A DNA stretch of 51,396 bases from Actinomyces succiniciruminis (lineage in GTDB: Bacteria > Actinomycetota > Actinomycetes > Actinomycetales > Actinomycetaceae): the NCBI RefSeq assembly GCF_900002405.1, contig NZ_LK995527.1, positions 1-51,396 of the forward strand, given 5' to 3'. Positions 1 through 51,396 of this stretch are shown one piece after another. The notes under the pieces were generated by a model that saw only the letters and a program-made list of their open reading frames with translations, did not search any database and was not told where the DNA came from. The position numbers and the translations under genes are program-made. Position 1 is the stretch's first letter. Every line of letters begins with the position of its first letter.

Positions 1-2770
1 CGGAGGACTTGCCCGACCTGCCCGAACCCTTGGCGGACTTCCCCTCGGCCTTGGCGCCGTCGTCGTCGCGACCGCGGCGACCCCGGCCGGAGCCGGCGCT
101 GCGCGCCGCGGAGGCGGACATGTCCACCGCCTGGTTCTCCACCGGGTGCTCGTGAACGATGAAGCCGCGCCCGCCACAGCACTCGCAGGGCGTGGAGAAG
201 GCCTCCACCAGCCCCTGACCGACCCGCTTGCGGGTCATCTGCACCAGGCCCAGCGAGGTGACCTCCGTGACCTGGTGGCGGGTACGGTCGCGGCCCAGGC
301 ACTCCACCAGACGGCGCAGCACGAGGTCGCGGTTGGACTCCAGCACCATGTCCACGAAGTCGATCACCACCATGCCGCCGATGTCGCGCAGCCGCAGCTG
401 GCGGACGATCTCCTCGGCGGCCTCGAGGTTGTTGCGGGTGATGGTCTCCTCCAGGGTGCCGTCCGCGCCGCCGGTGAAGCGCCCGGTGTTGACGTCGATG
501 ACGGTCATGGCCTCGGTGCGGTCGATGATGAGCGTGCCGCCGCTGGGCAGCCAGACCTTGCGGTCGAAGCCCTTGGCGAGTTGCTCGTCGATGCGGTGGG
601 CGGTGAACACGTCCTCGGGGCTGACCCAGTGCTCCAGCAGGTCGGTCAGCTCGGGGCTGAGGTCGGACACGTAGGTGGAGATGGTCTTCCAGGCGTCGGG
701 GCCCTGCACGATGAGCTTGCGGAAGTCCTCGTTGAACACGTCGCGCACCACGCGCACGGCCAGCTCGGGCTCCTCCTTCAGCAGCACGGGCGCCTTCCCG
801 GAGCCCTTGAGCACCTGGGAGGACTTCTTCTCGATGGACTCCCACTGCGCCACCAGCCGCTTGATGTCGTCGGCGAGCTGCTCCTCGCCGGCGCCCTCCG
901 CGGCCGTGCGCACGATCACGCCGGCGTCGTCGGGGACGATCCGCTTGAGGATCTTCTTCAGACGGTTGCGCTCGGTGTCCGGGAGCTTGCGGGAGATGCC
1001 GGTCATGGTGCCGCCGGGCACCAGCACCAGGTAGCGGCCCGCCAGGGTGATCTGGCTGGTCAGGCGGGCGCCCTTGTGACCGATGGGGTCCTTGGTGACC
1101 TGCACCAGCACGGTGTCGCCGCTGGCCAGGGCGTCCTCGATGCGGCGCGGCTTGCCCTCCATGCCGGCGGCGTCCCAGTTGACCTCGCCGGCGTACAGGA
1201 CCGCGTTGCGTCCCTTGCCGATGTCCACGAAGGCCGCCTCCATGGACGGCAGCACGTTCTGCACACGGCCGACGTAAACGTTGCCGACCAGTGAGGTCTG
1301 GGTGTGCCGGGCGACGTAGTGCTCCACCAGCAGCCCGTCCTCCAGGACGGCGATCTGGTTCAGGCCGTCCTGCTCGCGCACCACCATCTGCCGGTCGACG
1401 CTCTCGCGGCGGGCCAGGAACTCGGCCTCGGTGATGATGGGCCGGCGGCGCCCGGCGGCGCGCCCCTCGCGGCGGCGCTGGCGCTTGGCCTCCAGACGGG
1501 TGGAGCCCTTGAGCGCGGTGATCTCGTCCCGGGAGGCGTCGGAGCGGCTGCGAGAACGACGACGGCGACGACGAGAACTGCCGGCGCTCTCCTCCGGCGT
1601 CTCGGCGGAGGACCGGTCCGTCTGCACACTGTCCGCGGCGTCGGCGGGCGTCTCGTTGGCCTCGTCGGCGTCGTCGGCGCTCTCGACCGTGGCGCCACGG
1701 CCCTCGGCGCGGGAGCGGGCACGCCGCCCGCGTCCGCCGCGGCGGCGCTTGCGGCGGCCGGTGGCGGCCTCCTTGTTGCTCTCAGTGCCCTCGGCGTCTT
1801 CTGCGCCCTCAGCGTCCTCCGTCGGGGCCGACTGGGCGGAGGCGGCCTCGTCGGCGTCCCGGGCCGGGCCGGCGTTGCGGCCGCGGCGCTTGGCGGGGGC
1901 GGCCTCCTCCACGTGCTCGGGCGCGGTGGAGGCGGCGGTCGCGCGACGACGGCGCCGGCGACCACCGCGGGTGCCGGTAGCGGCCTCGTCGGAGTCGGCG
2001 GAGGCGTCGGTACCGCCGGAGCCGGCGCCAGCGGACACAGCCGCGTCGGGCTTGGCGGCCGGGGCATCCTGGTCCCGGCGTGAGGCGGACTCGGGGTTCG
2101 ACTCGGCCGGCTGGGCCTGGGCGGGGGTGGTGGCGGCGACCTTCACCTTGCGGCGCCGCCGCCGGGCCAACGCCGGATCGGGGGCCTGGAACAGGAGCGA
2201 CGCGGCGGGCAGCTGCGGCTCCTCCGGCTCCGGCAGGTCCTCCTCCAGCACCGGCGTGGACGCGTCGGCGTTGGAGTCGGCGCCTGACTCGGGCTCGGGT
2301 TCAGCGTCTGCCGCGGCGTCGCCACCTTCAGCCTCGGCGGCCTCGGACTCGCTGGCCTCAGACTCGCCGGGCTCGGCGTCGGCGGCTTCGGCGTCTTCTG
2401 CATCCTCGACGTCCTCGGCCTCCGAGGTCTCCGCATCAGCTGCGCCCTCAGCGTCTTCGCTCTCCGCAGCATCGGAGGCTTCCGCCTGCGCAGCGTCGTC
2501 GGCGGCGTCGACCACCGCGGCGTCGGTTTCCTCGGGCGTTTCCGCGGAAGCGGCACTGTCAGGCGCGGCGATGCCCTCAGCCTGGGCCGCAGCCTCTTGC
2601 GCCTCGGCGTCTGCGGCGTCGGGAACCTTGCTCGGCGCGTCGGGAGCAGCCTCGGGCGTAGTTACAGCGGCGGTGACTCGGCGGTGCCGACGGGCAGGCC
2701 GCTTGGAGGCGCTTGTCTCCTCGGAGCCCTGAGCGTGGGAGTCGTGTGAGCGCGATGACGAGGGGGACAT
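1..2770 (-). CDS. rne: Ribonuclease E/G, N-terminal part (cut by the window edge)
   Basis: Endoribonuclease that starts mRNA decay and processes rRNA and tRNA precursors. I read 923 codons from an ATG at 2770; the C-terminus lies off the left edge. Residues 1 to about 450 are a low-complexity Ala/Glu/Asp-rich region broken by Arg-rich clusters, as in actinobacterial RNase E. The catalytic part follows. An S1-like segment contains VGNVYVGRVQNVLPSMEAAF. The DNase I-like domain has the metal-binding aspartates in MTVIDVNTGRFTGG and VVIDFVDM. The zinc-link is a CECCGG motif rather than the enterobacterial CPRC. No good Shine-Dalgarno is visible at 2770. A hairpin with arms CTCCCC and GGGGAG at 2835-2850 lies in the likely 5' leader. 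The family is certain; the exact start is less so. Confidence 0.93.
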   Translation of the reverse strand, partial: MSPSSSRSHDSHAQGSEETSASKRPARRHRRVTAAVTTPEAAPDAPSKVPDAADAEAQEAAAQAEGIAAPDSAASAETPEETDAAVVDAADDAAQAEASDAAESEDAEGAADAETSEAEDVEDAEDAEAADAEPGESEASESEAAEAEGGDAAADAEPEPESGADSNADASTPVLEEDLPEPEEPQLPAASLLFQAPDPALARRRRRKVKVAATTPAQAQPAESNPESASRRDQDAPAAKPDAAVSAGAGSGGTDASADSDEAATGTRGGRRRRRRATAASTAPEHVEEAAPAKRRGRNAGPARDADEAASAQSAPTEDAEGAEDAEGTESNKEAATGRRKRRRGGRGRRARSRAEGRGATVESADDADEANETPADAADSVQTDRSSAETPEESAGSSRRRRRRSRSRSDASRDEITALKGSTRLEAKRQRRREGRAAGRRRPIITEAEFLARRESVDRQMVVREQDGLNQIAVLEDGLLVEHYVARHTQTSLVGNVYVGRVQNVLPSMEAAFVDIGKGRNAVLYAGEVNWDAAGMEGKPRRIEDALASGDTVLVQVTKDPIGHKGARLTSQITLAGRYLVLVPGGTMTGISRKLPDTERNRLKKILKRIVPDDAGVIVRTAAEGAGEEQLADDIKRLVAQWESIEKKSSQVLKGSGKAPVLLKEEPELAVRVVRDVFNEDFRKLIVQGPDAWKTISTYVSDLSPELTDLLEHWVSPEDVFTAHRIDEQLAKGFDRKVWLPSGGTLIIDRTEAMTVIDVNTGRFTGGADGTLEETITRNNLEAAEEIVRQLRLRDIGGMVVIDFVDMVLESNRDLVLRRLVECLGRDRTRHQVTEVTSLGLVQMTRKRVGQGLVEAFSTPCECCGGRGFIVHEHPVENQAVDMSASAARSAGSGRGRRGRDDDGAKAEGKSAKGSGRSGKSS

Positions 2771-3158
2771 GGGTCTATCTGCACTTTCGGACGCTATAGC
2801 TCCGCCGTACCCGCGGCGCCATGGCGCGGTCGCGCTCCCCTGGCGGGGAGCTAAAAGCCTACGTATGCGCCTTGCGGCGCCGGCCTGCGGCGGAACTCGC
2901 ACGTTGCGGAAGTGCGGCGGCGCTCTGGGCGGCGCAATTCTTCCGGGCGGTCTCGGCCGAGGGTCGGACACCGACTGCCGGTACGGGACCGCCGGTGCCA
3001 GGGGCAGTATCCCACAGGTGTAGCCCCACCGGGTGGCAGTCGGGCTGGTGGCGCCGTCGTCTCGCCAACGGCGGACAGGCCACCGACGCCACAGAGACCC
3101 GCGGGCCACCAGCCGCACCCACAGCCCCACACAGCCGCATAACGAGTCGCATCTTTTC

Positions 3159-3187
3159 ACGACACGCCGTCACCCGCCGCCTATACT
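3159..3187 (+). promoter_or_regulatory. Candidate cydA promoter
   Basis: TATACT at 3182-3187 is a strong -10 match. ACGACA at 3159-3164 shares four of six bases with TTGACA, 17 bp upstream. Transcription would start near 3194, leaving a leader of about 65 nt before cydA. The call is from sequence alone. Confidence 0.5.
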
Positions 3188-3210
3188 TGGCCTATCTCCC
3201 GGGGAGCCCC

Positions 3211-3228
3211 TATAAGGTTCCTCTTATA
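3211..3228. promoter_or_regulatory. 18-bp palindrome in the cydA leader, candidate operator
   Basis: TATAAG and CTTATA form perfect 6-bp arms around 6 bp. It is an AT-rich island in very GC-rich DNA, just downstream of the predicted start site and 31 bp before cydA. That is a classic repressor position. The arms do not match the Rex consensus (TTGTGA-N6-TCACAA), although the 6-6-6 geometry is similar. Confidence 0.4.
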
Positions 3229-3259
3229 TTTCCCGTGGCCCTCGCGAAAGGCGGCGCAG

Positions 3260-4753
3260 ATGAGCCTCGCACCCATGGCGCTCGACTCCCTCGACGTGGC
3301 TCGATGGCAGTTCGGCATCACCACGGTCTACCACTTCATCCTGGTCCCGCTCACGATCGGACTGTCTCCACTGGTCGCACTGATGGAGACCCTCCACCTG
3401 CGCACCGGCAACGAGCAGTGGCGGACGGCCACCCGGTTCTTCGGCAACCTTCTGCTGATCAACTTCGCGCTCGGCGTCGCCACCGGCATCGTGCAGGAGT
3501 TCCAGTTCGGCATGAACTGGTCGGAGTACTCCCGGTTCGTCGGCAACATCTTCGGGGCGCCGCTGGCCTTCGAGGCCCTGCTGGCCTTCTTCATGGAGTC
3601 CACCTTCCTGGGCCTGTGGATCTTCGGGCGCGACCGCCTGTCCCCCAAGTTGCACAACCTGTGCATCTGGATGGTCGCCCTGGGCACCAACCTCTCCGCC
3701 TTCTTCATCCTCGCCGCCAACTCCTGGATGCAGCACCCGGTCGGCGCCGTCGTCAACCCGGACACCGGCCGGGCGGAGCTGGACGGGGTCGGCGGATTCT
3801 TCGAGGTGCTCGGCAACAAGATCCTGTGGGTCACCGTGGCCCACGTGATCGCCTCCGCCTTCCTGGTGGCGGGCACGCTCATCCTGGGGGTGGCCGCGTG
3901 GTGGATGATCAAGGCCGCCCGCGCCGGCCAGGACTTCGAGGCGCGCCGACTGTGGCGCCGCATGACTCGCTTCGGTGCGGTCACGATGATCATCGCCGGT
4001 ATCTTCACCGCCGGCTCCGGCCACATCCAGGGGCAACTGGTCGCCGAGGAGCAGCCCGCCAAGATGGCGGCCGCCGAGATGCTGTGCGAGACCGAGTCGG
4101 GCGCGGGCTTCACCGTGGCCGCCTTCGGCTCCTGCGCCGACGGCACCGCCAAGCACCTGATCACCGTCCCCTACGTGTACTCCTTCATGGCCACCAACGA
4201 TCCCACCGCCGAGATCATGGGCCTGAACGACGCCCAAGAGCTCTACGCGGAGCGCTACGGCGACGGCGTGGACTACACCCCCAACGAGATGGTCACCTTC
4301 TGGTCCTTCCGCCTGATGATCGGCCTGGGCATGCTCGCCATAGGCATCGGCGTCGTCGCCCTGTGGCTGACGCGCCGCGGCCGGCTGGTCGACTCCCCGT
4401 TGCTGGGCAAGATTGCCCTGTGGAGCATGTGGCTGCCCTTCGTGGCCTGCTCCTTCGGCTGGATCATGACCGAGATCGGCCGCCAGCCCTGGGTGGTGGT
4501 GCCCAACCTCGCCGACCCCGTCTCCCAGGTCTACATGCTCACCGCCGACGGCGTCTCCCCCACCGTCGCTTCCGGCACCGTGCTGGCGTCGCTGATCGGC
4601 TTCACGCTGCTGTACGCCGCCCTCGGCGTCGTGTGGTTCCTGCTGCTGCGCCGCTACGTCCGCGAGGGCGTGCGCGCCCAGGTGCCCGACGTCGTCGACG
4701 CTGCCCGGCGCCCGAGTGACGACGCCGAGGCACCGCTGTCCTTCCAGTACTAG
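3260..4753 (+). CDS. cydA: Cytochrome bd ubiquinol/menaquinol oxidase subunit I
   Basis: Haem-carrying subunit of the high-affinity terminal oxidase in the cell membrane; it oxidises quinol and reduces O2 to water. Length is 497 aa, normal for a short-Q-loop CydA. His25 in TTVYHF matches the haem b595 ligand. His195 in VAHVIAS and Met353 in FRLMIG match the b558 ligands. The quinol-site motif QPAKMAAAE keeps Lys268 and Glu273. ATG 3260 has AAAGGCGG five bases upstream; a second ATG at 3275 is possible but has no better ribosome site. It heads a cydA-cydB-cydD-cydC-kinase cluster, which suggests one respiratory regulon. Confidence 0.96.
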   Translation: MSLAPMALDSLDVARWQFGITTVYHFILVPLTIGLSPLVALMETLHLRTGNEQWRTATRFFGNLLLINFALGVATGIVQEFQFGMNWSEYSRFVGNIFGAPLAFEALLAFFMESTFLGLWIFGRDRLSPKLHNLCIWMVALGTNLSAFFILAANSWMQHPVGAVVNPDTGRAELDGVGGFFEVLGNKILWVTVAHVIASAFLVAGTLILGVAAWWMIKAARAGQDFEARRLWRRMTRFGAVTMIIAGIFTAGSGHIQGQLVAEEQPAKMAAAEMLCETESGAGFTVAAFGSCADGTAKHLITVPYVYSFMATNDPTAEIMGLNDAQELYAERYGDGVDYTPNEMVTFWSFRLMIGLGMLAIGIGVVALWLTRRGRLVDSPLLGKIALWSMWLPFVACSFGWIMTEIGRQPWVVVPNLADPVSQVYMLTADGVSPTVASGTVLASLIGFTLLYAALGVVWFLLLRRYVREGVRAQVPDVVDAARRPSDDAEAPLSFQY

Positions 4754-4864
4754 CCGCACCCGATGCCCACCGAAGCAGCCGCCGAGGCCCACACCGGCCG
4801 ACGCCGTCGCCCGCCGACACTGCCACCAACCACCGCCCAACTCGACTAGCCCGTGGAGCCCGCC

Positions 4865-5992
4865 GTGACACTCTCCGTCCTCTGGTTCATCCTCATTGCG
4901 ATCCTCTGGGTCGGTTATCTGACCCTGGAGGGCTTCGACTTCGGCGTGGGCATGCTGCTGAAGATCCTCGGCCGGGACGAGCGGGAGCGGCGCGCCATGG
5001 TGCGCACCATCGGCCCCCACTGGGACGGCAACGAGGTGTGGCTGCTGACCGCCGGCGGCGCCACCTTCGCCGCGTTCCCCGAGTGGTACGGCACCCTGTT
5101 CTCCGGCGCCTACCTGGTGCTGTTCCTCATCCTGCTGTGCCTGATCGTGCGCGTATGCGCCATCGAGTGGCGTGGCCGGATCAACGACCAGGCCTGGCGC
5201 GACCGGTGGGACTGGGCACACACCATCGCCGCCTGGGTGCCCTCGATTCTTTGGGGGGCGGCCTTCGCGAACATGGTGCAGGGCATGGAGATCGAGGTGG
5301 TAGACACCGCCAGCGGCGCGCCCGTGCCGGCCGCCGAAGTACCCGCAGACGCGCTTGTCGTAGGTGCTTCCCACCTGCTCACCGGAGGGTTCTTCAGTCT
5401 GCTTTCACCCTTCACGCTGCTGGGCGGCGCGGCCACCTGCCTGCTGTTCCTCACACACGGGGCCCTGTTCACCGCGCTGAAGACGGCCGGTGACCTGTCC
5501 GTGCGGGCGGGAACCTTCGCCCGTCGCTGCGGGGTCGCCTCGACGGCGGTCGCCGCCATCTGGGGCTTGTGGGCGACCAGTTTCTCGGCCACCGCCTGGG
5601 TCTGGCTGCCACTGGTGGTGGCGGCGTTGGCGCTCGTCGGTTCCCTGGTGGCCTCGTTCCGCGGCCGGCAGGGGCTTGCCTTCGGCCTGCACTTCGCCGG
5701 TATCGCCGGAGTCGGGGCGCTCATCTTCACGGCCATGACGCCCGACGTCATGCGGTCCTCGATCGATCCCGCGTATTCCCTGACCATCGCGCAGGCCACC
5801 TCCGCCGACGCCACCCTGGCGATCATGACGGTTGCCGCCGTCGTCTTCCTGCCGGTCGTGCTCTTCTACACGATCTGGGGGTACCGGACCTTCTCCGCGC
5901 GCATCAGCGCCGAGCGGATCGACCCCGCCGCCGGTGGGCTTCACCCCACGCGAGTGCGTGACAACGCCCAGCCCGCGCCCGTCGATCACTGA
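4865..5992 (+). CDS. cydB: Cytochrome bd oxidase subunit II
   Basis: Membrane partner of CydA in the bd oxidase. The protein is 375 aa with many hydrophobic helices. The N-terminal signature LEGFDFGVGM and the following PHWDGNEVWL are diagnostic for CydB. I prefer GTG 4865 because GTGGAG sits six bases before it and the protein then begins MTLSVLWFIL, as is usual. A GTG at 4853 would add four residues but has no ribosome site. It follows cydA after 111 bp in which I see no other feature. Family certain, start probable. Confidence 0.94.
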   Translation: MTLSVLWFILIAILWVGYLTLEGFDFGVGMLLKILGRDERERRAMVRTIGPHWDGNEVWLLTAGGATFAAFPEWYGTLFSGAYLVLFLILLCLIVRVCAIEWRGRINDQAWRDRWDWAHTIAAWVPSILWGAAFANMVQGMEIEVVDTASGAPVPAAEVPADALVVGASHLLTGGFFSLLSPFTLLGGAATCLLFLTHGALFTALKTAGDLSVRAGTFARRCGVASTAVAAIWGLWATSFSATAWVWLPLVVAALALVGSLVASFRGRQGLAFGLHFAGIAGVGALIFTAMTPDVMRSSIDPAYSLTIAQATSADATLAIMTVAAVVFLPVVLFYTIWGYRTFSARISAERIDPAAGGLHPTRVRDNAQPAPVDH

Positions 5993-5999
5993 GGCGCGC

Positions 6000-6098
6000 T
6001 CACCCCTCCGACGTTGGCGGGCCCGTGGCCCTGCGGGCCTCCTCCTGGGCCTCCATGAGCTCGTCGTTTATGTCGAAGTCGAGAGTGTCTGCACGCAG
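6000..6098 (-). pseudogene. Possible C-terminal remnant of an unknown gene
   Basis: After an in-frame TAG, 32 codons read through to a TGA at 6000-6002. The peptide contains DFDINDELMEAQEEARRATG, an acidic, helix-forming segment that looks like real protein rather than frame noise. There is no start codon or upstream homologous part. I cannot name the family. It may be the tail of a deleted gene, or chance. Confidence 0.25.
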
Positions 6099-6174
6099 CT
6101 AGAACGTGCTGTTTTAGGCGCACTATCGGCGCGAACGTGTGTTTTGGCCCGGCGGCGTGCGGGGGCGGTGTTGT

Positions 6175-6279
6175 TGCACGACCCTGGGCGACACTGCACG
6201 ACCTTGGTGCACATTCCACGACCCCGGGGTGGTCGTGCAACGCACACCAGGGTCGTGGAACGCGGCCCGGGGTCGTGCA
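6175..6279. repeat. Phased inverted cluster B (3 forward + 3 inverted motifs, 20-bp period)
   Basis: TGCACGACC or TCCACGACC begins at 6175, 6195 and 6215. The reverse complement, GGTCGTGCA or GGTCGTGGA, begins at 6231, 6251 and 6271. The period is exactly 20 bp on both arms and the centre is 7 bp. Flanking bases are partly conserved (CCTGG, CCGGG), so the whole 105 bp is a large imperfect palindrome. A transcript would fold into one long hairpin. Compare cluster C at 31528-31751. Confidence 0.85.
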
Positions 6280-6446
6280 GCACATACACACGCGTCGCGG
6301 GGAGGCGTAGGGCAAGGGAATGGCCCGGCAGGTGAGCGAAGTACTCGAATCTCTCGCTCATCTGATCCGGGCCATTGGTGTCCTTGTGGATGCCCTGCCA
6401 CCCCCACCGAGAGCCCGCTGCCGGGACTACGGTCCCAATCCGGCAC

Positions 6447-6452
6447 TATGCT
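6447..6452 (+). promoter_or_regulatory. -10 element (TATGCT) for leaderless cydD
   Basis: The hexamer ends six bases before the cydD GTG at 6459, so transcription should start at the start codon itself. No convincing -35 is present. Confidence 0.5.
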
Positions 6453-6458
6453 GTTTGG

Positions 6459-8210
6459 GTGAAGCCGTTGGACCCCCGACTCATGCGGTACGCAGCCGCG
6501 GCCCGGCGCTACATCGCCACGACGGCGGTCACGGGCGCGCTCACCGCGCTGCTCGTCGTCGCCCAGGCCTGGCTGATCTCCCGGGCCATCTCCCCGGTCA
6601 TCACCGGGGGCGCTGCCCCCAGCACCGTGCGGCCCGTGATCGCGGCGTTGGCCGGAGTGGTGATGGCCCGGGCGCTGGTGCTGTACGTGCAGGAGTCGCG
6701 CGCCCACCGGGCCGCCACCGACGTCACCATCGACCTGCGCCGCCAAGTACTGCTGCGCGCCGCCGCCCTGGGGCCACGCTGGCGGGCCGTCCACGGCGCC
6801 GACACCGCCACCCTGCTCACCCGCGGCCTGGACGACCTCGAGCCCTACTTCACCCGCTACCTGCCCCAGCTGCTGCTGGCCGCCACCGTCACCCCCGCCA
6901 CCGGTCTGGTGCTACTCACCCAGGACCTGCCGTCCGCGATCGCGGTGGCCTGCACGATCCCGCTGATCCCGATCTTCATGATCCTGATTGGCCGCCTCAC
7001 CCAGGCCCACTCCGAGGCCCGACTGCGCACCATGGAACGCCTGGGCAGTCAACTGCTGGACCTGCTGGCGGGCCTGCCCACCCTCAAGGCACTGGGACGC
7101 CAGGCCGGTCCCGCCCGGCGGGTGCGCGAGCTCGGCCGCGCCTACAACGCCACGACCATGTCCACGCTGCGAGTGGCCTTCCTGTCCGGGGCGGTGCTGG
7201 AGTTCATCACCACCCTGTCGGTGGCGATTGTCGCCGTGGAGGTGGGCTTCCGGCTGCTGTACGGCCGCATGGACCTGGCCACCGGTCTGCTGGTCATCAT
7301 GATCACCCCGGAGGTCTACCAGCCGCTGCGCCAGGTCGGCCTCCAGTTCCACGCCTCCGCCAACGGGGTGGCCGCCGCCGAGGCCGTCTTCGCGGTGCTT
7401 CAGGAGCCCGCGCCGACGCCGGGCACCGCCCCCGCCCCCGACCTGCGCACGGCCCGCATCGAGTTCGCGCAGGTGTCCGTGGCCGCCCGTGGCGCCTGGG
7501 CGCCCGCCGACCTCACGGCCACGATTCGCCCGGGCCGGGTGGTGGCGCTGACCGGAGCGTCCGGCACCGGCAAGACCACCGCCGCGCAGCTGCTGCTCGG
7601 CCTGCTACCCCCCGACCGGGGTCGGGTGCGGGTCATCGCCGCCGACGGGCCGGCAATGGACCTGGCCGACGTCGACCCCGCCTCCTGGTGGGAGCAGATC
7701 GCCTGGGTGCCGCAGCGACCCGTGATCGTGCCCGGCACGCTGCTGGAGAACACCATCGGCCAGACCCCTACCGACGCCACCGCCCAGGTCCCGCCCGCCC
7801 TGGCGGATGCCGCCGCGGCCACCGGCTTCGACGCCGTGGTCGCCGCCCTGCCGGACGGTTGGCGCACGCGCGTGGGTCAGGGCGGCGTGGGCCTGTCGGT
7901 CGGGCAGCGTCAGCGCCTGGCCCTGACCCGCGCCCTGGTCACCGACGCGCCCCTGGTGCTGTTGGACGAGCCCACCGCCCACCTGGACGCGGCCAGCCAG
8001 GCGCGGGTGCTGAACGCCGTGAACGCCCTGCGCGCGGCCGGCCGCACGGTCGTGGTAATCGCTCACCGGGCGGCACTGGTGGCCCTGGCGGACGACGTCG
8101 TCGAGGTGGCCTCGCGCCCCACCCCCGGGGCGGACTCGAGCGGAGCCTCCCCCGCTGCGAGCCCCGCCGACGCCATGGACGCGCTCGTATTCTCCGAGGG
8201 CGACCGATGA
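6459..8210 (+). CDS. cydD: Thiol reductant ABC exporter subunit CydD
   Basis: Half of the CydDC ATP-driven exporter of cysteine and glutathione-type reductants, needed to assemble haem in cytochrome bd. The protein is 583 aa: an N-terminal six-helix membrane domain, then a nucleotide-binding domain with Walker A GASGTGKTT, signature LSVGQRQRLALTRAL and Walker B LVLLDEPTAHLD. I start at GTG 6459, giving MKPLDPRLMRY, a typical start. An upstream ATG at 6375 adds 28 atypical residues. There is no Shine-Dalgarno; the -10 at 6447-6452 suggests a leaderless mRNA. The stop overlaps cydC by ATGA. Confidence 0.9.
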   Translation: MKPLDPRLMRYAAAARRYIATTAVTGALTALLVVAQAWLISRAISPVITGGAAPSTVRPVIAALAGVVMARALVLYVQESRAHRAATDVTIDLRRQVLLRAAALGPRWRAVHGADTATLLTRGLDDLEPYFTRYLPQLLLAATVTPATGLVLLTQDLPSAIAVACTIPLIPIFMILIGRLTQAHSEARLRTMERLGSQLLDLLAGLPTLKALGRQAGPARRVRELGRAYNATTMSTLRVAFLSGAVLEFITTLSVAIVAVEVGFRLLYGRMDLATGLLVIMITPEVYQPLRQVGLQFHASANGVAAAEAVFAVLQEPAPTPGTAPAPDLRTARIEFAQVSVAARGAWAPADLTATIRPGRVVALTGASGTGKTTAAQLLLGLLPPDRGRVRVIAADGPAMDLADVDPASWWEQIAWVPQRPVIVPGTLLENTIGQTPTDATAQVPPALADAAAATGFDAVVAALPDGWRTRVGQGGVGLSVGQRQRLALTRALVTDAPLVLLDEPTAHLDAASQARVLNAVNALRAAGRTVVVIAHRAALVALADDVVEVASRPTPGADSSGASPAASPADAMDALVFSEGDR

Positions 8211-10105
8211 GCGCCGCGCTTACCACCGCAGAACGCCGCGCCCTGCGCCGCGCCGTGACCCTGCTCGACCTGGACGGCACCCGCTTCGCCGCCTCCGTGA
8301 TCGTCGGCTCCCTGGGACTGGCCAGCGCGGTCGGCCTGTCCGCCGTGGCCGCCTGGATGATCGCCCGCGCCGCCCAGGCCTCGGAGGTGGCCGCACTCGG
8401 CGTGGCCCCCGTCGCGGTGCGCCTGTTCGGCATCTCCCGCTCCGTGATGCGCTACTGCGAGCGCCTGCTGTCCCACGACACGGCGCTGCGCGGCATGACT
8501 TCCCTGCGCACCCGCCTGTACGAGATCCTGGCCGCCGCCCGCACCGACACGGTCGCCGGACTGCGGCGCGGGGACGTCCTGGCGCGGGTGGGGGCCGACG
8601 TGGATGCGGTCGGCGACCTGGTGGTGCGCTCACTGCTGCCGATCGCGGTGGCCGCCGTGCTGGGGGTGTCCACCAGCCTGGGGGCGGCCCTCGTGTATCC
8701 CCCGGCCGGCGCGATCCTGGCGGTCTGTCTGCTGCTCTCGGGCGTGGCCGGCCCGCTGGTGACGATCCGCTCGGCCCGTGCCGCCGAGCTGGCCCGTCAG
8801 GAACAGGCCACCGACCTGTCGGCCGCCGTCATGAACCTTCTCGACGGCGCCGACGAGCTGCGCGTGTCCGGCCGCATGCCGCGCGCCATGAGCGACCTGG
8901 CGGGCTTGGAGGCGCACCTGGCCGCCACCCGCGACCGGGCGGCCCGGCCCGCCGCACTGGCCGCCGTCATCGACACCACCGCCATGGGACTGGCCGTACT
9001 CGGCAACATACTCGTGGGTGTCCCGGCCGTGGCGGACGGGCGCCTGGCGCCGGTGTGGCTGGCGGTGATCGTGTTGGTGCCGCTGAGCGCCTTCGAGGCC
9101 TCCGCCGCCCTGGGTCCGGCCTCCGTCCAGCTGGTCACGTCGGCCGGCGCGGCCGTGCGCATCGTGGACCTGCTCGACGACGCCGCCGCCTCCGCCGCCC
9201 GCGTACCCACGCCGCGTCCGCTGCCGGCTGCGAGCGCCTCCGGGCCGCGGTTGCGCGCCCGGGGGCTGGCGGTGGGCTGGCCGGGCGGACCGGTCCTGAT
9301 CGACGGCGTGGACCTGGACCTGGAGCCGGGGCGGCGCCTGGCCGTGGTGGGTCCCTCCGGCATCGGCAAGACCACGCTGCTGCTGACCCTGGCCGGACTG
9401 TTGGAGCCGCGCGCCGGTGAACTCACGCTGGATGGGGCGCCGCCATGGGGGGCCGAACGGGCGGAGGCCGCCGCGCGGGTGAGCCTGACCGCGGAGGACG
9501 CCCACGTCTTCGACACCACCGTGCTGGAGAACCTGCGCGTGGCCGACGGCGCGCTCACCCGCGAGCGGGCCGCCGCCCTGCTGGCACGGGCCGGCCTGGG
9601 CGACTGGCTGGCCCGACTGCCCGACGGACTGGACACGCGCCTGGGGGCGGGTGCGACGGCCGTGTCCGGCGGGGAGCGGCGCCGCCTGCTGCTGGCCCGC
9701 GCCCTGGCCGCGCCCGCGCCGCTGATGCTGCTGGACGAGCCCGGCGAGCACTTGGACGCCGCCACGGCCGATCGCCTGGTCGGGGACCTGCTGCACGCCG
9801 GCACCGCGCCCGCCGCCGGTCCGGAAGCCTCGAACGCTGACGCGACCGGCCCGGCCGCCGAGGCCCGCGGCGTACTGCTGGTGACTCACCGCCTGTCGGC
9901 CCTGGCCGGCGCCGACGAAGTACTCATCCTGGGCCACTCGCACGCCGCCGCGCGCCCAGACGAAACGGGCGGCGTCGACGGCACCGACGATTCCCCGGCC
10001 GGCACCCCCGCCGTCGTGACCCGGCGCGGCACCCACGCGCACCTGACCGCCGTCGACCCCGATTACCGCTGGTCCCTTCAGCAGGAGCAGGAGACTCATG
10101 TCTAA
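8207..10105 (+). CDS. cydC: Thiol reductant ABC exporter subunit CydC
   Basis: Second half of the CydDC heterodimer in the cytoplasmic membrane. The protein is 632 aa: a membrane domain (about residues 20-310), then an ATPase with Walker A GPSGIGKTTLL, signature VSGGERRRLLLARAL, Walker B LMLLDEPGEHLD and H-loop VTHRLSAL. The region before the H-loop and the C-terminal tail carry Ala/Gly/Asp-rich insertions. ATG 8207 overlaps the cydD stop by four bases, so the two are translationally coupled. Its own end overlaps the start of the sensor kinase by eight bases, which ties the kinase to the same transcript. Confidence 0.92.
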   Translation: MSAALTTAERRALRRAVTLLDLDGTRFAASVIVGSLGLASAVGLSAVAAWMIARAAQASEVAALGVAPVAVRLFGISRSVMRYCERLLSHDTALRGMTSLRTRLYEILAAARTDTVAGLRRGDVLARVGADVDAVGDLVVRSLLPIAVAAVLGVSTSLGAALVYPPAGAILAVCLLLSGVAGPLVTIRSARAAELARQEQATDLSAAVMNLLDGADELRVSGRMPRAMSDLAGLEAHLAATRDRAARPAALAAVIDTTAMGLAVLGNILVGVPAVADGRLAPVWLAVIVLVPLSAFEASAALGPASVQLVTSAGAAVRIVDLLDDAAASAARVPTPRPLPAASASGPRLRARGLAVGWPGGPVLIDGVDLDLEPGRRLAVVGPSGIGKTTLLLTLAGLLEPRAGELTLDGAPPWGAERAEAAARVSLTAEDAHVFDTTVLENLRVADGALTRERAAALLARAGLGDWLARLPDGLDTRLGAGATAVSGGERRRLLLARALAAPAPLMLLDEPGEHLDAATADRLVGDLLHAGTAPAAGPEASNADATGPAAEARGVLLVTHRLSALAGADEVLILGHSHAAARPDETGGVDGTDDSPAGTPAVVTRRGTHAHLTAVDPDYRWSLQQEQETHV

Positions 10106-11930
10106 CACGCCGTCCTACCCCGGCAGCCCCGGCCACAGCGCCGCCTCCGCGCCGACGGGAAGCACCGTCGGACTGTTCCGCGCCGCCCTGCGGCTGACGA
10201 GCTCGCTGAAGGTCCCGGAGGCACTGAACCGGTTGGTCGATTCCGCCTGCGCCCTGACCGGGGCGGCCTGGGGGACGATCGCCGCCCCCGGGGCCGCCGA
10301 CCCCGCCACCGCCGCCGCGCTGACCACCGGCACCGCCACCGTCTCCACCGACGAGCTGGCCACCCTGGTCGCCGGCGCGCCGGAGGCCGGACCGGAGGAC
10401 TGCGGCGTCGTCGTCCGCAACACGCCCGCCGGCGATGGGCAGCGCTGCGGCTCGATCCTGTCCGCCCCGCTGCGGGTGCACGGGCAGGTCTACGGCCGGC
10501 TGTTCCTGTGCGACAAGCAGGGCGGGTTCACCGAGGCGGACGTCACCGCCGTGCTCACGCTCGCGGAGGCCGCGGCCGTCGCGCTGGAGAATGCCCGCCT
10601 GTACCGGGAGGCCCGCGACCGTGAGCAGTGGATGGCGGTGTCCCAGGAGTTGACCACCATGCTGCTGTCCGGGGCCGACGAGGGCGACGCGCTGACCCTG
10701 ATCGCCCGCCGCGTGCGCGAGGTCGCCCACGCGGACACCTCCGCCCTGGTGCTGCCCAGCGTGGGCGACACCTGGATCTGCGAGATTGCGGACGGGAAGC
10801 ACGCCGACGAGCTGATCGGCACGTTCTTCCCGCCCGAGGGCCGAGCCCTGAAGACGCTGGCGCGCCGCACCGGGCTGATTGAGGACTCGCTGGCCGACGC
10901 CTGGGGTGCCTCCGACCTGCTGGTTGAGGAGCTGTCCCAGTTCGGCCCGGCCCTGTACGCCCCCATGATTCACCGCGGCCGTGGCGTGGGCGTGATGCTG
11001 CTGCTGCGTGAACAGGGGGCGGAGCGCTTCACCCAGCAGGACCTGGAGATCGCGGAGCTGGTGGCCGGGCAGGCGACCATGGCCTTCGAGCTGGCCGACG
11101 CCCAGCACGCCGAGGAGATGGCCACGCTCCTGGATGAGCGGGCCCGCATCGGCCGCGACCTGCACGACCTGGCGATCCAGCAGCTGTTCGCCACCGGGAT
11201 GCAGCTGTCCGCCGCCCGCGACCGGCTGCAGGCCGAGGGCGCCGCCTCCGGCACCGACATGTCCGTGGCCTGCCAGGCGCTGGACGCCTCCCTGGCGGCG
11301 GTGGACGACTCGGTGCGGCAGATCCGCTCGATCGTGCGCTCACTGCGCGACCGGGATGAGGACGTCAGCCTGGTGGAGCGGCTGCGGCGGGAGGCCTCCC
11401 TGGCCCGCACCTCGCTCGGCTTCGCGCCGTCCCTGATCCTCACCGTCGACGGCCACGGCCTGGCGCAGGCGGAACGGGACCGGGAGGACGAGCTGATCGG
11501 CGTCATCGACGCGGCGGTGGAGCCGGATCTGGCCGACGACATCGTGGCCGTGGTGCGGGAGGGCCTGTCGAATGTTGCCCGCCACGCCAAGGCCTCCTCG
11601 GTGACCGTGGACGTGAAGGTGGAGGGGCTGCTCGCCTCCCAGCCGCCCGCCGGGCAGGACGGGGCGGCCTCCGGGGATGCCGAGCCCTTCCAGGGCGCGC
11701 CGGTGGTGGAGGTGGTGTGCCGGGACGACGGCGTGGGTGTGGACCCGCGGGTGACGCGCCGCTCGGGGACCGCGAACATGGCCGAGCGGGCCCGCCGCCA
11801 CGCCGGCAGTTTCGTGATCGGCCCGCGGGCCCGTTCCGACGGCGAACGGCGGGGCACCTGCTTCACCTGGCGGGTGCCGCTGGAGCGGCCGCGGGTGATC
11901 CCCGGACTGGACCTGAGCCTCGGCGCCTGA
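10098..11930 (+). CDS. DevS/DosS-like GAF-domain sensor histidine kinase
   Basis: Cytoplasmic sensor kinase, 610 aa, with no membrane helices. Two GAF-type domains (about 35-170 and 185-335) precede a HisKA_3 dimerisation domain with phospho-acceptor His356 in RIGRDLHDLAIQQLF. An ATP-binding domain follows (REGLSNVARHAKA, CRDDGVGVD, GTANMAERARRHAG). The layout matches mycobacterial DevS/DosT oxygen sensors. However, the position aligning with the haem-ligand His of DosS GAF-A (before the FLGVP-like strand) is Gly118 here, so classical haem sensing is doubtful. It overlaps cydC by eight bases. The cognate regulator is probably the convergent gene at 12064. Confidence 0.88.
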   Translation: MSNTPSYPGSPGHSAASAPTGSTVGLFRAALRLTSSLKVPEALNRLVDSACALTGAAWGTIAAPGAADPATAAALTTGTATVSTDELATLVAGAPEAGPEDCGVVVRNTPAGDGQRCGSILSAPLRVHGQVYGRLFLCDKQGGFTEADVTAVLTLAEAAAVALENARLYREARDREQWMAVSQELTTMLLSGADEGDALTLIARRVREVAHADTSALVLPSVGDTWICEIADGKHADELIGTFFPPEGRALKTLARRTGLIEDSLADAWGASDLLVEELSQFGPALYAPMIHRGRGVGVMLLLREQGAERFTQQDLEIAELVAGQATMAFELADAQHAEEMATLLDERARIGRDLHDLAIQQLFATGMQLSAARDRLQAEGAASGTDMSVACQALDASLAAVDDSVRQIRSIVRSLRDRDEDVSLVERLRREASLARTSLGFAPSLILTVDGHGLAQAERDREDELIGVIDAAVEPDLADDIVAVVREGLSNVARHAKASSVTVDVKVEGLLASQPPAGQDGAASGDAEPFQGAPVVEVVCRDDGVGVDPRVTRRSGTANMAERARRHAGSFVIGPRARSDGERRGTCFTWRVPLERPRVIPGLDLSLGA

Positions 11931-11942
11931 CCGCCCAAATCA

Positions 11943-12033
11943 CCGAGATCGGTTGAAGTTACGTGCCGAGATCGGTTGAAGTTACGTACTGAGATCGGTC
12001 AGGGCTACCACCGACGTCGGTCGATCTGGCAGG
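11943..12033 (+). repeat. Family A 23-bp tandem repeat array, copy 1
   Basis: Two intact units start at 11943 and 11966 (core GAGATCGGTTGAAGTTACGT). A degenerate unit starts at 11989 and a terminal variant at 12011 (ACGTCGGTCGATCTGGC). It starts 12 nt after the kinase stop codon and has the same orientation as that gene. Each unit holds the dyad CCGA-NN-TCGG. Confidence 0.85.
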
Positions 12034-12063
12034 ACCCGCCCACGAGCGGCCCGCTGGCGCCCG

Positions 12064-12717
12064 CTATTTACGTCGCCAGCCGGAGGCGCGCTGCCCGGCC
12101 ACCCAGGCGGCCACCTGCGTGCGCCGCTGCAGGCCCATCTTGGCCAGCAGGGAAGTGATGTGGTTCTTGACGGTCTTCTCCGCCACCCCGAGCCGCTCGC
12201 CGATCTCCCGGTTGGACAGGCCGTCGCCGATGAGTTCGAGCACCTTGCGCTCGGCATTGGTCAGGTCGGCGGTGGGATCGTCGTGGTCCGCGCGACGGCG
12301 CGTGACGGTGCGCTCATCGAGCAGGACCCGCCCGGAGGCGACCGCCCGCACCACGTCGCTGATCTCGGCGCCGTGGACGGTCTTGAGCAAGTAGGCACGG
12401 GCGCCGGCGTCCAGGGACTCGGCCAGCGCCTCGTCGTCGTCGAATGAGGTCAGCACGATCGGCAGGGCCTCGGGCACGGACTCGCGCAGCGCCTGCATCA
12501 GCTCGATGCCGGTGCCGTCGGGCAGTTGCAGGTCCACCAGTACCACGTCCGGGCGCATGAGCTCCGCCCGGCGGATCGCCTCCGCCTTGGAGCCGGCCTC
12601 GGCGACCACGTCGAGCCCGTCGGCACGCTCAATGATCTCGGCGATGCCGCGGCGGACGATCTCGTGGTCGTCCACGATCATGACGCGGACCGTTTCGGGC
12701 GCGGGGGCACTCTGCAT
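12064..12717 (-). CDS. NarL/DevR-type response regulator
   Basis: DNA-binding response regulator, 217 aa. The receiver domain spans residues 10-125, with acidic pocket Asp16/Asp17, phospho-acceptor Asp62 in VLVDLQLPDGTG and the switch lysine in YLLKTVHG. A LuxR-type helix-turn-helix (about 150-210) contains LTNAERKVLELIGDGLSNREIGERL in two pieces. It faces the DevS-like kinase tail to tail and is its likely partner; bd oxidase genes are the natural targets. There is no Shine-Dalgarno. TAGTCT at 12725-12730 ends seven bases before the ATG, suggesting a leaderless mRNA. Confidence 0.9.
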   Translation of the reverse strand: MQSAPAPETVRVMIVDDHEIVRRGIAEIIERADGLDVVAEAGSKAEAIRRAELMRPDVVLVDLQLPDGTGIELMQALRESVPEALPIVLTSFDDDEALAESLDAGARAYLLKTVHGAEISDVVRAVASGRVLLDERTVTRRRADHDDPTADLTNAERKVLELIGDGLSNREIGERLGVAEKTVKNHITSLLAKMGLQRRTQVAAWVAGQRASGWRRK

Positions 12718-12724
12718 ATACCGG

Positions 12725-12730
12725 AGACTA
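12725..12730 (-). promoter_or_regulatory. -10 element (TAGTCT) for the leaderless response regulator
   Basis: The hexamer lies seven bases upstream of ATG 12717 and there is no ribosome site between them. Confidence 0.45.
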
Positions 12731-12749
12731 GCAGCAGCGGGGACCTACG

Positions 12750-13865
12750 TCACACGTGCCCGGTTGGCGGGCGGCACCGGCCGGGGATAGCCCCCGGGCG
12801 GGTGCGCCGGGGATGCCGTGGTGGCACGGAGGCGGGGCAGTTGCGCGGCAGACGCGGACGGGTCTGGCAGCGCGGGCAAAACACGTGACTGCGGCCCCCG
12901 ATCGTCTCGGCGCGCAGGAGCGCGCCGCAGCGTCGGCACTCCTGTCCGGCCCGCCCGTAGACCGCCAGGGAGCGGGCGAAGAAGCCGGCGGCGCCGTCGG
13001 CGTCCACGTACAGGGCGTCGAAGCTGGTGCCGCCCGCGGCCAGGGCCCGCTCCATGACCTCCCCGGTGGCATCCAGCAGGCGGGCGGTCACCCGCGGTCC
13101 CAGCGCACTGCCGCGGCGCAGGCCGTGCACGCGGGCGGCCCACAGTCCCTCGTCGGCGTAGATGTTGCCGACGCCGGAGACGATGCCCTGGTCCAGGAGC
13201 AGGGTCTTGACCGCCCGGTTGGAGTGGCGCATTTTGGCGACGACGGCGGGACGGTCCAGGTGCGGGTCGAGCAGGTCGCGGGCGATGTGGGTGACATCGG
13301 CCGGTATCAGTGGCGCGGGACTACCGGCGCCCCCGGGGGCGCCGTCGGCGGTGGACACCATGTCGGTCACCCGCAGGCCGCCGAACATGCGCTGGTCCAC
13401 CAGGTCCAGGACCGCGCCGCTGGCCGCGTCACCGGCGATGGGACGCAGGTGCAGGCGCACGCGCAGGTGCCGTGGGCGGGCGTCGGGATCCTCCGCCGGG
13501 AGCGGGGCGCGCGTGGCGGTCAGGTCCACGCGGGGCGCGTCGGGGTCGCCCAGAAAGGCGTGGGCGTCGTCGCCGGACTCACGCGCGGCGAGCGCGCCGG
13601 GGGTGCCGTGCACCAGCAGCTGCCCACTCATGCCCAGGTGGGCAACCAGGGCGGCCCCGTCGTCGAGCGGCAGCCACAAGAACTTGCCGCGGCGCACCGC
13701 GGCGGTGAAGGTGCGGCCGGTCAGCCGCTGCACGAAGGCGTCCGCGCCGCCCTCCTGCCGACGCAGCGGCCGCGGATCGAAGATCTCCACGCGCTCCACC
13801 ATGCGGCCGGTCAGGTGGCGGGCCAGGCCGGCGCGGACGGTCTCGACCTCGGGTAGTTCCGGCAA
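12750..13865 (-). CDS. mutM: Formamidopyrimidine-DNA glycosylase
   Basis: Base-excision repair enzyme that removes 8-oxoguanine and cuts the backbone by beta/delta elimination. The family needs Pro2 as nucleophile, and the protein reads PELPEVETVRAGL after codon 1. That fixes the start at the rare TTG 13865, four bases after the rnc stop. Longer frames to 13949 would destroy the active site. Length is 371 aa, longer than usual, through insertions after HLGMSGQLLVHG and after RVTDMVSTADG and a Pro/Arg-rich C-terminal tail. The zinc finger is present as ECRRC and FCPRC. It probably relies on translational coupling to rnc. Confidence 0.92.
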   Translation of the reverse strand: MPELPEVETVRAGLARHLTGRMVERVEIFDPRPLRRQEGGADAFVQRLTGRTFTAAVRRGKFLWLPLDDGAALVAHLGMSGQLLVHGTPGALAARESGDDAHAFLGDPDAPRVDLTATRAPLPAEDPDARPRHLRVRLHLRPIAGDAASGAVLDLVDQRMFGGLRVTDMVSTADGAPGGAGSPAPLIPADVTHIARDLLDPHLDRPAVVAKMRHSNRAVKTLLLDQGIVSGVGNIYADEGLWAARVHGLRRGSALGPRVTARLLDATGEVMERALAAGGTSFDALYVDADGAAGFFARSLAVYGRAGQECRRCGALLRAETIGGRSHVFCPRCQTRPRLPRNCPASVPPRHPRRTRPGAIPGRCRPPTGHV

Positions 13866-13869
13866 GGTT

Positions 13870-14745
13870 TCAGGCCCTCGTCGCGGCGTCGGCGGAACCG
13901 GTCGCCGCGGAGTCCGCGGTATCCCCGGCGGCCTCCGCTCCGGGGACATCGGCGGCGGCGCCGAGGTCGGCGCGCAGGGCGTCGTTGACCCCGGGCAGGC
14001 TCAGTCCGCCGTCGCCGCGCTCGGCCAGGATGGCGGCGTAGGCGGCCTCGGCCGCGGCGTGCTCGGCGATCTTCTTGGAGGAGCCGGAGCCCTCCCCGTA
14101 CACGCGGCCGTCCACGTGGGCGCGCGCGGAGAACACGCGCTGATGGTCGGGGCCCGTGCTCTCCACCTCGTAGCTGGGGTTGCCCAGGCCGTGCACGGCG
14201 GTCAGCTCCTGCAGGCTGGTCTTCCAGTCCAGGCCCGCCCCGCGCATGGAGGCGTCGTTGAGGAACCGGGACACCAGGCGCTCCACCACCACGCGCACCG
14301 GTTCCAGGCCCGTGGTCAGGTAGGTGGCGCCGATGAGGGCCTCAACGGTGTCAGACAGGATGGAGTCCTTGTCGCGGCCGCCGTACAGCGACTCGCCGCG
14401 ACCGAGTTTGATGAATTCGCCCAACCCCAAGTCGCGGGCGACGGCGGCCAGGGCCGGCTCGGAGACGGTGGCGGCACGCATCTTGGCCAGCTGCCCCTCG
14501 GGCAGATCCGGGTGGGTGCGGTACAGGTTCTCGGTGACGATGATGCCGAGCACCGAGTCCCCCAGGAACTCCAGGCGCTCATTGGTGGGCAGGCCGCCGT
14601 GCTCGTGCGCCCAGGAACGGTGGGTCAGCGCCAGATCGAGCAGGTCGGCGTCGATGCGTTCGCCCCAGCGGAAGACGAGCGTGTCCACGTCCTCGCGCGC
14701 CGCGGATACGGCACGCTTCTGCTTGTGCTTGCGCCGCGAGCTCAT
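13870..14745 (-). CDS. rnc: Ribonuclease III
   Basis: Double-strand-specific endoribonuclease that matures 30S pre-rRNA. The protein is 291 aa. The signature [13 protein letters not shown] (residues 55-67) and the second catalytic block [12 protein letters not shown] are intact, and a dsRNA-binding domain lies near 185-255. The last 45 residues are an Ala/Asp-rich tail. I start at ATG 14745 ([10 protein letters not shown]), which shares one base with the DUF177 stop (TGATG). An upstream start at 14940 would only add an Arg-rich shadow of the DUF177 frame. Confidence 0.94.
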
Positions 14746-15359
14746 CAGCGCTGCGCCCCCTCGTCGTCGACGGCGGATCCGGGGGCCTCGGAGTCGGCCG
14801 CATCGGTGTCCGCGCCGTCGGGCAGCAGGCTCGCCAGGGCGGACCAGCGCGGGTCGAGCTGCTCGTGGTGGTGGTCGGCGGGAAGATCGTCCAGGCGCTC
14901 GCCGCACTGCGGGCACAGCCCCGCGCAGTCCTCGCGGCACAGCGGCTGGAACGGCAGGGCGAGCACGAGGGCGTCGCGCAGGGCGGGCTCGAGGTCGAGG
15001 GTGGAATCGCCGAGGATGAACAGTTCGTCGGCCTCTTCATCGCCCTCGGCGGCCTGGGCGCGGGCGGCCTCGGGGGTGAAGTAGAGCTCGTCGAAGGAGA
15101 TGGTGGTGTCATCCTCGAGGTCGCGCAGGCAGCGCACGCACTGGCCGGCCAGGTGGACGTCGGCGTGTCCGCGTACCAGGATGCCGTTGTCCAGACTGGT
15201 CAGCTCGGCGTCCAACACCAGCGGGCTGCCCTCGCGGGCGCCGATCATTTCGGCGCCGAGGTCGGCGGGGGCGGGGGTCTCCAGATGGATGTTCTTGATC
15301 GACCCGACCTGCTGGGGCAGGTCGATGATGTCGACGACGAGTCCGGCCGTGGGGGCCAT
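14745..15359 (-). CDS. DUF177 / YceD family protein
   Basis: Conserved protein linked to 23S rRNA or ribosome assembly in other bacteria, 204 aa. It has two CxxC-like pairs: CVRCLRDLE, then [12 protein letters not shown], as in actinobacterial DUF177. AGGAGGAA lies five bases before ATG 15359. In most actinobacteria rpmF (ribosomal protein L32) follows directly. Here it is absent and rnc starts at the stop codon. The C-terminus is acidic. Confidence 0.88.
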
Positions 15360-15554
15360 GGCATTCCTCCTGGATGGTCTGAAGTCGCAGGGCCGCGCAC
15401 TCGAAGCGGCGCAGCGCAGGCGAATCTACTCGCGGGCAGGCACTTCAGCCTAGCGGCGGCCCCGGCGACCGGCCCACCCGGCTGCTATGAGAAGGGCCCA
15501 CCGGCCGCTCATGGGGGGCGCGCGGAGACCTTGCCCGCAGCCCAACGGTCGGCC

Positions 15555-16142
15555 CTACCGGCCGCCCTTGGACCAGTTGCGGGTGGCGGCCGGGTCCACG
15601 GACCAGCCGGCGAAGTGGCGGTTGGCCTCCTGCTGCTCCCGCTCGGCGTCGGCGGCATCGTTGGCAGCGGTCTCCAGGCGGGCGGCCAGCGCGTCGCGGC
15701 CGGCCTGCACCTGCTCGGCGAGCTTGTCGATCTCGGCCTGCAGGGCGGCCAGGGAGCGGTCGGAGTAGTCGTCGGCGCCGTGGCGCAGCCGGGCGGCGCG
15801 CTCCTCGGCGGTGGAGATGATGGCGTCGGCGCGATCGTTGGCCATGCGCACGATGTTCTCCCCGGCGACGAGCCGCTCGGCCTCCTCCTGCGCATGGTTG
15901 AGGATGCGCTGGGACTCCTCCCGGCCCTGAGCGAGGACGGCGTCGGCGTCGGCGACGATCTCCTCGGCCCGGTGCACGGCGGTGGGGACCGCCTCGCGGG
16001 CGCGGTCGATCAGGTCGAGGGCCTCCTGACGGCCCACGATCGCGGAGGAGCTCATGGGGAGGGAACGGGCGGTGGAGACGAGTTCGTCCAGCTCATCGAG
16101 GATTCGTAGCAGGTCGTCTCCGGCGTCGGCGCGGGTGGTCAC
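15555..16142 (-). CDS. sepIVA: SepIVA-like DivIVA-family septation protein
   Basis: Predicted cytoplasmic coiled-coil protein of 195 aa. Heptad-rich helices run from about residue 5 to 170 (RIVRMANDRADAIIS-type and EEAERLVAGEN-type segments). It is often annotated as cell division initiation protein or as ATP synthase subunit B-like. Position supports the SepIVA identity: in Mycobacterium tuberculosis Rv2927c lies next to DUF177, rnc and mutM. The likely role is septum or pole organisation. GTG 16142 has AAGGA seven bases upstream and overlaps the coaD stop by GTGA. A 195-bp gap to DUF177 holds only that gene's leader. Confidence 0.75.
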   Translation of the reverse strand: MTTRADAGDDLLRILDELDELVSTARSLPMSSSAIVGRQEALDLIDRAREAVPTAVHRAEEIVADADAVLAQGREESQRILNHAQEEAERLVAGENIVRMANDRADAIISTAEERAARLRHGADDYSDRSLAALQAEIDKLAEQVQAGRDALAARLETAANDAADAEREQQEANRHFAGWSVDPAATRNWSKGGR

Positions 16143-16726
16143 GGGTTCGTCCTTCGGTTCTGCGGGTTAGGGGTTGCGGTGCTGGGGTCGGCCGCCGGCG
16201 CGGTGGTCGCCGCGGGGGCCGGGGCGCTCGCCGTGCCGGGTGCCGGGGTGGCGAAGGCGCGGGCTAGCGCGGCCGCGACGCCCGCGGGCACGAGCGCGGA
16301 GACGTCCCCGCCGTGGCGGGCGACGTCCTTGACCAGCGAGGAGGATACGTGTGCGTGCGTGGGGGCGGCGGCCAGGAAGAAGGTCTCGGGGGCGCCCAGC
16401 TCCCGGTTGAGCAGCGCCATGGGGACCTCGGCATCAAAGTCGGTGCCGTTGCGCAGGCCCTTGACGATGGCGTCGGCGCCCCGCTGAGCGCAGAAGTCGG
16501 CGAGCAGACCGGGGATGACGGCGACCTCCGCCCCCGGGATGTGCGCCAGTGCGGCGCGGGCCAGCGCGACCCGCTCGTCAATGGTGAACAGGCGGGAGGA
16601 GTCCTTGGCGGCGTTGTGGGCGACGCCGAGGATGACGCGGTCGAACAGGGTGGCGGCGCGGCGCACGACGTCGACGTGCCCGAGGGTGATCGGGTCGAAG
16701 GTTCCGGGGTATACGGCGAGCGTCAC
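16139..16726 (-). CDS. coaD: Phosphopantetheine adenylyltransferase
   Basis: Fourth step of coenzyme A synthesis: 4'-phosphopantetheine plus ATP gives dephospho-CoA. The N-terminal nucleotidyltransferase motif YPGTFDPITLGHVDVV is intact and VSSSLVKD matches the ISSxxVR-type motif. The protein is 195 aa against about 160 usually; the excess is an Ala/Pro/Thr-rich tail after residue 160. The GTG start at 16726 has no ribosome site, but TAGCCT ends six bases before it (leaderless type). sepIVA overlaps its stop. Confidence 0.93.
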   Translation of the reverse strand: MTLAVYPGTFDPITLGHVDVVRRAATLFDRVILGVAHNAAKDSSRLFTIDERVALARAALAHIPGAEVAVIPGLLADFCAQRGADAIVKGLRNGTDFDAEVPMALLNRELGAPETFFLAAAPTHAHVSSSLVKDVARHGGDVSALVPAGVAAALARAFATPAPGTASAPAPAATTAPAADPSTATPNPQNRRTNP

Positions 16727-16732
16727 GCTGTG

Positions 16733-16738
16733 AGGCTA
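16733..16738 (-). promoter_or_regulatory. -10 element (TAGCCT) for leaderless coaD
   Basis: The hexamer ends six bases upstream of GTG 16726, with no Shine-Dalgarno between. Confidence 0.45.
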
Positions 16739-16877
16739 GCGGAACGACCCCGGCGGGTGGGGACGCGCGCCGCGGCCGGGATGCCGACACGAGCGCGCCG
16801 CCGACAGCCGGAGACCGCAGCCGAGGCGTCGGCAGCCGGGACGCCGCGGCGCTCGGCCGGCGACCGGGGCGCCGAGA

Positions 16878-20471
<3,594 letters not shown>

Positions 20472-20490
20472 TCACGCGCCGAAACCGCAG

Positions 20491-20620
20491 GAATGTCCAA
20501 GATCGGCACGAACGCGCTGGCGGCCGCGAGAGCACGCTTAACGGAACGCTGGAATCATGCGGATCTGCAACCGATTTGGCGAAGCGTCGAGGGTGTTTCT
20601 GCCGGATTTGGACATTTTCC
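20491..20620. repeat. 130-bp inverted-repeat element (family D)
   Basis: The left arm AATGTCCAAGATCGGCAC (20492-20509) is matched in inverted orientation by the right arm, whose complement reads AATGTCCAAATCCGGCA (20600-20618). The arms continue imperfectly inward (GAAC/AAAC). The roughly 90-bp interior has no gene. It could be a small non-autonomous element or an RNA hairpin. Confidence 0.55.
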
Positions 20621-20658
20621 CGGGACAAGCGGCGCTCGGCCCGCGGCGCCCAATCCTC

Positions 20659-20664
20659 TAGGCT
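20659..20664 (+). promoter_or_regulatory. -10 element (TAGGCT) for leaderless rsmD
   Basis: The hexamer ends six bases before ATG 20671. The spacer CGCCCC is not a ribosome site. Confidence 0.45.
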
Positions 20665-20670
20665 CGCCCC

Positions 20671-21285
20671 ATGACCAGGATCGTGGCCGGGAGCGCCGGC
20701 GGGCGCCGGATCGACGTGCCCGCGGCCGGCACCCGCCCCACCTCCGAGCGGGTGCGTGAAGCCCTGTTCGGCCGGCTCGAGCACTACGGTGTCATCGCCG
20801 ACGCGCGCGTGCTGGACCTGTGCGCGGGCTCGGGCGCACTCGGTCTGGAGGCGGCCAGCCGCGGCGCCACCGACGTGACCCTGGTGGACGCCTCCCGCCG
20901 CGCCACCCGCGTGTGCGATGCCAACATTCGCGCCCTCGGCCTGCGCGGGGTGCGCAGCGCCACCGCGAAGGTGGAGGCCTTCCTGGCCGGGCCGGCGGGT
21001 GCGCCCGTGGACCTGGTCATGCTCGATCCGCCCTACGACGTCGACGAGACCACCCTGGCGGCCATGCTGGCCCCGCTCCCCCGCCGCCAAGACCCGTGGC
21101 TGGCGCCGGGCGCGGTGGTCGTGGTTGAGCGCTCCTCGCGCTCCCCCGAGCCGTCCTGGCCCGCGGGCCTGCGCCGGTTCTCCATGCGCAAGTACGGGGA
21201 GACCACGCTCTGGTTCGCCGAGCCCGACGACGGCGCGCCTTCCAACGACGGCGCTGCGGCCGACGCAGAACCCGCCGCGCACTGA
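20671..21285 (+). CDS. rsmD: 16S rRNA (guanine(966)-N2)-methyltransferase
   Basis: Methylates G966 of 16S rRNA. The protein is 204 aa with a Rossmann methyltransferase fold. The SAM-binding loop is VLDLCAGSGALGLEA (about 47-61), the acidic residue is in VTLVDAS and the catalytic motif is MLDPPYD. The N-terminal MTRIVAGSAGGRRI is typical. The start is leaderless type. It converges with recG after 70 bp in which no clear terminator is seen. In many actinobacteria recG, rsmD and coaD are neighbours, which supports the call. Confidence 0.93.
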   Translation: MTRIVAGSAGGRRIDVPAAGTRPTSERVREALFGRLEHYGVIADARVLDLCAGSGALGLEAASRGATDVTLVDASRRATRVCDANIRALGLRGVRSATAKVEAFLAGPAGAPVDLVMLDPPYDVDETTLAAMLAPLPRRQDPWLAPGAVVVVERSSRSPEPSWPAGLRRFSMRKYGETTLWFAEPDDGAPSNDGAAADAEPAAH

Positions 21286-21355
21286 ATCGGCCCTCCCGAG
21301 CCGTGGGCCTGGCGGATCCGGCCCGCCCGACCCGCATCGGTGCGCGCCCGACGCG

Positions 21356-23656
21356 TCATGACCGCTCCAGGTAGGCGCCCGCCTCCTCATCCAGACGGTC
21401 GGCGATGGCGGCTGCCAGGTCCCGGTGCTCGGCCAGGGTCGGGTCGGCGGCAATGACCGTCTCCGCCTGCTTCCGCGCCCGGGCGATGAGCGCGCCGTCA
21501 CGGCTCACGCGCAGCAGATCCAGGTCGCTGCGCCGACCCGACTGGGCGGCGCCGAGCACATTGCCCTCGCTGCGCAGTTCCAGGTCGGCCTCCGCCAGTT
21601 GAAAGCCGTCGCTGATATCCCCGAAGGCCTTGAGCCGGTGGTAGGCGGGCGACCCGACCTCCACGCCGGTCACCGCCACGCACACCGACTCCCGCTCACC
21701 GCGCCCGACGCGTCCGCGCAGCTGATGCAGCTGGGACAGGCCGAAGCGGTCGGCGTCCAGGATCACCATCATGGAGGCGGACGGCACGTCCACGCCCACC
21801 TCCACCACGGTGGTGCACACCAGCACGGGGGTGCGCCCGGAGATGAAGTCCACCATGGCGGCGTCCTTCTCCGCGGCGCTCATCCGGCCGGTCAGGATGC
21901 CGACCCCCACGCCCGCGAGCGCCGGCTCGGCGGCCAGCTGCTGCGCCCAGTCGACGACGGCGGCCGGCGGCCGGGTCGGGGCCGCCTCCTGGGGCAGTTC
22001 CCCGCCCTCGTCGAGGAGCGCGCCCGGCAGCTCCGGCTCCTCCTGATCGGCTCCGGCGGCGTCGTCGGCGTCAATGCGCGGGCATACCACGTACACGCGT
22101 CCGCCGGCGGCCACCTCCTCGGCGGCGCGCTTCCAGATGCGCTCCACCCAGGGCTCGCGCGCCCAGGGCGCCAGGCTGGTGGCGACCGGGCGGCGACCGC
22201 CGGGCAGCTCGTCGAGCACGGCCGTGTCCAGGTCCCCGAAGATGGTCATGGCAATGGTGCGCGGGATGGGGGTGGCGGTCATGACCAGCAGGTGTGGGGT
22301 GCGCTGGGCGCCGGTGGCCGGGTCGGTGACGCCACCGCGCTCGCGCAGGGCGTCGCGCTGGGCGACGCCGAAGCGGTGTTGCTCGTCCACCACGACCAGC
22401 CCGAGGAAGGGGATCTGCACGGTCTGGGACAGCAGGGCGTGGGTGCCCACCACGATGGTCGGCTCCCCGGCGGCCAGGTCGGCCAGCAGTTGGCGGCGCT
22501 GCGCGGGCGGGGTGGAGCCAGTCAGCAGCCGCACGCGGGTGGCGCGCTGGGCGCCGTCGAGCATGCCCGCGTGCGCGAGCGGACCCAGCAGGGCCTCCAG
22601 TGAGGCGCGGTGCTGGGCCGCCAGGATCTCGGTGGGCGCGAGCAGGGCGGCCTGTCCACCGGCATCGACCACCTGCAGCATGGCGCGCAGGGCGACCAGG
22701 GTCTTGCCGGAGCCGACGTCGCCTTGGAGCAGCAGCTGCATGGGGACGGTGGAGTTCAGCGCGTCGGCGATCTGGCCGCCCACGCGCACCTGCCCGGCGG
22801 TGAGGGGGTACGGCAGGGCGGCGTCCAGGTCCGCCAGGAGGGACTCCTCGCCGGGGATGGGCCAGGAGACGGCGGTGTGCTCGGCGGCGTGCTGGACGCG
22901 CCGCTGCACCAGGGCGGCCTGCAGTACGAAGGCCTCCTCGTGACGCAGGCGACGGCGGGCCTCACGCCACTGGGTGGCGTCCTCGGGGGTGTGTACCCAC
23001 CGGTAGGCGGTGTAGGCGTCCACCAGGTGCTCGGTGGTGCGCACCGGCTCTGGCAGCGGCTCGGGGATGTCCGCGGGGCCGATCTGGTCCAGGATGGTGC
23101 GCACGGCTCGTCCCACCAGCCAGGAGGGCAGGGACTCGGTGCCCGGGTAGATGGGCATGGGGCGGGCCAGCAGCGCCTCGCGCTCGGCGTCGTCGAGTTC
23201 GTCGAGGACCTGGAAGCGGGTGCTGGCCAGCTGCAGGCGGCCGTGGCGCAGCCCGACCTTGCCGTACAGCAGCACGGTGGTGCCGGGGGCGAGCTGTTCG
23301 GCGTGGTGGTGCATCTGGCCGGGATTGCCGAACATCACCAGGCCCATGGTGGTCGCCCCGTCGGTGACGGTGGCCTCCATCAGGGCCGGTGGCCGGCCGG
23401 AGCGGGTACGGCGGGCGGCGGCGCGCACCACCTGCGCCTGGATGGTGGCCTGCTCGCCGTCCTTGAGGGTGCGCAGGTCGGTCAGGTCCCCCCAGGTGTC
23501 GTAGCGGCGCGGGAACAGGCGCAGCAGCCCGCGTGGGGTGGTGATGCCCTGCTTGGCGAGCTGGGTGGCGGTGGTCTTGCCGATCAGTCGGTCCAGGGGC
23601 CGGTCGAGTAGGGGTACGGCTCCGCGCGGGCGGCGGGCACTACTGGGGGTGGTCAT
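21356..23656 (-). CDS. recG: ATP-dependent DNA helicase RecG
   Basis: Branch-migration helicase that remodels stalled forks and Holliday junctions. The protein is 766 aa. The N-terminal wedge/OB domain (about 1-240) is followed by two helicase domains: Walker A LLQGDVGSGKTLVALRAML, the DEQH box in VVDEQHRFG, motif III MTATPIPRT and motif VI LHQLRGRVGRGE. An acidic insertion (about 540-570) interrupts the second domain. ATG 23656 lies seven bases after the stop of the DAK2 gene, so the two form an operon. Confidence 0.95.
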   Translation of the reverse strand: MTTPSSARRPRGAVPLLDRPLDRLIGKTTATQLAKQGITTPRGLLRLFPRRYDTWGDLTDLRTLKDGEQATIQAQVVRAAARRTRSGRPPALMEATVTDGATTMGLVMFGNPGQMHHHAEQLAPGTTVLLYGKVGLRHGRLQLASTRFQVLDELDDAEREALLARPMPIYPGTESLPSWLVGRAVRTILDQIGPADIPEPLPEPVRTTEHLVDAYTAYRWVHTPEDATQWREARRRLRHEEAFVLQAALVQRRVQHAAEHTAVSWPIPGEESLLADLDAALPYPLTAGQVRVGGQIADALNSTVPMQLLLQGDVGSGKTLVALRAMLQVVDAGGQAALLAPTEILAAQHRASLEALLGPLAHAGMLDGAQRATRVRLLTGSTPPAQRRQLLADLAAGEPTIVVGTHALLSQTVQIPFLGLVVVDEQHRFGVAQRDALRERGGVTDPATGAQRTPHLLVMTATPIPRTIAMTIFGDLDTAVLDELPGGRRPVATSLAPWAREPWVERIWKRAAEEVAAGGRVYVVCPRIDADDAAGADQEEPELPGALLDEGGELPQEAAPTRPPAAVVDWAQQLAAEPALAGVGVGILTGRMSAAEKDAAMVDFISGRTPVLVCTTVVEVGVDVPSASMMVILDADRFGLSQLHQLRGRVGRGERESVCVAVTGVEVGSPAYHRLKAFGDISDGFQLAEADLELRSEGNVLGAAQSGRRSDLDLLRVSRDGALIARARKQAETVIAADPTLAEHRDLAAAIADRLDEEAGAYLERS

Positions 23657-23662
23657 GGGGGC

Positions 23663-25534
23663 TCACCCGATGGCGAGCAGGACGTCGGGGGTCGGCTGGG
23701 CGCCCGCGTGAATGACGACCTCGATGGCGTCGGGGCTGTCGAGTTGCTGCTCGGCGTAGCGGGCGACGGTGGCGGCCGCGACGGCGCCGACGTCGGGCAG
23801 GGCGTCGCGGCCGAGGATGACGGTGACGAGTTCGTCGTCGGGGCGCAGCGCGGCGGTCAGGGCGGCGGCGACGGCGTCGGTTTCGGCGTCCGGGCCGGTC
23901 AGGGCGGTGGTGCGCACGGCCGCGGCGACACTGCCCGCCCGGGTGGCCAGCTCGCCGAGTTCGGCGTGCTCGCCCTGCCCGGCCACGGCGACGGCGGCGG
24001 CCAGGACGCCGGCCTCGTCATCGGTGTCGCATACGAGCAGGCGTACCCCCTCGGGGATGGTGCGCGCGGCCTCGCCGGTCCCGGCGCCGCGCACGGAGGA
24101 GACGGCTGAACGGGCGGCGAGGAAGCGGGCGGCGGCGTGGGCGCTGGCGGCGGCCTGCGGGTCACAGGGCAGGACGACGGCCTGGGCGGCGCCGAGGTCG
24201 CCGGCGGCGCGGACGATGCCGTCGCGTTCGGGGTCCAGCACCACGACGGCGCCGGTGCGGGCGAACTGCTCGATCAGGCCGGGAGCGCGGGTGCAGGCGA
24301 TGACGCCGACGCGGCGGGGGGCGGAGTTCGCGGCGGCGTGCGAACCGTTGCCGGCGGCCGCGGGGGCGGCCTGCGAGTCGTGCTGGGCGCGGCGGGCGGC
24401 GAGGCGCTCAAAGGAGACGACGCGGCCGTCGGCGGGGGCGGAGGTGGGCAGCGGCGGCTCGTCGGCCTCCCATGCGGGGGCGAGCGCGAGCGCCGTCGGG
24501 TGCAGATGGTGGATGCATACCTGGCGGGCGCGGCCGCTGCGGGGCAGGGCGGCGCGCGGGGTGTCGGTGTGGACGTGGACCTGGAACATGCCCACGCCGA
24601 GCGCGTCGGGGGTGCCGACCACACCCACGGAGTCGCCGATCGGCTCCAGATCGCGGCGCAGGGCGGCGGCCTGGGCGGCGGTGGCCTCCAGCAGGTACAT
24701 GACCTCGAACTCACCGGTGGAGAAGGGGCCGGCGTTCTCGCGTGCCCCGGCGCCGTGGGTGGTGGCGGCGACCAGATCGTCGAGCATCTGCCGCGCGACG
24801 TCCGTGCAGGGCAGGGTGGACGGCGTCGACGTGGCGGTCGCGCTCGGGGAGACGGGCAGTGCCCCCGGGGCGGCGTCTGCGTGACCGGCGTCGATGGTGT
24901 CGGACAGGCTGGTGTACATGAGCATGAGGGCGGCCCCGCCGGCGTCGACGGCGCCATGGCCCAGCCCCGCGGTCTCCACCACGGACTCCTGGGCGCCGAA
25001 GGCGGCGGAGGCGGCGACGGTGGAGACACTCGGCGGTGCGGAGGCGGTGGATTCCTCGAAGGCGGTGCGCGCGCCGGTGGCGGCGTCCTGGGCGACGGTG
25101 AGCAGGGTGCCCGCGACCGGCCGGGAGACGGCGGCCCAGGTGGTGGTGGCGATCCGCTCATAGGCGTGGACCAGTTCGACCGGCCGCAGCGCCGTGGGGT
25201 CGGGAGCCTCGGCGCACACGTCCGCCAGGGCGGCCAACACCTGGGAGATGAGCAGTCCGGAGTTGCCGCGGGCGCCGCGGACGGCCCCGTCGGCGGCGGC
25301 ACGGGCGGTCTGGGCGAGGTCCGCGCCGGGAGGCAGGAGAGCCAGGGCGTCGCAGGCGGAGCGGACGGTAAGCAGGACGTTGGTGCCGGTGTCGGCGTCG
25401 GGGACCGGGAAGACGTTGAGGAAGTTGACCAGCTCGCGGGTGGACTCGGCGACCGCCCGGGCCGCATTCAGCCAGGCGTGCAGCAGCGGGGCGGTGATGA
25501 CGGGGACGCCGGGGGCGTCTGTGCGATCTGCCAC
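23663..25534 (-). CDS. DAK2-domain protein, FakA/YloV-like kinase
   Basis: The protein is 623 aa. The N-terminal DAK2 nucleotide-binding domain (about 10-200) has the Mg-ATP motif NVFPVPDADTGTN and an ARGNSG turn. A middle domain contains GMFQVHVHTD and the C-terminal part resembles the FakA/YloV tail. In Firmicutes FakA phosphorylates FakB-bound fatty acids; whether this protein does so is inference. GTG 25534 has AGGAAGGGAG upstream, and a frame reaching 25615 is less likely. Pairing with recG is common in actinobacteria and says little about function. Confidence 0.82.
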   Translation of the reverse strand: MADRTDAPGVPVITAPLLHAWLNAARAVAESTRELVNFLNVFPVPDADTGTNVLLTVRSACDALALLPPGADLAQTARAAADGAVRGARGNSGLLISQVLAALADVCAEAPDPTALRPVELVHAYERIATTTWAAVSRPVAGTLLTVAQDAATGARTAFEESTASAPPSVSTVAASAAFGAQESVVETAGLGHGAVDAGGAALMLMYTSLSDTIDAGHADAAPGALPVSPSATATSTPSTLPCTDVARQMLDDLVAATTHGAGARENAGPFSTGEFEVMYLLEATAAQAAALRRDLEPIGDSVGVVGTPDALGVGMFQVHVHTDTPRAALPRSGRARQVCIHHLHPTALALAPAWEADEPPLPTSAPADGRVVSFERLAARRAQHDSQAAPAAAGNGSHAAANSAPRRVGVIACTRAPGLIEQFARTGAVVVLDPERDGIVRAAGDLGAAQAVVLPCDPQAAASAHAAARFLAARSAVSSVRGAGTGEAARTIPEGVRLLVCDTDDEAGVLAAAVAVAGQGEHAELGELATRAGSVAAAVRTTALTGPDAETDAVAAALTAALRPDDELVTVILGRDALPDVGAVAAATVARYAEQQLDSPDAIEVVIHAGAQPTPDVLLAIG

Positions 25535-25709
25535 GCCGCTCCCTTCCTGTGCTCGTTGCCTGTGCTCACGCGATGCCGAATCGCGTCGGCGGGCCGCCCG
25601 CCGGGGCTGGCGCACCGGCGACTGCGAACTTAAGCTCAGACTAGTGGTTTACGGGGTTTTGTGCTGCCGCGGGCGGTGCGGCGTGTGCGCGAGCCCATAC
25701 CCGCTCCAC

Positions 25710-25738
25710 TTGGGGTGGCGGGCCGTTTCCGATAAGGT
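25710..25738 (+). promoter_or_regulatory. Candidate rpmB promoter
   Basis: TTGGGG (25710-25715) and TAAGGT (25733-25738) are separated by exactly 17 bp. They lie about 95 bp upstream of rpmB, facing it. Confidence 0.5.
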
Positions 25739-25833
25739 GCTGGGGTTGCCCGCGACCCGTGTCGCCGGGCGGTAGACCCGGCGCCGGGCAAAAGGCCCGC
25801 GCGCTTACACCAAGAAGATTCAGGAGTGGAACC

Positions 25834-26025
25834 GTGGCTGCTGTGTGCGACGTCTGCGGCAAGGGCCCCGTCTTCGGCAAGAGCGTCTCGCACTCCCATG
25901 TGCGGACCAGCCGCCGGTGGAACCCGAACATTCAGCGTGTACGTGCTCTCGTGAACGGCACCCCCAAGCGCCTCAACGTGTGCACGTCCTGCCTCAAGGC
26001 CGGCAAGGTGACGCGCAACATCTGA
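25834..26025 (+). CDS. rpmB: 50S ribosomal protein L28
   Basis: Small ribosomal protein of 63 aa. It has the zinc-binding pairs CDVC and CTSC and the conserved segments HVRTSRRWNPNIQ and RLNVCTSCLKAGKV. This is the cysteine-containing (C+) type. GTG 25834 follows AGGAG with seven bases between; an upstream GTG at 25759 would add 25 atypical residues. It has its own promoter and a strong terminator. Confidence 0.96.
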   Translation: MAAVCDVCGKGPVFGKSVSHSHVRTSRRWNPNIQRVRALVNGTPKRLNVCTSCLKAGKVTRNI

Positions 26026-26053
26026 GCGCGCCACGCCCGCCTGCAGGGCACTC

Positions 26054-26090
26054 AAGGCCGCCGTCCCGCACCCGCGGACGGCGGCCTTTT
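26054..26090 (+). terminator. Rho-independent terminator of rpmB
   Basis: A perfect 13-bp stem, AAGGCCGCCGTCC with GGACGGCGGCCTT, closes a 9-nt loop (26067-26075) and is followed by TTTT. Confidence 0.85.
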
Positions 26091-26139
26091 CCTTGGCTCC
26101 GGCTCCCCGTTACCTTGTTTGTGGTCGCCGGTGAAGGAG

Positions 26140-26355
26140 TGCCGGTGGCTGGGCCAGCCGCTGTGGGCACGGGTGTCTTGCCCCTGTCGTTTGATGATCC
26201 GGGGGGTGTTGTCACCCATGGTGGCGGGCGGGGGGATGCGCTGATTAGGGGAACGGACCAAGGCGCCTTAGCCTTAGAGTCCTTTCGTAACGTGGGTGCG
26301 GGGCCGTCTGTCTGACAGGCTGACCCACCAACGCACGAGAGAGGCGCGCGGGAAG
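26140..26355 (+). ncRNA. Possible bridge-RNA region of the IS110 element
   Basis: IS110-group elements encode a structured guide (bridge) RNA in the long non-coding end before the transposase. Three successive hairpins are visible here: GGCTG/CAGCC (26147-26159), GGGCA/TGCCC with a 9-nt loop (26165-26183) and GGGTG/CACCC with loop TTGT (26204-26217). I could not match loop bases to donor or target. This is inference from family and structure. Confidence 0.35.
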
Positions 26356-27572
26356 ATGGATATCGAGGACGTGGAGGTCTTCGTCGGTATCGACGTCGGC
26401 AAAGCCGAGCACTGGGCCACGGCCCTGACCGCCGGCGGGAAGAAGCTGTTCGACAAGGCCCTACCCAACGACGAATCCAGGCTTAGGGACCTGTATGAGC
26501 GTCTGGGTGAGCATGGCCGGGTCCTGGTGGTCGTGGATCAGCCGGCGACGATCGGCGCCCTGGCGGTGGCGGTCGCTCAGGTCATGGACATAACTGTGGG
26601 CTACCTGCCCGGCCTGTCGATGCGGCGTATCGCGGACCTGACCCCGGGCAGTGCCAAGACCGACGCGAAGGACGCCGCGGTGATCGCCGATGCGGCCCGC
26701 ACCATGCCCCACACGCTCAGGTCCATCAGCACTTCGGACGAGGACGCGGCCGCGTTGAGCATGCTCACCGGCTTCGGGCCTGGACCTGGCCCGTCAGGAC
26801 CAGCCAGACCGAGGGGCCGTATCCGGGGCCCGTGTGCACCCAGATCCACCCTGCCCTCGAGACTGTGCTGGGCAAGTGGCTCGAACACGACAGCGTGCTG
26901 GAGGTGATCGCCGCCTGGCCCACCCCCGCCCGCCTGCGCAAGGCCGGGCGGGCGCGGATCGACGCCAAGCTCAAATCCAACGGGTGCAGACGCCATGCCG
27001 CCTGGGCGCAGGCCATCACCGACGCCCTTGCACGTCAGAGCGTGGTCGTGGCTGGTACCGACGCGGCCGGGGTGGTGCTGCCCCACCCGACACCGGCCGG
27101 CTCATCGCCCTGCACGCCCAACGCGACGATGTCGCCGCCCAGGTTGAGGCCCTGACGGGTGGCCCACCCTCTTTACCCGGTCCTGACCTCCATGCCCGGG
27201 GTGGGGGTCAGGACCGCCGCCGTGTTCCTGGCCGAAACCGCGGGCAGAACCTTCCCCACCGGCGCCCAGCTGGCCTCATACGCCGGCCTGACACCAGTCA
27301 CCCGGCGGTCGGGCTCCTCCATCCGGGGCGAGTATGTCTCCCACGCGGGCAACAAGCGCCTCAAACGCGCCATGTTCCTGTCAGCCTTCGCCTCACTGCG
27401 GTCCGACCCCGCATCCCGGGCGTACTACGAGCGCAAACGCGCCCAGGGCAAGCGCCACAACCAGGCCGTACTCGCCCTCGCACACCGCCGCATCCTGACC
27501 CTATACGCCATGATCCGAGACGGCTCCCTCTACGACCCCCAACCAACCCAGCAACTACCCGCCGCCGCTTGA
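26356..27572 (+). pseudogene. IS110-family transposase, frameshifted
   Basis: The N-terminal DEDD domain is intact (VFVGIDVGKAEHWA, KTDAKDAAVIADAAR). After MLTGF near 26775 the expected DLDLARQ reads in another frame. TQIHPALETVLGKW (about 26835-26880) is in a further frame, TGRLIALHAQRDDVAAQVEAL (about 27090-27155) shifts again, and the C-terminal Transposase_20 domain (LTSMPGVGVRTAAVFLAE, SSIRGEYVSHAGNKRLKRAMF) is in a last frame from about 27160. At least four indels are needed to restore one protein, so it cannot be active as read. The catalytic Ser region is still present. Sequencing error is less likely, given that several shifts are needed. Confidence 0.85.
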
Positions 27573-27598
27573 CAAACCACATAGGGGCACCCCCCTCA

Positions 27599-27690
27599 CC
27601 GAGATCGGTAGAAGTTACGTGCCGAGATCGGTAGAAGTTACGTACCGAGATCGGTAGAAGTTACGTACCGAGATCGGTAGATATGGCGAC
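27599..27690 (+). repeat. Family A 23-bp tandem repeat array, copy 2
   Basis: Three near-identical units start at 27599, 27622 and 27645 (core GAGATCGGTAGAAGTTACGT), followed by a terminal unit at 27668 ending GGTAGATATGGCGAC. Removing the IS would place the array just after the rpmB terminator, in the same direction as rpmB. Confidence 0.9.
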
Positions 27691-27701
27691 GGGCCGTGCA
27701 T

Positions 27702-28919
27702 CTATGCCATGAAGTGGTCCCAGCCGAGGCGCTCGGGCACGCGCCCGCCGAGCAGCACGGCCGCCGGCTCGCCCGCGTGCCGGGCGCGCACGGCTCCGAT
27801 CACCCGGGCGCCCTCCGGCAGCCGTTCGACCGCCGACGGCGGCAGCGTGGCCAGCAGGCCGTGGTCCTCTCCCCCGGTCAACGCCCAGGCCCGCGCCAGG
27901 TCACGCGCGGCCACGGCGTCGGGGCGAAGCAAGCCGGCGACCGGCGCCAACGCGGCGAGGTCATGCGTCAGCCCGGCCTCCGGGTCGCCGTCCGGGTCGG
28001 CGATCTCGACGACGACGCCGCTGGCCCGGGCGATCCGATCCGCGTCGCGCAGCAGCCCGTCGGACACGTCCAGCATGGCGTTGGCTCCGGCGTCGGCCAG
28101 GGCGGGACCTGCAGCCAGCGGCGGGCTCGGCGCCCGGTAGATGCGCAGGCATTGCGCGGCGGCCGCGGCAGCGCCGTCGTTGATCGTCATGCCGTCTTCG
28201 CCCGCGTCGCCCCGCGCACCGGCGTGGGCGGCAGCGACGGCGTCATCCCACCTGTTCGAGCGGTCATCCAGACCGGCCTGCAGCAGTGCGAGCCCGGCCG
28301 CCGAACGTCCCAGCGTGCCGCAGTGGACGACGAGGTCGCCGGGACGCGCGCCCGAGCGCCGCACCGGGCGGCGGCCATCCAGGTCGCCGTGGACGGTGAC
28401 GGCGATGACCACCCGGTCCCCGACACTCAGATCGCCGCCGACCACGCCCGCATCCGTGCCCGCACACGCGTCGGCGAAGCCGCGAGCCAGGTCCTGCACC
28501 CAGGCGACCGGGGTGGTGCGCGGCAGCACCAGGCTGACCACCAGCGTCGTCGGGCGCGCCCCCATGGCGGCGATGTCGGCGAGGTTCTGGGCGGCGGCGC
28601 GGGCCCCGACGTCGCGGGCGGTGGACCAGTCGGGGCGGAAGTGCTCGCCCTGGACGAGCACGTCGGTGCTCACGCAGTAGCGCCCGTCCGGGGCGGCGAC
28701 CACGGCGCTGTCGTCCCCACTGGGCACCTCCACGCGGGCCGCCTGCGGCAGCAGCGGGGTGAAGGCGGCCAGCAGCGCCTCCTCCCCCAGGTCGGCGACG
28801 GTGGTTGCGGCACCACTGCCGGCAACGGAGTCGCCGGCGGCAGCACCATCGGAATCGACGGTTTCGACGCCGCGGCCGGCCGGGGGCGTCCCGACGTCGT
28901 CGGCCTCAGCGGTTGACAT
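27702..28919 (-). CDS. thiL: Thiamine-monophosphate kinase
   Basis: Last step of thiamine diphosphate synthesis (TMP plus ATP gives TPP). The protein is 405 aa, long for the family because of an Ala/Gly/Asp-rich N-terminal 45 residues and a mid-protein insertion near 225-260. Motifs: GDDSAVV, VSTDVLVQGEHF, NLADIAAMGA, GVVGGDLS, LDVSDGLLRDADRIA and LTGGEDHGLLATLP. ATG 28919 lies inside the end of ddl (14-base overlap), so the two are co-translated. No other thiamine gene is near. Confidence 0.93.
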   Translation of the reverse strand: MSTAEADDVGTPPAGRGVETVDSDGAAAGDSVAGSGAATTVADLGEEALLAAFTPLLPQAARVEVPSGDDSAVVAAPDGRYCVSTDVLVQGEHFRPDWSTARDVGARAAAQNLADIAAMGARPTTLVVSLVLPRTTPVAWVQDLARGFADACAGTDAGVVGGDLSVGDRVVIAVTVHGDLDGRRPVRRSGARPGDLVVHCGTLGRSAAGLALLQAGLDDRSNRWDDAVAAAHAGARGDAGEDGMTINDGAAAAAAQCLRIYRAPSPPLAAGPALADAGANAMLDVSDGLLRDADRIARASGVVVEIADPDGDPEAGLTHDLAALAPVAGLLRPDAVAARDLARAWALTGGEDHGLLATLPPSAVERLPEGARVIGAVRARHAGEPAAVLLGGRVPERLGWDHFMA

Positions 28920-30138
28920 CTCTGGGACGCTCGAGCGCCAGCTCGATCAGCTCGGTGACCAGGTCGCGGTAGGCCAGCCCGGATACCTGCCACATGTAGG
29001 GGTACATGGAGAAGGGCGTGAAGCCGGGCATGGTGTTGACCTCGTTGACGATCGCCTCGCCGTCCGGGGTGAGGAAGAAGTCGACGCGGGTCAGGCCCTC
29101 CCCGCCGATGGCGATGAAGGCCTCTGCGGCCCGGCGCATGAGCAGTTCGCGTTCGGCCGGGGCGATGTGGGCGGGGCAGACCATGGCGACGGCGTCGTGG
29201 GCCAGGTACTTGGTCTCGTAGTCGTAGAACTCGCCGGCGCCGTTAGCGGCGTCCATGACGATCTCGCCGGGCTCGGCCACGCGCGGGGCGGCGTCGCCGT
29301 GTCCGGCGAGCACCGCCACCTCGATCTCGCGGCCGACGACGCCGGACTCGACCAGCACCTTCGGATCCACCTCGCGGGCAGCCTCAATGGCCGCGTCCAG
29401 GTCGGAAAGATCCTCCACCCGGCTGATGCCCAGGGAGGAGCCGGCGCGGGCGGGCTTGACGAACAGGGGGCGGGCCAGGTCGGCGCACTGGGCGAGGATG
29501 GTGGCCTTGTCACGGCGCCAACGATGCGGCTCGACGAGCACATGCGGGGCGGTGGGAATACCGGCGGCCTGCAGCAGCACCTTGGTGACCTGCTTGTCCA
29601 TGCCGGCGGCGGAGGCGAGCACGCCGCAGCCTACGTAGGGCAGGCCCAGCATCTCCAGCATCCCTTGGATGGTGCCGTCCTCGCCGTAGGGGCCGTGCAG
29701 CAGCGGCAGGACGACGTCGACGGTGCCGAGAACCTCTGGGCCGGCGGGGGTGATCGCGGTCAGATTCCCGCCCCCCAGCCGCATGGCCAGTTCGCCGCGA
29801 CCGAGCCCGTCGGTGGTGATCTCCACCGGGGGACGGGCGTCGTCCAGGCGCAGGGCGTCGGGATCGTCGTCCACCAGCACCCACTGGCCCTGGCGGGTGA
29901 TGCCGATGGGCACGACGTCGTAGCGGTCCCGGTCAATGGCGTCCAGCACGCCGGCGGCGGTGGCACAGGAAATGGTGTGCTCGCCGCTGCGGCCCCCGAA
30001 GACGACAGCGACCCTCGGCTTGTGCGGCCGTGCGGCGGCCGGGGCCTGCGTTGAGGGGGCCGGGGCCGACGAGGTGAAGAGACCGGAATCCGTGCTTGCG
30101 CCGGTGCTTACTGCGTTTGAGGCATGAGGGGCCGACAT
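28906..30138 (-). CDS. ddl: D-alanine--D-alanine ligase
   Basis: Makes the D-Ala-D-Ala dipeptide of peptidoglycan precursors. The protein is 410 aa with an ATP-grasp fold. Motifs: VFGGRSGEHTISCATA, PLLHGPYGEDGTIQGMLE, MDKQVTKVLL, FVKPARAGSSLGISRV and the Mg-binding EVNTMPGFTPFSMYP. A Ser/Ala-rich stretch of about 40 residues precedes the domain. The start ATG 30138 is leaderless type (TAGCGT ends seven bases before it). The thiL start lies within its end. Confidence 0.95.
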   Translation of the reverse strand: MSAPHASNAVSTGASTDSGLFTSSAPAPSTQAPAAARPHKPRVAVVFGGRSGEHTISCATAAGVLDAIDRDRYDVVPIGITRQGQWVLVDDDPDALRLDDARPPVEITTDGLGRGELAMRLGGGNLTAITPAGPEVLGTVDVVLPLLHGPYGEDGTIQGMLEMLGLPYVGCGVLASAAGMDKQVTKVLLQAAGIPTAPHVLVEPHRWRRDKATILAQCADLARPLFVKPARAGSSLGISRVEDLSDLDAAIEAAREVDPKVLVESGVVGREIEVAVLAGHGDAAPRVAEPGEIVMDAANGAGEFYDYETKYLAHDAVAMVCPAHIAPAERELLMRRAAEAFIAIGGEGLTRVDFFLTPDGEAIVNEVNTMPGFTPFSMYPYMWQVSGLAYRDLVTELIELALERPRDVNR

Positions 30139-30145
30139 GGTGGCA

Positions 30146-30151
30146 ACGCTA
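30146..30151 (-). promoter_or_regulatory. -10 element (TAGCGT) for leaderless ddl
   Basis: The hexamer ends seven bases before ATG 30138; no Shine-Dalgarno lies between. Confidence 0.45.
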
Positions 30152-30300
30152 CCGCTACCCGGGCGGATCGAGTGTCAAGTCACCGCTCGACGTCGGGCGC
30201 GCCGTCGGCCGGTACCGAAGTATCTGTTCCTATGCACCACCAGCCCCTCCCTCGTATGATTGACGTCACACGCGTGGTTCACTCGAGGTCAGGAGACGTC

Positions 30301-31053
30301 ATGACACGCCCAAGCCCACTCCCCCGCACACTCGTCCCCGCCCTGGCCCTGCTGCTGACCGGCACACTCGCACTGAGCGCCTGCGGCTCGGGCTCCGGCG
30401 GCGGCGCCGCATCCGAGGAGGCGTCCGCGCCGGCCACATCCGCCGAGTCGGCCGACAGCACTGCCTCCGCCGCGTCCACCGATGACGCCTCGGCACCGGA
30501 GTCTTCCGGTGCCTCGCAGGCGCCCACCAGTACCGGCTCGCTCACCCAGCAGGAGACCAACCCGTCCGGAGCGCCCGCCTGGGGCACCGGCGCCGACGGC
30601 CAGGCGGCGTCCGACGGCTCGGCACTGGTCATCTCCGACGTGCGCATCGGCTCCCACGACGATGAGGACTACTCCCGCTTCGTGGTCGAGTTCTCCGGTG
30701 AAGGCACGCCGGGCTGGTCGGCACAGTGGACCGATCAGGCTCACACCCAGGGCAAGGGCGACCCCATCACCGTGGAGGGCGACTTCACCCTGGTAGTCAT
30801 CGGCACCGGCGTGACCATGCCGATCAGCGAGGAGCAGCAGGCCGTGGCCTACACCGAGCCGGTGCGCTTCGACTTCGACGCCGTCGGGCGCGACGACGAC
30901 GAGGGCATTGAGGAGGCCTACCTGGATCTCGCCTTCGAAGACCAGTTCCAGGTGGTGCTCGGCACCGACTCGCAGCAGTTCCGGATCTTCACGCTCACCA
31001 ACCCCACCCGTCTGGTGATCGACGTCGCCGACGATGACGCCAACGACGACTGA
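30301..31053 (+). CDS. Lipoprotein with an AMIN-like domain
   Basis: Secreted lipoprotein of 250 aa. The signal peptide ends in lipobox LSAC, with the lipid-modified Cys28. Residues 30-95 are a Ser/Ala/Thr-rich linker. The C-terminal globular domain (about 100-245) contains ISDVRIGSHDDEDYSRFVVEF and ends LTNPTRLVIDVADD, the pattern of actinobacterial AMIN-like domains. Function is unknown; a cell-wall role is inference. AGGAG precedes ATG 30301, and upstream frames lack support. TATGAT at 30255-30260 is a likely -10. Confidence 0.82.
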   Translation: MTRPSPLPRTLVPALALLLTGTLALSACGSGSGGGAASEEASAPATSAESADSTASAASTDDASAPESSGASQAPTSTGSLTQQETNPSGAPAWGTGADGQAASDGSALVISDVRIGSHDDEDYSRFVVEFSGEGTPGWSAQWTDQAHTQGKGDPITVEGDFTLVVIGTGVTMPISEEQQAVAYTEPVRFDFDAVGRDDDEGIEEAYLDLAFEDQFQVVLGTDSQQFRIFTLTNPTRLVIDVADDDANDD

Positions 31054-31498
31054 CGACGGGCCCATACCGCTTCGACCTCTCGCGGCGGAGATCATCGTTC
31101 GCGGGGTGATTCGTCGTGGGGACGAGGTCCTCCTTGTCCAAAGCACGGTCGCTTCCTGGTGGTTCCTCCCCGGCGGGCACCTTGAGAGCGGCGAAAGCCT
31201 GTCGCAGTGCCTGGTGCGCGAGCTCATCGAGGAGGCTCAGTTGGAAGTCACCGATCTGCACGGGCTCGGTTTCATTGAGCATTCATACACAGACGACACC
31301 GGCAGCCATCATGAGGTGAACGTCTTGATCCAGGCTTCTCCACACGGCGAGGTCGGTGCCGTGGAGGATCATCTGACCTTCCGCTGGTTCCCGGTGTCCA
31401 TGCTCTCTACGCTCGATGTGCGCCCCGAGGGTGTCGCCGCAACACTGCAACGGGGTGGCCCAATCGGCCGGCTCGTGGTCGGCAATGAGGGCATATAG
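31034..31498 (+). CDS. NUDIX hydrolase
   Basis: Small pyrophosphohydrolase of 154 aa; the substrate cannot be told. The Nudix box GGHLESGESLSQCLVRELIEE is complete up to the last Gly, which is Ala here (EEAQLEV rather than EExGU). It overlaps the lipoprotein end by 20 bases, with no clear ribosome site. It has noticeably more A/T and less common codons than its neighbours, which suggests acquisition from outside or relaxed selection. The following 412 bp carry only repeats. Confidence 0.85.
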   Translation: MTPTTTDDGPIPLRPLAAEIIVRGVIRRGDEVLLVQSTVASWWFLPGGHLESGESLSQCLVRELIEEAQLEVTDLHGLGFIEHSYTDDTGSHHEVNVLIQASPHGEVGAVEDHLTFRWFPVSMLSTLDVRPEGVAATLQRGGPIGRLVVGNEGI

Positions 31499-31527
31499 CA
31501 CGAGCGTGTTCAGGCGCCACTCCCCCT

Positions 31528-31751
31528 GGTTCGCGGCGAACGACGGTTCATGAGTTGCGACGACGGTTCGTACCTTCGCATCAGGGTTCGTATGTTCTGG
31601 TCAGCGATTCGTACTTTCTTGTGACGGTTCGTACCCGTAGGTGCCGAACCGTCGTAAGGAGGTACGAACCGCCGACCGGAAAGTACGAACCGTCGTCGTT
31701 GGTGACGAACCGCCGTAGGAAATGGCGAGCTTCTACCGGAAGGCACGAACC
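31528..31751. repeat. Phased inverted cluster C (6 forward + 6 inverted motifs, 20-21-bp period)
   Basis: GGTTC within a CGACGGTTCGTACC-like motif begins at 31528, 31545, 31565, 31585, 31606 and 31626. One of these reads GATTC. The reverse complement GAACC begins at 31646, 31666, 31687, 31707, 31727 (degenerate, GAGCT) and 31747. Spacing is 20 or 21 bp except at the first copy. The 8-bp stretches between motifs vary. The layout equals cluster B (6175-6279), but the motif is different. Confidence 0.85.
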
Positions 31752-31830
31752 GTCGTCATCGACCGAAGAAGCCCGGACACGGGAACTCTGTTTTTGCGCA
31801 ACTGGGCAGACGGAGCCCTAAACCCGGTCA

Positions 31831-31902
31831 CGCCATTACGACCGATCTCAGCACGTAACTTCAACCGATCTCAGCACGTAACTTCCACCGAACTCGGCGA
31901 GA
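31831..31902 (-). repeat. Family A 23-bp tandem repeat array, copy 3
   Basis: Read on the minus strand: CCGAGTTCGGTGGAAGTTAC, then CTGAGATCGGTTGAAGTTAC, then a terminal CTGAGATCGGTCGTAATGGC. It begins about 9 nt after the gpsA stop and runs in the same direction as gpsA. Confidence 0.85.
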
Positions 31903-31910
31903 GGGGCGGC

Positions 31911-32942
31911 TCAGGTCAACGGTGCCGCGTTAACGCCCTCCGCCTTGCGAGGACGGGACAGCAGGGCGTCGTTGATCTCCTCCACGGTGGCGGTCCCCTC
32001 GACGACGGCGACCACCCCCGCGGTGATGGGCATGTCCACTCCGTGCGCGGCGGCCAGGTCGAGCACGGCGCGCGCGGACTTGGCGCCCTCGGCGACACCA
32101 CGCGAGGCGGCGGCGGCCTCCGCCACGCTCATGCCCTCACCCAGGCGCCGTCCGAAGGTCTGGTTGCGCGAAAGTGGCGAGGAGCAGGTGGCCACCAGGT
32201 CACCCATGCCGGCCAGCCCCGCGAAGGTCTCGGGGTTCGCCCCGAGCGCCAGCCCCAGCCGGGTGATCTCCACCAGTCCGCGGGTGATGATGGTGGCCTT
32301 GGAGTTGTCCCCGAAGCCGCGTCCGGCGGTGATGCCGACCGCCAGGGCGATCACGTTCTTGACTGCGCCGCACAGCTCCACACCGAGCACGTCGGTGTTG
32401 GTGTAGGGACGGAAGGTGCCGGTCGCGCACAGGGCGGCCACGCGCGCGGCCACCGCCTCGTCCTGCGCCGCCACCACGGTGGCGGTGGGCTGACCGGCGG
32501 CGATCTCATCGGCCAGGTTCGGGCCGGAGACCACGGCGATGCGCCGGGCGGGCAGGTCGAGCGCCTCGGCGATGACCTGGCTCATGCGCAAGCCCGTGCC
32601 GGCCTCCACCCCCTTCATCAGGGAGACGACGATGGCGTCGTCGTCCAGGGCGCCGCGCAGCGGGGCGAGCACGCCGCGTGCGGTCTGGGCGGGCACCACC
32701 ACGACGACGAGCCCCGCCCCGGCGACGGCCTCCCGGATGTCCGTGGTGGCGGTGACGGTCTCGGGCAGGGTGATGCCGGGCAGGTAGCGGTTGTTGGTGC
32801 CGGCGTTGATCTCGGCGGCGATCTCCGGGCGGCGCGCCCAGATGACGGTGGGGGTGCCGGCCTGGGCGAGCAGGCGGGCAAAGGTGGTGCCCCAGGCACC
32901 CGCGCCGATGACGGCGGCCTTGCCGACGACTGCCGGGCTCAT
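31911..32942 (-). CDS. gpsA: Glycerol-3-phosphate dehydrogenase [NAD(P)+]
   Basis: Reduces dihydroxyacetone phosphate to sn-glycerol-3-phosphate for phospholipid synthesis. The protein is 343 aa. The Rossmann loop is AVIGAGAWGTTFA, the catalytic Lys is in VELCGAVKNVIALAVG, and GLAGMGDLVATCSSPLSRN is the family signature. ATG 32942 overlaps the plsC stop by ATGA. The two form a glycerolipid operon in which GpsA makes the acyl acceptor and PlsC adds an acyl chain. Confidence 0.95.
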   Translation of the reverse strand: MSPAVVGKAAVIGAGAWGTTFARLLAQAGTPTVIWARRPEIAAEINAGTNNRYLPGITLPETVTATTDIREAVAGAGLVVVVVPAQTARGVLAPLRGALDDDAIVVSLMKGVEAGTGLRMSQVIAEALDLPARRIAVVSGPNLADEIAAGQPTATVVAAQDEAVAARVAALCATGTFRPYTNTDVLGVELCGAVKNVIALAVGITAGRGFGDNSKATIITRGLVEITRLGLALGANPETFAGLAGMGDLVATCSSPLSRNQTFGRRLGEGMSVAEAAAASRGVAEGAKSARAVLDLAAAHGVDMPITAGVVAVVEGTATVEEINDALLSRPRKAEGVNAAPLT

Positions 32943-33799
32943 GACTGCTGCTCCGGGGCGGTTTCGGGCTCGTCGTCGCCCTCGTCGTCACCCGGGTTGT
33001 CGGGCGGCGTGCCCGGCCCGGAGAGGTGCTCGTACTCCGACGGCGCCGGCGGGTCAGGCCGACGCACGCCGATGTTGCCCTTGCCCGGATCGCCGTCGTA
33101 CTTCATGTCGAAGGGGCGGGGCGCCTTCTCGCCGCGCAGTTGCTCCACCAGCTCGGTGATATGCCGCATGATCTCGGCGGTGGCGGCGCGCACTGCAGCG
33201 TGATCGGAGGTGTCCGTGCCGAATTCGGCCAGGTCGAAGGGCTTCCCGATCAGGACGTCCACGTCCTTGCGGGGGAAGGGGCGGAAACCGCTGCCGTAGG
33301 CGCCCAGCACGTTCTGGGCGCCCCACTGGCCGATGGGCAGCAGGGGCGCGCCGGTGCGCATGGCCAGGCGGGCGGCGCCGGTCTTGCCGGTCATGGGCCA
33401 CTGCAGCGGGTCACGGGACAGCGTGCCCTCGGGGAAGATCATGATCGGGTCGCCCGCGCGCAGACGCCGCTCGGCCTCCACCAGGGAATCGCCGGCGTGG
33501 GTGGAGCCGCGGTAGACGGGGATCTGACCACCGGCGCTGAAGACGTGGCCGAGGATGGGGATTTCGAACAGCTGGGACTTTGCCAGCGAGTAGATGGGCA
33601 CGTCCGCATCCACGAGCGCGCGCATGGCGGTGAGCGGGTCCAGGTTGGACAGGTGGTTGGCGACGGCGATGAAGCCGCCCTCGCGGGGAATGTTCTCCAC
33701 GCCGGTCACATGCTGCTTGGAGACCGCCTTGAGGAACGGAATGATCGCCCCCCTGGCCGCGAACCGGTAGAACGGGGTCATGCGTCGTGTGTTCGCCAC
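32939..33799 (-). CDS. plsC: 1-acyl-sn-glycerol-3-phosphate acyltransferase
   Basis: Membrane-associated acyltransferase that makes phosphatidic acid. The protein is 286 aa. The catalytic NHLSNLDP block (HX4D type: His at about 48, Asp at about 53) and the FPEGTLSRD block are present. The C-terminal 40 residues are acidic and disordered. GTG 33799 has no Shine-Dalgarno, but TAGAGT ends six bases before it (leaderless type). Confidence 0.92.
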   Translation of the reverse strand: MANTRRMTPFYRFAARGAIIPFLKAVSKQHVTGVENIPREGGFIAVANHLSNLDPLTAMRALVDADVPIYSLAKSQLFEIPILGHVFSAGGQIPVYRGSTHAGDSLVEAERRLRAGDPIMIFPEGTLSRDPLQWPMTGKTGAARLAMRTGAPLLPIGQWGAQNVLGAYGSGFRPFPRKDVDVLIGKPFDLAEFGTDTSDHAAVRAATAEIMRHITELVEQLRGEKAPRPFDMKYDGDPGKGNIGVRRPDPPAPSEYEHLSGPGTPPDNPGDDEGDDEPETAPEQQS

Positions 33800-33805
33800 A
33801 TCGGC

Positions 33806-33811
33806 ACTCTA
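33806..33811 (-). promoter_or_regulatory. -10 element (TAGAGT) for leaderless plsC
   Basis: The hexamer ends six bases before GTG 33799. Confidence 0.45.
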
Positions 33812-33923
33812 CCCACTGGCGTGCGCCGCGGGCGCGAAATGACCGCGGGCCGACCCGGGCGCGGGTATGCGGGCGGCCCGCCGGGACGCTCCGGCGCCGC
33901 GGGGCGACCGGCGCCGGACCAGG

Positions 33924-35246
33924 TCAGGCCAGGCGGGTGACGTTGGCGTCGAGCGCGGCGAGCTTGCTCATGAAGTGCTCGTACCCGCGGTCGATGAGGT
34001 TCACGCCCTCCACGCGGCTGGTGCCCTCCGCGGCGAGTGCGGCGATCAGGTGGGAGAAACCACCGCGCAGGTCGGGCACCACGATGTCGGCCCCGTGCAG
34101 GGGCGTGGGCCCGGAGATGACGGCGGAGTGGTAGAAGTTGCGCTGCCCGAAACGGCAGGCGGTACCGCCCAGGCACTCGCGGTACACCTGGATGGTGGCG
34201 CCCATCTTGCGCAGGGCGCCGGTGAAGCCGAAGCGGTTCTCGTACACGGTCTCGTGCACGATGGACAGCCCCTCCGCCTGGGTCAGGGCGACGACGAGCG
34301 GCTGCTGCCAGTCGGTCATGAAGCCGGGGTGAACGTTGGTCTCCACCACGATGCTCTTCAGGTCGCCGCCCGGGTGGTAGAAGCGGATGCCGTCGTCGCG
34401 CACGTCGAAGGCGCCGCCGACCTTGCGGAAGATGTTCAGGAAGGTGGTCATGTCGCTCTGGTGGGCGCCGTGGACGAACACGTCACCGTGGGTGGCCAGG
34501 GCGGCCGCAGCCCAGGAGGCGGTCTCGATGCGGTCGGGCAGGGCGCGGTGGTTGTAACCGACCAGCTCGTCCACGCCCTCGACGTGGATCGTGCGGTCGG
34601 TGTCCACGGAGATGATGGCCCCCATCTTCTGCAGCACGTCCACCAGGTCCATGATCTCCGGCTCGACGGCGGCGCCGCGCAGCTCCGTCAGGCCCTCGGC
34701 GCGCACGGCCGTGAGCAGCGTCTGCTCGGTGGCGCCGACGGACGGGTAGGGCAGCTCGATGACGGTGCCGTGCAGCCCATCGGGAGCGGTCAGGCGGATG
34801 CCCTGGGGCTGCTTGTCAACGATCGCGCCGAAGCTGCGCAGGATGTCCAGGTGGAAGTCGATGGGGCGGTCACCGATGCGGCAGCCGCCCAGGTCGGGGA
34901 TGAAGGCCTCACCGAGTCGGTGCAGCAGCGGCCCGCAGAACAGGATCGGGATGCGGGAGGAGCCGGCGTGGGCGTCGATGTCGGCCATGTGGGCGCTCTC
35001 GACGCTGGAGGGGTCCAGGCGCAGGATGCCCTCGGCCTGGTCGTAGTCGACGCTCACCCCGTGCAGGGACAGCAGCCCGGAGACGACGTCGACGTCGCGG
35101 ATGAGCGGCACGTTGTGCAGCACCGACGGCGTGGTGCCCAGGAGGGCGGCGACCATCGCCTTGGGGACGAGGTTCTTGGCGCCCCGGACGGTGATTTCAC
35201 CGTTGAGCGGGCGCCCGCCCTCGACCTGAAGCAGACCGTCGACCAT
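33924..35246 (-). CDS. murA: UDP-N-acetylglucosamine 1-carboxyvinyltransferase
   Basis: First committed step of peptidoglycan synthesis, transferring enolpyruvate from PEP to UDP-GlcNAc. The protein is 440 aa with an EPSP-synthase-like fold. RGAKN near the N-terminus carries the conserved Lys/Asn pair. The loop GGCRIGDRP keeps the catalytic Cys targeted by fosfomycin, unlike mycobacterial MurA, which has Asp. ATG 35246 has GGAGG at good spacing; the longer frame to 35300 is not supported. It probably has its own promoter (35324-35329). Confidence 0.95.
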   Translation of the reverse strand: MVDGLLQVEGGRPLNGEITVRGAKNLVPKAMVAALLGTTPSVLHNVPLIRDVDVVSGLLSLHGVSVDYDQAEGILRLDPSSVESAHMADIDAHAGSSRIPILFCGPLLHRLGEAFIPDLGGCRIGDRPIDFHLDILRSFGAIVDKQPQGIRLTAPDGLHGTVIELPYPSVGATEQTLLTAVRAEGLTELRGAAVEPEIMDLVDVLQKMGAIISVDTDRTIHVEGVDELVGYNHRALPDRIETASWAAAALATHGDVFVHGAHQSDMTTFLNIFRKVGGAFDVRDDGIRFYHPGGDLKSIVVETNVHPGFMTDWQQPLVVALTQAEGLSIVHETVYENRFGFTGALRKMGATIQVYRECLGGTACRFGQRNFYHSAVISGPTPLHGADIVVPDLRGGFSHLIAALAAEGTSRVEGVNLIDRGYEHFMSKLAALDANVTRLA

Positions 35247-35295
35247 GCGTACCTCCGAGTGTTCGCGTGAAGATCGGGCGCCGCGGGGATACGGC

Positions 35296-35329
35296 GTCAC
35301 CCGCGCCGGACGCGGGTGACCTCAGCATA
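35296..35329 (-). promoter_or_regulatory. Candidate murA promoter with hairpin at the 5' end of the leader
   Basis: On the minus strand TATGCT (35329-35324) is a good -10, and transcription would begin near 35317. A perfect 10-bp hairpin, GTCACCCGCG with CGCGGGTGAC (35296-35320, 5-nt loop), would then lie at the very start of the murA mRNA. It could stabilise the message or help end leuD transcription, but no T-run follows it. Confidence 0.4.
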
Positions 35330-35434
35330 GGCGGACCGGGCAGGAACGGAAGATGCCGCAGCCCGCTCACAGCGAACGGTGACGTGTCCTTCAACTCAGC
35401 GATGTGGCGATGTAGGACGGCGCAGCGGGAATAC

Positions 35435-36118
35435 TCAGGCTCCCGGGCGGAGGAAGGGGTAGCCGACCGGCACGGGCATATCCGCGGAGCGGGCAGGGAC
35501 CACCCGGGCGTCCGGCTCGTGGCGGGCCGGCAGGGTGCGCGGCTTGTAGGCGGGGCGGGCGTCCTCATAGGCGCGGATGGCGTCCTCGTGGGTGAGGGTC
35601 AGCGAGATGTCGTCCAGGCCCTCCATGAGAGTCCAGCGCACGTAGTCGTCGATCTGGAAGACGGTGCGGAAGGAGCCCGCCTCGACGGTGCGCTGCTCCA
35701 GGTCCACGGTGATCTCGGTGCCGGGCTCGGTCTCCAGGATCTTCCACAGCTGCTCGGCATCCTCCTGGCTGATGACGCCGGCCACCAGCCCCTGCTTGCC
35801 GGCGTTGCCGCGGAAGATGTCGGCGAAGCGGGGGGCGAGCACCACCTTGAAGCCGTAGTCCTTCAGCGCCCACACCGCGTGCTCGCGGGAGGAGCCGGTG
35901 CCGAAGTCGGGGCCGGCCACCAGCACGCTGGCGTGCTTGTAGGCGTCCTGGTTGAGGATGAAGTCGGCCTCATTCGCCCGCCAGGAGGCGAACAGGGCGT
36001 CCTCGAAGCCGGTGCGGGTGATGCGCTTGAGGTAGACGGCGGGGATGATCTGGTCGGTGTCGACGGCGCTGCGGCGCAGCGGGGCGCCGATGCCGGTGTG
36101 GCGGATGAACTTCTCCAT
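35435..36118 (-). CDS. leuD: 3-isopropylmalate dehydratase small subunit
   Basis: Partner of LeuC in leucine synthesis; it carries the swivelling substrate-binding domain. The protein is 227 aa. Motifs: [31 protein letters not shown] and [13 protein letters not shown]. The tail of about 30 residues is longer than in enterobacterial LeuD. It lies 43 bp after leuC in the same operon. Confidence 0.95.
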
Positions 36119-36161
36119 GGGTGGCTTCCTTCTCGGGCTGGCGGCGGACGGCGCGGGCGAC

Positions 36162-37577
36162 TCAGGCGGCGAGCACCGGCAGGTCCGCGGGGGTGGACAA
36201 GGTGCCGCGCACGGCGGTGGCGGCGGCGACGACGGGCGAGACCAGGTGGGTGCGCCCGCCCTTGCCCTGCCGTCCCTCGAAGTTGCGGTTGGAGGTGGAG
36301 GCGGAGCGCTCCCCGGGCGAGAGCTGGTCGGGGTTCATGCCCAGGCACATGGAGCAGCCGGCGTTGCGCCACTCGGCGCCGAAGTCCTTGAACACCTGGT
36401 CCAGGCCCTCGGCCTCAGCCTGCAGGCGGATGCGGGCGGAGGCCGGCACCACCAGCATGCGCAGGCCGGGCGCCTTGGTGCGGCCCTTGATGACGGCGGC
36501 GGCGGCGCGCAGGTCCTCGATGCGACCGTTGGTGCACGAGCCCAGGAAGACGGTGTCGACCTTGATGTCGCGCAGCGGGGTGCCGGGCTTGAGATCCATG
36601 TACTCCAGGGCGCGCTCGGCGGCGCGGCGGCCGGTCTCGTCCGCGATGTCCTCGGGGTTGGGGACGGCGCCGGAGATGGGCAGGCCCTGTCCCGGGTTGG
36701 TGCCCCAGGTGACGTAGGGCTCGATGTCGGCGGCCTGCAGGACGACCTCGGTGTCGAAGACGGCGTCGTCGTCGGTGCGCAGCGAGCGCCAGTAGGCGAC
36801 GGCGTCATCCCAGTCCTTGCCCAGGGGGGCGTGCGGGCGACCCTCCAGGTAGGCGAAGGTGGTCTCGTCGGGGGCGATCATGCCGGCGCGGGCGCCGGCC
36901 TCGATGCTCATGTTGCAGATGGTCATGCGGGCCTCCATCGACAGCTGCTCGATGGCGCGGCCACGGTACTCGATGACGTGCCCCTGGGCGCCATTGGTGC
37001 CGATCTTGGCGATGATGGCCAGGATGATGTCCTTGGCGCCACTGCCTGCGGGCAGGTCGCCGTCGATGAGCACGCTCATGGTCTTGAAGGGCGCCACGGG
37101 CAGGGTCTGGGTGGCCAGCACGTGCTCGACCTGGCTGGTGCCGATGCCGAAGGCGAGCGCCCCGAAGGCACCGTGGGTGGAGGTGTGGGAGTCGCCGCAT
37201 ACAACGGTCATGCCCGGCTGGGTCAGGCCCAGCTGCGGGCCGACGGCGTGGACGATGCCCTGGTCGGCGTCGCCGAGGGAGTGCAGACGCACCCCGAACT
37301 CGGCGCAGTTGGCGCGCAGGGTCTCGATCTGGGTGCGGGAGGTGACGTCCGCGATGGGCAGGTCGATGTCGAGGGTGGGGGTGTTGTGGTCCTCGGTGGC
37401 CAGGGTCAGGTCGGGGCGGCGGACCTTGCGGCCGGCCAGGCGCAGTCCCTCGAAGGCCTGCGGGCTGGTGACCTCGTGGACGAGGTGCAGGTCAATGTAG
37501 AGCAGATCCGGGGCTCCGTCGGTGCCGGGGGCGACTACGTGGTCGCGCCACACCTTCTGTGCCAGGGTCATTCCCAT
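36162..37577 (-). CDS. leuC: 3-isopropylmalate dehydratase large subunit
   Basis: Aconitase-family [4Fe-4S] enzyme of leucine synthesis that isomerises 2- to 3-isopropylmalate. The protein is 471 aa. Motifs: [35 protein letters not shown], the cluster cysteines in [13 protein letters not shown] and [12 protein letters not shown], and [20 protein letters not shown] 37577 has AGGAAAGGAAG upstream. It lies divergent from the IclR-type regulator, which is the likely controller. A strong hairpin (37608-37653) is in its leader. Confidence 0.95.
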
Positions 37578-37607
37578 CGCTGCACTTCCTTTCCTAAAGG
37601 GGCCGTT

Positions 37608-37658
37608 CGGCCCGGAGCCGCCCGCATTTGCGGAACCGGCAAACTCCGGGCCGTTTTT
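37608..37658 (+). terminator. Hairpin with T-run between leuC and its regulator gene
   Basis: CGGCCCGGAG (37608-37617) pairs perfectly with CTCCGGGCCG (37644-37653). The loop holds a second hairpin, CCGC-ATTT-GCGG. TTTTT follows on the plus strand, so it looks like an intrinsic terminator for plus-strand transcripts entering from leuC. On the minus strand the same hairpin sits in the leuC leader, about 30 bases before its start codon. Confidence 0.6.
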
Positions 37659-37709
37659 CTGACTCCACGCTACTTGAAGTCTCACCACTCGGAATGGCAG
37701 TATCAGATT

Positions 37710-38450
37710 ATGGACACTCTGGGTGACATCGAAAGCGGCAGCGGGGTTGGCGTCATCGACAAGGCCGCACTGGTCATGAGCGCCCTCGAGGCGGGCCCGG
37801 CCACGCTGGCGCAGCTGGTCACCACCACCCACCTCGCCCGTCCGACGGCGCATCGCATCGCCGTGGCACTGGAGTTCCACCGCCTGCTGGCTCGCGACGC
37901 CCAGGGCCGGTTCATTCTGGGACCGCGCCTGAACGAGCTCGCCTCCGCCGCCGGGGAGGACCACCTGCTGGCCGCCGCCGGCCCGGTGCTGGCGGCCCTG
38001 CGGGACAAGACGCACGAGTCCGCACAGCTGTACCGGCGTCAGGGGGACGTGCGCGTGTGCGTGGCCAACGCCGAGCGTCCCATCGGGTTGCGCGACTCGA
38101 TTCCGGTGGGGGCAACCATGTCCATGCAGGGCGGCTCCGGCGCGCAGGTGCTGCTGGCCTGGGAGGAGCCCGACCGGCTGCACCGCGGCCTGGTGGGCGC
38201 CCGCTTCAACGCCACCATGCTGTCCGCGGTTAGACGGCGCGGCTGGGCCCAGTCCGTCGGCGAGCGCGAGCCGGGGGTGGCCAGCGTGTCGGCGCCGGTG
38301 CGCGGTGCCAGCGGCAAGGTGGTAGCGGCCGTATCCATCTCGGGGCCGATCGAACGCATGGGCCGTCAGCCCGGGCGCGTGCACGGCCCGGTGGTGGCCG
38401 CCGCCGCGCGCCGCCTGTCGGAGGTTCTGCGCAACAACGACGAGGGCTGA
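37710..38450 (+). CDS. ndgR: IclR-family regulator, NdgR/LtbR-like
   Basis: Transcription regulator of 246 aa. A winged helix-turn-helix (about 10-75, [22 protein letters not shown]) is followed by an IclR effector domain (about 80-240). Being divergent from leuCD is the hallmark of NdgR in Streptomyces and LtbR in Corynebacterium, which regulate leuCD. Control of leuCD is therefore a firm inference. ATG 37710 has no good ribosome site; upstream frames read through the leuC leader and are not credible. A family A array follows the stop. Confidence 0.85.
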
Positions 38451-38480
38451 ACCTCTCCCCCCTCCCCTCCCACTTCCTCA

Positions 38481-38550
38481 CCGAGGTCGGTAGAAGCTAC
38501 GTACCCAGGTCGGTAGAAGTTACGTACCCAGGTCGGTCGATATGGTCGCC
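38481..38550 (+). repeat. Family A 23-bp tandem repeat array, copy 4
   Basis: Units start at 38481 (GAGGTCGGTAGAAGCTACGT), 38504 (CAGGTCGGTAGAAGTTACGT) and 38527 (terminal, CAGGTCGGTCGATATGGTC). It starts 30 nt after the regulator stop and has the same orientation as that gene. Confidence 0.85.
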
Positions 38551-38604
38551 GCCTCCGACGCCGATAATGTCCGCGCGCCCCTCGGCTGCCGCCCCGCTCA
38601 CCCG

Positions 38605-38610
38605 TACACT
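38605..38610 (+). promoter_or_regulatory. -10 element (TACACT) for leaderless pimB
   Basis: The hexamer ends six bases before ATG 38617; the spacer CGCCCC is not a ribosome site. Confidence 0.45.
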
Positions 38611-38616
38611 CGCCCC

Positions 38617-39756
38617 ATGCGTCGGACCCTGCTCGTCACCAATGACTTCCCGCCCGTCGTCGGCGGCATCCAGTCCTACCTGGACGACTACACCCGGCGC
38701 CTGCCCGCCGCGGACCTGACCGTCCTGGCTTCCACCCCGCCCGAGGGCCCCGACGCCGCCGCGGCCTTCGACCGCGAAGCCACCTTCGACGTCGTGCGCA
38801 TGCCCACCCACGTGCTGCTGCCGACTCCGGACGTGCGCCGGCGCATGCAACAGCTCATCCGTGAGCGCGGCATCGAGACCGTCTGGTTCGGAGCCGCCGC
38901 CCCGCTCGGCCTGCTGGGCCGCGCCGCCAAGGAGGCCGGCGCCACCCGGGTCATCGCCACCACCCACGGGCACGAGGTCGGCTGGGGCATGGTGCTCGGG
39001 GCCCGCCAGGCCCTGCGCCGCATCTTCCGCGACGCCGACGTCGTCACCTACATATCCGACTACACGCTCGGCGAGCTGCGGCCGCATATGCCCGCGGATC
39101 AGGAGGTGCTGCGCCTGCCCAGCGGCATCGACGTCGACCGCTTCCACCCGGACCCCGAGGCGCGCGCCGCGCTGCGCGCCCGGTACCGGTTGGACGAGGC
39201 CCCCACCGCCGTGTGCGTTTCCCGGCTGGTCGCCCGCAAGGGGCAGGACGCGTTGATCTCCGCCTGGCCGCGGGTGGTGGAACAGGTTCCGGACGCCCGA
39301 CTCGTCGTCGTCGGCTGGGGGCCTTATGCGAAGAAACTGGCCCTGTTGCGTCGCTCCTCCCCCGTGCGCGAGTCGATCATCCTGACCGGCAAGGTCCCCT
39401 ATGAGGAGCTGCCCGGACATGTGGCCATGGGCGATGTCTTTGCCATGCCCTGCCGCACACGCGGGGGCGGGCTCGATGTCGAGGGCCTCGGAATCGTCTT
39501 TCTTGAGGCCTCGGCCGCCGGCCTGCCGGTGATCGCCGGGACGAGCGGCGGGGCGCCCGAGACGGTTGCGGAGGGCGTGACCGGCAACATCGTCGACGGC
39601 CGGGATGAGGATGCGCTTGTGTCCGCTCTGGTGCGCCAGTTGACCGACCCCGAACTGCGCGCGCGCATGGGGGAAGCCGGACGCGCCCTCATGATCGAGA
39701 AATGGACCTGGCCCGGATTGGTCGAGAGCCTCGTGCAGGCGATCGACGCCCGGTAG
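38617..39756 (+). CDS. pimB: GT4 glycosyltransferase, PimB-type mannosyltransferase
   Basis: Retaining GT-B glycosyltransferase of 379 aa. It most likely adds the second mannose to phosphatidylinositol mannoside from GDP-mannose at the inner membrane face. N-terminal LLVTNDFPPVVGGIQSYLDD matches PimB (mycobacterial Rv2188c). GIDVDRFHPD, CVSRLVARKGQD and the EX7E element in EGLGIVFLEASAAGLPV are GT4 signatures. The start is leaderless type; a frame to 38542 would cross the repeat array. Its stop lies 11 bases from the nrdR stop. Confidence 0.8.
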   Translation: MRRTLLVTNDFPPVVGGIQSYLDDYTRRLPAADLTVLASTPPEGPDAAAAFDREATFDVVRMPTHVLLPTPDVRRRMQQLIRERGIETVWFGAAAPLGLLGRAAKEAGATRVIATTHGHEVGWGMVLGARQALRRIFRDADVVTYISDYTLGELRPHMPADQEVLRLPSGIDVDRFHPDPEARAALRARYRLDEAPTAVCVSRLVARKGQDALISAWPRVVEQVPDARLVVVGWGPYAKKLALLRRSSPVRESIILTGKVPYEELPGHVAMGDVFAMPCRTRGGGLDVEGLGIVFLEASAAGLPVIAGTSGGAPETVAEGVTGNIVDGRDEDALVSALVRQLTDPELRARMGEAGRALMIEKWTWPGLVESLVQAIDAR

Positions 39757-39767
39757 GGCGTTCGGCC

Positions 39768-40259
39768 TCAGTGGTTATCAGGGCCGATCTCGGCGGCCGG
39801 GGCGGGAGCGGAGGCATGAGAGGCGCGCAGGTCGGCGATCGCGGCCTCGAAGTCGTCTAGGGAGTTGAAGTCGGAGTAGACGGAGGCGAAGCGCAGGTAG
39901 GCGACCTCGTCGAGTTCGCGCAGCGGCTCGAGGATCGCCAGCCCCACCTCGTGGGAGTCGACGATGGCGTGTCCCTTGCCGCGCACCGTCTCCTCAACCC
40001 TATGGGCCAGCAACGCCAGCTGGTCGTCGGAAACCGGACGGCCCTGGCAGGCGCGGCGCACACCGTTGATCACCTTGTCACGCGAGAACGGCTCGGTGGC
40101 GCCGGAGCGCTTGCGCACCGACAGGCTCGCCGCCTCGATGGTGGTGAAGCGCCGCCCACATTTGGTGCACTGGCGGCGACGGCGGATTGAAGTGCCGTCA
40201 TCCGACGTGCGTGAGTCGACTACGCGCGACCCACTGTGCTGGCAGAAAGGACAGCGCAC
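39768..40259 (-). CDS. nrdR: Transcriptional repressor NrdR
   Basis: Nucleotide-sensing repressor of ribonucleotide reductase genes, 163 aa. The zinc ribbon (CPFC near the start, CTKC at about 31-34) is followed by an ATP-cone (about 49-139). I start at GTG 40259 (MRCPFC), because GGAGG lies eight bases upstream. A GTG at 40268 would overlap that ribosome site. Its position beyond the LysM gene and lexA is conserved in actinobacteria. Confidence 0.94.
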
Positions 40260-40372
40260 GCCGACCACCTCCGGTTCTCCGCAATGTGCGTACGGTTCGG
40301 AGGTTATGCTTCCGGCGCGCGGATCCGCAAGCGTTTTACCGGGCGCGAGCCCGTCAAACGTGCAGGAGCGGC

Positions 40373-41191
40373 TCAGCCGGCCGGGACGATGAGCGTCTGT
40401 CCGGGCTGCAGGGTGGAACTGGTCAGCCCGTTGAGATCGACGATCTGCGCCATGACCTCGTTGACGTCACCGGCGCCGGTGGCCACGGCGACATCCCACA
40501 GGGACTGGCCGGACTGGACGGTGGCGGTGGTGGTCTGTGCCGGGGCGGTGCTGAAGCCGGAGGCGACGATGCCGCCGGCCACCACCAGGACCGCCGCCAG
40601 CACCAGGGCGCCGACGACGAGCAGGCGACGTACAGCCACGGGCAGGGCCGCGCGCTCGGCCGACCGCTTAGCGGCCACCTGCTGCGCGGGCCGGCGTTCC
40701 TCCCCGCGCTGTACCGCCGCAGTCGGCACTGCACGACGCCCGACCGGCGCCGGTACCGCCCGGGTCCGAGCCGGCACCTGCGCCGACGTCGCGCAAGACC
40801 GCGCAGCCGGTGCCGGAGCCTGCGACTGTAGGGCGTTCGCCTGCGGAGCCGACGCCGCGCGACCGAGACGCGCACGGCTGCGCGAGCGCACGGCCGGGTG
40901 AGTGGGAGCCAGCTCCTCCAGGGACTGCCGCCGACGCCGCGGAGCAACCGGACGCCGCATCACCTCCGGCGGCGCAGCGACGCGAGGCGACCCCGACGTC
41001 GGCTCGGGGTCGGCCTCGACGCCGCCGGTGACCAGACGCAGCCGCGGACGGGGTGCGGGGACGCCTTCGGGTTCGATGGAACGTGCGGCACTGTCGGTGG
41101 CAGCGCCGACCGCAAACAGCCTCGAGCCGTGGTGATCCTCGGCAGAAACCAGCCGGAGACGCGGCGGCACTGGGGCGGCGAGAGCACTCAT
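40373..41191 (-). CDS. LysM protein, SOS-type cell-division suppressor candidate (DivS/ChiZ/YneA-like)
   Basis: Single-pass membrane protein of 272 aa. The N-terminal 185 residues are Arg/Pro/Ala-rich and cytoplasmic. One membrane helix (about 188-212) follows, then an external LysM domain (223-270, [15 protein letters not shown] ... [10 protein letters not shown]) that binds peptidoglycan. Orthologous position opposite lexA is held by divS in Corynebacterium, chiZ in Mycobacterium and yneA in Bacillus, all SOS-induced division inhibitors. AGGAGG lies five bases before ATG 41191, and a LexA box touches that ribosome site. Function is inferred from context and layout. Confidence 0.82.
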
Positions 41192-41201
41192 GGAAGCCTC
41201 C

Positions 41202-41217
41202 TAGAACACACGTTCGA
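41202..41217. promoter_or_regulatory. LexA (SOS) box 1
   Basis: TAGAACACACGTTCGA has one mismatch to TCGAAC-N4-GTTCGA. Its first base is also the last base (on the plus strand) of the LysM gene's AGGAGG site, and it shares its last base with box 2. Confidence 0.8.
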
Positions 41218-41232
41218 CGAACGTCTGTTCGA
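41217..41232. promoter_or_regulatory. LexA (SOS) box 2
   Basis: ACGAACGTCTGTTCGA has one mismatch to the actinobacterial SOS consensus. It overlaps box 1 by one base, giving tandem sites for the LysM gene. Confidence 0.8.
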
Positions 41233-41270
41233 TAGATTACCGGTTCACGTCCGACACGTCCAGAGCGTTT

Positions 41271-41286
41271 TCGAACACATGTTTGA
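41271..41286. promoter_or_regulatory. LexA (SOS) box 3, lexA side
   Basis: TCGAACACATGTTTGA has one mismatch to the consensus. It is closest to lexA (start at 41412) and likely mediates autorepression. Confidence 0.8.
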
Positions 41287-41411
41287 TCGCCCGGACGATC
41301 GGCCGTAGTCTTGACGAGACAAGGCCATCACGGGCCACCGACATGAATTCGGGCTCCTTAACCGGCACCCGGCCCCGGGCCGCCGGCAGCCCGGGGAGTG
41401 AGGGACAGGCG

Positions 41412-42224
41412 ATGAGCGCAACCACCCGCCGGACGGGCCGCCGCGGCACAGACACGGCCCCCGCCGCCCCCGCCGCGGCGCCACCCGTTTGCGACGCCGA
41501 TTCCGCGCTTTCCGCCGCCGAGGCCCTGGAGTCCCTGGACGCGCGCGCCCGCGCCGTCTACGAGTCGGTATGCGAGGCGGTCGCCGCCCACGGCTACCCG
41601 CCCTCCATGCGAGAGATCGGCGCCCGAGTCGGCCTGACCAGTCCCTCCTCGGTCAAGCACCAGCTCGACAAGCTCGAGCGCCTCGGCCTGGTGCGGCGCG
41701 ACCCCAACCGGCCGCGTGCTCTGGAGGTCGTGGCTCCCGCCGTCGAGCCGGACTCCGACTCCGGCGCCTCCGCGCCTGCGCACGCCACCCCGGCCCTGGA
41801 GCCGTCGCTGCCGGTGCTGCCCGGCGTTGCCGATGGGGAGGCCGTGGCCGTGCCGCTGGTGGGACGCATCGCGGCCGGCGCGCCGATCCTGGCCGAGCAG
41901 GAGGTCGAGGACGTGCTGGCCCTGCCCCGCCGCCTGACCGGCGACGGCGACCTGTTCATGCTGGAGGTCCACGGCGACTCCATGATCGACGCGGCCATCT
42001 GCGACGGCGACTGGGTGGTCGTGCGCGCCCAGCCGGATGCCGACAACGGCGACGTGGTGGCCGCGATGGTCGAGGACGTCGACGGCGCCTCCGCCACCGT
42101 GAAGGTGCTCTCCCGCAAGGACGGGCACCAGTGGCTGCTGCCCCGCAACCCCGATTACGCCCCCATTCCGGGCGACGAGGCCACGATCATGGGCAAGGTC
42201 GTCACCGTCCTGCGGGCCCTCTGA
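41412..42224 (+). CDS. lexA: LexA repressor
   Basis: Master repressor of the SOS response; RecA-stimulated self-cleavage inactivates it. The protein is 270 aa. A winged helix-turn-helix (about 45-105, [23 protein letters not shown]) is joined by a variable linker to an S24 peptidase domain. The cleavage bond is Ala155-Gly156 in GRIAAGAP, with catalytic Ser190 in HGDSMID and Lys231 in ATVKVLS. ATG 41412 has AGGGA six bases upstream; the frame reaching 41283 would cover the promoter. SOS boxes upstream indicate autoregulation. Confidence 0.96.
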
Positions 42225-42237
42225 GCCCCTAGGCGGA

Positions 42238-42255
42238 AACGTGCACGTGCACGTT
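42238..42255. repeat. Perfect 18-bp palindrome
   Basis: AACGTGCACGTGCACGTT is perfectly self-complementary, 13 bp after the lexA stop. It could be a protein site or a second folding element before the terminator. Confidence 0.6.
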
Positions 42256-42285
42256 GTTCTGACTCGATCCGCGTAAAGCCATGCA

Positions 42286-42318
42286 GAAGGGGCCGACCCC
42301 CGTGGGGTCGACCCCTTC
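42286..42318. terminator. Bidirectional terminator between lexA and ldh
   Basis: A 15-bp stem (42286-42300 with 42304-42318, one C-A mismatch) closes a 3-nt loop CGT. The arms begin GAAGGGG and end CCCCTTC. It serves both convergent genes; T-runs are short. Confidence 0.8.
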
Positions 42319-42356
42319 ATGCTTGCAGGCGACGCTACGGCCGCCGCGACGGGGAC

Positions 42357-43361
42357 TCAGTAACCGAGCCCGCGAGCCACCTCGCGCAGGCGCTCGGCGG
42401 AGGCGGTCAGCCGATCGCGCTCGTCGAGGGTGAGCGGCAGCTCCAGGCGGCGCCCGGCGCCCTCACGGCCGACGATGGTCGGCACCGCCATGCACACGTC
42501 GGAGATGCCGTGCCAGTTGTTCAGCAGCGGAGAGATGGTGAGCACGCGCTGCTCATCGTTGAGGATGGCCCCGATGATGCGGGAAACCGCCAGGCCGACG
42601 GCGTAGTTGGTCGCGCCCTTCCCCTCGATGATGCGGTAGGCGGAACGGACCACGTCGTGGGCGATGCGGTCGCGCTTCTCCTGATCGAACACCCCGCCGT
42701 CCAGGGTCTTGCCCCACTGGGTGATCGGCACGCCACCGATCTCGGTGGAGGACCACAGCGCCACCTCGGAGTCGCCGTGCTCACCGGCGATGTAACCGTG
42801 GATGTTCTGGGTGGCGGTGCCGGTCTCGAGGGAGACCAGGTAGCGCATGCGCGCCGTGTCCAGCACGGTGCCGGAGCCGAAGATCTGGTTCTCGGGCAGC
42901 CCGGTGATCTTCTTGGAGCAGTAGGTGACAACGTCGACCGGGTTGGCCACCATCAGGAAGATGGCATTAGGGGCGACCTCAACCAGCTTGGGCAGGATCT
43001 TCTCCATGATGCCGACGGTCGCGCCCGCGAGCTCGAGACGGGACTGGCCGGGCTTCTGCTTAGCGCCGGCGGTGATGGCCACGACGTCCGCGCCGCGGCA
43101 GATCTCCGGGTCGTCCGAACCGGAGACGGCGCCGGCGGAGGTGAACTGAATGCCCTGGGCGATGTCGAGGGCCTCCGCCTCGACCTTCTCCTTGACGATG
43201 TCCTGCAGGACGATCTCGCGGGCGACGCCCTTGGTGACACAGGCGTAGGCGAGCGTGGAACCAACCGCGCCGGCACCAATGATGGCGACCTTGGAGGGAC
43301 GACCGGAGCGGGCCGTCGGGTACGAACCTTGAGCGCTGTTGGTGATGGTGGAGTCTGACAC
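42357..43361 (-). CDS. ldh: L-lactate dehydrogenase
   Basis: NAD-dependent reduction of pyruvate to L-lactate, the main fermentation step in such organisms. The protein is 334 aa. The Rossmann loop is IIGAGAVGSTLAY, Asp in LQDIV selects NAD, and the catalytic His is in AGEHGDSEVALWS. VANPVDVVTY and the rest fit lactate rather than malate dehydrogenase. GTG 43361 has GGAGG six bases upstream; a frame to 43613 runs into dinG and is not real. Confidence 0.94.
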   Translation of the reverse strand: MSDSTITNSAQGSYPTARSGRPSKVAIIGAGAVGSTLAYACVTKGVAREIVLQDIVKEKVEAEALDIAQGIQFTSAGAVSGSDDPEICRGADVVAITAGAKQKPGQSRLELAGATVGIMEKILPKLVEVAPNAIFLMVANPVDVVTYCSKKITGLPENQIFGSGTVLDTARMRYLVSLETGTATQNIHGYIAGEHGDSEVALWSSTEIGGVPITQWGKTLDGGVFDQEKRDRIAHDVVRSAYRIIEGKGATNYAVGLAVSRIIGAILNDEQRVLTISPLLNNWHGISDVCMAVPTIVGREGAGRRLELPLTLDERDRLTASAERLREVARGLGY

Positions 43362-43470
43362 TGTGTTCCTCCGAATCTGGACGGTTGTCAGGTTGGTGAG
43401 CTGGCCCACCCACGGCCTAGGGTACGCGGTCGATCTCGGCGCCGCACGGGTACCGGAAAAATCCCCGGAT

Positions 43471-45576
43471 TCAACTGTCGACCACCAGCCGCCCCAGCGC
43501 CCCCAGGACGACGTCGCGGTCCCGGGTGGGCCACAGCGGCGGCATGGAGCGGGCCAGGAACGCCCCGTAGCGGGCGGTGCGCAGCCGCGGGTCCAGCACG
43601 GCGACGACGCCACGGTCGTCGGCCCGGCGCACCAGCCGCCCCGCCCCCTGCGCCAGCAGCAGGGCGGCGTGGGTGGCCGAGACGGTCATGAAGCCATTGC
43701 CGCCGGCGGCGGTGACGGCCTCGCTGCGCGCCTGGGCGACCGGGTCGTCGGGCCGGGGGAAGGGAATGCGATCGATCACCACCAGCCGGCAGGTGCGTCC
43801 GGGCACATCCACGCCCTGCCACAGCGAGAGGGTCCCCACCAGGCAGGCGTCCTCATCGGCGGCGAAGGCCTCCACCAGGGTGGGCAGCCGGTCCTCCCCC
43901 TGCGCGTACACCGTCAGGTCGGTGCGCTCACGCAGCAGCGCCGCGGCGTCGTCGGCGGCCCGCCGGGAGGAGAACAGACCGAGCATGCCGCCGCGACTGG
44001 CCTCGGCGAGCGCCACCACCTCCTCCAGGGCCTCCGCGGAGATGCCCGTCCCGGGGCGCGGCAGGTGGGTGGGGGTGTACAGGATGCCCTGGCGCGCGTA
44101 GTCGAAGGGGGTGCCGACGTCGAGTCCCTCCCAGTCGGCGTCCGCCAGCGTGAGCCCGAGGGCCGCCGCCATGGGGTTGAAGCTGCCGCCCAGGGCCAGG
44201 GTGGCGGAGGTCAGCACGGCGGCGCGGTCGGCCAGCAGCGTGTCGGCCACCGACCCGGCCACGTCGATGGGTGCGAGGGTCAGGCGCGGCGGATCGGCGC
44301 CCATGCGCGGGCGTTCCACCCAGGCGACGTCGCGCCGCTGCGCCACCGAGTCGGAGGTCATGCGCTCGACCACCTCCGTCATGTCGGCAACCGCGGTGCG
44401 GGCCAGGGCCACTCCCCCGGCCTCGGCGCCCGCCTGCCCGCCGCCCTGGTTCGCCGCGCGGGCGGCCTCGCGCACGTCGGTGAGCACCTGCCGGCAGGCG
44501 GCCTCCAACAGGGTGAGGGCGTCCGCGAGCGCCGGCGGCAGCCCATCGGCCAGGCGCCCGTCGGGCAGTTCGGCCAGGGCCAGCTGCAGGGTCTGCCCGG
44601 CCTCCTCCAGTTCGTTGACCAGCACGCCGGCGTGGCGGCGGGCGGTCGCGGCCACGCGTGCCACCGCCGCCGCGGACAGGCTGGCGGTGCCCTGGGAGCG
44701 CACCCGGTCGGCCAGTTCATGGGCCTCGTCGACCACCAGCACCTCGTGCTCGGGCAGCACACCGGGGTTGCCGGCCACGGCAATGCCGAGCATGGCGTGG
44801 TTGGTGACCACCACGTCCGCCTCCGCGGCTGCGGCGCGGGCGAGCACGGGGAAGCACTCGTCGTGCAGGGGGCAGCTGCTGCCCAGGCACTCTGCGGCAG
44901 TCACGGATGCCTGCGCCCAGGCGCGGTCGGAGACGCCGGGCACCAGGTCGTCGCGGTCCCCGGTGTCGGTCTGTTCGGCCCACTGGCGCAGGCGCACCAC
45001 CTGCTCACCCAGGCTCTGCTCGGCGCCCTCGCCGATGCGGGCGCGGGGTGTGGCCGCGGCGGCGGAGAAGAGGGTGTCGGCGTCGTCGTCGGGGTAGCCG
45101 CCGGCCAGGCGGTGGCGGCACAGGTAGTTCTGCCAGCCCTTGAGCAGGGCGACGCTGGGGCGGACGCCGGTGGTGCGCTCGACGGCGTCGGCGGCCAGCG
45201 GGGCGTCCTTGGTGAGCACCTGGCGCTGCAGGGCGAGGGTGGCGGTGGACACGACGGTGCGTTCGCCGGCGTCGACGGCGTGCACCATGGCGGGCACCAG
45301 GTAGGCCAGCGACTTGCCGGTGCCGGTGCCGGCCTGCACCAGCAGGTGACCGCCGGAGGTGATGGCCCGGGTCACGCGGCGGGCCATCTCGATCTGCCCC
45401 TCCCGCGGGCTGCCTCCGAGTGCGTTCACGGCGGCGTCCAGTGCGGCCCGGGTGCGCGCCTGCTCCGTCGTACCCGACGCGCCCGGGTCGGCCGAGGACG
45501 TGCCGGCCGGGGCGGCGGCGTCCTTTTCCGCCCGGTCCGCCGGGGCGGGCGCACTCATCTCACGCACGGCTCTCAC
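43471..45576 (-). CDS. dinG: DinG-type ATP-dependent DNA helicase
   Basis: XPD/DinG-family 5'-3' helicase of 701 aa. Walker A is VQAGTGTGKSLAYLVP, the DEAH box is in VVDEAHELADR, and motif VI is in AQGAGRLVRRADD. Four cysteines (YLCRH, AECLGSSC, HDEC) fit the iron-sulfur cluster. The GTG start at 45576 overlaps the hflX stop by GTGA, so translation is coupled. No SOS box is seen near it. Confidence 0.92.
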   Translation of the reverse strand: MRAVREMSAPAPADRAEKDAAAPAGTSSADPGASGTTEQARTRAALDAAVNALGGSPREGQIEMARRVTRAITSGGHLLVQAGTGTGKSLAYLVPAMVHAVDAGERTVVSTATLALQRQVLTKDAPLAADAVERTTGVRPSVALLKGWQNYLCRHRLAGGYPDDDADTLFSAAAATPRARIGEGAEQSLGEQVVRLRQWAEQTDTGDRDDLVPGVSDRAWAQASVTAAECLGSSCPLHDECFPVLARAAAAEADVVVTNHAMLGIAVAGNPGVLPEHEVLVVDEAHELADRVRSQGTASLSAAAVARVAATARRHAGVLVNELEEAGQTLQLALAELPDGRLADGLPPALADALTLLEAACRQVLTDVREAARAANQGGGQAGAEAGGVALARTAVADMTEVVERMTSDSVAQRRDVAWVERPRMGADPPRLTLAPIDVAGSVADTLLADRAAVLTSATLALGGSFNPMAAALGLTLADADWEGLDVGTPFDYARQGILYTPTHLPRPGTGISAEALEEVVALAEASRGGMLGLFSSRRAADDAAALLRERTDLTVYAQGEDRLPTLVEAFAADEDACLVGTLSLWQGVDVPGRTCRLVVIDRIPFPRPDDPVAQARSEAVTAAGGNGFMTVSATHAALLLAQGAGRLVRRADDRGVVAVLDPRLRTARYGAFLARSMPPLWPTRDRDVVLGALGRLVVDS

Positions 45577-47222
45577 CCGGCGTCGACGGCGGTCAGTTCG
45601 GCCGCCAGGGCGGCGTCCACGCGAGCGACCACGTGAGTACCGGCCTCCACGTATTCGACGGCGGTGATGTCGCCGTCGGCGTGTACGCGGGAGACCAGGT
45701 CGCCGCGCGAGTAGGGGACGACGACGTCCACGGCCACGTCCGGGTGCGGCAGCATGGACTCGATGCGGCTGCGCAACTCCTCAAGCCCCTGGCCGGTGCG
45801 TGCGGAGACGACCACGGCGCCGGGCAGGCGGGTGCGCAGGGCGGCCAGGGTGACCGGGTCGGCGAGGTCGGCCTTGTTCAAGGCGATCAGTTCGGGCACG
45901 TCCAGGGCGCCCGGGATGTCGGCCAGGACGGCGTGGACGGCGGCGATCTGGCCGAGCGGGTCGGGGTGGGCGGCATCGACGACGTGCAACAGGACGTCCG
46001 CCTCGGCGACCTCCTCCAGGGTGGAGCGGAAGGCCTCGATCAGTTCGTGCGGCAGGTTGCGCACGAAGCCGACCGTGTCGGTGAGGGTGTAGATGCGCCC
46101 GTCGGCGGCCTCCGCCTTGCGGACGGTGGGGTCCAGGGTGGCGAACAGGGCGTTCTGCACCATGATGTCGGCGCCGGTGAGGCGGTTCATGAGGGAGGAC
46201 TTGCCGGCGTTGGTGTAACCGGCGATGGCGACCGAGGGGATGGGGCCGCGGCGCCGGGAGCCGCGCTTGACCTCTCGGGATGGGGCCATTGCGCGGATCT
46301 CGCGGCGCAGCTTGGCCATGCGCTGGCGAATGCGGCGGCGATCCAGTTCGATCTTGGTCTCACCGGGGCCGCGCGAGCCGATGCCCTGACCGCTGGCGAC
46401 GCGTCCGCCGGCCTGCCTGGACATGGACTCGCCCCAGCCGCGCAGGCGCGGCAGCAGGTACTCCAGCTGCGCCAGCTCCACCTGGGCCTTGCCCTCCCGG
46501 GACTTGGCGTGCTGGGCGAAGATGTCCAGGATCAGGGCGGTGCGGTCCACGACCTTGGCGTCCACCACGTCCTCCAGCGCGCGCCGCTGGGAGGGGGCGA
46601 GCTCACCGTCGATGATGACCGTGTCCGCGCCGGAGTCGGCGACCATCTGGGCCAACTCCTTGGCCTTGCCGGACCCGAGGTAGGTGGCCGGGTCGGGGTG
46701 GTCGCGGCGCTGAATGAGGGCGTCGAGCACCTCGCTTCCGGCGGTCTCGGCCAGGGCGGCGAGTTCACGCAGGGAGGTCTCGGCATCCTGGGCGGCGGTG
46801 GTGTACGCGGCGCCGTTGGGGTGCGGGCCGGCCGGATGCGCGTTCGCCCCGGCGCGGCCGCCCGCCGCGCCGGGCTGGGGCAGTTCGAGGCCGACTAGGA
46901 TGACGCGCTCGAGGCGAACCTGCCGGTATTCGACCTCGCTAATGTCCTCCTGATCGGTGGACAGTCCCACTACGCGGCGGGTGCCGGCGCGGGCCTCGCG
47001 TTCCAGGGCGCCGGCGTCGGACTCGTGGTATTGCGGGCGGCCGGAGGTGGAGGCCAGGGCGGTGCCGGCGCGGGAGCGGACCCGGGAGGCGAGCGCCGCG
47101 GCGGGGTCGGTGTCGTTGGGAAGACCGGCGTCGTTGTCGGCGGTGACGGCGCCGTCGGCGCTGTCGTTGACGGCGGGGTTGGCGTGGTCGGCGGAGTGGC
47201 TGTGGTGCTGCGTGTTTTCCAT
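45573..47222 (-). CDS. hflX: GTPase HflX
   Basis: Ribosome-associated GTPase that splits stalled or heat-stressed ribosomes. The protein is 549 aa. The HflX N-terminal domain (about 110-310, ending in the Gly-rich loop GSRGPGETKIELDRRRI) is followed by a G domain: G1 GYTNAGKSSLMNR, G3 DTVGFVRNLPHEL, G4 LNKAD. About 75 extra N-terminal residues are Ala/Asp-rich. ATG 47222 lacks a ribosome site; TAGCAT ends ten bases upstream, so the leader would be only a few bases. Confidence 0.94.
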   Translation of the reverse strand: MENTQHHSHSADHANPAVNDSADGAVTADNDAGLPNDTDPAAALASRVRSRAGTALASTSGRPQYHESDAGALEREARAGTRRVVGLSTDQEDISEVEYRQVRLERVILVGLELPQPGAAGGRAGANAHPAGPHPNGAAYTTAAQDAETSLRELAALAETAGSEVLDALIQRRDHPDPATYLGSGKAKELAQMVADSGADTVIIDGELAPSQRRALEDVVDAKVVDRTALILDIFAQHAKSREGKAQVELAQLEYLLPRLRGWGESMSRQAGGRVASGQGIGSRGPGETKIELDRRRIRQRMAKLRREIRAMAPSREVKRGSRRRGPIPSVAIAGYTNAGKSSLMNRLTGADIMVQNALFATLDPTVRKAEAADGRIYTLTDTVGFVRNLPHELIEAFRSTLEEVAEADVLLHVVDAAHPDPLGQIAAVHAVLADIPGALDVPELIALNKADLADPVTLAALRTRLPGAVVVSARTGQGLEELRSRIESMLPHPDVAVDVVVPYSRGDLVSRVHADGDITAVEYVEAGTHVVARVDAALAAELTAVDAG

Positions 47223-47316
47223 GCGGACTCAAATGCTACTGCCTGGCCACTTCCCTGCCGAGTGTCCACGGGGCCCCGTTCGCCGTAGGCGGTCGCGCCG
47301 AACGCAGCCGCGTCGA

Positions 47317-47322
47317 TACGCT
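47317..47322 (+). promoter_or_regulatory. -10 element (TACGCT) for the leaderless MFS gene
   Basis: The hexamer ends six bases before GTG 47329, which decides the start of a frame that is open far upstream. Confidence 0.45.
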
Positions 47323-47328
47323 CGGGCG

Positions 47329-48822
47329 GTGAGTTCCCGCGAGTCCGACGTCCCGGAGACCGGCGACCCCACCTCGGCCGACGGCCCCGCCGCGGCCGGC
47401 CCCAGTCCGGGCGCCGCCGGCCCCAATCCGGGCGCCGCCGGCGCCGCTGTCCCGGGCGTGCCGTCGTCCCCACAGCCGTCGCTGCGTGCCCTGGTGACCA
47501 CGCCGGTGGGGCACCTGGCCACGGCGATGCTGGTGGTCGAACTGCTTGCGGGCATGCAGACCTACATCAACCAGACGGTGCTGCCACTGGTGGCCACTGA
47601 TCTGGGCGCCCGCGCCCACTACGGGCTGGTGACGGCCGCCGCCATGGTGCCGACCTTCCTGACCATGCCGCTGGGCGGCAGCATGCTGGCCCGTTGGCGG
47701 GCCGACCGGCTGATGACCGTGCTCACCGCCGTTCTCGTGGCCGGGGCCGTCACCGGGGCGCTGGCCCCAAGCGTGGGCGTGTACGTGGCCGGCGAGGTGC
47801 TGCGCGGTCTGGCCGCCGGGGCGTTGGCAACGGTGAGCATGGGCGTGCTGGTGGCGGGGCTGCCGGAGACGTGGCGGCGACTGTATCTGGCGGCGGGCTC
47901 GGCAACCTGGATCGTGTCCTCCATCCTTGGCCCGGGCTATGCGGCCGCGGTCTCGCAGACGTGGGGCTGGCGCTGGGCGCTGGTCGCCTACGTGCCGCTG
48001 CTGGTGGCGGCACGGCTGGTGATGGCCCGTGAGATCCGCGGGCTGCACGTCGAGGACGACGAGGCCCGCCCCCCGCTGGTGCCGGCGCTGGCGATGGCGG
48101 CCGGGGTGGCGGGCATCGGGGCGGTGCCGGCGGCGTCGGCCTGGTTCACGCCCGTCGGGGCGGCCGGGTTGGCGGCAGTGGTGTGGGCCTGCGCCCGGGT
48201 GTTCCCCGCCGGGACCATGCGGCTGGCGCCGGGGCGGCGGGCGGCCCTGGCCACGCTCGCCTGGCTGTGCGCCACCTACTTCACGCTCGACTACCTGGTC
48301 TCGCCCGCTGCCCACGACGTGCTGGGCCTGGGCCCGGCGGCGGTCGGCTGGGCGCTGACCTGCGCCGGGCTTACCTGGTCCTCGATCGCCATCTGGACGG
48401 CGGCGCATCCCGCCCGCGAGCCGCGCCGCTTCCGGGCACGTGTGGGCGCGGGCGGGGCCTGCTTCGCCGTCGGCGGCGCACTCATGACGTTCACCTTCGC
48501 CGGAGTGACACCCTGGTGGTGCCTGCACGTCGGCTTCGCCACGGCCGGAACCGGGATGGGCCTGACGCACCAGGACACGATGATTCGCTGCGTGACCGCT
48601 CCGGAGGACCTCGGCGGGGCGCCCGACGACATCTCCCAGGCACGAATCGCCACCTCCGTGACGGTGGCGAACGCAGCCGGCGCCGCCGCCCTGGGAACGC
48701 TGACCACCGCCTTCATCGCGCCGTCGGCTGCGGGCGTGCAGGCGGGCCTGCTGGTACCGACGACGGCGATACTCACCCTGGCGCTCACCCTCACCCCGCT
48801 GCTGGCCCGCCGGGCGGCCTGA
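47329..48822 (+). CDS. MFS transporter
   Basis: Major-facilitator membrane transporter of 497 aa; the substrate is unknown. The first 45 residues are a Pro/Gly/Ala-rich cytoplasmic tail with GPSPGAAGPNPGAAG repeats. About 12-14 hydrophobic helices follow from residue 55. The segment LGGSMLARWRADRL matches the loop 2-3 motif A region. Layout is closest to drug-efflux or DHA-type members. I start at GTG 47329 because of the -10 element; frames reaching 46957 overlap hflX. Confidence 0.85.
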   Translation: MSSRESDVPETGDPTSADGPAAAGPSPGAAGPNPGAAGAAVPGVPSSPQPSLRALVTTPVGHLATAMLVVELLAGMQTYINQTVLPLVATDLGARAHYGLVTAAAMVPTFLTMPLGGSMLARWRADRLMTVLTAVLVAGAVTGALAPSVGVYVAGEVLRGLAAGALATVSMGVLVAGLPETWRRLYLAAGSATWIVSSILGPGYAAAVSQTWGWRWALVAYVPLLVAARLVMAREIRGLHVEDDEARPPLVPALAMAAGVAGIGAVPAASAWFTPVGAAGLAAVVWACARVFPAGTMRLAPGRRAALATLAWLCATYFTLDYLVSPAAHDVLGLGPAAVGWALTCAGLTWSSIAIWTAAHPAREPRRFRARVGAGGACFAVGGALMTFTFAGVTPWWCLHVGFATAGTGMGLTHQDTMIRCVTAPEDLGGAPDDISQARIATSVTVANAAGAAALGTLTTAFIAPSAAGVQAGLLVPTTAILTLALTLTPLLARRAA

Positions 48823-48857
48823 GCGGGCCGATCATGACCGGCCGAGCGCGCGCCCGG

Positions 48858-48863
48858 TAGGGT
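48858..48863 (+). promoter_or_regulatory. -10 element (TAGGGT) for the leaderless methyltransferase gene
   Basis: The hexamer ends seven bases before GTG 48871, in the 48-bp gap after the MFS gene. Confidence 0.45.
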
Positions 48864-48870
48864 CGGGCAC

Positions 48871-49482
48871 GTGAGCGAGCAGCACTACTTCACCGCCTCC
48901 CCCGAGGCGCCCGCCGAGGAGCGGCGCCATCACTTCGTCATCCGCGGCACCGAGCACGACGTGACCACCGCGTCCGGCGTGTTCTCCGCCGACCGGCTGG
49001 ACCTGGGCACGCGCGTGCTGCTGAAGCAAGTGCCGCATCCGCCGCAGACGGGCACCTTCCTGGACCTGGGCTGCGGCTGGGGGCCGCTGACGCTGGCCCT
49101 GGCGGACGCCGCCCCACAGGCCACCGTGCTGGCCACGGACGTCAACGAGCGCGCCGTCGAGCTGACCGGCCGTAACGCCGCCGACGCCGGGCATACCCGC
49201 GTGCGCGCCGTGACCGCCGACGCGCTACTGGCGGAGCTGCGCGGTGCCGACACGCGGCTGGACCTGATCTGGTCGAACCCGCCCATGCGGATCGGCAAGC
49301 CGGCGCTGCACGCGCTGCTGTCGGATTGGCTGGGGCTGCTCGCCGACGACGGCGAGGCCTGGCTGGTGGTGCAGAAGAACCTCGGCGCGGACTCGCTGGC
49401 CAAGTGGCTTACCGATCAGGGCTGGCAAGTGGAGCGCGCGGCCTCCTCCAAGGGCTACCGTCTCCTGCGCGTCACCCACTGA
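48871..49482 (+). CDS. RsmC/YbxB-like class I methyltransferase
   Basis: SAM-dependent methyltransferase of 203 aa, likely acting on rRNA guanine. The SAM loop is FLDLGCGWGPLTLAL, the acidic residue is in ATDVNERAVELT, and the catalytic motif SNPPMRIGK is the NPPxxxGK type of RsmC. It has only the catalytic half found in the short YbxB subgroup. The GTG start is leaderless type. A family A array begins five bases after the stop. Confidence 0.88.
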   Translation: MSEQHYFTASPEAPAEERRHHFVIRGTEHDVTTASGVFSADRLDLGTRVLLKQVPHPPQTGTFLDLGCGWGPLTLALADAAPQATVLATDVNERAVELTGRNAADAGHTRVRAVTADALLAELRGADTRLDLIWSNPPMRIGKPALHALLSDWLGLLADDGEAWLVVQKNLGADSLAKWLTDQGWQVERAASSKGYRLLRVTH

Positions 49483-49487
49483 CCCCA

Positions 49488-49556
49488 CCGAGATCGGTAG
49501 AAGTTACGTCCCGAGATCGGTAGAAGTTACGTGCCGAGATCGGTCTAGGCCGCATG
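49488..49556 (+). repeat. Family A 23-bp tandem repeat array, copy 5
   Basis: Units start at 49488 and 49511 (core GAGATCGGTAGAAGTTACGT), then a terminal unit at 49534 (GAGATCGGTCTAGGCCGC). It starts five bases after the methyltransferase stop and runs in the same direction. Confidence 0.9.
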
Positions 49557-49571
49557 CCGCATCCGAAGCCG

Positions 49572-50348
49572 CTACAGCCCCACAATCTCTCCGCGCAGGA
49601 AGGTGACCGCCGCGCCCGCCAACGCGCACCGCTCGCCGTCGACCGTGCAGCGCAACTCACCACCGCGCGCGGAGGCCTGCCAGGCGCGGATACGCGACTT
49701 GCCCAACTGCTCTGCCCAGTACGGGGCGATGTGGCAGTGCCCGGAGCCGCAGACCGGATCCTCCGCGATCCCTAGCGACGGGGCGAAACTGCGCGATACG
49801 CAGTCGAACTCGAGCCCCTGCGCGGTCGCGTGGCACAGCGGCCCCGGCAGCAACTCGACCCGCCCCAGGTCCGGCGTCAGGCCGCGGACGGTCGCCTCGT
49901 CGTCGAACACGCACAACAGGTCGCGTCCCATCCACGCCTCAGAGGGACGCGCACCGAGTGCCGCCTCCATCTGATCGGTGACCTCGACGCGGCGCAGCCG
50001 GTAGGCGGGGAAATCCATCTCGTACCTGCCCTCGCTTCGACGCACGGTAAGGCGGCCGCCGAGCGTTTCGAAGGAGACGACGTCGTCCCCGGCCCCGAGC
50101 TCGCCCAGCAGCACGTGCGCGGTCGCCAACGTGGCGTGACCGCACAGGTCGATCTCGCCGCCCGGAGTGAACCAGCGCAGGCGCCACGCCGCCCCCTCAC
50201 GCACGCAGAATGCGGTCTCAGAAAGATTGTTCTCCCGCGCAATCGCAAGCATGAGCTCGTCGGTGGGCCAGGCCTCGGGCAGACAGACGGCGGCAGGGTT
50301 GCCCGCGAAGGGACGGTCGGTGAAGGCGTCGACGACGAACTGGCGCAT
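49572..50348 (-). CDS. PhzF-family isomerase-like protein
   Basis: Protein of 258 aa with the two-domain diaminopimelate-epimerase-like fold. The catalytic Glu is in NNLSETAF; DLCGHATLATAHVL and EDPVCGSGHCHIAPY are family motifs. PhzF enzymes isomerise small acids, but no phenazine genes are present, so the substrate is unknown. I start at ATG 50348 (MRQFVVDAF), which has TAGGAT seven bases upstream; a frame to 50450 overlaps DUF523. Confidence 0.9.
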   Translation of the reverse strand: MRQFVVDAFTDRPFAGNPAAVCLPEAWPTDELMLAIARENNLSETAFCVREGAAWRLRWFTPGGEIDLCGHATLATAHVLLGELGAGDDVVSFETLGGRLTVRRSEGRYEMDFPAYRLRRVEVTDQMEAALGARPSEAWMGRDLLCVFDDEATVRGLTPDLGRVELLPGPLCHATAQGLEFDCVSRSFAPSLGIAEDPVCGSGHCHIAPYWAEQLGKSRIRAWQASARGGELRCTVDGERCALAGAAVTFLRGEIVGL

Positions 50349-50355
50349 GCGCCAA

Positions 50356-50361
50356 ATCCTA
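50356..50361 (-). promoter_or_regulatory. -10 element (TAGGAT) for leaderless phzF-like gene
   Basis: The hexamer ends seven bases before ATG 50348, within the 20-bp gap after DUF523. Confidence 0.45.
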
Positions 50362-50368
50362 GCGTCGG

Positions 50369-50851
50369 CTACCCGCGGCGTTCCCGGGCGACTCCCGCGG
50401 TTACGACGGCGATCCCGCGACGGCGCAGTGCAGCTGCCAGTACACCGCAACCCTGCTTGAGTTTGCCGCTGTGAGTGCCGTCGTAGATGGTGCGCACGCC
50501 GCAGGACGGACTGCGCTCCTGCAGCACCGCGGCGGGGCAGCCCATCTGCGCCGCCACAACGGCGGCCGCATTGGCGCCGCGAACAAAGGCATCGGTGACA
50601 TCCTCGCCGTCACGAGTGATCACGCGCGCATGCCCGTCGAGCACGTCTTCGCCGTCGCCACCCACAATCTCGGCGGGTGGCCGTGGGACGGGCAGACCAC
50701 CCATCAACTCGGCGCACAACGGCAGGGCCAGCCCCTCGGCAGCCAGGCCGGCGACGTCGCGATCCGGCTTCGCACCGCCGTCGTACCGGCACTTGAAGCC
50801 CGCCAAGCATGCGCTGACAAGCAGTGGACCGCCCTGGGAGGAAGAATTCAC
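50369..50851 (-). CDS. DUF523 family protein
   Basis: Small protein of 160 aa with unknown function. Conserved cysteines: SACLAGFKCRYDG, LPLCAELMGG, QERSPSCGV and KQGCGV. This is the full DUF523 set, likely a metal site. I start at GTG 50851 because TAGGCT ends seven bases upstream; the frame to 50971 covers the divergent promoter of the next gene. It lies just ahead of the phzF-like gene. Confidence 0.87.
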   Translation of the reverse strand: MNSSSQGGPLLVSACLAGFKCRYDGGAKPDRDVAGLAAEGLALPLCAELMGGLPVPRPPAEIVGGDGEDVLDGHARVITRDGEDVTDAFVRGANAAAVVAAQMGCPAAVLQERSPSCGVRTIYDGTHSGKLKQGCGVLAAALRRRGIAVVTAGVARERRG

Positions 50852-50858
50852 GCTGAAC

Positions 50859-50864
50859 AGCCTA
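50859..50864 (-). promoter_or_regulatory. -10 element (TAGGCT) for leaderless DUF523 gene
   Basis: The hexamer ends seven bases before GTG 50851. Confidence 0.45.
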
Positions 50865-50928
50865 GCGGCCCGAAGCAGTCCGACGTCGAGCACACTACAA
50901 TTCGAAACAGAAGCCGTTCCGAACAAGT

Positions 50929-50934
50929 TATCAT
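50929..50934 (+). promoter_or_regulatory. -10 element (TATCAT) for leaderless DsrE-like gene
   Basis: The hexamer ends seven bases before ATG 50942. It lies back to back with the DUF523 -10 element, 64 bp away. Confidence 0.45.
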
Positions 50935-50941
50935 CACCGAG

Positions 50942-51271
50942 ATGAGTCACTTTGTTCTTCATGTTTCTCAAGCCGATCGCTGGCCGGCCGCACTGAGTAA
51001 CCTGGCCAATATGACCGAACTCGGCTTGGCTGACGCCATCACGGTGATGGTCAATGGAACAGCGATCTATGCGATTCAGGGCACCAACGATTGGACGGCC
51101 GCAATGGAGCGGGCCGCTGCTGCCGGCGTCACCTTCGAAGTTTGCTCACGTTCAGTGGCCAACCACGCCCTCCCCGTTGAGACTCTGCCATCATGGTTCC
51201 GCGTCGTACCGGCCGCGATACCTGCAATTGCGGAATACGTCCGCGCCGGGGCGACCTACATCAAGCCATGA
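50942..51271 (+). CDS. DsrE/DsrF-like small protein
   Basis: Protein of 109 aa resembling the DsrE/F fold: N-terminal strand FVLHVSQADRW, a helix, VMVNGTAIYAI, and a Cys in VTFEVCSRSVANHAL at the usual active-site place. Members take part in sulfur relay or are of unknown role; no sulfur genes are nearby. Its base composition is clearly lower in GC than the rest of the window, as is its promoter region, so it may be acquired. The start is leaderless type. Confidence 0.7.
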   Translation: MSHFVLHVSQADRWPAALSNLANMTELGLADAITVMVNGTAIYAIQGTNDWTAAMERAAAAGVTFEVCSRSVANHALPVETLPSWFRVVPAAIPAIAEYVRAGATYIKP

Positions 51272-51299
51272 CGCCCTGGGAGGAACAACCCTCCTGTGC

Positions 51300-51381
51300 C
51301 GGTCTCGGCATGTAACTACCACCGACCTCGGCACGTAAGTTCAACCGACCTCGGCACGTAAGATCAACCGACCTCGGCGAG
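51300..51381 (-). repeat. Family A 23-bp tandem repeat array, copy 6
   Basis: Read on the minus strand: CCGAGGTCGGTTGATCTTAC, CCGAGGTCGGTTGAACTTAC, CCGAGGTCGGTGGTAGTTAC, then a terminal CCGAGACCGGCACAGG. Unlike copies 1, 2, 4 and 5 it runs leftward. By the rule seen elsewhere it should follow the 3' end of a minus-strand gene to the right of the window. Confidence 0.85.
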
Positions 51382-51396
51382 AAAGAGGCGGGGCGA

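Follow-up and report, generated by a model that had tools for sequence, protein, structure and literature searches.

The window, by which we mean the whole 51,396-nt stretch of DNA analysed here, carries six short arrays of a tandemly repeated dyad. Array 1 (11943..12031, (+) strand) begins 12 nt past the stop of a histidine kinase gene (GAF/HisKA_3, 10098-11930); its dyads start at 11943, 11966, 11989 and 12011, with one step of 22 nt among 23-nt steps, and it closes with the terminal arm TCGATCTGGCA. Array 2 (27599..27688, (+); dyads at 27599, 27622, 27645 and 27668; terminal arm TAGATATGGCG) has an IS110-type insertion on one side and on the other a convergent AIRS-domain gene (27702-28919, (−)), which we take to be thiL. 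The ORF preceding array 2, whose stop is 26 nt away, is itself part of the insertion (PF02371 in 27159-27572, PF01548 in 26356-26907), and at rpmB in three relatives, genomes G024, G035 and G028 (loci L211, L213 and L214), the terminator-like hairpin and the array are not separated by an IS. Array 3 (31831..31897, (−); three dyads; terminal arm TCGTAATGGCG) follows the stop of gpsA (31911-32942, (−); Pfam NAD_Gly3P_dh) by 13 nt, and the leader between them, GCCGCCCCTCTCG (31898..31910, (−)), is found identical after gpsA in G024 and with one letter different in G035. Array 4 (38481..38547, (+); dyads at 38481, 38504 and 38527; terminal arm TCGATATGGTC) is separated by 30 nt from the stop of the preceding gene, which is of IclR type (called 37776-38450), and its C-rich, G-poor leader (38451..38480, (+)), running from stop codon to array, exemplifies the leader type. 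Array 5 (49488..49554, (+); dyads at 49488, 49511 and 49534) has an atypical terminal arm; the gene before it, whose stop is 5 nt away, encodes a methyltransferase (MTS domain, called rsmC here, 48871-49482). Array 6 (51299..51377, (−)) has four dyads, the last being CCGAGACCGG; a run of N sits directly upstream, just past the window end, and the nearest co-oriented gene is called 186 nt off, beyond that run, which makes the stop distance of this array provisional.

The six positions given for these arrays in the earlier note were confirmed, with 14 unit matches at up to three mismatches against a shuffle mean of 0.02 and a 23-bp period detected by TRF in all six. The same note had described CCGA-NN-TCGG dyads at a 23-bp period, starting 5-30 nt past a stop codon. 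This is correct in general, but there are variant half-dyads (CTGA in the array at 31831, CCCA in that at 38481) in addition to the CCGAGACCGG dyad and the single 22-nt step, and the stop distance applies to arrays 1-5, whereas array 6 abuts the N run.

Taken across genomes, the element consists of a C-rich, G-poor leader, then [CCGAGRTCGG + TNGAAGTTACGTR]n, a last dyad and a terminal arm, TNGATATGGCG. Each element has at least two dyads, mostly two to four, in tandem and separated by arms of 12-13 nt, and units within an array differ by a mean of 2.57 of 23 positions (104 arrays). The polarity and the defined end proposed for the arrays hold beyond the window: in 124 arrays the terminal arm reads T (0.73), G (0.74) and G (0.69) at the positions where inner arms read TTA. 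The leader is a compositional bias, its common sequence being limited to YCR at the border. In the pooled window-genome and named-species arrays it is C 0.55 and G 0.20, as against C 0.39 and G 0.33 after 217 array-free stops, and it is likewise C-rich and G-poor where the upstream gene is antisense. Leaders in G006, G008, G009, G013 and G016 have C 0.49-0.56 and G 0.09-0.24; that of G025 is less C-rich (C 0.37, G 0.23, with both dyad strands mixed), and in G012 a small set of three arrays is not C-rich (C 0.38, G 0.35), the other G012 set giving 0.62 and 0.17. The called gene stop sits at one fixed place of the first unit in 15 of 98 sense arrays. The idea that the units form an all-frame stop-codon trap, each giving a stop at a period not divisible by 3, was rejected, as the arms listed for G009 and G013 contain no stop codon.

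The arrays belong to a large genome-wide repeat family that is restricted to the genus Actinomyces, as the earlier note had predicted for the genome at large. At least 104 unit copies were found in the window genome (control 0), and stretches chosen around 100 listed unit places there contain 69 arrays of two or more dyads. Of 49 Actinomyces genomes, 19 have between 24 and 576 matches to a generic two-dyad pattern, whereas 164 other genomes of the family yield no more than 4. The core CGAGNYCGG recurs genus-wide with changing arms, although the pattern itself fixes the core, which makes this recurrence rather than full conservation. Named-species loci were chosen by an exact two-dyad pattern (positions 6 and 12 free), so that units seem more uniform there than the genomes are, and knowledge of hits also guided the choice of roughly half the stretches from G024, of 2 or more of the 20 from G025, and of a further set. 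None of the titles and abstract openings surveyed describes the family.

Siting at gene 3' ends in sense orientation proved to be a preference in the window's clade, not a rule. Among arrays with more than one unit and both neighbours, to which position scoring was confined, 44 of 65 in the window genome have a co-oriented stop no further than 50 nt from their start (random mean 8.1, maximum 18, 2,000 trials), as do 35 of 52 at the named-species loci (random mean 6.3, maximum 15) and 21 of 30 in the G024 sample (random mean 3.0, maximum 9, 1,000 trials). Between tandem genes the sense:antisense ratio is 23:11 in the window genome alone (p 0.058), 27:6 at the named-species loci, 50:17 for the two pooled (p 7e-5) and 69:22 when G024 and G025 are included. 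Divergent gaps are under-used (5 of 65 in the window genome, null 17.8; 2 of 52 at the named-species loci, null 10.3). The term "fixed", by which the earlier note described this association, is nonetheless too strong: arrays occur in both orientations, also between convergent genes, and the upstream gene is antisense for 16 of the 65 window-genome arrays. The conditions that the note had named as refuting its idea, a lack of strand or position bias or of recurrence outside the window, do not hold in the window's own clade. In other lineages the sense bias is weak or absent: G009 (2/9), G013 (0/4), G006 (2/7), G016 (5/13) and G012 (3/9). All gene calls come from a home-made hexamer caller and not from an annotation; it was trained on the present loci, gives rough starts and was applied unchanged to other lineages.

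These features recall the REP/BIME repeats. Both consist of many short dyads that are extragenic, mostly 3' of genes and between co-directional or convergent ORFs, with genome-specific variants and, in some species, tail-to-tail dimers; the downstream siting is observed in the window's clade and is weaker in some other lineages. In a survey of REPs, GTAG termini often give TAG to flanking ORFs (PMC3733652), a supply of stops comparable to that in the 15 sense arrays noted above. REP palindromes are 20-40 bp long and selected for pairing; the dyad here is 10 bp, and its pairing signals are mixed, with no covariation and a wobble asymmetry of 33:9. Unlike REP/BIME, the Actinomyces arrays have no constant tag (144 of 249 junctions carry A at position 12, and GTAG overlaps the 3' edge of the dyad), and they have a fixed 22-23-nt head-to-tail period, a terminal arm and a C-rich leader. 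They also lack the RAYT transposase: none of the 49 genomes of the genus had a match to the Y1/HUH family PF01797 at E 0.001, with the control matching in 5 of 14, and we therefore rejected membership of the RAYT-linked REPs. REP-like repeats apparently without a dedicated transposase are known, the CGTC REPs (PMC3733652), from which the Actinomyces arrays differ in period, arms and hosts and in having no CGTC tag. The survey's host list for GTAG and CGTC repeats names other phyla, and "Actinomyces" and "Actinobacteria" are absent from its main text (PMC3733652). The regular repeats with intervening segments also resemble CRISPR, an identity that was rejected since the dyads are separated by near copies of one arm rather than by unique spacers, and the arrays are very short and scattered. 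A different likeness is to Rho-dependent terminators, in which a C-rich, G-poor, ribosome-free stretch directly follows the stop. The leader composition agrees with this, its ribosome-free status following solely from its lying past the stop; to our knowledge, Rho sites are not repeat arrays. Our tentative preference is for a RAYT-less REP/BIME-like extragenic family that acts as an RNA 3'-end element, possibly linked to Rho.

From species to species the arrays keep their places beside the same genes, with changing letters. An array or its remnant lies at the gpsA and rsmC 3' ends in 7 of 7 carriers each, and both persist although the downstream sequence differs. Among 11 orthologous ends sampled in G025 there are 8 arrays, 1 remnant and 2 with none, and 67 ortholog comparisons (from 91 queries) drawn from the window-genome and named-species stretches gave 60 arrays, 5 remnants and 2 with none, a set that is biased toward presence, counts some pairs both ways and includes an IS gene copy as one of the two. 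At the response-regulator locus an array is present in the window genome and G024 only. Orthologous arrays differ at 3.55-3.70 positions per 23 nt, scarcely less than unrelated arrays from separate genomes (3.73-3.98), and arrays within G024 (2.89) and A. ruminicola (2.00) are more alike than orthologues are, which is how a spreading repeat behaves. This raises the possibility, which we consider nearly as likely as the 3'-end element, of a mobile, REP-like repeat, selfish or neutral and with no host role, which some transposase or recombinase would move and which settles or survives best in C-rich 3' regions. Such a repeat would fit the palindromic doublets, joined tail to tail, of G008, G006 and G016, a composite element dispersed in G025 and bounded by inverted arrays, and the patchy carriage (19 of 49 genomes). 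Against it, positions are mostly stable between species, the 69:22 orientation between tandem genes is unlike the prediction for neutral landing, arrays within the window genome are as unlike one another (3.98) as those of different genomes, and both orthologous pairs shared with A. glycerinitolerans are identical, as plain descent gives. In addition to the absence of RAYT, neither reverse transcriptase (20 of 49 genomes, with no RVT_1 match in the window genome) nor IS110 (28 of 49, with no match in G008, G016, G024, G035, G039, G042 or G047) tracks carriage. The evidence is divided between the two alternatives that the earlier note had posed: the strand and position bias and the kept positions speak for a 3'-end role, the turnover of the arrays for spreading.

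The proposal that neighbouring units pair through their dyads in RNA was not upheld. Over 249 junctions, pairing between units was no commoner than expected under independence (columns 11 x 23 and 12 x 22), and within the dyad (0 x 11) there was likewise no excess, a result on which we rejected a covariation-supported RNA stem; the pair adjoining the dyad deviates slightly in the wrong direction, and the pair-breaking change of G3 to C is among the commonest in the dyad (21 arrays). Changes that keep a G-U pair in the sense RNA occur in 33 arrays and their mirror changes in 9 (p 0.0003), and fold energies fall clearly below shuffles in only 2 of the 6 window arrays. Nor is this a known RNA family: Rfam gave no match at gathering in the window, and at five array loci there were three matches only, all below gathering (E 1.5, 3 and 4.6) and all to families of animals or viruses. 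A core kept as sequence and not as pairs, recurring genus-wide while the arms change, spaced at 22-23 bp and found in both orientations and in convergent-gene gaps, could instead be a DNA element, CGAGNYCGG being the site of a DNA-binding protein such as a nucleoid protein, roadblock or insulator. We regard this as improbable, because a pure DNA site would not be expected to show a strand bias relative to genes or a strand-asymmetric C-rich leader, and the three transposase and reverse transcriptase families searched gave no candidate protein. That the arrays are ordinary intrinsic terminators in tandem, as dyads after stop codons might suggest, is very hard to credit and was rejected, since they lack a U-tract (TTTT within 15 nt past the terminal arm in 0 of 126 arrays), a terminator scan of 27000-39000 placed no site on the three arrays there (its single hit was next to array 2 but on the opposite strand, with 2.6 expected by chance), and at rpmB the array stands behind the gene's own classical-looking terminator, intact as judged by eye.

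Returning to the 3'-end element, we infer that, in the window's clade, sense transcription would make most copies the opening tens of nt of a 3' UTR. The ribosome-free C-rich leader may then serve as the entry site for a single-strand RNA-binding factor, most plausibly Rho, and the array may stall RNA polymerase or block 3'-5' exonucleases, thereby forming or protecting the 3' end. We also raise, as a rather unlikely proposal, a new kind of 3'-end element whose positions are kept while its arrays are rewritten, genome by genome, to the genome's own arm, through self-directed copying or a gene conversion that does without an HUH transposase, and whose CGAGNYCGG core would be read by a single genus-wide factor that couples translation stop, leader and array to 3'-end formation.

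Where REP-type repeats occupy gene 3' ends, RAYT usually accompanies them; the Actinomyces family, with up to 576 two-dyad matches in a genome, has the same address in the window's clade without the enzyme. It does so in the Actinomycetota, a phylum absent from the passages of the survey that list REP repeats. With positions that hold and letters that turn over, the arrays offer a clean system for testing in-place concerted evolution in bacteria, and they provide ready sites for studying transcript ends in high-GC Actinobacteria.

We found six family-A arrays of tandem dyads in the window, at 11943, 27599, 31831, 38481, 49488 and 51300 (arrays 1-6), the positions at which they had first been noticed. 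There, a 22-nt unit with up to 3 mismatches had 14 matches, versus a mean of 0.02 in shuffles. The earlier note had claimed a large genome-wide family, and a search of the whole own genome (3.33 Mb, 90 contigs) bore this out: the 19-nt core of the unit had at least 104 matches with up to 2 mismatches, 100 places being among the matches listed, and the reversed control had 0. With a weight matrix built from the units, a scan of the window together with 49 more own stretches and 43 loci from named species, picked by an exact two-dyad pattern, gave 388 units; reversed letters gave 2.

Two or more dyads are present in 126 arrays, of which 69 are own and 57 named: 34 have two, 51 three, 27 four and 14 five to seven. 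The inner unit is CCGAGRTCGG followed by the arm TNGAAGTTACGTR. The arm of the last dyad differs (consensus TNGATATGGCG) and likeness among arrays stops after it, giving the arrays the defined end that had been proposed. The leader, between stop codon and first dyad, is C-rich and G-poor (C 0.55, G 0.20 in 60 arrays; 217 array-free stops are followed over 25 nt by C 0.39, G 0.33). It is equally C-rich in arrays with an antisense upstream gene (C 0.56, G 0.19; 27 arrays). Because the leaders compared share no sequence except CYCR at the array border, the leader recurs as a composition and not as copied sequence. An IS110-family insertion (26100-27598; PF01548 at 26356-26907, PF02371 at 27159-27572) separates a terminator-like hairpin of rpmB from array 2 and, by eye, appears to lie inside the C-rich leader of that array; the site is IS-free in G024, A. 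ruminicola (G028) and G035.

Using genes called by a purpose-made gene caller, we compared array positions with equal numbers of arrays thrown randomly into the same gaps. The upstream gene was co-oriented for 49/65 own and 44/52 named arrays, and a co-oriented stop lay within 50 nt of 44/65 own (8.1 expected, maximum 18 in 2,000 trials) and 35/52 named arrays (6.3 expected, maximum 15 in 2,000 trials). The same held for 21 of the 30 arrays sampled in G024 (3.0 expected) and for 7 of the 19 scored in G025 (null 1.4, maximum 6), all 19 of which have a co-oriented upstream gene. Between tandem genes, sense outnumbered antisense 23:11 in the own genome (p 0.058), 50:17 with named loci and 69:22 with G024 and G025 added. 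For 15/98 sense arrays, the stop codon called for the gene coincides with the first unit's TNG (TAG if N = A). Of 35 pairs of neighbouring arrays with under 1.5 kb between them, 24 were convergent and 1 was divergent, as expected if arrays stand after convergent genes. The upstream gene of array 6 cannot be placed because a run of N, whose length may not be the true one, abuts it (L121 398-498, just past the window's right end). The proposed placement at gene 3' ends in sense orientation stands as a preference in the own clade, not as a rule: the upstream gene is antisense for 16/65 own arrays, and other lineages are uneven, with 7/11 arrays within 50 nt in G008 (null 1.9), 5/13 in G016 (1.6), 2/9 in G009 (0.9), 2/7 in G006 (0.9), 0/4 in G013 (0.5) and, in two sets from G012, 2/3 (0.4) and 3/9 (1.0).

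The own-type unit occurs in 7/49 genus genomes, the same set in which gpsA identity to the window's gene reaches 93% or more (next 84%). All seven carry an array or a remnant of one at the ends of gpsA and rsmC, with A. glycerinitolerans (G010) having the remnant in both cases, at rsmC a single dyad; beyond these arrays, sequence is not alike between species. The gap between rpmB (Ribosomal_L28 domain match) and a gene we take to be thiL holds an array in the own genome, G024, G028 and G035 and a degenerate single dyad in G010; G025 has none there, and the search gave no match in A. ruminis (G029). Of nine further genomes queried with the response regulator of the window, G024 alone had an array at that locus. 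Past the gpsA array, GGTTCGTAC repeats cluster in both orientations at 31540-31770. Near matches to CGGTTCGTAC number 9 in the window as a whole, where 2.4 are expected, and 6 of them fall here; the GGTTCGTAC family lies within 250 nt after gpsA in 5/7 carriers.

A generic two-dyad pattern had 24-576 matches in 19/49 genus genomes and 0-7 in the other 30; in 164 genomes of other Actinomycetaceae genera, it reached at most 4 (control up to 3). Each genome group has its own arm, with a period of 22 or 23: TAGATATAACCAT in G025, TCGAAAATAGGAG in G008 and G016, TCCGGTTCCGCAC in G009 and G013, and GACTAATGACACC in G012 and G039. On a single-gene (gpsA) tree of 30 genomes, 19 others lying outside it, carriage (13/30) required 4 changes, below all 500 shuffles. 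Further elements were seen in some groups. In G008, G006 and G016, arrays are often paired tail to tail with a few nt between them; the long palindromes that result have a C-rich leader at either outer end (loci L293 6837-6930, L292 8478-8580, L305 6480-6570, L298 4451-4540). G025 has a dispersed composite repeat of roughly 780 bp ending in inverted family-A arrays (116 nt, 93% complementary); the copy at L229 14080-15000 starts directly after a tRNA-Ala gene (14093-14166), and partial relatives lie in L247, L238, L243, L246 and L248. Another tandem family, with a 19-nt unit (GACCGGTCATGTNACTC), matched 4/228 loci examined, in G012 only (L179 8260; L181 452; L184 8302-8397 and 19468; L189 38-102).

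Orthologous arrays differ by 3.60 per 23 nt between own and G024 (12 pairs), 3.55 between own and A. ruminicola (14) and 3.70 between G024 and A. ruminicola (8), values little below those of unrelated arrays from the same pairs of genomes (3.98, 3.73 and 3.93). Within genomes, the values were 2.89 in G024 and 2.00 in A. ruminicola, the latter low in part owing to how its arrays were picked; at 3.98, the own genome is not homogeneous. Position 6 of the unit is G in 0/96 A. ruminicola, 55/78 G024 and 88/140 own units. The nearest species keep the letters: neither of the two own-A. glycerinitolerans pairs shows any difference, and the single A. ruminicola-A. ruminis pair has a value of 1.0. For four window proteins, identity to the A. 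glycerinitolerans counterpart is 92-100%, from which we take the window to belong to a close relative of that species. Places kept and letters changed suggest that arrays evolve in concert where they stand, or that these places are seeded anew; rapid turnover of units combined with drift may be an alternative. That the arrays are selfish settlers is plausible, if rather less than likely.

A dyad working as an RNA stem should show more compensating changes than expected by chance. No such excess was seen: each counted pair in 249 junctions matched the expectation of independence within a few cells, and among 525 dyads the flanking pair leaned against pairing (p 0.017) and G3 to C, which breaks a pair, occurred in 21 arrays. 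The idea that neighbouring units pair through their dyads is therefore not supported. The sole pattern fitting sense RNA was that C-to-T changes outnumbered G-to-A changes (33 versus 9 arrays). Fold energies against shuffles gave z of -1.6, -3.9, -2.4, -0.2, -1.3 and -1.0 for the six window arrays, and no U-tract was seen after arrays. A DNA site is an improbable reading.

The arrays resemble the extragenic palindromic repeats (REPs/BIMEs) of other bacteria in address, genome-specific variants, stop-codon overlap and tail-to-tail dimers, and the stop supplied by the first unit recalls that reported for GTAG REPs in a survey (PMC3733652). RAYT, the Y1/HUH-type transposase of REPs, was found in 0/49 genus genomes, and the arrays also lack a constant GTAG tag; they are thus REP-like in behaviour and no member of the RAYT-linked REPs. 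A 2026 paper (PMC13289151) describes REPs as hairpins that stabilise RNA 3' ends and are non-terminating, and clusters of short hairpins downstream of stop codons are proposed as terminators in another (PMC8355165). We tentatively favor the reading of the arrays as an RNA 3'-end element, for which the most economical step would be the loading of Rho on the C-rich leader.
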